Shown piece by piece: positions 1 through 36,476 of a DNA stretch of 36,476 nucleotides. The position numbers and the translations under genes are program-made. The first letter of the stretch is position 1, and every line of letters starts with the position of its first letter. The DNA comes from Desulfobacterales bacterium (GTDB lineage: Bacteria; Desulfobacterota; Desulfobacteria; Desulfobacterales; C00003060). The notes beneath the pieces were generated by a model. It was not told the DNA's origin, did not search any database, and saw only the letters and a program-made list of their open reading frames with translations. The stretch lies in assembly GCA_023129535.1 (NCBI GenBank), contig JAGMBW010000143.1, positions 1 to 36,476 of the forward strand, read 5' to 3'.

Positions 1-376
1 GGTTATCACAGGTGGTCAATTTTCGGTTGACATTCCGAGCCCCAGACGCACCAAACGCATGTGAGCACAAAAAACCCCACAAATTCTGCCAAAAATGCCC
101 GTTTCTGGCCGTCGAGAGCCACCCGGGGACCTCTGAGGCCAAGCAAGCAATTTTGACATAAGCTGACAATAGAAAACCTCAGATCTTCTCATGAAAAATG
201 GGGTCTTGGTACTCAGTTCATACTACTTTTCTGCATAGGATTAATGAATGAGTTCAAACGCCGCGTCCTGCTATGCCAAGTCGGAAGGAAAACCGAAAAT
301 CAAAATATATGGTTTCTGCTGGATTTGAGAGGTATTAAATTGATGCGAAGAGGACTTTTTCTGTGGGGCCTTTGGA
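1..376. other. Left-edge gene-free stretch
   Basis: No open frame of useful length and no RNA gene is recognisable here. The first ~180 bases are GC-richer than the following 200. The opening bases (around 10-40, reading GGTGGTCAATTTTCGGTTGA) resemble sequence often seen at the edges of insertion sequences, but no transposase frame or inverted terminal repeat pair is visible, so this is only an impression. The stretch lies downstream of the leftward hicA-hicB-orf3 cluster; no convincing terminator is seen in it. Confidence 0.4.
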
Positions 377-1069
377 CTAAAATATCCTTTCAAACTTCTC
401 CAAAAGTTTAAGGTGTGTGTCCGAATCAAATGGCGATTCTGTATAAAATACTTTTTTCTTCAGGCTCTGCCCCATTCTTGGTTCAATAGTTAAAGTTTTT
501 GATGCAAGCATAATCTTCTCTTGAGCCAGCTTTACGTCCGGCTCAAAGTCTACTTGAAAACTCATGTGCTTAGGTCGCATATCAAGATATTTATGTTTTA
601 GCAGCGGTAAAAAACCATTATGAAGAAAAGATATTAACTCTTCTGAATAAATGCTCATGTATTCTATATCTAAAGAAACTATGCAGGAAGTCTCTTCGGA
701 CTGATGGCAGGCGTCTGACATCTTGAAGGCTTTAATCGGGTCAAATTTCTTGATATCTTTTGCAATCGCCCCAAAAATTTTCTTTGATACCTGAGAGGAG
801 GATCTAGCCTCAAGAACAATCTTCCTGTTTTCAAAAGTAAGCTTGTTTATAATTATCTTCTTGTCCTCAAAGTCGTACTCTCCGCTATAAAAGACCAACA
901 AGCTTGAAGCCTCTTTCATGTGGAACCCGAAAGGCATTTCATGTTTTTGAAATTTATAACGATCTATCATATGCTCAATAAAATCTTGGCGCATTAAATG
1001 TGCATATGGTATGTAGTCAACCGGAAAAATATTTATCTTCTTTACTACAAGTTCTTTTATGTCTCTCAT
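377..1069 (-). CDS. Hypothetical protein coupled to hicAB
   Basis: A 230-residue protein that I do not recognise. It is rich in Lys, Phe, Ile and acidic residues, has no signal peptide or membrane segment, and looks like a soluble mixed alpha/beta protein. Its ATG overlaps the stop of hicB in an ATGA arrangement, so translation is very probably coupled to the antitoxin and the gene belongs to the toxin-antitoxin operon. It is AT-rich like hicA and hicB and unlike the housekeeping genes to the right, which suggests the three arrived together. A third gene in a hicAB operon could be a regulator, an accessory antitoxin or an unrelated passenger; the sequence does not decide. Real gene status is supported by length, coupling and composition; function is unknown. 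Confidence 0.7.
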   Translation of the reverse strand: MRDIKELVVKKINIFPVDYIPYAHLMRQDFIEHMIDRYKFQKHEMPFGFHMKEASSLLVFYSGEYDFEDKKIIINKLTFENRKIVLEARSSSQVSKKIFGAIAKDIKKFDPIKAFKMSDACHQSEETSCIVSLDIEYMSIYSEELISFLHNGFLPLLKHKYLDMRPKHMSFQVDFEPDVKLAQEKIMLASKTLTIEPRMGQSLKKKVFYTESPFDSDTHLKLLEKFERIF

Positions 1070-1659
1070 GGTCTTAGCCCTATTGGAAGGCGAGCAGGAG
1101 GCAAGGATGAGGTAACCACCAATGATGGGACACCGTAATCTGCTGCGTCATTGATATATTCAGTTTCCTTGGGACGCGGTCTGAAGATTTCTTCAAAGGA
1201 CTCTAGCCTTTTTTCCAACATTTCAAATTTTTTCGTAAGCAATTCGATGGCTTTTAATAGCTTGTCCTCGCGCTTTTTCATTTTCTGTTCTTCATATGCC
1301 AATATCGCGTGTGTCTCCAAGATTGATTTTACATACTGATTTAGACTAAGATCATTTATTTTGCTTTGTTTTGATAAAGCCATATGAAGTTTGGTGGGGA
1401 TTCTTAACAAGAATTTGCCACTAAAATCATCCTCAGAGATTGGTTCTGGTATGGGCAAATTTCTTTTAAGACTCACCTCTATCCAAAGGCTCTTTGCGTC
1501 CTGAAGTTTCTTCATTGCTTCGTGAAGGGTCTTTCCATCCGCCCCACAGCCTGGAAGATCGGGCACTTCTAAAGAGTAATGAACCTTTCCATCCTCAGTG
1601 TAGGTTTCAATAGTAATGGGATAGTTCAACTTTATATAGTACTTTAAGTCTTTCTTCAT
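1066..1659 (-). CDS. hicB: HicB-family antitoxin with RHH-like domain
   Basis: 197 residues. Residues about 8-65 match the HicB partial RNase-H fold, including the typical stretch EVPDLPGCGADGKTLHEAM (31-49). Residues about 79-117 (GKFLLRIPTKLHMALSKQS and onward) look like the ribbon-helix-helix DNA-binding domain found in many HicB antitoxins, which lets the complex repress its own promoter. Residues 122-160 are charged and probably coiled coil, followed by a tail rich in Pro and Ser that is longer than usual. It starts at ATG 1659 behind GGGAG, 10 bases after hicA ends, and its stop overlaps the next gene. Known role of the family: it binds and neutralises the HicA mRNA-cleaving toxin. Family assignment is firm; exact partner behaviour is inferred. 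Confidence 0.85.
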   Translation of the reverse strand: MKKDLKYYIKLNYPITIETYTEDGKVHYSLEVPDLPGCGADGKTLHEAMKKLQDAKSLWIEVSLKRNLPIPEPISEDDFSGKFLLRIPTKLHMALSKQSKINDLSLNQYVKSILETHAILAYEEQKMKKREDKLLKAIELLTKKFEMLEKRLESFEEIFRPRPKETEYINDAADYGVPSLVVTSSLPPARLPIGLRP

Positions 1660-1669
1660 GTTCGTCTCC

Positions 1670-1927
1670 CTATAAATCTAGCTTGTTGATCAGGTATTTT
1701 ATTATCCTCCCTCTATCCTTTTTTGACACGAATTTTTCCCGCCCGTGAGGTTCATGGGCAGTAACACGAATTTCACCTTTTATAAAAACCCTTGCTGAGC
1801 CTCGCTTGCTTTCCATCTCACAACCATAGTGAGATATCATAATCTTGACGAAAATGTCCCATGGCATTCTAATACTGTAATTCTTAAAGTTTTCGATATA
1901 ATAATCAATTTGTTTCTTTTTCGGCAT
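1670..1927 (-). CDS. hicA: HicA-like mRNA interferase toxin
   Basis: 85 residues, basic, upstream of hicB as is usual for hicAB. The C-terminal half (RGSARVFIKGEIRVTAHEPH, 42-61, then a Lys/Arg-rich helix) has the shape of the HicA double-stranded-RNA-binding-like fold, with a Gly-Ser turn followed by a beta hairpin carrying His58 and His61, one of which would be the catalytic histidine. Members of the family cleave mRNA in or near the ribosome and stop growth until the antitoxin recovers. The N-terminal ~30 residues are longer than in the compact HicA type. The ribosome-binding site is weak, which would keep toxin output below that of hicB. I am fairly sure of the pairing and less sure of the family from this protein alone. 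Confidence 0.65.
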   Translation of the reverse strand: MPKKKQIDYYIENFKNYSIRMPWDIFVKIMISHYGCEMESKRGSARVFIKGEIRVTAHEPHGREKFVSKKDRGRIIKYLINKLDL

Positions 1928-1950
1928 ATATCAACTTAAACTTTAATAAC

Positions 1951-1979
1951 TTAGTATCATAAATAGTATCATTTGTCAA
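1951..1979 (-). promoter_or_regulatory. hicAB promoter with direct-repeat operator
   Basis: Read leftward, a perfect TTGACA (1979-1974) is followed after 17 bases by TACTAA (1956-1951), a weak -10. Between and into the -10 lie two identical 9-mers, ATGATACTA, separated by TTT (complement at 1952-1960 and 1964-1972), a 12-bp period close to one helical turn. Two such half sites on one face of the helix are what a ribbon-helix-helix HicB dimer pair would bind, so this is probably the autoregulatory operator. The repeats are seen directly; the binding is inferred. Confidence 0.6.
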
Positions 1980-2529
1980 TCATTAAAGCACAAGTTACTG
2001 ATTTCATTGGAACAAACGCGGTGTTAGATTCACCCTATGGCATCCCATTCCGGTTTCGCCATTTTCGGCCTCCCCGTTTTAAAAGTCCAGTGTGATCCAA
2101 TGCTCTCAGCTCATATCTCAAAATTCTTGCTCTGTGTCAAGGATTACATTGCCAGACCTTCAAATATGCGCCAGGTTGCGTTGTCTTTGTATATGTGTGA
2201 ATTTGTGTGTTATATGGCAGAGAACGAAAAAAAAGCCCGTCAAAAGACGTGCCTGACGGGCTCTTGTGGAGATTGTTAACGATTACAACGAAGTTCTGAT
2301 GTAAACGTCAGAAAATTGAACAAATTCAATTTTTATCATGACATAATTATTCAATAACCCAAAATAGGTACTGAGATTCAAAAAAATCTAACGAATTAAG
2401 AATTACTGTGTCGCGAAGCCGATACACTAATTCATGGTTGAACTAAGCGATGTGATGGTATTTGGAATTTTAATGAAATTTGCTTAAGGGGTCTTACACG
2501 AGGTTGGAATGAATGGAGGCCATTTGGAG
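1980..2529. other. AT-rich gene-free stretch with a terminator
   Basis: Between the hicAB promoter and the Fic remnant there is no gene I can support. An 80-codon rightward frame at 2037-2279 runs over the terminator stem and has no ribosome-binding site, so it is not called. A tiny leftward frame near 2057-2025 (ATG behind GGAGG, ten codons) is present but looks incidental. The only clear signal is the intrinsic terminator at 2226-2262. The remainder (2280-2529) is AT-rich with a weak AATTGAA/TTCAATT hairpin around 2314-2336. The region looks like an insertion or decay zone. Confidence 0.45.
2226..2262 (-). terminator. Rho-independent terminator, leftward
   Basis: On the minus strand a perfect 9-bp stem AGCCCGTCA/TGACGGGCT (2262-2254 with 2242-2234) with an 11-base loop is followed by eight Ts. 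It is the first strong terminator downstream of topA and the Fic remnant, so it probably ends the long leftward transcript and insulates hicAB from it. Confidence 0.8.
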
Positions 2530-2748
2530 CTAATCAGAAGGTTGCAAAGATGACTCGTACAAGGTATCATAATAGCTCTCTTTTGTGCGTTCCGCCATCT
2601 GCTCCAGACTGATGTAGCGACCGACTTCGTAACCTGCCTTGTAGAGCAAGAGAAGTGTTAGAAGACGGGCCATACGGCCATTGCCGTCAAGAAACGGATG
2701 GATGCAAAGAAAATCCAGCACATAGGTTGAAGAAAGGTTACGCGAGTC
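2530..2748 (-). pseudogene. Fic-domain protein remnant
   Basis: The frame contains the hallmark Fic active-site motif HPFLDGNGRMAR followed by a well conserved helix region (LLTLLLLYKAGYEVGRYISL), but only about 70 codons remain. Full Fic proteins of this type are about 300-380 residues. In frame the sequence is open from 2748 (a TAA lies just before) and stops at 2530 soon after the YYDTLYESS stretch, so both the N-terminal part with the inhibitory and recognition elements and the C-terminal domain are missing. No ribosome-binding site is seen before the first possible GTG start at 2721. Intact relatives transfer AMP or similar groups to proteins; this fragment is most likely a dead relic left between topA and the terminator. 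Confidence 0.8.
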
Positions 2749-2782
2749 TTAGATTATGTATGAAGATGTAACCGCAAAACCC

Positions 2783-5080
2783 TTATGACGTGTTGGTATT
2801 ATCCTTGAGCGGCTGTCTGTAGGAGCACTCGTTATTGAGACACCGTAGGTGTGGTCCCTCCTTTTTGGTAGATTTTTCCACCAGAAAAGGGGCACCGCAT
2901 TTGGGGCACGTAACAGGCACAGGTTTGTCCCAGAGGGCAAAGGTGCAGTTTGGGTAACGGGTGCAACCGTAGAACAGCTTGCCTCGCTTTGATCTTCTCG
3001 AAACAATCTCTCCATTGCACCCTTTCTCGGGGCACCTCACACCAGTGGGCTCAGTTTTCGACGTGGCTCTTGCCTTCAGGGAGCGGGTGTTTTTGCAGGC
3101 CGGGTAGGCTGAGCAAGCTAAGAACGGGCCAAACCGCCCCAGTTTCTGCACCATGGGGTTTCCGCATTTTTCGCATATCTCATTCGTAGGCTGTTCTGCG
3201 GTCGGCTGTTCCATCTCAATTTGCCCTTTTTCATTGCGGGTGTAATTGCGGGTAAAGTTGCAGTGCGGGTAGCCTGAACAGGCAAGGAACGGCCCACTCT
3301 TTCCAACCTTAATCTTGAGAGGTTGACCACATACCGGGCAGTTCAGATCAACAGCCAGGCCAGTGCGTTTGACGCTCTGCATCTCTTTTGCTGCCCTTTC
3401 CAGGTCCTTTTTGAATGAACGGTAAAAATCTTCCAATACCGTAATCGAATCATTTTTTCCTTCCTCGATTTTGTCCAGATCGTCCTCCATACGCGCGGTA
3501 AAATCGACATTCAAGACGTCCGGAAAACTTTCTATCAAAAGGTCGTTGACGATAAAACCGAGTTCGCTTGGCCTGAAAAACCCCTTGACCAGGTCTACAT
3601 ATCCCTTTTGCCTGATGGTGGTCAGGATCGTCGCATAGGTGCTTGGTCTTCCGATACCATTTTCTTCTAACTCTTTGACCAGGGATGCCTCGGAAAACCG
3701 CTGAGGAGGCTGAGTAAAATGCTGCTTTGGTTCCAGTCGATGACATTTCAAGATCATCCCTTCACTCAGAGCTGGCAGTGCGTCCTTGCTGTCTGATTGA
3801 CTCTGGCTGTCATTTGACAAGGTATATAGCGCCATAAAGCCGGGGAAACGCATCACAGAGCCTGATGCCTGAAAAATGTATGGCCCGGCCAAGATCGTCA
3901 CCGAGGTCTGATCAAAAAGAGCCGGGTTCATCTGGCACGCCACAAAACGCTCCCAGATCAGTTTGTAAAGGGCCAGCTGATCCCTGGAAAGGAACCTGTC
4001 GATATCTTTTGGCGCGCGGAACACCGACGTGGGGCGTATTGCCTCATGGGCATCCTGGACCTTCTTCTTGTTCTTAAAGAAACGGGGTTTGGCTGGGAGA
4101 TAGTCGTGGCCAAATTCATCCTGGATCAGGTGCCGGGCTTCGTCGATGGCCTCCTGGGCAATGCGGGTAGAGTCTGTGCGCATATAGGTAATCAGGCCCA
4201 CTGGCTCTCCAGGACCGAGTTCGAGGCCCTCGTAAAGCTGCTGGGCAACCGACATGGTCTTCTTTGCAGAAAACCGAAGCCTTCGAATTGCCTCCTGCTG
4301 GAGTTTACTGGTAGTAAAAGGCGGGGCAGGATTCCTCTTCTGGGTTTTCCGGACGACCTTTTCTACCTTGAAACAGGCATTTGCAAGGTCTTTGAGGATG
4401 GCCTGCGATCTCTTTTCGTCCGGAATGTGTACCTTCTTGTTATGCTTCTTGATGAGTTTGGCGAGGAAGGGCGGGGGCGAGTCTCCTTCAAGGTGTGCGG
4501 TCACGCTCCAATACTCCTCGGCTTGAAAGGTCTGAATTTTCCTTTCACGTTCACAGATCATCCAGACTGCTACGGACTGAACACGGCCCGCACTCAAGCC
4601 CCGTTGAACCTTTTGCCACAGAATGGGCGAAATCTGGTATCCCACCAGGCGATCCAGTATCCTCCTGGCCTGCTGCGACTCAAACTTGTGCTTGTCGAGC
4701 TGCTGAGGGGAGGCCATAGCAGCGCGTATAGCGTTTTGCGTCAGCTCATGGAATAAGACGCGGTGAAATCTGCGCCCCCTTTTTTTAAGGATCTCGGCCG
4801 TGTGCCACGCGATAGCCTCTCCTTCCCGGTCCGGGTCCGGCGCTAAGTAGATATCCTTCAGATTAGCGGCTGCCTTTTTCAGGCCACGAATGACCTTCTC
4901 TTTACCCTGGACGGTTGTGTATTGGGGCCTGAATCCGTCTTCTATAGAAATGCCGAGTTCTTTTACCGGCAGATCTTTGATATGGCCGACCGTTGCGGCC
5001 ATCTCAAAATCAGGGCCAAGGTATTTCTTCAGTGTTCTGATCTTGGTGGGGGACTCAACAACAACAAGGGATTTACTCAA
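2783..5080 (-). CDS. topA: DNA topoisomerase I (type IA)
   Basis: 765 residues. The N-terminal Toprim domain begins at residue 4 (VVVESPTKIRTLKKYLG) and has its acidic metal site PDPDREGEA at 81-89. The catalytic tyrosine is Tyr299 in GLITYMRTDSTR. Four C-terminal zinc-ribbon modules follow, with cysteines starting near 581, 636, 683 and 725; the last departs from the usual spacing. The enzyme relaxes negative supercoils by single-strand passage. The start is TTG 5080 behind AAAGGA; the Toprim begins immediately after, so no other start fits. It follows dprA after 103 bases filled by a word-array palindrome. The topA-dprA neighbourhood is common in bacteria. The 3' end runs towards the Fic remnant and the terminator. 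Confidence 0.97.
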   Translation of the reverse strand: MSKSLVVVESPTKIRTLKKYLGPDFEMAATVGHIKDLPVKELGISIEDGFRPQYTTVQGKEKVIRGLKKAAANLKDIYLAPDPDREGEAIAWHTAEILKKRGRRFHRVLFHELTQNAIRAAMASPQQLDKHKFESQQARRILDRLVGYQISPILWQKVQRGLSAGRVQSVAVWMICERERKIQTFQAEEYWSVTAHLEGDSPPPFLAKLIKKHNKKVHIPDEKRSQAILKDLANACFKVEKVVRKTQKRNPAPPFTTSKLQQEAIRRLRFSAKKTMSVAQQLYEGLELGPGEPVGLITYMRTDSTRIAQEAIDEARHLIQDEFGHDYLPAKPRFFKNKKKVQDAHEAIRPTSVFRAPKDIDRFLSRDQLALYKLIWERFVACQMNPALFDQTSVTILAGPYIFQASGSVMRFPGFMALYTLSNDSQSQSDSKDALPALSEGMILKCHRLEPKQHFTQPPQRFSEASLVKELEENGIGRPSTYATILTTIRQKGYVDLVKGFFRPSELGFIVNDLLIESFPDVLNVDFTARMEDDLDKIEEGKNDSITVLEDFYRSFKKDLERAAKEMQSVKRTGLAVDLNCPVCGQPLKIKVGKSGPFLACSGYPHCNFTRNYTRNEKGQIEMEQPTAEQPTNEICEKCGNPMVQKLGRFGPFLACSAYPACKNTRSLKARATSKTEPTGVRCPEKGCNGEIVSRRSKRGKLFYGCTRYPNCTFALWDKPVPVTCPKCGAPFLVEKSTKKEGPHLRCLNNECSYRQPLKDNTNTS

Positions 5081-5103
5081 GGGGTATCCTTTCTATACTA
5101 TTT

Positions 5104-5173
5104 CGGAATGCGGAATGCGGAATGCGGATTTCAAATTCCTCAATTCCTGAATTCCTCAATTCCTGAATTCCGG
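5104..5173. repeat. Word-array palindrome, GGAAT type
   Basis: The left arm is three tandem GGAATGC units (5105-5127) and the right arm is an array of AATTCCT-like units (5135-5172), so the arms pair through GGAAT/ATTCC cores. It occupies most of the dprA-topA spacer and begins about 10 bases after the dprA stop when read leftward. Confidence 0.7.
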
Positions 5174-5183
5174 CTTGTCCGGG

Positions 5184-6275
5184 TCAGGGTTCACATCTGG
5201 CAAACAATTTGCCGGGGCTTTGCGTCACCAGGCCCTTTAACTCCAGTTGTAAAAGGAGGCTTGAGGCTTGTGCCGCTGAAAGCGACAGGCGTCGAACCAG
5301 CTTATCAATATGCACCGGGTAAGGACTCAGTTCATCTATTATCTTTTTTTCATCCGGTGTGAGTGATATGGTTCGTTTTTCCTTGGTATCCGCAGATGGC
5401 AGTGGCTGGGCGATGTTTAGCTCTTCAATGATATCATCCGTGTGCTCCACGAGCTTTGCGCCTTGCTTGATCAAACGATGGGTGCCCATACTCTTAAATG
5501 AGGCAACACTGCCTGGCACGGCAAATACCTCACGTCCCTGCTCGGCTGCAAGACGCGCTGTGATTAGACTCCCACTTCTACGGGTGGCCTCCACAATGAC
5601 AGTACCGAGGGCCAGTCCACTGATGATCCGGTTTCGTACGGGAAAGTTGTGTGCGTCAGGCGGGCTCAAAAACGGAAATTCTGAGATGACTGCTCCGCTT
5701 TCGACAATTCGATAAAACAGCCTCTTGTTTTCAGCCGGGTATATAGTACCCAGGCCGCAACCCAGCACAGCAATCGTTTTCCCCCCGCCGGCCAGTGCTC
5801 CAATGTGGGCAGCGGAGTCAATGCCGAGCGCCATTCCGCTCACCACGGTAAAGCTACGTCGGGCCAGGTCAGCACTCAGGCGTTTGGTTATGGTGCGACC
5901 ATAAGATGTGGCATTTCGGGACCCTACAATTGCAATATTCAGACTGTCCGGGTCAAGTGTCCCGTATACATAAAGCACAGGAGGGGGATCGTGTATGTGG
6001 CGCAGGAGGGTAGGGTAGTCAAGATCTGAAAAGGTGATGAGCCTAACTCCATTCTTCTGCGCAAGGGCCAGGTCCTCTTGAACCTTCCCTGGAATCTTGT
6101 GGCCCTGGATGGCCGATGCCAGATGATCATTAATCCCTTCTACCTGCAAGAGTTCTTCTCTTGACGCCGAAAAAACCTTTTCGGGCTCCCCGAAGTGTTG
6201 AATAAGGTGCAGAAACAAGCGGTTACCGACACCGGGGACAGATTTTAGGCCAAGCCACTGGATGAGCGATTCCAT
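5184..6275 (-). CDS. dprA: DNA-processing protein DprA/Smf
   Basis: 363 residues. The N-terminal ~60 residues form a helix-hairpin-helix-like region (GLKSVPGVGNRLFLHLIQHF). The central Rossmann-like domain carries the DprA signatures GSRNATSYG (118-126), SGMALGIDSAAH (146-157) and FPVRNRIISGL (211-221). A small winged-helix-like C-terminal domain follows (about 305-363). DprA binds single-stranded DNA and loads RecA during uptake of DNA by transformation; it is also widespread in bacteria not known to be competent. The start is ATG 6275, with only a weak ribosome-binding site. It lies between secF and topA in the leftward series. Identification is secure; competence of this organism is not implied. 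Confidence 0.96.
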   Translation of the reverse strand: MESLIQWLGLKSVPGVGNRLFLHLIQHFGEPEKVFSASREELLQVEGINDHLASAIQGHKIPGKVQEDLALAQKNGVRLITFSDLDYPTLLRHIHDPPPVLYVYGTLDPDSLNIAIVGSRNATSYGRTITKRLSADLARRSFTVVSGMALGIDSAAHIGALAGGGKTIAVLGCGLGTIYPAENKRLFYRIVESGAVISEFPFLSPPDAHNFPVRNRIISGLALGTVIVEATRRSGSLITARLAAEQGREVFAVPGSVASFKSMGTHRLIKQGAKLVEHTDDIIEELNIAQPLPSADTKEKRTISLTPDEKKIIDELSPYPVHIDKLVRRLSLSAAQASSLLLQLELKGLVTQSPGKLFARCEP

Positions 6276-6293
6276 AAGTCTGTAAAATTTCTT

Positions 6294-6446
6294 GCGAGTT
6301 ACGAGTTACGAGTTTTTCGGTGCTTGACGCCCGATACTCGATGCCCGATACACGATGCTTGATACTCGATGCTTGATACTATGATGTATGAATCCAGTTT
6401 GTATCTTTATCCAGTACCCAGTATCCAGTATCGAGTATCAAGTAGC
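6294..6446. repeat. Word-array palindrome, CGATACT/TGATGC type
   Basis: It begins with CGAGTTA units (6294-6314), then an array alternating CGATACTCGATGC and TTGATGC-like words (6321-6380), a short spacer, and a right arm of ATCCAGTACCC-like and ATCGAGTATCAAG words (6409-6444) that is the reverse complement of the left. It fills the secF-dprA gap. Confidence 0.7.
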
Positions 6447-6497
6447 TTTCCGAGCATGGCTCCTATACGAACAAGCGGGTGGCTGTGTCAAGGGTTT

Positions 6498-7571
6498 TCA
6501 GTGGAAAGGACGCGAGCGTAGTCTGGCGATCGGTTTTTTCATGGTTTGCTGCCAGATAATCAGAACAGGGCTTGCTACATAAATCGAGGAATAGGTCCCT
6601 ACGATAATACCGATAATCAGGGCAAAGGCAAAATCATGAATGATGCCCCCTCCCAGGACAAAGAGGGCTACAACCACCGCCAGAGTAGTCAGGGATGTGA
6701 GGAGTGTACGACTCAAGGTTTCGTTGATACTGCGGTTTATGATTTGTTCATAAGGCTGCCGGTGATATTTGCGTGAGTTTTCTCGGATACGGTCAAACAC
6801 AATGATTGTATCATTTAAGGAATAACCTATGATGGTTAAAAGGGCTGCAATAATCGGAAGGGTAAATTCTTTATTAGTCAGCGAGAAGACCCCGACTGTA
6901 ATGAACACATCGTGTATCAAGGCCACAATAGCGCCCATGGCGAATCTCAGCTTTAGATAAAAACTCAATGTTAGAGTGACCAGCAGTGCGATTATAATCA
7001 GTATCGGAATGCTCACACCAAATTTGGTAAATACGAGAAGCGTTACGATCAGGCCCGAAGCCATGATGATGCTCACCATCCATTTGAGCTCAAAGCGGCC
7101 TGAGATATAGACCACGATAAAGAGAAGGGCAGAAAACATGGCCAAAAGCGCCTTTTCTCTAAGGTCTTTACCCACCTTGGGACCCACCATCTCCACACGA
7201 CGCACTTCCACTTTGTTCTGCGGATAGGCAGACTCAATCACCCGTTTGATCTCAGGGGCAAGACTTTCCAGTGCCTCGGTCGATTCGGCTGCCCTGATCA
7301 GGAACTCATGTTCTTTCCTTTCTCCAAACCCCTGAACCGAAGTGATACCCAGACCCAATCGTCTGAGAGCGTTCTTGATAGCCCCGGGTTCAATTTCTTT
7401 TGCGAACTTGACCTGAACCACTGTTCCGCCGGCAAAATCGATCCCGTACCTGGGCCCCGCTTTTGCAACCAGGGAGATGATGCTGACGGCGACCAGCACC
7501 AGGGATCCCACAAAGGCGATTTTCCTTTTTCCTATGAAATCGATGTTTATATCAGGTTTGATAAACTGCAT
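6498..7571 (-). CDS. secF: Protein translocase subunit SecF
   Basis: 357 residues, longer than the roughly 300-320 typical of the family. TM1 is at about 16-36, followed by YGIDFAGGT (42-50) that opens the periplasmic domain. TM2 is at about 141-157. The conserved region with LLTIIGYSLNDTIIVFDRIR (244-263) includes the family's charged FDRIRE stretch. SecF works with SecD and YajC at the SecYEG channel and uses the proton or sodium gradient to finish protein export. An additional ~45 residues with two hydrophobic stretches (about 165-181 and 187-205) lie between TM2 and the usual LRFAMGAIVALIHDV helix. The start is ATG 7571. The gene follows secD after a 197-base spacer that carries a word-array palindrome. 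Confidence 0.96.
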   Translation of the reverse strand: MQFIKPDINIDFIGKRKIAFVGSLVLVAVSIISLVAKAGPRYGIDFAGGTVVQVKFAKEIEPGAIKNALRRLGLGITSVQGFGERKEHEFLIRAAESTEALESLAPEIKRVIESAYPQNKVEVRRVEMVGPKVGKDLREKALLAMFSALLFIVVYISGRFELKWMVSIIMASGLIVTLLVFTKFGVSIPILIIIALLVTLTLSFYLKLRFAMGAIVALIHDVFITVGVFSLTNKEFTLPIIAALLTIIGYSLNDTIIVFDRIRENSRKYHRQPYEQIINRSINETLSRTLLTSLTTLAVVVALFVLGGGIIHDFAFALIIGIIVGTYSSIYVASPVLIIWQQTMKKPIARLRSRPFH

Positions 7572-7648
7572 GGGTCATAGGTCTCGTAAGTTTTACAACT
7601 CATGGAATTCATATGTCTCTTGATGATAATCGATTTGTGCCATGCAAA

Positions 7649-7760
7649 TGGAATAATGGAGTGTTGGAGTACTGGAGTAGTGGGCAGCAAGAGCGGAAAA
7701 GAGCCTTTTTTCCTCCAAATCCATCACTCCAGTACTCCATTTCTCCAATACTCCGTGATT
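7649..7760. repeat. Word-array palindrome, GGAGTATT family copy 1
   Basis: The left arm (7649-7684) is a run of TGGAGT(A/G)(T/C)T-like octamers and the right arm (7721-7757) is the matching run of ACTCCA words. The ~36-base centre contains a run of six Ts. It starts within about 10 bases of the secD stop. The same words recur at 11293-11458, 17260-17346 and 34498-34620. Confidence 0.85.
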
Positions 7761-7768
7761 CACCGGGT

Positions 7769-9370
7769 TTAGATACTCAGGTGCTTTATGTGTCGCTGAA
7801 AAATCAGATAGTCAAAGATCGCTCTTGTAACCAAAATAGCCGTAAAGAGACTTGCCAGGATCCCAATACTCAGAGTAACCGCAAAGCCCTTTATGGGGCC
7901 TGTTCCAAATTGAAAGAGGACCAGGGCTGCAATAAGCGTGGTTACATTGGCGTCCAGAATGGTCATTGTAGCCCTGCTATAGCCAGCATCCACAGCAGCT
8001 CTGGGTGTCTTGCCCAGGCGAGCCTCCTCCCGAATACGTTCGAAGATGATCACGTTGGCATCCACGGCCATGCCTATAGTCAGGATGATTCCCGCCATGC
8101 CCGGCAAGGTGAGCGTGGCCCGAAAGAATGCCAGACCAGCTCCAATCAAAATGATGTCCAGACAGATGGCCATATCTGCAATGATACCGGCACCTTTGTA
8201 ATACATCGCTATGAATAGGAGAACAAAAATGCCGCCGACCCACATGGAAAGGAGTCCTTTTTCAATCGAGTCGCGGCCCAGAGAAGGCCCAACAGTTCGT
8301 TCCTCAAGAATCTTGACCGGCGCAGGCAGGGCACCGGCTCGCAGGACAATAGCCAGGTCCCGGGCCTCTTCGGTGGTAAAATTGCCAGTAATGCGTGCCT
8401 CGCCTCCGCTGATTTTTTCCTGGATGACCGGGGCCGAGTACACGCGATTGTCTAAGACAATGGCAAGCCGTTTTTTTACGTTCGCTTCAGTAATCCGTTC
8501 AAAGAGCCTGGCCCCTTTTTTGTCAAAGTCCATGGAAACATAAGGCTCACTGAATTGGGAGTCGATTTGAACCCTGGCATCCGTCAAATACTCACCGGTG
8601 AGATAAGTTCGTTTTTTAACCAAAAACGGTGTCCTTGTGGTACGCCTTGTCACCTCGTCTTCACTGATTTGATAAAGGATCTCATCGCCTGGCGGAATGT
8701 TTCCTTTCAGGGCCGCCTCAACATCATGGTCCTCATCCAATAGTTTGAATTCCAGAAGGGCTGTCTGTCCGATCAGGTTAATGGCCCTTTGAGGGTCCTT
8801 GATTCCCGGAAGTTGCACCAGGATGCGATTTTGTCCCTGTCGACGGATATCCGGTTCGCTGACACCGAACTGGTCAATGCGATTTCGGATAGTCTCCATG
8901 GCCTGTTTGGAAGCCATCTCTTTTATATACTTGACTTCTTGTTCTGGTAGATCGAGGCAGACAACAACATCCTTACCCTCAGGGGTTCTGGATACAAGGC
9001 GGAGCCACCCGAACTCCTTGTCGAGCATCTTGTCAAAGGCCTCAGTGTTTTTCTGATTCAAAATGCGGACCGATATTTGAATCGCTTGTACACGATCAAG
9101 CTCCGCATATCGAATGCGGGCTTTTCTCATGGCATCCCGGAGTTCTTGAACGGTTCGTTCTATTCTGTTTTCTACTGCTTCCTGGGTTTGGACTTCCAGT
9201 ACGAGATGCATGCCGCCCTGAAGGTCGAGGCCCAGATGAATCTTTTCAGTGGGAAGGATACCCAGGGTTCTCCACCAGGTAGGGAGATTGGAATAGACAG
9301 ACGGCACAACATATACCAATGCCATTACCACGAGGGCAAGAATGAGAAATAGCCTCCATTTGAGTTGCAT
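7769..9370 (-). CDS. secD: Protein translocase subunit SecD
   Basis: About 533 residues. An N-terminal membrane helix (about 6-28) is followed by GLDLQGGMHLVLEV (about 47-60), the start of the large periplasmic domain. The domain ends before a cluster of five membrane helices that includes the family motif GMAVDANVIIFERIREE (about 434-450), whose Asp is needed for gradient-driven export in studied members. It partners SecF and YajC. I take ATG 9370 as the start; a TTG one codon upstream (9373) is equally placed behind GAGAGAGG. It follows yajC by 16 bases and is clearly co-transcribed with it. Confidence 0.97.
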   Translation of the reverse strand: MQLKWRLFLILALVVMALVYVVPSVYSNLPTWWRTLGILPTEKIHLGLDLQGGMHLVLEVQTQEAVENRIERTVQELRDAMRKARIRYAELDRVQAIQISVRILNQKNTEAFDKMLDKEFGWLRLVSRTPEGKDVVVCLDLPEQEVKYIKEMASKQAMETIRNRIDQFGVSEPDIRRQGQNRILVQLPGIKDPQRAINLIGQTALLEFKLLDEDHDVEAALKGNIPPGDEILYQISEDEVTRRTTRTPFLVKKRTYLTGEYLTDARVQIDSQFSEPYVSMDFDKKGARLFERITEANVKKRLAIVLDNRVYSAPVIQEKISGGEARITGNFTTEEARDLAIVLRAGALPAPVKILEERTVGPSLGRDSIEKGLLSMWVGGIFVLLFIAMYYKGAGIIADMAICLDIILIGAGLAFFRATLTLPGMAGIILTIGMAVDANVIIFERIREEARLGKTPRAAVDAGYSRATMTILDANVTTLIAALVLFQFGTGPIKGFAVTLSIGILASLFTAILVTRAIFDYLIFQRHIKHLSI

Positions 9371-9386
9371 CAACTCATTACCTCTC

Positions 9387-9716
9387 TCATTTTCTCTCGG
9401 GATTTTCGGCCTGCACTAACCCTGCGATGTTGGTGCGTCCCACCTTTACACGCACCTTTTCTGAAATCTCAAGCGTAACAACCGTGTCGGTGATGCCCGT
9501 AATCCGACCATACAACCCACCGCTTGTGATTACACGATCGCCCTTTCTAAGGCTGCCGAGCATCTGGCGATGATGTTTCTGCTTCTTTTGCTGGGGTCGT
9601 ATCAAAAGAAAATAGAATATGGCAAACATCAGGATGAGTGGGACCAAAGCCCCAAATCCGCCACCCTGTCCGCCTGCGCCCCCTCCTGTGCCCATGGCAT
9701 ATGCAATGTCAATCAA
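9387..9716 (-). CDS. yajC: Preprotein translocase subunit YajC
   Basis: 109 residues from a TTG start at 9716. That start has an almost perfect AAAGGAGGT ribosome-binding site 8 bases upstream, and the preceding in-frame ATG (9776) would add 20 residues encoded by a repeat element, so it is rejected. A Gly-rich N-terminus is followed by one membrane helix (about 23-40) and the family signature RPQQKKQK. A C-terminal small beta-barrel-like region (LRKGDRVITSGGLYGRITGI) matches YajC. It associates with SecDF at the translocon. The yajC-secD-secF order is the standard one. Confidence 0.95.
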   Translation of the reverse strand: MIDIAYAMGTGGGAGGQGGGFGALVPLILMFAIFYFLLIRPQQKKQKHHRQMLGSLRKGDRVITSGGLYGRITGITDTVVTLEISEKVRVKVGRTNIAGLVQAENPERK

Positions 9717-9750
9717 GATAATTACCTCCTTTGTTATGGTTATTCGATGA

Positions 9751-9824
9751 CGCATAGGGCAAAGCGCATGGCGCATAGCGTTTTCTTGCTCCCTGCTCTA
9801 TGCGCTCTGCTCCATGCGCTCTGC
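9751..9824. repeat. Word-array palindrome, GCATAGC family copy 1
   Basis: The left arm consists of GCATAGG, GCAAAGC, GCATGGC and GCATAGC words (9751-9780), the centre is TTTTCTTGCTCCCT, and the right arm is CTCTATGCGCT-like words (9796-9824). The second copy at 9905-9981 has the same flank (TTATTCGATGA) and the same centre, so the two are homologous duplicates about 155 bases apart. Confidence 0.85.
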
Positions 9825-9904
9825 GATTACACGATTTACAACTACTCAAGTTTCCAACCCAATGGAGTTGGCCTGATCAAAATCGCCCCACTCGTTATTC
9901 GATG

Positions 9905-9981
9905 ATGCATAGGGCATAGCGCATAGCGTTTTCTTGCTCCCTGCTCCCTGCTCTATGCGCTTTGCTCTATGCTCTATGCGT
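9905..9981. repeat. Word-array palindrome, GCATAGC family copy 2
   Basis: The left arm GCATAGG-GCATAGC-GCATAGC (9907-9927), a centre with an extra CTCCCTG unit, and the right arm of CTATGCGC/CTATGCT words (9951-9981). Its right end overlaps the purB 3' end: read leftward, the purB stop TAG (9976-9974) is the last part of a GCATAG word. Confidence 0.85.
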
Positions 9982-11275
9982 TTTTTCCAAACACTCGGGC
10001 AAAGATAGTGTTCACATGCCTTAGCTGGGCCTTTATATCAAAGAGTGTTTCAATCTCATCGGGTTTCAAGTAATTTCGAATATCTGAATTACTCAGGACA
10101 AATTCTTTAAACCCCTTTTTTTTCTTCCATGCCCCCATGGCCTGTTTTTGAACCATGTTATACGCTTCTTGCCGGCTTACACCCCGTTTGGCCAAGGCAA
10201 GGAGTATCTGCTGAGAAAAGATGAGGCCCCGGGTGAGTTCCAGGTTTTGCTCCATCCGTTCGGGATAGACGACAAGGTTACGTATGATTTTCGTCATCCG
10301 GCTTAGCATGTAGTCAACCAGAATGGTGCTGTCAGGAGCGATTACCCTTTCCACAGACGAATGGCTGATGTCACGTTCATGCCACAGCGGTATGTTGTTC
10401 ATGGCGGCGGCAGCATTAGAGCGAACCAGCCTCGCCAGGCCGGACAGGTTTTCGCAGCCTATTGGGTTGCGCTTGTGGGGCATGGCAGAGGACCCCTTTT
10501 GCCCTTTTGAAAAATGCTCCTCGACCTCTGAGACCTCTGTCCTTTGAAGGTGGCGAAGCTCTACCGCGATCTTCTCTATCGTAGAGGCCATGATGGCTAA
10601 CGTCGTAAAATACTCGGCATAGCGATCTCTCTGGATAATCTGGTTGGAGATGGCCGCAGGCTGGAGGCTCAGTTTTCGACATACATAAGCTTCCACCTCC
10701 GGTGAAATATTGGCATAGGTGCCCACAGCGCCTGAGATCTTGCCAACGGCTATGGTTTCCATGGCCTGTTCCATCCGCCTGAGATTGCGTCCCATTTCGT
10801 CATACCACAGGGCCAGCTTCAGGCCAAAGGTGATAGGCTCGGCATGTATGCCATGGGACCGGCCGACCATGATGGTGTGCTTGTGAGCCATGGCCTTTCT
10901 TTTCAGGGCAAGCATGAGACGCTCACACCCCTTTAAAATCAGTTTGGACGCCCCCTTGAGCCTCACGGCCATGGCAGTATCCAGGATGTCCGACGAGGTC
11001 AGCCCCAAATGGATGTATCGTGCGTCCGGGCCGACGGTCTCTCCGACATTTGTCAAGAAGGCAATAACATCATGTTTGGTTTCGGCCTCAATGGCATTGA
11101 TCCTTTCAACAGAAAAGCGTGCGTTCTTTCGAATATTCTGTGCTGCCTTCTTAGGGATCTGGCCAATCTTAGCAAGGGCTTCACAGACCAGGATCTCTAC
11201 CAGAAGCCACGCCTGGAATTTCTCTTCCTCTGTCCATATACGGCCCATGGCCTCACGGGTATATCGTTTGATCAT
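9974..11275 (-). CDS. purB: Adenylosuccinate lyase
   Basis: 433 residues. It has the fumarase/aspartase-superfamily signature GSSAMPHKRNPI (about 261-272), whose Ser is the catalytic residue of the flexible loop, the conserved GRSHGIHAEP (138-147) and TSSDILDT (93-100). The enzyme acts twice in purine synthesis: it cleaves SAICAR to AICAR and adenylosuccinate to AMP, releasing fumarate. Start ATG 11275 sits behind TTGGAGA and gives the standard N-terminus MIKRYTREAMGRIW. The open frame runs 90 codons further upstream, but that part is palindromic repeat sequence and part of the previous gene, so it is excluded. The final codon and stop come from a repeat word. Confidence 0.97.
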   Translation of the reverse strand: MIKRYTREAMGRIWTEEEKFQAWLLVEILVCEALAKIGQIPKKAAQNIRKNARFSVERINAIEAETKHDVIAFLTNVGETVGPDARYIHLGLTSSDILDTAMAVRLKGASKLILKGCERLMLALKRKAMAHKHTIMVGRSHGIHAEPITFGLKLALWYDEMGRNLRRMEQAMETIAVGKISGAVGTYANISPEVEAYVCRKLSLQPAAISNQIIQRDRYAEYFTTLAIMASTIEKIAVELRHLQRTEVSEVEEHFSKGQKGSSAMPHKRNPIGCENLSGLARLVRSNAAAAMNNIPLWHERDISHSSVERVIAPDSTILVDYMLSRMTKIIRNLVVYPERMEQNLELTRGLIFSQQILLALAKRGVSRQEAYNMVQKQAMGAWKKKKGFKEFVLSNSDIRNYLKPDEIETLFDIKAQLRHVNTIFARVFGKNA

Positions 11276-11292
11276 GACGTCTCCAATCACAG

Positions 11293-11458
11293 GGAGCAAT
11301 GGAGCAATGGAGTATTGGAGTAGTGGGTATTTAAACCGGTATAAGGCGCAAGGCATAAGGCGCAAGGCAAGATGTTTACCCCGTGCGCCTTGTGCCCTGG
11401 GCCTTACGCCAGCTAGTTCTAACCCATCACTCCAGTCCTCCAGTGCTCCAGTACTCCG
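11293..11458. repeat. Nested palindrome: GGAGTATT copy 2 with AAGGCGC inside
   Basis: The outer arms are GGAGCAAT/GGAGTATT/GGAGTAGT words (11293-11327) and their complement ACTCCAGT-like words (11426-11458). Inside lies a second palindrome built from a different word, AAGGCGC/AAGGCAT (11340-11369), paired with GCGCCTT/GGGCCTTACGCC (11383-11410). It fills the gap between the LysM-like gene and purB and abuts the upstream gene's stop. Confidence 0.85.
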
Positions 11459-11459
11459 A

Positions 11460-12251
11460 TTATTGCACGGCTGGCAACCACAGAGTCTCTCCGTCAAACT
11501 CGATTCGATTAACATTTTTGTAATCAATTCTATCAAGAAGAGCAAATATGCGACCCATGTTGTAGATAACTATCTTGCTCAAGGGATAAATATGATCCAG
11601 ATTGGTCTCAAGTCTGCGTTCCCTAAGATTGTAAATGTGAACCACATTTTCCGAAAATTTCAAGATTTTGCCCACGCCAGAGCTGTAGCCCAGACGGTTC
11701 GGCTCGTCGGCCAAAGGCGAAAGGTGTATGCCCTTGTGGTCATAATAGTCTTTTAACAGGTTGAAGTGTATGTCCCATATGTTCTCGCCGGCCTGAACTA
11801 CATGAATTCCAAATGCATCCTCCTCTGCCCTGGTTTCAGGTTCACCCGATAAATCTGCTTCCAGGATTTCTCCCTCCTTGATTTGCACTTCATCCAGTAT
11901 AGTCTTCATTCGAATCGTCTCTTTTCCAACCTTGATTGACTCGTCCGGCCTGACAATCATGTCAATACTTTTCTCAATACCATATGGGGCCTTTCGCTCT
12001 TCCATCAGGGCAATCAGTGCTTTATCGGTCTTTTCTTTTAGCTTGCCGTAGTCAATGATCTTTCCAGAAGCAATGGGCATCATTTTTGTTAAGTCAGGTG
12101 CAGACGCAAGCCGGGCCGGTTTTGAGGGTCTTTCTGGTTTTATCAAAACAAACCAAACAACAACGCCGATCAGAACAATGCAGAGACCAGCCAGAAGCAC
12201 ATAGTGGCCGGTTTTGGAGGACTTCACATTTGGTGAAGTTTTTTCAGGCAT
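11460..12251 (-). CDS. Membrane-anchored LysM-like protein, unknown role
   Basis: 263 residues. A short basic cytoplasmic N-terminus is followed by one membrane helix (about 17-37), so the rest is probably periplasmic. Residues 151-163 (VVQAGENIWDIHF) resemble the start of a LysM peptidoglycan-binding motif, but the following ~60 residues are not a clean LysM repeat. The C-terminus (SKIVIYNMGRIFALLDRID) contains no enzyme signature that I recognise. It is leftward between the phospholipase-like gene and purB, with a 144-base gap upstream. TAA at 11462-11460 directly touches the repeat. It may be a cell-envelope tether or scaffold; I give no specific function. Confidence 0.7.
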   Translation of the reverse strand: MPEKTSPNVKSSKTGHYVLLAGLCIVLIGVVVWFVLIKPERPSKPARLASAPDLTKMMPIASGKIIDYGKLKEKTDKALIALMEERKAPYGIEKSIDMIVRPDESIKVGKETIRMKTILDEVQIKEGEILEADLSGEPETRAEEDAFGIHVVQAGENIWDIHFNLLKDYYDHKGIHLSPLADEPNRLGYSSGVGKILKFSENVVHIYNLRERRLETNLDHIYPLSKIVIYNMGRIFALLDRIDYKNVNRIEFDGETLWLPAVQ

Positions 12252-12394
12252 AGGGCCCCCTCTTCCAGACGTCAGAGCAAATTCTTTATTTACAGGATTA
12301 CAGAGTTACTGTCAATACTAATCACGGCGTTGCCGCACCGCGTGGAGTTAGCCATAGATGGCCCATCAAGTGCGGTGTCGGCTTTCAGTTCGCG

Positions 12395-13270
12395 TTAAGC
12401 CAGCCTCCTCACGCCAAGATTGATCTGTTGGATTGCCTCGGTTGTCACTTTGTCCATGAGGGAGGCAAGGGTCCCTGTAAAGGAGTGACCATCGGTGAGG
12501 GCATTGAGGTCGAGCTTTTCCAAGACTGGAAAGGTTCGGATTCCAACTGTGTCCGGATAAAACAGGGTGGACCAGGCCTGCAGACAACCTGGCACAAGCT
12601 TGTTTGAGAGATTCATGATGCGATATAGAGCCTTGTTGGTGAAAAGTCTAAAGAAAAGGCGTTGTTGAGCGTGAGCCCTCTTGAGAGCCTTTAAGAGGAA
12701 GGGGGGCAGAGTGGTGTATCCGATCAGATGCGCCAGATAAAAGCGAAACAGGCAATCCCCGGTGGGTTGGTCAACTTTTGCCAGGCCTTCGCGCAGAAAG
12801 TCTCTGGGATGGCGCCGTAGTTGCTGGAGAAGGACCATATCGATCAAGGTCTCGATCTGCCGATGGGTTGCCAGGGCAAGGCTACCTTTTTCTCCCCAGC
12901 TTAACGTGTAATGGTGAATAATCCCATGAATGATGCGATCTGTCACCGTGTGAGTTACAATGCCTGCCGCAAAAGGCAACGTTAAGGTCCACACATGAGG
13001 GTCAGCAGCAATGGCGTCAAAGAAGCTTACGGCTTTTTGATCATTCTTGAGAGCTTCTTTTAAGTGAAGGGCGCGGGCGACCCAAACGTACTTTTTGGGG
13101 TTTAGACGAAAAGGGGGCACATCGTAGTAGAAGGCATCAGGGATAATTGCGCCCAGGTAAAAGGCAGGGAGATTCTCCTTAATAACTTGGGCCAGCAGTT
13201 GCTGTCCAGATCCTTTCAGTTGCTTGACCACGTCTTGCGCGATCAAGATGTGGGTTAGTTCCTTGGCCAT
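12395..13270 (-). CDS. Zinc-dependent phospholipase C-like protein
   Basis: 291 residues. It shows the layout of the zinc-dependent phospholipase C / S1-P1 nuclease-like family: His7 near the N-terminus (KELTHILIA), GAIIPDAFYYD (40-50), THTVTDRIIH (106-115) with His107, Asp111 and His115 as likely zinc ligands, and HRQIETLID (136-144). There is no signal peptide, unlike the secreted bacterial toxins of this fold, so it probably acts inside the cell or belongs to the uncharacterised cytosolic branch. The start is ATG 13270. It follows oadG after 14 bases and may be in the same transcript. The family is quite sure; the substrate is unknown. Confidence 0.8.
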   Translation of the reverse strand: MAKELTHILIAQDVVKQLKGSGQQLLAQVIKENLPAFYLGAIIPDAFYYDVPPFRLNPKKYVWVARALHLKEALKNDQKAVSFFDAIAADPHVWTLTLPFAAGIVTHTVTDRIIHGIIHHYTLSWGEKGSLALATHRQIETLIDMVLLQQLRRHPRDFLREGLAKVDQPTGDCLFRFYLAHLIGYTTLPPFLLKALKRAHAQQRLFFRLFTNKALYRIMNLSNKLVPGCLQAWSTLFYPDTVGIRTFPVLEKLDLNALTDGHSFTGTLASLMDKVTTEAIQQINLGVRRLA

Positions 13271-13284
13271 TGGACCCTGGAGGT

Positions 13285-13497
13285 TTAATCGGTCCTTTCA
13301 TACAGGTAAAGTGCCATGGCCACAGCAGCGGCTTCTTCTTGCGTCAGTCCCTTCTCCATGTCCTTCCTGGCATCCAGGTGGGCAAAAACCCTGCCCGTGA
13401 TTTGCATCACTACCTGCAGGATGCCAAGGACAACGAATATGCCAACAAAGCGTATAAGCAGTGTGGAAATAGCATAGCTCCAATCGATACCTTCCAT
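13285..13497 (-). CDS. oadG: Na+-pump decarboxylase gamma subunit (OadG-like)
   Basis: 70 residues. A single N-terminal membrane helix (about 8-33, LLIRFVGIFVVLGILQVVMQ) is followed by a short charged stretch and a C-terminal YLYERTD-type tail, the usual build of the small gamma subunit that holds the complex together. Two ATG codons are possible, 13503 and 13497. I prefer 13497 because GGGAG lies 6 bases before it and would touch the other. It starts 11 bases after oadB stops. The biotin-carrying alpha subunit is not in the window, so the substrate (oxaloacetate, methylmalonyl-CoA or glutaconyl-CoA) cannot be named. Confidence 0.8.
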   Translation of the reverse strand: MEGIDWSYAISTLLIRFVGIFVVLGILQVVMQITGRVFAHLDARKDMEKGLTQEEAAAVAMALYLYERTD

Positions 13498-13508
13498 CCT
13501 CATCTCCC

Positions 13509-14657
13509 TTAACCAAACATCGCAATCAACATGCCGGCTGCCGACGCACTACCGATCACACCGGCCAGGTTCGGGCCAATGGCGTGCATGAGCAAAAAAT
13601 TATTGGGATTCTCCTGTTGTCCGACCATCTGTGAGACACGTGCTGCCATGGGGACTGCGCTAACCCCTGCTGAGCCGATGAGGGGGTTCATTTTCTCCTT
13701 CAGAAAGAGATTCATGATCTTTGCCGTCAGGACGCCACCCATGGTACAAATGGCAAAATCGAGCAGGCCGAAGGAAAAGATGAGCAACGGCTTGGCCGTG
13801 AGAAATTTTTCAGCCTGCATGGTCGCACCTACGGAGATGCCCAGAAATATGGTGACGATATTCATAAGAGAGCCCTGCGCGGACCCGGCCAATCTATCTA
13901 CAACCCCACTTTCTCGCATAAAGTTTCCGAGCATAAACATTCCCATTAAAGGCGTTACCGCAGGGACCAAAAGTGCAATGACCGCCGCTACGATAAGCGG
14001 AAAGAATATCTTTTCACGGTTCGACACGGGCCTCAGTTGTCTCATGACGATCTTTCGTTCCTGCCTGGACGTTAGAAGTCTCATGATGGGGGGTTGAATC
14101 AAAGGGACCATGGCCATGTACGAGTAAGCGGCAAGGGCATTGGCCCCAAGGAGATGGGGGGCCAGCTTGGCCGTGAGGTAGATGGTTGTGGGTCCGTCAG
14201 CCCCTCCAATAATCGCCACCGATGCAGCCTCCTTCATTGTAAATCCAAAAAGGAGGACGCCCAGAAATGTCACGAAGACGCCAAGTTGAGCGCCGGCCCC
14301 AATGATCATGGTTTTCGGGTTGGCAATGAGGGGCCCGAAATCGGTCATGGCCCCGAGTCCCAGAAATATGAGGCACGGGATGACCTCCCACTCCACACCA
14401 TAGTGGTAGAATATGTTGAACAGTTCCCGTTTACCGTTGGCGTCGAAGCCCATGAGCGGGGTCAGGGGGAAGTTAACAATGAAGATTCCAAAACCGATCG
14501 GCAGCAGGAGCAAGGGTTCGTATTTCTTGGCAACGGCCAAATAAATGAAAAATAGGCCGATCCCCCACATGATGACGAGCTTATAATGAAGATGGAAAAG
14601 CCCAGTTTGTGTATAAAGGATATTCTGTAAGAGATCAATAAAGGTCTCCCAATTCAT
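13509..14657 (-). CDS. oadB: Na+-translocating decarboxylase beta subunit
   Basis: 382 residues, with about nine to eleven membrane helices. The conserved GGADGPTTIYLTAKL (151-165) contains Asp154, which aligns with the sodium-site aspartate of characterised OadB/GcdB proteins. The C-terminal GPNLAGVIGSASAAGMLIA is also typical. The subunit couples carboxybiotin decarboxylation to export of about two Na+ ions across the inner membrane. Start ATG 14657 lies behind GAAGGA. Downstream oadG completes the membrane part. In the Desulfobacterota such pumps can serve fermentation of dicarboxylates or propionate pathways. The protein could equally be called GcdB or MmdB; the three cannot be separated without the alpha subunit. 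Confidence 0.93.
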   Translation of the reverse strand: MNWETFIDLLQNILYTQTGLFHLHYKLVIMWGIGLFFIYLAVAKKYEPLLLLPIGFGIFIVNFPLTPLMGFDANGKRELFNIFYHYGVEWEVIPCLIFLGLGAMTDFGPLIANPKTMIIGAGAQLGVFVTFLGVLLFGFTMKEAASVAIIGGADGPTTIYLTAKLAPHLLGANALAAYSYMAMVPLIQPPIMRLLTSRQERKIVMRQLRPVSNREKIFFPLIVAAVIALLVPAVTPLMGMFMLGNFMRESGVVDRLAGSAQGSLMNIVTIFLGISVGATMQAEKFLTAKPLLIFSFGLLDFAICTMGGVLTAKIMNLFLKEKMNPLIGSAGVSAVPMAARVSQMVGQQENPNNFLLMHAIGPNLAGVIGSASAAGMLIAMFG

Positions 14658-14671
14658 AGCTTTGTTCCTTC

Positions 14672-14768
14672 ACTGCTTATTGAGTTTATTGAGTTAACCC
14701 AGTAAACCAAATCAACCCAATGAACCCAATAGACCCAACAAACCCGACAAACTCAACAAACACAATAA
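14672..14768. repeat. Word-array palindrome, CCCAATAAA type
   Basis: Arrays of AACCCAAT/AACCCAAC/AACTCAAC words (14694-14768) form the right arm and TTATTGAGTT-type words (14677-14695) the left arm. The array begins directly after the RNase E/G stop codon when read leftward and reaches to within about 15 bases of the oadB start. Confidence 0.65.
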
Positions 14769-16247
14769 TCATTCACAAACTATACGGCTGTCTCCCGGTT
14801 GCATGGCAGGATCTCCCTCAAGTGTAATGGTCAGGTTTCGTCTCATCTCCACGTCCAGGAGTTCTCTTCGTTTCTTGTTAAGCAGGTAGTGAGCTACGTT
14901 GCTGGGCACGATCCCCTTTACTTGTGTGATATTGTCTCTAAGGGTTTCAGAGCGGAGCCTTCTCAGAAACTCGAGCGCGAGCCTCTCGGCAGACGGAACG
15001 AGGCCTTTTCCCTGGCAATGAGAGCAGGGGATGAAGCTGCCGTATTCTATGGACGGAGCGATGCGTTGGCGGGTGAGCTCCATGAGACCAAACTTGGAGA
15101 TTTTGCCTAGATTAATCCGGGCTTTGTCCAGCTTGGTGTGCTCTTTAATAGTCTTTTCTACGGCTAAATTGTGTTTATGTTCCCGCATATCAATAAAGTC
15201 GATCACGATAAGACCACCCAGGTCCCTGAGGCGTAGTTGACGTGCAATTTCAGCAGCCGCCTCTGTATTGGTCGCATACGCGGTCTCTTCCATTGAACCT
15301 TTACGTGTCGCTTTACCAGAATTGACATCAATAGCCACTAAGGCCTCTGTGGGGTTGATCACGATGTGACCACCCGATTTCAAGGGAATCCTGCTCGCAA
15401 AGATGGAGCCAATCTGATCCTCGATCTTATACTTGGTGAAGATCGGTTCTGGATCCTTATAGACCTTGACGATTTTTGTATGCCGCGGAGATATAATGCG
15501 AATGAAGTCCTTCACATCCTGGAATATGTTCTTGTTATCTATTAGGATTTCGTTTACATCGAATGTGAAGTGATCCCGGATGGCGCGAATTGCAACGTGG
15601 CGTTCCCTGTAGAGGAGACACGGGGCGGCCGTGCTGAGACCCCGCTTTTTTATGTTTTTCCATAGACGAAGCAGGTAGCGGACATCTTTGGAGATTTCTT
15701 GTTTTTTCTGGTTTTGAGCAGCAGTCCTGACAATCGTACCAAAACCTTCGGGGACCTTCAGAGACTCTATAATGTCCTTGAGACGTCCGCGCTCATTTTC
15801 ATCTTCGATTTTCCTGGAAACGCCTGAACTCTTCGCCCCAGGCATCAGCACAACATAGCGGCCAGGCAAAGAGATAAAGGTGGTAAGCATAGCCCCCTTA
15901 TTCAGGATGGGTTCCTTGGTGACCTGGACCAGGAGTTCCTGGCCGGGCTTGATAAGATCTCGTATGGCAAGGGTCCCCCTCTTTCCGGCCGCGGGTTTCT
16001 CAATAGAATAGTAATCACTGTGTATTTCGTCTTGCTGCAAGAAGCCGTTCCTTTCCGTACCATAGTCAAAAAAGGCGGCCTGCAGGCTTGGTTCCACCCG
16101 TGTGACCATCCCTTTGTAAATGTTTCCACGGGTGATTTCTCCAGCGGTGGTCTCAATATGAAAATTCTCCAGGCGACTTCCCTTTACCAGGGCAATGCGA
16201 CATTCTTCCGGATCAACCGCGTTGATGAGTATCTTCTGTTTTTCCAT
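14769..16247 (-). CDS. rng: Ribonuclease E/G family
   Basis: 492 residues, the short RNase G type without the degradosome scaffold of RNase E. An S1 RNA-binding domain spans about 36-125. The DNase-I-like catalytic core carries Asp307 in DVNSG and Asp350 in DFIDM, the two metal-binding residues of the family. CSHC (408-411) is the zinc-link that joins two protomers. It cleaves single-stranded A/U-rich RNA, matures 16S rRNA 5' ends and starts mRNA decay. Start ATG 16247. It stands alone between the exchanger gene and oadB, with a word-array palindrome immediately 3'. Confidence 0.95.
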   Translation of the reverse strand: MEKQKILINAVDPEECRIALVKGSRLENFHIETTAGEITRGNIYKGMVTRVEPSLQAAFFDYGTERNGFLQQDEIHSDYYSIEKPAAGKRGTLAIRDLIKPGQELLVQVTKEPILNKGAMLTTFISLPGRYVVLMPGAKSSGVSRKIEDENERGRLKDIIESLKVPEGFGTIVRTAAQNQKKQEISKDVRYLLRLWKNIKKRGLSTAAPCLLYRERHVAIRAIRDHFTFDVNEILIDNKNIFQDVKDFIRIISPRHTKIVKVYKDPEPIFTKYKIEDQIGSIFASRIPLKSGGHIVINPTEALVAIDVNSGKATRKGSMEETAYATNTEAAAEIARQLRLRDLGGLIVIDFIDMREHKHNLAVEKTIKEHTKLDKARINLGKISKFGLMELTRQRIAPSIEYGSFIPCSHCQGKGLVPSAERLALEFLRRLRSETLRDNITQVKGIVPSNVAHYLLNKKRRELLDVEMRRNLTITLEGDPAMQPGDSRIVCE

Positions 16248-16312
16248 GGTAAACCGTTACGTGACTGGTGGAGTGATTAGCACTGGCATGAAGAAAAAAC
16301 AATCATTTTCAA

Positions 16313-17242
16313 TCACCCCTGGGCCGAAAAATCGAATATCCACCGAATAAGATTAAATCCCACAAGAACAAAACCTTCGGCACGAGAGACACGAAAACCT
16401 GTGCGCATGAACACAACCACCAGCAACACCATTCCAACAAGTATATACAGGCTTTGCAGGCCGGGTGCATCAATGGTGAGGGGACGAAGCATCCCCGCTA
16501 AACCGAGCACACCCAGAAGGTTGTAAAGATCGCTGCCGATTAGGTTTCCAGCGGATATACTGTATCGTCCCTTAAGAGCTGCGACCAGTGATACGGCAAA
16601 TTCGGGTGTCGAGGTTCCTGCGGCTACAATGGTAACCCCAATTACCCATTCAGAGAGGCCAAATGCCCGAGCCATAGAAACTGCTGACCATACAAGGAGG
16701 TGGCCCCCGACAATCACCGTGATGATTCCTAAAACAAAAATGGGGATATCTTTCCATGTGGCATTTTCCTCGGGCTCTTTTTGCTCTATGGGGACTTTCT
16801 TCCAGAAAAGATAACCGATGTATATAATAAGTGCTGCAAAAAGTGCAAATCCTTCTTGAGAGGTTAGTGTTAAATCCCTGAGAAATAAAGTTAAAATAAC
16901 TGAGGCGCTGAGGAGAAAGAGGCCGTCTCTCCACACAAGGACGGAGGTAGTTCTGATGTTTCGGATAGCAGCGCAGCCACCCAATATGAATCCAAGGTTA
17001 AAAATGTTGGAACCTACGACATTGCTGACCGATATATCTGGCAGCCCCTTGAGGGCGGCACTTATGGTCACCACAAACTCGGGCGCTGAGGTCCCTATGG
17101 CAACTATGGTCAAACCAATTGCCAGATCAGACATACGCAGCTTGTGTGCAATGCGCACTGCTGAGTCTACAAGCCAATGCGACCCCTTGCACAACAGGCC
17201 CATCGATATTGCTATCAACACGACGTCTAATAGTATACTCAT
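16313..17242 (-). CDS. Na+/Ca2+ exchanger family antiporter
   Basis: 309 residues, about ten membrane helices. It has the two inverted alpha-repeats that define the CaCA superfamily: GTSAPE (50-55) with GSNIFN (77-82), and GTSTPE (209-214) with GSDLYN (236-241). The glutamates of the two motifs bind the cations. Such bacterial YrbG-type proteins exchange calcium for sodium or protons. The substitution of Asn by Asp in the second GS(N/D) motif is mild. Start ATG 17242, with a short-spaced GAAGG. It follows the glycosyltransferase gene after a GGAGTATT palindrome. Confidence 0.93.
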   Translation of the reverse strand: MSILLDVVLIAISMGLLCKGSHWLVDSAVRIAHKLRMSDLAIGLTIVAIGTSAPEFVVTISAALKGLPDISVSNVVGSNIFNLGFILGGCAAIRNIRTTSVLVWRDGLFLLSASVILTLFLRDLTLTSQEGFALFAALIIYIGYLFWKKVPIEQKEPEENATWKDIPIFVLGIITVIVGGHLLVWSAVSMARAFGLSEWVIGVTIVAAGTSTPEFAVSLVAALKGRYSISAGNLIGSDLYNLLGVLGLAGMLRPLTIDAPGLQSLYILVGMVLLVVVFMRTGFRVSRAEGFVLVGFNLIRWIFDFSAQG

Positions 17243-17259
17243 TTCCTTCTATCCACCCG

Positions 17260-17346
17260 TGGAGTGATGGAGTATTGGAGTACTGGAGGAGGGGAACTGT
17301 TGCTAACCCATAGCTCCACCACTCCGTCACTCCAATACTCCAATTG
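17260..17346. repeat. Word-array palindrome, GGAGTATT family copy 3
   Basis: Left arm TGGAGTGATGGAGTATTGGA and onward (17260-17294), right arm CACTCCGTCACTCCAATACT and onward (17318-17346). Read leftward, its right arm encodes the last codons and the TGA stop of the glycosyltransferase, and its left arm ends some 18 bases before the exchanger start. Confidence 0.85.
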
Positions 17347-18175
17347 GGGCGAAGCCCTTTGTTCTGAACCGACGCGACAGGCGCATGTAGTGATGCGCCT
17401 CCTTGACACGGCCGCGCTTAAGACATCCTGTTGCATAGATTGCACACTTTTTTTTCAGGGCCGCGCCCGCTGAGCAGTATTGCCCTGGACTTAACAACTC
17501 GCTTTTCAGGATCTTTTTTAGAGCATGTATGCGCAACCGGTCTATGCAGGGTGTTCTTGAAAGCTGGTCTGGGTGTCCTCCGCGTTTAATTACAAGGGGG
17601 GTTTCAATTAAATGTATGGGAAAGCGGCAGGCCACCCTAAGCCAAAGGTCATAGTCCTCGCATACGGGCAAGATTTCATCAAATCTGCCTATCTCATCAA
17701 ACAGGCAACGTCTCATCATCACTGCCGAAGGACTCACAATGCAAAGTTCCAGGCAACGTTCAAAGATCATCCCGGACCACTTCTTGTGCCGTTTCTTGGG
17801 GTTGACCCTCTTGCCGTTTCTTATCCAGATTTCTTCAGTCTGACAAATCACAGCATCTGGATGGGTATTGAAAAAGGCGATCTGGGCGGAGATCTTTCCA
17901 GGGAGCCATAAATCATCGGAGTCAAGAAATGTGATAAGGCGCCCCCCAGCCAGGGCAATACCAGCGTTTCGAGCTGTGCTTACCCCTCGATGGTCCTGCC
18001 CTAAGACGCGGATCTGTTTGTAGGATTCGAGAATCTCCTGGGTGTTGTCAGTTGACCCATCGTCTACCACAACTATTTCCAGATCCTGGAAGTCCTGAGC
18101 CAGGACCGAGTCAATGGCTTCGTGGAGAACCCATGCGCGGTTATACGTGGGAATGATGACGCTTACAGTTGGCAT
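17327..18175 (-). CDS. Family 2 glycosyltransferase
   Basis: 282 residues with the GT-A fold of family 2: the N-terminal VSVIIPTYNRAW (4-15), VVDDGSTDNT (36-45) for nucleotide-sugar binding, and FLDSDDLW (83-90) with the metal-binding DxD. Later QTEEIWIRNGKR and CEDYDLWLRV (a general-base ED in this family) agree. There is no membrane helix, so it is cytoplasmic or peripheral; the sugar and acceptor cannot be predicted. Its C-terminus (RTKGFAPIGVLE) and stop TGA are read from a GGAGTATT palindrome, so the natural end may have been replaced. Start ATG 18175; it is the first leftward gene at the divergent junction with mreB. Confidence 0.92.
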   Translation of the reverse strand: MPTVSVIIPTYNRAWVLHEAIDSVLAQDFQDLEIVVVDDGSTDNTQEILESYKQIRVLGQDHRGVSTARNAGIALAGGRLITFLDSDDLWLPGKISAQIAFFNTHPDAVICQTEEIWIRNGKRVNPKKRHKKWSGMIFERCLELCIVSPSAVMMRRCLFDEIGRFDEILPVCEDYDLWLRVACRFPIHLIETPLVIKRGGHPDQLSRTPCIDRLRIHALKKILKSELLSPGQYCSAGAALKKKCAIYATGCLKRGRVKEAHHYMRLSRRFRTKGFAPIGVLE

Positions 18176-18311
18176 CGATAGATTGTCCTATATCAGAAAT
18201 CTCAAGCAAATTTCATTGTTTTTTTGATCCTGTTGGACTTATTATTTCCTTGAAATGGCATGTTGTGTGTGGTAATCAATATTAAAAGCTAAGTGTATCC
18301 ACTATTGATAA

Positions 18312-19370
<1,059 letters not shown>

Positions 19371-19418
19371 CGGAAAGTCTTTTTGCCATAAAACCTTCTC
19401 CCGGTAAGTACATGAGAC

Positions 19419-20225
19419 ATGTTTTCAAAAAGCCTGGCAAGGATTCTGTGTGTGATCCTTCTCGCCTTGATCAATATAGCCCTCCTTTGTATTAGTGCCA
19501 AGCATCCTGACCGGTACACCATAGTTGATAGAGTGGTAATGGCGGGTATCGCGCCCTTTCAGGAAGGTGTAACCCGCACCATGCACTTCTGTGGCCGTAT
19601 ATGGGATCATTACTTTTATTTGGTTGCAGTCCGTGAGGAGTGCGATCGGCTTAGAGGGATGCTTGCCAGGGCTGAGATGGAAAAGAGCCGGCATCTGGAA
19701 TCTGAATTAACCTGCCAACGTCTTCGCAAGCTGCTGGCGATGAAGTCCGAGGTTCCCCGCCGCATGCTTCCTGCACAGGTTGTTGGACTCGATCCTTCTG
19801 TCTGGTTTAGGACCATTATTATCAACAGGGGAACCCATGACGGTGTTTCCAAAGGAATGCCCGTGATCGCCCCAGAAGGAATCGTGGGTCAAGTTATGGC
19901 GGCATCGTATTGCCACTCCAAAGTCCTACTGATGACCGACCGCAGTAGCGCCATCGATGCACTTGTGCAGCGAACACGCACCCGCGGCATTGTTGCAGGA
20001 AAAGCTGAAGACTCTTGTCGATTAAAATATGTTGTGAGAAAGGGAGAGATCAGCGTTGGAGACACTGTCGTATCCTCCGGACTGGATGGGCTTTTTCCTA
20101 AGGGCCTTCGTATAGGCTCCGTCAAGAAAATTTCCAGGAGCCAGTCTGGCATCTTCCAGGATGTCACAGTGCGGCCCTTCGTCGATTTCGGGAGATTAGA
20201 AGAGGCCCTGGTAATTCTTGAGTGA
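19419..20225 (+). CDS. mreC: Rod shape-determining protein MreC
   Basis: 268 residues. One N-terminal membrane helix (about 8-26) is followed by a coiled coil (about 65-105) and the MreC beta domain, recognised from VWFRTIIINRGTHDGVSKGM, the GIVGQV turn and VGDTVVSSGLDGLFPKGLRIG. It sits in the periplasm and activates the PBP2-RodA elongasome. It lies 48 bases after mreB. The ribosome-binding site of ATG 19419 is weak, so translation may depend on mreB. Length is usual. Confidence 0.95.
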   Translation: MFSKSLARILCVILLALINIALLCISAKHPDRYTIVDRVVMAGIAPFQEGVTRTMHFCGRIWDHYFYLVAVREECDRLRGMLARAEMEKSRHLESELTCQRLRKLLAMKSEVPRRMLPAQVVGLDPSVWFRTIIINRGTHDGVSKGMPVIAPEGIVGQVMAASYCHSKVLLMTDRSSAIDALVQRTRTRGIVAGKAEDSCRLKYVVRKGEISVGDTVVSSGLDGLFPKGLRIGSVKKISRSQSGIFQDVTVRPFVDFGRLEEALVILE

Positions 20226-20250
20226 CCCCATATCCTAAACATTCGTCTTA

Positions 20251-20799
20251 ATGGATGACGTGAAGGTCTTTCTTCTTTATACAATTATCGGACTTGCCAC
20301 AGTTGTCGGACAGACCACAATCTTGAGACTCCCCTTGTTTCAAGGTATTTTTTATGACCTTCTAATTCCCCTGGTCGTTTTTTTGCAGCTTAACTTGCCT
20401 ATGAGGAAGGCAGGCGCACTGGTCCTGATGGTTGGCTTCGTGATGGACCTCTTTTCTGGAGGTATATTTGGTCTGTATATGACCGTTTATGTATGGATAT
20501 TTTTACTGGTCAAGGGAGTGAAGAACTATTTCAATATGCAAGGCACAGTGTTTCGATCAGTCTTGATTGCTTTTTGCGTGCTGGGGCAGAACCTCATATT
20601 CCTTCTTTGCACTGCCCAGTCGTGGGAAGGGTCGTATTGGCTGGGTGATCAGGTCTGGTCTGTGATGGGCCAAGTTATTCTTGCTGCTGTGACAGGCCCT
20701 GCTGTTCTCTTAATCTTAGAAACGATTTACAACCGCGTGGAAACCCGCGCGGCAATCAGGGGCGAAAACAGAGGCAGAATCTTGCAGACCGATGAATGA
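20251..20799 (+). CDS. mreD: Rod shape-determining protein MreD
   Basis: 182 residues, nearly all hydrophobic, with about six membrane helices; GFVMDLFSGGIFGLYMTVY is the most typical MreD stretch. It is a small integral protein of the elongasome whose precise role is poorly defined. It starts 25 bases after mreC and its 3' end overlaps mrdA by 8 bases, which argues for coupled translation. Identification rests on weak sequence features plus order in the operon. Confidence 0.9.
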   Translation: MDDVKVFLLYTIIGLATVVGQTTILRLPLFQGIFYDLLIPLVVFLQLNLPMRKAGALVLMVGFVMDLFSGGIFGLYMTVYVWIFLLVKGVKNYFNMQGTVFRSVLIAFCVLGQNLIFLLCTAQSWEGSYWLGDQVWSVMGQVILAAVTGPAVLLILETIYNRVETRAAIRGENRGRILQTDE

Positions 20800-22636
20800 T
20801 ACCGATACCTATCTTAATGCAGTTGATGGGAACTGGTACAGGCAAAGACTGTCGGGGACTGTGATCTGCGTTTTTGCTGTATTCTTGGTTCTTTTGGCGC
20901 GACTTTATTACCTGCAGATCATAAAAGGTTCCGAATATCGGCGCTTGTCTGAAAATAACTGCATTCGTCTGCAAAGCATACCCCCTCCCCGTGGTTTAAT
21001 CTATGACTGTCATGGAGAGCTGATCGTAGACAATCGCCCGTCTTTTAATGTTTCGGTTGTCTTAGAAGACGCCAAGAATCCCAGGCGCGTTGTGACCACG
21101 CTGGCAAAGCTATTGAATATTGGACCTGAAACGCTGTTGGCAAAAATAGAGGAGGCAAAGGGTTGGCCTTCTTTTAAGCCTCTCATACTCGCACGGGATC
21201 TTGGCCGGGATGCTATAGCTGTTGTGGAGGCTCACAAACTGGATCTTCCCGGAATCATGGTCACAGTTGAACCAATGCGTCATTATGTTGAGGGCAAACG
21301 GGCTTCACACCTTATCGGATACCTGAGTGAGATCAGTCGCGAGGAATTGAAAAGTGGATCCTTTCGTGACAGTGGGATTGGGGATTTCATTGGAAAATTC
21401 GGGGTAGAAAGGGCCTTTGAGCCTTATCTTCATGGAAAGCGTGGCAAACGGCAGATCGAGGTCAATGTCCTGGGCCAGTGCACAAGGATCCTTAAGACTG
21501 AGGAGGCGATACCCGGGAATAACATTTACCTGACATTGGACATGGGGCTTCAGCGCACGGCCGAAGCATTGCTGGTCGGAAAGGCGGGAACTGCCCTGGC
21601 AATGGATCCCTCCAATGGGTATATCCTGGCGATGGCGAGCAGTCCGGCCTTTGACTCCAATGCGTTTGTGGAGGGCATGACGTTTGAAGCGTGGAACAAA
21701 CTTGCCAGCAATGAATTCCGTCCCATGGAGAATAAGGCTATTCAGGGACAGTATCCCCCGGGATCGACGTACAAGATCGTAACAACCATCGCAGGGCTGG
21801 AAGAAGAAGTTATCGATGAAAACACGAAATATTACTGTCCGGGCTATCACAGGTATGGCAACCGCATCTATCGGTGTTGGAAACGTTCCGGACACGGATT
21901 CGTAAACATCATAGATGCCCTGGCTCAATCGTGTGACGTCTTTTTTTATCAGGTGGGTGAAAAAGTGGGCGTGGATCGTTTGGCCCGATATGCTAAGGGG
22001 TGCGGATTAGGTGTGCCCACCGGGATCAACGTTGACAACGAAGCCGTAGGCCTGGTACCCACCTCAGCGTGGAAGTTGAGAAGTAAAGGAGAACCCTGGC
22101 AGGGCGGTGAGACCCTTTCTGTGGCAATCGGCCAGGGGGCTAACTTAGTCACACCTATCCAGATGGTTTCTTTGGTGGCTGCCGTGGCCAACGGAGGGAC
22201 CCGGTATAAGCCGTTGTTGGTGGAGCGGATAGTAGCCGCGGATGATTCCCCGATCCACATAGGGATGCCAGAGCCTTTAGGAAGGCTCCCAGCTTCGGAT
22301 AAGACACTCCGGCTTCTGAGGACAGGTTTGGTTGATGCGGTGAATAAACGCACAGGCACTGGATGGATCGTCCGTTTAGCTGGCAGCCAGGTGGCTGGCA
22401 AGACCGGCACAGCCCAGGTCGTGGCCATGAAACACAAAGAGGATCAAAATGGCCTTGAGAGCACACCCTTTCGTTTTCGTGATCATGCCTGGTTTGTGGG
22501 CTTTGCACCGGCGGAGAAACCCCGCATTGCTGTGGCCGTGTTGGTAGAACACGGCGGACATGGAGCAAGTGGGGCAGGGCCGATTGCCAGACAGATGATC
22601 AAGACGTATCTCGGGGCATTGAAGATTGAAGATTGA
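20792..22636 (+). CDS. mrdA: Penicillin-binding protein 2 (elongation transpeptidase)
   Basis: 614 residues. One N-terminal membrane helix (about 21-42), a pedestal domain, and a transpeptidase domain with S325TYK (SxxK, acyl-serine), S380CD and KTGT (537-540). The PPRGLIYDCHG stretch near 65-75 is typical of PBP2. It crosslinks peptidoglycan in the side wall with the RodA glycosyltransferase. The start overlaps the mreD stop. The C-terminus KTYLGALKIED and the TGA stop are read from a GAAGATT word array, so the authentic tail seems to have been altered by the repeat. Confidence 0.97.
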   Translation: MNDTDTYLNAVDGNWYRQRLSGTVICVFAVFLVLLARLYYLQIIKGSEYRRLSENNCIRLQSIPPPRGLIYDCHGELIVDNRPSFNVSVVLEDAKNPRRVVTTLAKLLNIGPETLLAKIEEAKGWPSFKPLILARDLGRDAIAVVEAHKLDLPGIMVTVEPMRHYVEGKRASHLIGYLSEISREELKSGSFRDSGIGDFIGKFGVERAFEPYLHGKRGKRQIEVNVLGQCTRILKTEEAIPGNNIYLTLDMGLQRTAEALLVGKAGTALAMDPSNGYILAMASSPAFDSNAFVEGMTFEAWNKLASNEFRPMENKAIQGQYPPGSTYKIVTTIAGLEEEVIDENTKYYCPGYHRYGNRIYRCWKRSGHGFVNIIDALAQSCDVFFYQVGEKVGVDRLARYAKGCGLGVPTGINVDNEAVGLVPTSAWKLRSKGEPWQGGETLSVAIGQGANLVTPIQMVSLVAAVANGGTRYKPLLVERIVAADDSPIHIGMPEPLGRLPASDKTLRLLRTGLVDAVNKRTGTGWIVRLAGSQVAGKTGTAQVVAMKHKEDQNGLESTPFRFRDHAWFVGFAPAEKPRIAVAVLVEHGGHGASGAGPIARQMIKTYLGALKIED

Positions 22637-22806
22637 AGATTGAAGATTGAAAATTGAAGACTGAAGATTGTAAAATTGGCAAATGAACAGTCAAACGACA
22701 ATAGTGAATCGACAATCGATTCGCGATTCGCGATTGATGATTGAGTCTTTCAATCAACAATTAACAATCTTCAATCTTCAATCGACAATAGTCAATCCAA
22801 AGTCAA
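22619..22806. repeat. Word-array palindrome, GAAGATT type
   Basis: The left arm is at least seven tandem GAAGATT-like heptamers (22619-22671), the centre holds CGATTCG/CGATTGATG words (22707-22742), and the right arm is CAATCTT/CAATCGA/CAATCCA words (22749-22806). It spans the whole mrdA-rodA gap, includes the mrdA stop and ends at the rodA ATG. Confidence 0.85.
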
Positions 22807-22810
22807 TCCA

Positions 22811-23923
22811 ATGATTGATCGAAGATTATTACAGCATTTTGATTGGGTCTTGCTAAGTCTTGCCCTTGTCCTTGGAGGCATCGGCATGCTCACACTGTAC
22901 AGTGCTGTGAATGCCAGTGCTGATATGGCCAATATAACGGGGTCGGTGCACCTGAGACAGTCGTATTGGTTTGGCATTGGAATAGCCGTCATGGTTTTAA
23001 TGTTAGTCTTCAACTATAAGTGGTTGAAGCGCTGGGCCCTTGCCGTGTATGCCTTTTCCCTCATACTGTTGGTGGCAGTGGCCTTTGTAGGAAAAGAGGT
23101 CTCGGGTTGCCAGCGGTGGCTTTTAATAGGTCCATTCTCGTTTCAACCCTCAGAGTTGATAAAGATTTCCGTGATTATTCTGCTGGCAGGGTATTTTTCT
23201 GATCGGGTGTCACAAGAAGGTTTCACCCTCAAGGATCTTTGGAGGCCCCTTGTCTGGACCCTGATCCCATTTGCCTTAATCGCGAGGCAGCCTGACCTCG
23301 GCACGAGCCTCATTCTTCTCCTGATAGCAGGAAGCATGACTATATTTGTAAAGATTGAGCGCAGATCTCTTCTGTGCTTGAGTGCTGTCGGTATTGTCGT
23401 GTCTGCCCTGGCCTGGTTTTTCCTGGAAGAATATCAGAAGCAGCGGATCTTCGGATATCTTAACCCAGAGGGAGATCCATTGGGTGCAGGCTATCACATC
23501 CTTATGTCCAAGATTGCGGTCGGTTCGGGAATGCTTTTTGGTAAAGGGTTTTTGAGCGGGAGCCTAAAAGCCCTCTCTTTCGTCCCTGAACAACGTACGG
23601 ACTTCATTTTTTCAGTGCTGGCTGAGGAGTGGGGATTCTTAGGGTCGGCCCTGGTCATCTCGCTGTATCTGTTTGTGGTAATATGGGGCCTGAACATAGC
23701 GGTACGTTCCAGGGAGCCCTTTGGTACCATTTTAGCTGTTGGTCTTACCAGCATGATCTTTTGGCAGGCCCTTGTTAACGTAGCAATGGTGCTGGCGTTG
23801 CTTCCCGTGGTTGGTGTTCCATTACCTCTGATTAGTTATGGGGGATCCTCGGTGTTGGTTACCATGGGTGCTATTGGAATCTTATTGAATATTAGTATGC
23901 GCAGGTTTTTGTTCAAGGAGTGA
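22811..23923 (+). CDS. rodA: Peptidoglycan glycosyltransferase RodA
   Basis: 370 residues, about ten membrane helices. SEDS-family features include QRWLLIGPFSFQPSELIK (about 99-116), EQRTDFIFSVLAEEWGFLG in the large loop region, and PLISYGGSSVLVTM near the C-terminus. RodA polymerises lipid II into glycan strands together with PBP2. The start ATG 22811 has no clear ribosome-binding site because the repeat array runs right up to it, which may weaken expression relative to mrdA. It follows mrdA as in other rod operons. Confidence 0.96.
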   Translation: MIDRRLLQHFDWVLLSLALVLGGIGMLTLYSAVNASADMANITGSVHLRQSYWFGIGIAVMVLMLVFNYKWLKRWALAVYAFSLILLVAVAFVGKEVSGCQRWLLIGPFSFQPSELIKISVIILLAGYFSDRVSQEGFTLKDLWRPLVWTLIPFALIARQPDLGTSLILLLIAGSMTIFVKIERRSLLCLSAVGIVVSALAWFFLEEYQKQRIFGYLNPEGDPLGAGYHILMSKIAVGSGMLFGKGFLSGSLKALSFVPEQRTDFIFSVLAEEWGFLGSALVISLYLFVVIWGLNIAVRSREPFGTILAVGLTSMIFWQALVNVAMVLALLPVVGVPLPLISYGGSSVLVTMGAIGILLNISMRRFLFKE

Positions 23924-23930
23924 TTCCTTT

Positions 23931-24314
23931 ATGAAAAAATCAAAAAAGGGAATACAGACATTTTTAGGGCCGGAGACCACTCTTGAAGGGAAACTCGCAT
24001 TTGACGGGACCGTGCGACTTGACGGCCGTTTCACCGGGACCATAGAGAGCAAAGAAGGGGCGCTGATTGTTGGAGAAAAAGCGGTTATCCATGCGGACAT
24101 CCTGGTGGACACGGCTGTGGTGTGCGGGGAGGTGAGTGGCAACATCAATGCCACAAAGTGCATTGAATTACATGTGCCAGCGCGGGTGTTCGGTGATCTA
24201 TGTGCTCCCACGGTGGTCATTGATGCCGGTGTGGTTTTCCATGGCAATTGTAGTATGAATCGCAAGGATGTAGGTTCCAGCAAGACTATTAATTTGTCCG
24301 AGTGGCAGACATAA
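23931..24314 (+). CDS. Bactofilin cytoskeletal protein
   Basis: 127 residues. The central part (about 12-110) consists of short beta turns with regular hydrophobic spacing (LEGKLAFDGTVRLDGRFTG, then GKLxxxG-like repeats), the right-handed beta-helix of bactofilins (DUF583). These proteins form stable filaments without nucleotide and often recruit wall enzymes. It begins 7 bases after rodA ends, so it is almost certainly co-transcribed with the rod genes. The N-terminal 10 residues (KKSKKGIQTF) could be a membrane-binding tail. Function here (shape, curvature or polarity) is inferred. Confidence 0.93.
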   Translation: MKKSKKGIQTFLGPETTLEGKLAFDGTVRLDGRFTGTIESKEGALIVGEKAVIHADILVDTAVVCGEVSGNINATKCIELHVPARVFGDLCAPTVVIDAGVVFHGNCSMNRKDVGSSKTINLSEWQT

Positions 24315-24337
24315 ATGTATAAAAGGAAAAAAAACCT

Positions 24338-24366
24338 TTGACAAGTTGGTCGTATTAAGATATGGG
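24338..24366 (+). promoter_or_regulatory. Possible atp operon promoter
   Basis: TTGACA (24338-24343) is followed after 17 bases by TATGGG (24361-24366), about 48 bases before the atpF' ATG, whose AGGAG ribosome-binding site is at 24403-24407. The -35 is perfect but the -10 matches only half of the consensus. A weak AAAGG/CCTTT stem just before could end the rod transcript. Confidence 0.35.
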
Positions 24367-24413
24367 TGAACAACTTTTCCAAACCTCTCAAAACCAGACA
24401 ATAGGAGTTCGTC

Positions 24414-24842
24414 ATGGTCAGTATTGATTACACTCTCTTCATCCAGATGGCAAACTTCATTATCCTGATCGTTATTCTGAACGCCATCCTCTATAAACCT
24501 ATCCGTCAGATACTCATCGAAAGAAAGAAAAAGATCCAAACGTACAAAGAGGATATCGAGACCGTTCAACGGGATGCTTCGGAAAGCGACCAGACTTTTC
24601 AGGCAAAGATCTCTGAGGCCAGGCTGCAGGGCGTTCAGGAAAAAGAGGCGTTGAAGCAAACAGGCCAGGAAGAGGACAAGAGGCTCACCGATGAAATCAA
24701 CCGGAAGGCGCAAGTAGAATTAGAGGCTGTCCGCGCCCAGATTGCAAAAGATGCCGAGGATGCAAGGCGCAGACTGGAGGGAGAGATAAAGACCTTTTCC
24801 GGGACGATTGCTGAAAAGATGTTAGGGAGGGCTGTGTCATGA
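24414..24842 (+). CDS. atpF': ATP synthase F0 subunit b'
   Basis: 142 residues. One N-terminal membrane helix (about 7-27, FIQMANFIILIVILNAILYKP) is followed by a long charged helix. This is the b-type stator that pairs with a second b in species with two b genes. It lies in the membrane with its stalk reaching to F1 through the delta subunit. Its stop overlaps the next gene in ATGA fashion. No atpB (a) or atpE (c) precedes it, so those are elsewhere on the chromosome. Confidence 0.9.
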   Translation: MVSIDYTLFIQMANFIILIVILNAILYKPIRQILIERKKKIQTYKEDIETVQRDASESDQTFQAKISEARLQGVQEKEALKQTGQEEDKRLTDEINRKAQVELEAVRAQIAKDAEDARRRLEGEIKTFSGTIAEKMLGRAVS

Positions 24843-25453
24843 AGGCGTTTATCAGGATGGGCAAGGCACGTTATGTTGTCAGCGTTTTGGTCGTTGTTTC
24901 GGTCTTCCTTGCCTTTGGATTGGTTTGGGCTTCCTCTGACGCCGAGGGCGAACATGGCGAGCACGCGGCTAAGGGCAAAGGCAAAGATTTGGCGTTGCGT
25001 ATAATGAATTTTACGGTACTGGCTGGCGTGCTGATTTATCTTTTAAGGAAACCGGTTGCCAAGGGCCTTGAATCCCGGCGGCAAGGGATCAAGGATCAGT
25101 TGGATGACCTGGAAGGACAGAAGCAGGAGGCGGGAAGGCGGCTTGCCGAATACAAAGAAAGACTGAGCCTCCTGGACCAGGAAGTGGAAAAAATCGTGGC
25201 CGAATATATCCGGGAGGGCGAGACAGCAAAGGCGAAAATCATTGAGGAGGCAAAGGTTGCGGTTGAAAAACTTCAGGAACAGGCCAAGAAGAATATTGAG
25301 CACGAGTTTCACAAGGCCAAACAGCAGCTTAAGGCCGAGATGGCTGAAGAGGCTGTGACCATGGCAGAAGAACTGATCAAAAAGCATATCAACGACACAG
25401 ATCAAGAGCGCCTTATTGATGAATACTTGACAAAGGTGGTGGTAGCCCAGTGA
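24839..25453 (+). CDS. atpF: ATP synthase F0 subunit b, signal-like N-terminus
   Basis: 204 residues. Residues 1-32 look like a signal peptide (basic start, hydrophobic core, then VWASSD), followed by a short polar linker, the true membrane helix (about 50-70, LRIMNFTVLAGVLIYLLRKP) and a long charged helical stalk. Together with b' it forms the stator that keeps F1 from turning. A leader-like extension is common on b in Desulfobacterota and some epsilonproteobacterial relatives; whether it is cleaved is not known from sequence. It overlaps b' by 4 bases and atpH by 4 bases. Confidence 0.93.
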   Translation: MKAFIRMGKARYVVSVLVVVSVFLAFGLVWASSDAEGEHGEHAAKGKGKDLALRIMNFTVLAGVLIYLLRKPVAKGLESRRQGIKDQLDDLEGQKQEAGRRLAEYKERLSLLDQEVEKIVAEYIREGETAKAKIIEEAKVAVEKLQEQAKKNIEHEFHKAKQQLKAEMAEEAVTMAEELIKKHINDTDQERLIDEYLTKVVVAQ

Positions 25454-26001
25454 TAAGTATCAGGATCGCCAGGCGGTATGCAAAGGCCGTGTTGACTATT
25501 GGTAAGGAAGATGGCCAGGCTGAGTCGTACAAAGAAGAATTGGGAGGTGTTGTAAAGCTCCTGGAAGAGCAAAAGGAGCTGGAGCAAGCGATTGCCAACC
25601 CATTGTATGATGCTGAAAGTCGGAAAAAGGTCTTAAAATTTGTTGTGGATCGTTTAGCTCTCTCCAGGGTCATGTCGTCCTTTCTGTTGCTCTTATTTGA
25701 TAAGGGCAGGTTCCAGTACTTGAAGGATATATATACCTTCTATGAAAAACTGACCGATGAACTTGCCAACATTGTCCGCGCTGATCTTGTGTCAGCCGTG
25801 GAGCTGCCGGAGGAGAGTATCGCAACGATCCGGGCGGCCCTGTCCGAAAAGACGGGCAAAGAGGTGAGGATGGAAGTCAGCGTTGACCCGGCCTTGATCG
25901 GCGGCGCGGTGACCAGGATCGGGGATTTGGTATTAGATGGAAGCGTGAGAACTCAGCTCGTGAGTTTAAAAGAATCTTTGCAAAGGAGTGAGAATATCTG
26001 A
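25450..26001 (+). CDS. atpH: ATP synthase subunit delta
   Basis: 183 residues, starting at GTG 25450 inside the atpF stop. The N-terminal helical domain ([15 protein letters not shown]) and C-terminal region ([20 protein letters not shown]-like, DPALIGG near 148-154) match the delta/OSCP family, which joins the b stalk to the top of the F1 alpha-beta hexamer. Its stop shares one base with the atpA ATG (TGATG). Confidence 0.95.
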
Positions 26002-27518
26002 TGGAAATTAGAGCCGAAGAAATCAGCGACATTATCAAAGGCCAGATTCAGGACTACGACAAGAAGATAGACGTGAGCGAAACAGGGACCATCTTGTCGG
26101 TTGGGGACGGTATTGCCAGGGTGTATGGCGTGGAGAAGGCGATGTCCATGGAACTCCTTGAGTTTCCCCATGGAATTATGGGCCTCGTCCTCAATCTGGA
26201 AGAGGACAATGTGGGTGTGGCCATCATGGGTGAGGATATCGAACTCCAGGAAGGCGACGTCGTTAAGCGCACGGGCAGGATCGCCGAGGTCCCTGTGGGC
26301 GACGCGGTTCTGGGCAGGGTCATTTCGGCCCTGGGTGAGCCTCTGGATGGGAAGGGGCCGATTGATGCCAAGGAGTTTCGCCGGGTCGAGATGATCGCGC
26401 CTGGGGTTATTGCCCGGCAATCGGTCAACGAACCGATGTACACGGGCCTCAAGGCGATCGATGCCATGACGCCGGTGGGCCGTGGACAACGGGAGCTCAT
26501 CATTGGCGACCGCCAGATCGGAAAGACGGCCATTGGGTTGGATGCCATCATCAATCAGAAGGGCCAGGACGTGGTCTGCATTTACGTGGCATGCGGGCAA
26601 AAGAAATCAACCGTTGCTCTGTTGGTCGATGTGTTGAAAAAATACGGTGCCATGGAATACACCATAGTCATATCCGCCTGCGCCAGTGATCCCGCGACCC
26701 TTCAGTACATCGCTCCTTATGCGGGTTGTGCCATGGGTGAGTATTATCGGGACAACAACAGGCATGCCCTGATCGTTTATGATGACCTTTCAAAACAAGC
26801 AGCGTCCTATCGGCAGATTTCCCTTCTCTTGAGACGCCCCCCTGGACGGGAGGCATATCCCGGGGATATCTTTTTCAACCACTCTCGCCTCCTGGAGCGG
26901 GCTGCCAAATTGAATGATGAATTAGGTGCCGGCTCCCTTACGGCCCTGCCCATTATCGAGACCCAGGCGGGCGACGTGTCTGCCTACATCCCCACCAACG
27001 TGATCTCCATTACGGATGGCCAGATCTATCTTGAGCCAGCGCTCTTCTTTTCCGGAGTCCGCCCGGCCATTAATGTGGGGCTTTCGGTTTCTCGCGTGGG
27101 GGGTGCGGCCCAGGTAAAGGCAATGAAGCAGGTGGCCGGTTCTCTGCGTCTTGACCTGGCCCAGTTTCGTGAACTGGAGGCATTTGCAGCGTTTGGCAGC
27201 GACCTGGATAAGGCCACGCAGCAACAGTTGAACCGCGGGACACGGCTGGTGGAAGTCATGAAACAGGGCCAGTATCAGCCACTTACGATGGAAAAGCAGG
27301 TGATGATTCTCTATGCGGGAACCCGGGGTTTTCTGGACAAATATCCCATAGACGTCCTGAGCAAATACGAAGCCGGCTTATATCCATTTATTGAAAGCAA
27401 GTATCCTCAGATTTTCGCTGAGTTAGCGGAAAAGAAGGTGATTAGCGACGACCTGGACAAGACCATGGCAAAGGCACTGTCTGGATACGATGAGGAATTT
27501 AAGGACACGATCAAGTAG
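26001..27518 (+). CDS. atpA: ATP synthase F1 subunit alpha
   Basis: 505 residues. The Walker A motif GDRQIGKT is at 169-176, followed by the regulatory nucleotide-site region and [17 protein letters not shown] further on. Alpha subunits bind non-catalytic nucleotide and supply the arginine finger to the catalytic beta site. The start overlaps atpH by one base. Length and motifs are standard. The operon order delta-alpha-gamma-beta-epsilon is the common bacterial one. Confidence 0.98.
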
Positions 27519-27555
27519 TCGGTGATTAGCGACACTTGTGTATAGGGGTTAAGGC

Positions 27556-28458
27556 ATGGCGACACTTAAGGAGATACAGACAAAGATCGGAGCTGTCAAG
27601 AAAACGCAAAAGATCACCAAGGCGATGAACATGGTGGCAGCCTCCAAACTCAGGGGTGCCCAGGAAAAGATGGAAGCTTTCAGGCCTTATGCCAAAAAAT
27701 TTGCCGAGGTCCTGGGGAGTCTGGCTGAACGTATAGAAGTAGATGAGGAGCATGCCCTGCCACTCATTGTGCCGCGGACAGAAGTGAAGACCATCAATCT
27801 GTTGCTTATGACGTCTGACCGCGGGCTGTGCGGGAGTTTTAATACGAACTTGATAGCCCAGGGGATGAAGTTTCTAAAGGAAAAGGCCGACCAGGGTATT
27901 GAAGCACGGCTCATTTGCATGGGCCGCAAGGGGCGCGATTTTGTTCGTCGCAGAAAGCATCATATTGCCGGCCAGCACATAGGTGTTGTGGGCGCAAGAT
28001 TTAGCTTCAACGTTGCGGTCAAAGTTGGAACAGAACTGATCGACAGTTTTCTGAGTGGCGAAACGGATGAGGCCTATGTGATCTTTTCCGAATTTGTGTC
28101 TATGCCGAGACAGGTGCCAACTCTAAAACGGCTGTTACCCATCGCCGGGGTCGAGAAGGGTGAGGAAGCTCAAAAGGCTGAGGAGGTGGGCTACATTGCA
28201 GAACATATCTGCGAACCTTCGGCAGAGAAGCTCATGGGAGAAATGCTTCCCAAGCATGTATATGTCCAGATATTCGGAGGCTTGCTGGAAACCTCCACCA
28301 GCGAGCACGCAGCACGTATGGCAGCCATGGACAATGCCACCAGCAATTGTGACGAAATGGTCACCTCGCTCTCCCTGGTTTACAACAAGGCCCGCCAGGC
28401 AGCGATTACTGCGGAACTCATGGACATCGTGGGCGGGGCCGAGGCCCTGAAGGGTTAG
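27556..28458 (+). CDS. atpG: ATP synthase F1 subunit gamma
   Basis: 300 residues. The N-terminal helix TLKEIQTKIGAVKKTQKITK and the C-terminal helix (NATSNCDEMVTSLSLVYNKA, then RQAAITAELMDIVGGAEAL) form the coiled rotor shaft; MTSDRGLCGSFN begins the Rossmann-like domain. Gamma rotates inside the alpha-beta ring. It lies 37 bases after atpA and has AAGG before ATG 27556. The 3' spacer to atpD contains a double-hairpin repeat. Confidence 0.97.
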   Translation: MATLKEIQTKIGAVKKTQKITKAMNMVAASKLRGAQEKMEAFRPYAKKFAEVLGSLAERIEVDEEHALPLIVPRTEVKTINLLLMTSDRGLCGSFNTNLIAQGMKFLKEKADQGIEARLICMGRKGRDFVRRRKHHIAGQHIGVVGARFSFNVAVKVGTELIDSFLSGETDEAYVIFSEFVSMPRQVPTLKRLLPIAGVEKGEEAQKAEEVGYIAEHICEPSAEKLMGEMLPKHVYVQIFGGLLETSTSEHAARMAAMDNATSNCDEMVTSLSLVYNKARQAAITAELMDIVGGAEALKG

Positions 28459-28484
28459 ATGTGTTGCAAGTTGTGGATAGTATA

Positions 28485-29995
<1,511 letters not shown>

Positions 29996-30044
29996 GATCT
30001 AAGAGTTAGAGATTTTCAGATAAGTAATACAGATAGGTGGGATT

Positions 30045-30467
30045 ATGGCAGGCAATATAATGTTAGAAGTTGTGACCCCTGACAGATCAGTGGCTAGCGA
30101 AGAGGCCCAGATTGTGGTCGTTCCAGGGGAATACGGGGAATTTGGCGTGTTGATCGGTCATACGTCCTTCTTGACGACCCTGAAAATAGGGATGCTCAGG
30201 TACAAGGACAGGGATGGCAGTGAACGGGTCGTGTTTGTGAATGGCGGCTTTGCGGAGGCTCTGCCTAACAAGGTCACAGTCCTGGCTGAGTCTGCCGAAC
30301 GACGCAAAGATATAGACGTTGAGCGGGCCACGGCTGCATTGAAGCGAGCTGAAGAGCGCCTGGCCGAAGCCAGCAGGCGAGAAGACATTGATTTCAATCG
30401 CGCTCAAGTCGCTTTGCAGCGGGCATTAGTTAGGGTTAGGATCGCGGAGACCAGAAGAGCCCGATAG
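30045..30467 (+). CDS. atpC: ATP synthase F1 subunit epsilon
   Basis: 140 residues. An N-terminal beta sandwich (LEVVTPDRSVASEEAQIVVV, then GEFGVLIGHTSFLTTLKIG) is followed by two C-terminal helices rich in Arg, Ala and Glu, the form that can brake ATP hydrolysis. It lies 49 bases after atpD and directly before a strong terminator, so it closes the operon. Confidence 0.96.
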   Translation: MAGNIMLEVVTPDRSVASEEAQIVVVPGEYGEFGVLIGHTSFLTTLKIGMLRYKDRDGSERVVFVNGGFAEALPNKVTVLAESAERRKDIDVERATAALKRAEERLAEASRREDIDFNRAQVALQRALVRVRIAETRRAR

Positions 30468-30495
30468 GTTCTTTATTCAATACAATGTTATAACT

Positions 30496-30528
30496 GGGGC
30501 AAGTCAATTGACTTGCCCCTTCTTTTTT
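30496..30528 (+). terminator. Rho-independent terminator after atpC
   Basis: A perfect 24-base palindrome (30496-30519; half site GGGGCAAGTCAA, then TTGACTTGCCCC) is followed by TTCTTTTTT. It lies 29 bases after atpC. Because of it, the TTG at 30527 cannot be a sensible start for the next gene. Confidence 0.92.
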
Positions 30529-30535
30529 GGTAGAA

Positions 30536-30606
30536 ATTATAAAATCGCTTTGCGATTTTATGTATCGCGGCTTCACCGCTAAGAAATGGAAAAACGAATA
30601 TTCCAT
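30536..30606. repeat. Double-hairpin element copy 2 (reverse orientation)
   Basis: AAAATCGC-TTT-GCGATTTT (30541-30559) and GCGGC-TTC-ACCGC (30567-30579) followed by AAGAAATGGAAAAA. This is the reverse complement of copy 1 at 28485-28545, including the flanking TTTTCCATTT. It sits between the atpC terminator and the GlmU-like gene and falls inside the longest open frame of that gene. Confidence 0.8.
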
Positions 30607-30607
30607 T

Positions 30608-31387
30608 GTGGAAAATGTGGCTGTTATCATATTGGCTGGTGGCAAGGGTACCCGCATGAGGTCGGGCCGAGCCAAGGTGCTACACGAAATCGTCGGGGTG
30701 CCGATGATCCGATATGTGGTCGAGACTGCCCTTGCTGTGTCGGACGACGTTGTGGTCGTTATAGGTCATCAGGCCGAGGCCGTGCATAAGGCCCTCGCAT
30801 CTTACCAGATGCTTCGTTTTGCAGTTCAGAAGGAACAGTTTGGCACGGGGCATGCGGTCATGACCGCCATGCCAGAGGTTCAGGCGGGAATCGAGGATGC
30901 GGTCATTTTGTGCGGGGATACGCCCTTGATAAGGCCGGAAACGGTGCGTAGGTTGATTGATAAGCACAGAGCTCAGAGGAGCTATTTGACCCTCATAACA
31001 ACGACGCTTACAAGACCTTTTGGATATGGCAGGATGGTTTTAGACGCACGCGGGGCCCCGATTCGTATTGTGGAAGAATCAGATGCAATAGAATCAGAGA
31101 AGAAAATCTCCATTGTCAACACCGGAACCTATTGTATAAACATGGCTTTCTTGAAAAAGGGCCTCGCAGGCTTGAAAAAGGATAACGATCAGGGCGAGCT
31201 GTACTTGACCGACGTGGTAGAATGGGGGTACCGAGAGGGCAAACCTGCTGTCCTTTTAGAGATAAATGATACCATTCAAATGATGGGTGTAAACACTATG
31301 GAGGAGTTGGCCAAAGCTGAAAGGTTTGTGCAGCAGACCATGAAGGGAGGGGACCAAAATCCTCTTGACTTTTATGTCAGTGCTTAG
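30608..31387 (+). CDS. GlmU-like uridylyltransferase domain only
   Basis: 259 residues from GTG 30608. LAGGKGTRMRSGRAKVLHE (9-27) is the nucleotide-binding loop of GlmU-type pyrophosphorylases, followed by FGTGHAVM, CGDTPLIRP and NTGTYCINM, then DNDQGELYLTDVVEWG. Bacterial GlmU is 450-490 residues; here the left-handed beta-helix acetyltransferase half is absent, and the frame closes with a normal stop before a repeat. It may make UDP-N-acetylglucosamine from preformed GlcNAc-1-phosphate, or activate another sugar phosphate. The frame stays open upstream to 30527, but that part is repeat and terminator sequence. No good ribosome-binding site is seen, so the exact start is uncertain (GTG 30608 or 30617). 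Confidence 0.82.
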   Translation: MENVAVIILAGGKGTRMRSGRAKVLHEIVGVPMIRYVVETALAVSDDVVVVIGHQAEAVHKALASYQMLRFAVQKEQFGTGHAVMTAMPEVQAGIEDAVILCGDTPLIRPETVRRLIDKHRAQRSYLTLITTTLTRPFGYGRMVLDARGAPIRIVEESDAIESEKKISIVNTGTYCINMAFLKKGLAGLKKDNDQGELYLTDVVEWGYREGKPAVLLEINDTIQMMGVNTMEELAKAERFVQQTMKGGDQNPLDFYVSA

Positions 31388-31415
31388 TAAAATTTTAATA
31401 AATTAGGGCAAGGTT

Positions 31416-31491
31416 TTCTGGATTCCCGCCTACGCGGGAATGACGAATTAACGTAAGTCCTGTCATTCCCGCGAAAGCGGGAATCCAGGAA
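31416..31491. repeat. Inverted repeat with GCGGGAAT hairpins
   Basis: TTCTGGATTCCCGCCTACGC and onward (31416-31445) is the reverse complement of 31461-31491, and each arm also folds alone as ATTCCCGC/GCGGGAAT. Repeats of this kind (GGATTCCCGC...GCGGGAATGAC) occur in many proteobacterial genomes. It lies 28 bases after the GlmU-like gene and could act as a bidirectional terminator or a miniature mobile element. Confidence 0.85.
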
Positions 31492-31575
31492 ATGTTCATA
31501 GCACATGATCTACCCGAACTTATTGAGAACTTACTATTTATTGAGAAATCGTGCCAAGCGGTTTTAGGGGGATCT

Positions 31576-31818
31576 ATGGAGGAGGAGAGTTTTCCTGAGC
31601 AATTTAAGAAGCTGGAAGATAAGGTGCAGCAATTGGTTCAGACATGTCGTGATCTCCAGCAGGCCAAGTCTGGATTGGAAGCCAAGATATACGAACTGGA
31701 AGGAACTCTCAAGACCAAGCTGGCTGCTGAACAACATTATGCAGAAGAAAAATCGATGATTGGGTCGAAAATAAATAACTTGCTGAGCAGACTGGATCAG
31801 GTTCTCGGTCCCAAATGA
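31576..31818 (+). CDS. zapB: Cell division protein ZapB
   Basis: 80 residues, nearly all coiled coil (FKKLEDKVQQLVQTCRDLQQ and onward), with the size and heptads of ZapB-type proteins. The start is ATG 31576 because AGGGGG stands five bases before it; the open frame extends to 31492, but the additional residues come from the inverted repeat. ZapB helps organise the FtsZ ring through ZapA, and zapA follows 89 bases later, which strengthens the name. Coiled-coil proteins are easily misnamed, so I rely on context as much as on sequence. Confidence 0.75.
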   Translation: MEEESFPEQFKKLEDKVQQLVQTCRDLQQAKSGLEAKIYELEGTLKTKLAAEQHYAEEKSMIGSKINNLLSRLDQVLGPK

Positions 31819-31824
31819 CAGTTT

Positions 31825-31893
31825 ACCTAAGTGCTCTAATTTGTGAATTCTGAACACCTTAACTTTAGGCACTTTAGATCACTTTAGGCACTT
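31825..31893. repeat. Word-array palindrome, TTTAGGCAC type
   Basis: ACCTAAGTGCTCTAA (31825-31839) pairs with TTAGGCACTTTAGATCACTT and onward (31865-31893), the latter being repeated CACTTTAGG words. It starts within 10 bases of the zapB stop and ends just before zapA, the same placement as the other palindromes. Confidence 0.6.
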
Positions 31894-31907
31894 CAATTTG
31901 GATATCT

Positions 31908-32186
31908 GTGGAGCGATTAATCAGCATAGAAGTATTTGGACAGGTTTATACGTTCAGAGCGAGGGGTCAAGTTTCGCAGTCTGAAGAGGTTGTAAATTAT
32001 GTAGCCGGACAGGTGGAAAAGGCCCGGGCGGCTGCTGAGGCGCCGGGCAAACTGGACACGGTCATTCTTGCTGCCCTGAATATTGCCAATGACTATTTTG
32101 AAATGAGGGGTAGCCTGCAGGACCTTGTAAGAGATGTAGATCAACGTTGTAAGCTTTTGATTGAACATATTGACGCCAACGGTTAA
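31908..32186 (+). CDS. zapA: Cell division protein ZapA
   Basis: 92 residues from GTG 31908. The N-terminal beta domain (ISIEVFGQVYTFRARG) and the following helix with ALNIANDYFEMRGSLQDL match ZapA, which bundles FtsZ filaments in the early division ring. The length is typical. It directly precedes 6S RNA, as in many proteobacteria where zapA and ssrS are adjacent, and follows a ZapB-like gene. Confidence 0.92.
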   Translation: MERLISIEVFGQVYTFRARGQVSQSEEVVNYVAGQVEKARAAAEAPGKLDTVILAALNIANDYFEMRGSLQDLVRDVDQRCKLLIEHIDANG

Positions 32187-32201
32187 GGCAATACGGGCGA
32201 G

Positions 32202-32381
32202 ACCCCTGCCGTGCTCGTGATCGGCAGAAGTTTTTTGAGCCAACATATACTCAAACGGGAACCTTCTCTTGCTTTGGTGTGCATGTTCTGTGGATACAGA
32301 AAAGCCTAAAGGAGCAACAGGGTCCCCACCTGTGCAAACAGGTTCAAGAGAGTCTGGCGACACGGCACTGTGGCGGGGGTA
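32202..32381 (+). ncRNA. ssrS: 6S RNA (SsrS)
   Basis: About 180 nt. The ends pair: ACCCCTGCCGTGC (32202-32214) with GCACTGTGGCGGGGGT (32365-32380). Inside, TGAGCCAACATATACTCAA, then TTGGTGTGCATGTTCTGT, AAAAGCCTAAAGGAGC and AGGTTCAAG align by eye with the conserved parts of Escherichia coli 6S RNA (its GTTGGTGAGCATGC, GAAGCCTTAAA and GGTTCAAG segments) in the same order. 6S RNA mimics an open promoter and holds the housekeeping RNA polymerase in stationary phase. The position right after zapA is the conserved one. Boundaries are inferred from the closing stem. Confidence 0.88.
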
Positions 32382-32925
32382 CCCTTCACAATATAAAGCG
32401 TCATGGAATCAAGATTGTTTGTGCTGAGATATATTTGGGACGCAACAATATTATGCTACTCACTATCAAGTGGGGGCAATAAGTGTGTGGCAAACGGAAT
32501 AATTGCCGAAGCTCCCCATAATTTTGACGTCTCGGAAATTCTACAACATGTTGACATTATAGCGCTTTATTAGCTTGGCTGGAGTTCCAAGACAGGAATG
32601 ATGGACACGAAGTGAAGCCTGCGCTCATGATGGAATATTCCATTATTCCAATTGCGAAGCGAAGCCGCGCTAAGTTCAACATAAGCTAAGAAGGCGTCCA
32701 AAACGAGCGATAAGTTTTCAACCCCCAATACAACCTCAGCGTACGCTCAACTCGTTTAGGGTCTTTCCATTGTGTCTCGCTTCCGTTGGTATCTCGCCCG
32801 TTAACATTTTGCAATTTTGATAAAATCGTAAGAAGTAAATAACCACAGTCGTCTTTTTTCTTACGAAATTGTCGATCCTATGTGTAAGACCAATAATCCT
32901 TCAGGGCATTAAGGGGGGTACCAGT
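32382..32925. other. Gene-free stretch between 6S RNA and rny
   Basis: About 540 bases without a gene I can support. A 56-codon rightward frame (ATG 32403 to TAG 32573) has no ribosome-binding site and no recognisable motif; the folate-cycle gene that follows 6S RNA in enterobacteria is not here. At 32630-32672 there is a weak, diverged copy of the double-hairpin element (GCGAAGCGAAGCCGCGC). The rest is AT-rich, and the rny promoter is not clear. Confidence 0.5.
32630..32672. repeat. Possible degenerate double-hairpin copy 3
   Basis: GGAATATTCCATTATTCCA followed by GCGAAGCGAAGCCGCGC resembles the reverse complement of the 30566-30606 part of copy 2 (TGGAATATTC..., CCATTTCTTAGCGG...GAAGCCGCG). 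Only the GC-rich hairpin half is present; the AAAATCGC hairpin is missing. Confidence 0.4.
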
Positions 32926-34488
32926 ATGGACATCACCTCAGTCATAGTTCTCAGTATCATCCTTTTAGCTGCAAGTTTTGTGCTTGCCTTCTGGATTCGC
33001 ACTAGACTGACGGCCGGTAAAATCAGGGCTGCAGAGGACGAAGCCCGCAGGATCATAGAGGAGGCCCAAAAAGAAGCCGGCACCATCCGAAAGGAGGCCA
33101 AGCTTCATGCAAAAGATCAACTCTACCAAATGAAGGTAGACTTTGAAAATGAGACCAAGGAGATACGGTCCGAACTCAAAAGTGTACAAAAACGCCTTGC
33201 ACAAAAGGAAGAGGCTATTGATCGCAAGACAGGGCAACTGGAGCGCCGTGATACGAGCATATCCCAAAAAGAACAAGGGCTTATGGAAAGGGAAAAAGGA
33301 CTGCATGGCCAAGAAGAGAAGTATCAGGCATTGATCGAGCAACAAAAAATGCAACTGGAGAGTACCTCAGGTTTGACAGCGGATGAGGCCAAAGAACTCT
33401 TGATCAAGGCCATGGAGAATGATGCCCGCTACGAAGCGGCAAAGTTCATCAAGCGCATTGAAAACGAGAGCCGCGAACAGGCGGACCGTAAAGCGAGAAA
33501 GATCATTGGAACCGCAATTCAGCGCTACGCAGGCGATTATGTTGCAGAAAAGACGGTGGCAGTCGTTAATCTGCCGAGCGATGAGATGAAAGGCCGGATT
33601 ATTGGTCGGGAAGGGCGTAACATTAGAGCCCTGGAAGCCGCCACAGGGATTGATCTTATTATAGATGACACGCCAGAGGCCGTCATTCTGTCAGGATTCA
33701 ATCCTGTGAGACGAGAAGTGGCGCGCCTTTCTTTGGAACGGCTAATCAGTGATGGGCGTATCCACCCGGCGAGAATCGAAGAAACAGTTAAAAAGGTCTC
33801 CCAGGAGATGGACGCCGAGATGCGAGAAGCTGGAGAACAGGCAGCCTTTGACCTGGGAGTCCATGGGATTCATCCTGAGTTGATTCAGCATATAGGGAAA
33901 CTGAAATTCAGGACCAGCTATGGCCAAAACGTCTTACGTCACTCTGTGGAAGTGGGGTTTTTGTGCGGTATTATGGCTGCCGAACTGGGTCTCAACGTGA
34001 AGGAGGCGAACAGGGCGGGTCTCCTGCATGATATCGGAAAGGCGATAGACCATGAGGTTGAAGGACCTCATGCCTTGATTGGGGCGAAACTGGCCAGGAA
34101 ATATGGAGAATCGCCTAGTATCGTCCATGCCATTTCCGCCCATCATGAAGATGTTCCGCCCACATCAGTTCTGGCAATTCTGTTACAGGCAGCCGATACG
34201 CTTTCAGGGGCACGGCCAGGTGCACGAAGAGAGATACTGGAGACGTACGTGAAGCGCCTCGAGGAGTTGGAAAGGATTGCAAAGTCTTTCACAGGCATAA
34301 GTAAATCCTATGCAATTCAAGCAGGGCGAGAGTTGCGAATTATTGCGGAAAGTGAAACGGTTTCAGATGCTGAGGCTATTCTGCTGTCCCGGGACATCGC
34401 CAAGAAGATTGAGGAGTCGATGTCATATCCCGGGCAGATTAAGGTGACGGTGATTCGAGAGACCCGTGCGGTCGAATATGCAAAGTGA
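32926..34488 (+). CDS. rny: Ribonuclease Y
   Basis: 520 residues. An N-terminal membrane helix (about 5-23) is followed by a long coiled coil (about 30-150), a KH domain with [12 protein letters not shown] (223-234), and an HD domain with His339 and His368-Asp369 as metal ligands. RNase Y is a membrane-tied endonuclease that starts mRNA decay. Start ATG 32926 has AAGGGGGG upstream; the open frame begins 57 bases earlier but those residues are not family-like. The organism therefore has both RNase Y and an RNase E/G. Confidence 0.96.
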
Positions 34489-34497
34489 ATCTGTCTA

Positions 34498-34620
34498 TGG
34501 AGTGATGGAGTGATGGAGTATTGGAGTAATGGAATAGAGTGCAGAAAAGGCTTACGAAACTTAAATAGTTATTCCTTTTTGCCCATCACTCCAGTACTCC
34601 ATTACTCCAATACTCCAATT
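34498..34620. repeat. Word-array palindrome, GGAGTATT family copy 4
   Basis: Left arm of TGGAGTGA/TGGAGTAT/TGGAGTAA octamers (34498-34534) and right arm of CACTCCAGTACTCCATTACT words and onward (34586-34620). It lies 9 bases after the rny stop, and its right end (CAATTGGGAG) supplies the ribosome-binding GGGAG of tyrS. Confidence 0.85.
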
Positions 34621-34634
34621 GGGAGTGGAAACCT

Positions 34635-35921
34635 TTGGAGAATGTTTTTGAGGTATTAAGGCAGCGCGGTTTTGTGGAACACACTACAGGCGACGAAGCC
34701 GTCTATGACCTGTTGCAACGGCGTATCACCTGCTATGTTGGTTTTGACCCGACAGCACACAGCTTTCATGTGGGAAGCTTAATGCCAATTATGGCGTTGG
34801 CCCATATGCAACGACATGGACATCGACCCATTGCGCTGGTCGGGGGAGGCACGGCTTTGGTGGGAGACCCAAGCGGAAAGAGCGAAATGCGACAGATGTT
34901 GATGCCCCACCAGGTAAATGAAAATGCTGAAGCCCTGAAGAACCAACTGGCCAGGTTTCTTGATTTTGAAAAAGGCCAGGGGCAGGCCGTGCTTCTCAAC
35001 AATGCCGAGTGGCTTGCACCACTTCGATATATCCCATTTTTAAGGGATATTGGATGTCACTTCAGTGTCAACAGGATGTTGGCTACCGAGTCTTGTCGGA
35101 GACGATTGGAGACGGGGCTCAATTTTATTGAATTTAACTATTCCCTACTGCAAGCTTATGATTATCTACATCTTTACAGAACAGAGAATTGCGTGTTACA
35201 AATGGGAGGATCTGATCAATGGGGAAACATTGTAGCGGGAATTGATCTAATCAGGCGCGTAGAGCGTAGTACGGGCCACGGCATGACTTTTCCCCTAATA
35301 ACGGCGAGTTCTGGGGACAAAATGGGCAAGACTGCAGGGGGCGCTGTTTGGCTGGATCCGGAACTCACTTCGCCTTATGACTATTATCAATTCTGGATCA
35401 ATACCGCCGATGATGATGTGATACGATTCTTGTGTTTTTTCACACTCTTGCCCTCGGCAGAAATCGATATAGCACGCAATCTGGACGGATCCGATGTAAA
35501 TGTGGCCAAGACGGTTTTGGCTTTCGAGGCCACCAGGCTTGCGCACGGACAAAGGGAGGCAGAGAATGCTCTCAAGGCGTCATACGGTGCGTTCGGGGTT
35601 CGGTACATCGATCCACACATCCTTCCTTCCAGTACAATACCAAGGGACACCGGCTCAACCGAAGTGGAATCGATTCCCACAACTATAATTGACGCGGATC
35701 GCTTCCGCAGAGGCATTCCGGCATTTCAGTTGTTTCATGAGGTGAACCTATGCGCAAGCCGAGGGGAGGCAAGACGACTGATCCAGCAGGGTGGCGCGTA
35801 TGTAGATGGGAGGCGAATTGAAACCTTTGATATAATGATCCCTGATAAGGACTTGAATAAACGCGAGATTTTGCTGAGGGCAGGAAAGAAGCGATATCAT
35901 AGGATTAGGGTGAAGGATTGA
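34635..35921 (+). CDS. tyrS: Tyrosyl-tRNA synthetase
   Basis: 428 residues. Class I signatures are present: HVGS (45-48) for HIGH and KMGKT (229-233) for KMSKS, with GGSDQWGNIVAGIDLIRR (191-208) typical of TyrRS. The C-terminal S4 RNA-binding domain begins near 365 (LCASRGEARRLIQQGGAYVDG). It charges tRNA-Tyr. The start is TTG 34635 with GGGAG about 10 bases upstream; no ATG fits. The KMSKS loop has G-K-T-A-G-G instead of S-K-S, a common variant. Confidence 0.96.
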   Translation: MENVFEVLRQRGFVEHTTGDEAVYDLLQRRITCYVGFDPTAHSFHVGSLMPIMALAHMQRHGHRPIALVGGGTALVGDPSGKSEMRQMLMPHQVNENAEALKNQLARFLDFEKGQGQAVLLNNAEWLAPLRYIPFLRDIGCHFSVNRMLATESCRRRLETGLNFIEFNYSLLQAYDYLHLYRTENCVLQMGGSDQWGNIVAGIDLIRRVERSTGHGMTFPLITASSGDKMGKTAGGAVWLDPELTSPYDYYQFWINTADDDVIRFLCFFTLLPSAEIDIARNLDGSDVNVAKTVLAFEATRLAHGQREAENALKASYGAFGVRYIDPHILPSSTIPRDTGSTEVESIPTTIIDADRFRRGIPAFQLFHEVNLCASRGEARRLIQQGGAYVDGRRIETFDIMIPDKDLNKREILLRAGKKRYHRIRVKD

Positions 35922-35968
35922 GCGGTAATGATTTATCCTATCATTAGGCAGAAGAATGAAAAAATTTC

Positions 35969-35997
35969 TTGACAAAGGGCAGGGATAAATTTATAAG
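35969..35997 (+). promoter_or_regulatory. rRNA operon promoter P1
   Basis: TTGACA (35969-35974), a 17-base spacer, then TATAAG (35992-35997). This is close to the sigma-70 consensus and lies about 150 bases before 16S rRNA. A second, similar promoter follows 62 bases downstream, the common tandem arrangement of rRNA operons. Confidence 0.75.
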
Positions 35998-36030
35998 GAA
36001 TATGAATCCTCAAAGGGATGAGGAGTGGGC

Positions 36031-36059
36031 TTGACAAACTTAAATTGGCATGGTATTAT
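36031..36059 (+). promoter_or_regulatory. rRNA operon promoter P2
   Basis: TTGACA (36031-36036), exactly 17 bases, then TATTAT (36054-36059). It is the closer of the two promoters to the mature 16S end (about 80 bases downstream of the expected transcription start). Confidence 0.8.
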
Positions 36060-36082
36060 GTGTTTGTTGTAATAAGCTCATT

Positions 36083-36095
36083 TGATCTTTGAAAA
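36083..36095 (+). promoter_or_regulatory. boxA-like antitermination site
   Basis: TGATCTTTGAAAA lies in the rRNA leader between P2 and 16S and has the usual boxA shape (TGxTCTTTGAAAA) bound by NusB-S10 to let RNA polymerase pass terminators in rRNA operons. Confidence 0.65.
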
Positions 36096-36148
36096 CTAAA
36101 TAGCGGGCTTGTGATGAATCGGGCTCTCTGAAAGTCTTAGAACAAGTT

Positions 36149-36476
<328 letters not shown>

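Follow-up and report, generated by a model that had tools for sequence, protein, structure and literature searches.

Several described systems place short repeats or palindromes in spacers. BrickBuilt of Porphyromonas gingivalis is described as an intergenic bacterial MITE with a minisatellite inside its terminal inverted repeats, and the elements that we report here are built in the same way; its repeats, however, are 23-nt direct repeats in one orientation, whereas ours are 7–9 nt words in two inverted arrays, with many families and several frames (PMC4596501). Tetris of Drosophila, a modular, non-autonomous foldback element with tandem repeats within inverted repeats, shares these properties but is eukaryotic and has units of about 220 bp, in contrast to our short-word arms, which often lie within other ends (PMC4079207). 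REP/REPIN sequences of the GTAG and CGTC super-families, tagged palindromes of 20–40 bp, are likewise short, intergenic and of high copy number with several families per genome, and the abstract describing them makes no mention of tandem words in the arms, which are present here (PMC3733652). Finally, the TAACTGA heptamer arrays of Beggiatoaceae are intergenic and patchily spread over distant taxa, as are our words, but consist of direct repeats of one favoured word (with one inverted case reported) and not of inverted arrays (PMC4679880).

Many families of small palindromic elements occupy the spacers of an uncultured bacterium related to sulfate reducers. We describe them in a contig of 36,476 nucleotides, referred to as the window, and in related genomes. 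A literature search with six exact word strings returned only matches irrelevant by title, and in broader searches none of the matches listed, in a collection whose coverage leaves out subscription papers, describes these elements.

Results

Word-Built Palindromes Exceed Chance Expectation

The initial annotation of the window reported eleven spacers with imperfect palindromes whose arms are arrays of a short word (Table 1), and these proved real: the hairpin score of each of the 11 intervals exceeded all 300 dinucleotide shuffles of that interval, giving P = 0.003, the minimum possible. Tandem words of period 6–10 in both halves reached the same P value in 9 of the 11 intervals (300 dinucleotide shuffles), the copy at 9751–9824 being borderline (P = 0.043) and the right-sided array at 31825–31893 failing (P = 0.126). 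The words are short and tandem as annotated, but their size, given as 6–8 nt, was slightly off because the TRF periods are 7, 8, and 9; the array of CACTTTAG, found in congeners, has a period of 9/10. A conservative detector found word palindromes in 5 of 23 window spacers and in 15 of 166 spacers from 20 other contigs of the same genome, and none in each of 20 shuffles, placing them above chance. With the same detector, none were found in 35 spacers at 11 loci in other families of the order.

Table 1. Palindromes and associated features of the window
Positions	Feature	Words or sequence	Remarks
5104–5173	Palindrome, topA/dprA spacer	CGGAATG / GAATTNAGG words	
6294–6446	Palindrome, dprA/secF spacer	CGAGTTA, CGATRCY / TATCSAG words (by eye)	
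7580–7618	Putative nonrepetitive frame-c end beside the 7649 palindrome	GTCTCGTAAGTTTTACAAC...	Raw local score of 18 to frame-c end
7649–7760	Palindrome, secF/secD spacer	GGAGTRNT words	4+4 words
9751–9824	Palindrome near yajC	GCATRGN words	Core AGCGTTTTCTTGCTC
9905–9981	Second copy of the GCATRGN element, yajC/purB spacer	GCATRGN words	81% identical to 9751 copy
11293–11458	Nested palindrome	Outer arms GGAGTRNT, inner arms AAGGCGC	Conserved core inside
14672–14768	Palindrome of 9-nt words	TTATTGAGT / AACHCAAYR words	Centre GTTAAC
17260–17346	Palindrome	GGAGTRNT words	Right edge runs into frame-c left end CAATTGGGGCGAAGCC
22619–22806	Palindrome	ATTGAAG / CAATCRA words	Tandem and hairpin above shuffles
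31825–31893	Array, right part only	CACTTTAGN(T)	Weak as palindrome
34498–34620	Palindrome	GGAGTRNT words	5+4 words; hairpin and both-halves tandem P = 0.003

Many Copies Are Dispersed Whole

Some of the intervals have relatives elsewhere in the genome. Those at 9751–9824 and 9905–9981 belong to one family with many further copies (13 copies aligned), and the nested palindrome at 11293–11458 aligns over nearly its whole length with five other copies, one of them without the left outer arm, in flanks that look unrelated. Seven sites in the genome resemble 7649–7760 at 69–76% identity, flank included in four, and 6294–6446 has two partial dispersed copies. For 5104–5173, no other copy was found in the genome at E 0.001; judged by eye, its right flank CCTGACCCGGACAAGCCGGAATTC is similar to the left end of a frame in congeners (frame b). 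Within a sample of 280 kb, a whole copy of 14672–14768 was absent, and the intervals starting at 5104, 6294, 14672, and 22619 gave only self-matches over at least 60% of their length. Among 18 GGARTRNT-like palindromes of the same genome, a set that includes two of another word (CGAGTGGT), loops matched (E 1e-3) only among four of the 11293–11458 type, and nine flank pairs matched; as loops rarely match, often only the word and the architecture are common to these palindromes.

The conserved cores and whole-element copies contradict the original proposal that the architecture is kept without any fixed sequence. The related statement that loci with different words share one architecture holds for orthologous spacers, where the architecture is kept while the words differ, but overlooks that some fixed sequence is kept.

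The Architecture Is Genus-Wide

A scan of the kind suggested by the annotation found the architecture throughout the genus. Across 816 kb of sequence from the genus, an inverted partner lay within 300 nt of 114 of the 169 merged tandem arrays outside ORFs, compared with 0 of 195 in a shuffled-neighbourhood control that used unmerged and unfiltered arrays; several of the remaining 55 are single arrays containing both arms or sit at contig ends. The 114 arrays with an inverted partner exclude a plain direct-repeat minisatellite of single orientation (STRR or TAACTGA type). Identical words recur at many sites and in distant genera, and the loci inspected in 5 genomes of a 12-genome word set (G090, G190, G299, G407, and G409) show one-sided arrays and no palindromes. 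Phage carriage was rejected on the GGAGT arrays of six IMG/VR stretches, none of which showed an inverted partner within the 180 nt inspected per stretch; the GGTKTCR word was found in 113 IMG/VR stretches. For plasmids, the search gave a single weak match covering 25% of the query.

Close Relatives Gain, Lose, and Replace Elements

Whole-copy dispersal is accompanied by whole-word turnover and by presence or absence of elements between close species. Congeners whose DNA is 96–98% identical often have different word palindromes in a given spacer, or no palindrome at all; over 13 stretches, 5,468 of 9,165 spacer nucleotides were alignable between such species and ~40% were not. In genome G020, the gap from the secD stop to the secF start contains a 281-nt element, and G017, about 98% identical, is cleanly without it; the same pair differs in the CACTTTAGN(T) array of 31825–31893, present in G020 and missing from G017. 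In the spacer of 34498–34620, both carry the CACTTTAG element instead, and the G005 spacer (17 nt) lacks the palindrome, while the congeners' equivalent of 22619–22806 holds other words or almost nothing. The expectation that related strains gain and lose whole words was borne out by indels of 8, 9, 18 (2 × 9), 21 (3 × 7), and 45 (5 × 9).

Whole-word indels, and the contrast between G011, with a one-word palindrome, and its close relative G018, with a long palindrome at that place, could in principle be produced by slippage on small pre-existing spacer palindromes that never move. A purely local origin is nevertheless highly improbable, given that the words recur across many loci and across distant genera, that whole copies lie in unrelated flanks, and that several families have dispersed copies.

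Frames with Transposon-Like Ends

We found inverted ends with an 8-bp duplication in one family and constant ends without evident duplication in a second. The first and best dated, the GGTKTCR element, has terminal inverted repeats GGCATCCTTCATT...AATGAAGGATGCC (21 copies aligned). The first 23 loci contained 15 copies with both ends, among which an exact 8-bp target duplication was seen in 6 and a match of at least 7/8 in 8 (shuffled pairs averaged 0.53 and reached at most 4); any other duplication length occurred in at most 1. With 20 further loci, where 6 of 11 two-ended copies had an exact duplication, the total is 12 of 26, the other 14 being without an exact one. In G005, 16 of the 40 left ends scored, the query's own copy included, were 100% identical over 61–63 nt. 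Across 23 copies with at most one mismatch in the 76-nt end, left runs varied between 2 and 6 words and right runs between 0 and 16, the three zero right runs being copies cut by contig ends. Element length was 142–352 nt where the right end was found, and copies without a found right end had no obvious gene of their own in the first 420 nt. No autonomous partner was seen among the 40 of 91 candidate ends scored in G005, a single draft genome. The GGTKTCR family is a miniature transposon that gains and loses whole words, and at least one palindrome family has been recently active.

The second, frame c, was followed at 20 loci of G015, 13 of which have one loop in common and the remaining 7 a different one, the outer ends, where present, being the same throughout. 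The ends are constant, one of them hairpin-like, and a target duplication was not evident by eye. The variable word positions are, by eye, largely the same from copy to copy and are therefore inherited, not rewritten. A single frame can hold different words. Arrays seem to reach the element's own ends in the free-standing palindromes but not in the GGTKTCR frame or in frame c.

A hairpin-like end with no evident duplication, as in frame c, would fit a REP/REPIN system in which a RAYT (Y1 tyrosine transposase) moves the palindromes, and Y1_Tnp matches occur in 20 of 22 genus genomes, three times in the window's own. We consider this system unlikely to be responsible. Within 350 nt to the left and right, none of 20 Y1 loci (one of them cut short by its contig end) had word arrays on both sides, a count on which we rejected the Y1 transposases as cognate genes; GGTTCA words stand on one side of 1 locus, and 10 bear GGGGACG.../...CGTCCCC ends of their own (by eye). 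Moreover, a word palindrome stands between secD and secF in G007, a genome (96% complete) in which Y1_Tnp gave no match, and the GGTKTCR frame makes 8-bp duplications.

The same frames bear on the suggestion that some process writes words in both directions, which is not needed for GGTKTCR with its ordinary inverted ends and target duplications, although the free-standing palindromes may fit it. In its explicit form, one short template would serve to extend both 3′ ends of a double-strand break, whose joining would produce W...W-loop-W'...W' in place, and later breaks at the hairpin tip would give nested palindromes. The polarity is as expected (GGAGT array first, ACTCC second), arms are of unequal length (13/3 and 4/10), loops are mostly unrelated within the genome and between genera, nested palindromes exist, and words vary at fixed positions. 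We still regard word writing at broken ends as quite unlikely: elements found in only one of a pair of close species recur, loop and ends included, as many copies in the same genome, the GGTKTCR family is bounded by inverted ends and 8-bp duplications, and the frame-c positions are inherited, as judged by eye.

Word Variation and Agreement between Arms

Variation within the words is limited to fixed positions (GGAGT[A/G]NT), which are shared with distant Desulfobacterota, and the core positions are nearly fixed. Because loose 7-mer word tables, allowing 3 of 7 mismatches, were contaminated by chance matches, only the 8- and 9-mer rows were used.

The annotation had also offered slippage combined with palindrome correction. 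Whole-word turnover between close relatives agrees with the former, while correction is at most weakly backed. Arms were slightly more similar within one element (0.770) than between elements (0.737; permutation P = 0.038, 16 pairs including two of the CGAGTGGT word), and over 19 elements they agreed at core position 4 (Pearson 0.88, Spearman 0.61). Agreement at free positions was low, 0.62 for G at position 7 and –0.11 to 0.30 for the others counted. The 19 elements were paired as neighbouring arrays of at least three words with a loop of 0–260 nt, a rule that admitted a few poor matches and dropped some elements, those at 7650 and 11293 of the window among them. The evidence against is stronger, and we rejected arm-to-arm correction: in 39 GGTKTCR copies the commonest left word, GGTGTCA, occurred 144 times and its exact complement, TGACACC, made up 14 of about 184 right-type words, whereas TGAAACC (84) complements the rarer left word GGTTTCA (27). 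Arm lengths also diverge, as in 13 versus 3 words or 4 versus 10.

Agreement at core position 4 but little at free positions, together with the hairpin architecture and the nearly fixed core, could also reflect selection at each gene for a functional signal in RNA or DNA, such as a terminator, an mRNA stabiliser, or a protein-binding array. Such a signal is hardly probable, as orthologous spacers freely lose or replace the element and gene ends show no apparent enrichment, with arrays occupying 47 of 123 spacers between co-directional genes, 6 of 22 between convergent genes, and 5 of 22 between divergent ones (raw counts).

Discussion

Our elements show traits of TIR elements (MITEs), namely inverted ends and 8-bp duplications in GGTKTCR and short noncoding dispersed copies, as well as the tandem repeats inside inverted repeats typical of foldback elements; they are a variety of the known MITE with an internal minisatellite or of the foldback element. 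We think it probable that high-copy families of small non-autonomous mobile palindromes of this kind have spread through the spacers of the genus, their words turning over by slippage. Two inverted arrays of a 7–9 nt word would form the arms of a hairpin, and each arm would grow or shrink independently by whole words, most simply via replication slippage. Some palindromes appear to sit inside frames with proper transposon ends, which would be mobilised in trans. The window's own palindromes presumably spread in this or a comparable manner, moved by a transposase, and slippage is the presumed cause of word turnover.

Plain slippage does not account for variation limited to fixed word positions or for different words in one frame. 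It is conceivable, though we doubt it, that the word itself is the unit maintained, as a lexicon of degenerate words inside unrelated frames kept by a trans-acting reader or writer factor. Words with a fixed core and fixed free positions include GGAGT[A/G]NT, GGT[G/T]TC[A/G], GCA[T/A][A/G]GN, and AAC[A/C/T]CAA[C/T][A/G]; examples of a candidate factor are a repeat-templating polymerase and a word-binding recombinase.

Under the mobile-palindrome reading that we favour, this is foldback-type mobile DNA in a bacterial genus: each arm contains a minisatellite, numerous families coexist, and at least one has been active recently. Its spacers provide a natural record of the birth and death of arrays at very low divergence. 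The position-restricted degeneracy common to distant genomes would have one of two causes: a factor that reads words, or mutation alone, if this can yield such a pattern.

Word palindromes in the window and other genomes

The window forms contig 50 in a draft genome of 2.9 Mb, and its closest relatives with a name are MAGs of uncultured Desulfobacterales or Deltaproteobacteria. The initial annotation had described eleven intervals as imperfect palindromes with arms built of short tandem words, and the hairpin score exceeded that of all 300 shuffles in every one of them. That words occupy both halves holds for nine intervals, which surpassed each of 300 shuffles, with one borderline case and one exception (see table). 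The intervals lie mostly in spacers between co-directional ORFs, several spanning the spacer from stop to start; in a 280-kb sample of the same genome, word arrays were present in 47 of the 123 spacers between co-directional ORFs, in 6 of the 22 where ORFs converge, and in 5 of the 22 where they diverge. The palindromes exceed chance: with a conservative detector, we found them in 20 of 189 sampled spacers of the genome and in none of 20 shuffles. The same detector identified palindromes in 9 of 41 spacers in G188 and 3 of 58 in G167 (both more distant Desulfobacterota), 2 of 53 in G031 (same order, assembled as a single contig), and 0 of 17 in G103, the shuffles for these four genomes giving zero. 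Across DNA of the genus, 114 of 169 word arrays had an inverted partner within 300 nt.

Coordinates of word palindromes and other repeats in the window
Positions	Feature	Observation
5104-5173	Word palindrome	As a whole, self-match only (280-kb sample)
6294-6446	Word palindrome	As a whole, self-match only (280-kb sample)
7649-7760	Word palindrome	
9751-9824	Word palindrome	Words in both halves borderline
9905-9981	Word palindrome	
11293-11458	Word palindrome	Five further near-whole copies; flanks look unrelated
14672-14768	Word palindrome	As a whole, self-match only (280-kb sample)
17260-17346	Word palindrome	
22619-22806	Word palindrome	As a whole, self-match only (280-kb sample)
28473-28552	Short dispersed repeat	~89-94% identity to many sites in congeners G005, G015, G017, G020
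31418-31519	Paired palindrome with GGATTCCCGCCTACGCGGGAATGACG, presumably a REPIN-like repeat	Similar one within word palindrome at 22619 locus of G020
31825-31893	Word palindrome	One array only
32527-32605	Short dispersed repeat	As for 28473-28552
34498-34620	Word palindrome	

Shared cores and shared words

Word and architecture had been proposed as all that the loci share. This is not so in general: the pair of intervals near yajC represents a single element whose core (AGCGTTTTCTTGCTC) is fixed and whose arms vary in word number (13 copies aligned), and the 11293 family likewise has copies. It is often so, however, since in a set of 18 GGARTRNT-like palindromes from the sampled genome, loops matched one another only in four of the 11293 type and flanks in nine pairs (both at E 1e-3). 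GGAGTRNT is the word of four window intervals.

Variation falls at fixed positions of the words. Counted along GGAGTATT, mismatches were 0,0,0,0,4,20,40,1 in the window genome (60 words), 0,1,0,0,2,9,22,0 in G167 (45 words), and 0,0,0,0,1,4,9,0 in G188 (19 words), under an acceptance rule (an exact seed, with at least 6 of the 8 positions matching) that restricts the number of variable positions and not which ones. In the GCATAGC word, the variable positions are 4, 5, and 7 (33, 34, and 55 of 141 words), with at most 4 at any other position. The GGAGT word is patchy, with matches in 12 of 395 Desulfobacterota genomes (reversed control, one match in each of two genomes) and more than 10 in five: the window genome (142), G167 (132), G188 (40), G137 (23), and G447 (12); in the loci inspected, five low-count genomes hold one-sided arrays only. 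GGTKTCR words, searched with the K and R positions preset and with up to 7 reversed-control matches per genome, occur in 17 of the 395, most in G188 (259), then G279 (143). G188, from another family, also carries GATTGCG, CTCCATG, and AATTCCTT words, and GGCATCC ends were not found at its GGTKTCR palindromes in the stretches inspected. Distant genomes have words in common, with different loops; on the boldest reading, a trans-acting factor would read or write the words.

A dated mobile family and further frames

In the congener G005, a GGTKTCR palindrome is enclosed by the ends GGCATCCTTCATTCCTCGG...AATGAAGGATGCC. Among copies with both ends, an exact 8-bp target duplication flanked 6 of the first 15 and 6 of 11 further ones, and 16 of 40 scored left ends were identical over 61-63 nt (the query counted among the 16), so the element moved recently. 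It is a MITE with the word palindrome as its interior. Word number was unequal in 23 near-identical copies, left runs counting 2-6 and right runs 0-16 words, with some copies cut by contig ends. Copies lie ~40 nt from the start of several G017 contigs (among C17, C102, C113, C120, C153, C184, and C195), so assemblies probably break at these elements and counts of them probably fall short. By eye, locus L061 of the window genome, near reverse position 14298, has the same GGCATC frame and an 8-bp duplication (AAATCTGA) around a different interior palindrome (ACGTCATTGCGAGGAGCGAGGC...).

A second frame, with ends ACGTCTCGGAATTTCTACAAC and CAATTGTGAGCGAAGCGAACTAAGTTC, encloses GGAATRNT words in G015, where 13 of the 20 loci have loops of one subfamily and 7 have loops of another; in the window genome, GGAGT and CGAGTGGT palindromes are also flanked by matches to these ends. 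A third outer pair encloses, by eye, CACTTTAG, GAATTNAGG, or CGAAATAC words. With different words inside one frame and the second frame's ends around several words, frames and words are separable modules. Spacers of congeners or the window genome (L035, L038, L112, and others) repeatedly contain a nested module, CCCTGGCCCAGACC...GGTCTGGGCCAGGG, within word arrays or next to them.

Turnover between related species

Comparison of syntenic spacers across 20 relatives shows frequent replacement of their contents. The secD-secF spacer contains GGAGT words in the window genome, TTGTTGTGT/AACTCAATG in G015, CACTTTAG in G005, and CATTGGT/ACCAATG in both G007 and G009, and in G017 it measures 3 nt; another place has GGTTTCA words in G005 versus GGTGTCA in G015. 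In G017, an ATG directly follows the secD stop codon TGA, while in G020 an element of 281 nt separates the two (L038 versus L039), so that close species differ in possible translational coupling. For three species pairs with 96-98% identical DNA (13 stretches), 94-100% of ORF positions aligned versus 25-100% of spacer positions; spacer alignment reached at least 95% in 4 of the 13, and turnover is thus uneven. Gain and loss of whole words was observed between related genomes as indels of 8, 9, 18, 21, and 45 nt.

Discussion

Transposition of whole modules, combined with slippage that probably acts on each arm independently, accounts for elements that are dispersed, present in some genomes and absent from others, unequal in their arms, and changed by whole words. 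One family demonstrates transposition and a second lends it support; for the window elements, we infer it from the form they have in common and, in some cases, from copies dispersed elsewhere. The palindrome correction proposed in the initial annotation is weakly favored by within-element similarity (0.770 versus 0.737, P = 0.038) and by agreement of the arms at core position 4, and is opposed by word mismatch between arms: in 39 GGTKTCR copies, GGTGTCA predominates among the left words, yet TGAAACC and TGAACAC predominate among those of right type.

As far as tested, the word palindromes are not a REP-RAYT system. In the literature searched, the nearest bacterial precedent found is BrickBuilt (PMC4596501), a MITE whose interior contains a minisatellite of direct repeats, and elements of the window type resemble foldback elements (PMC4079207) in form.
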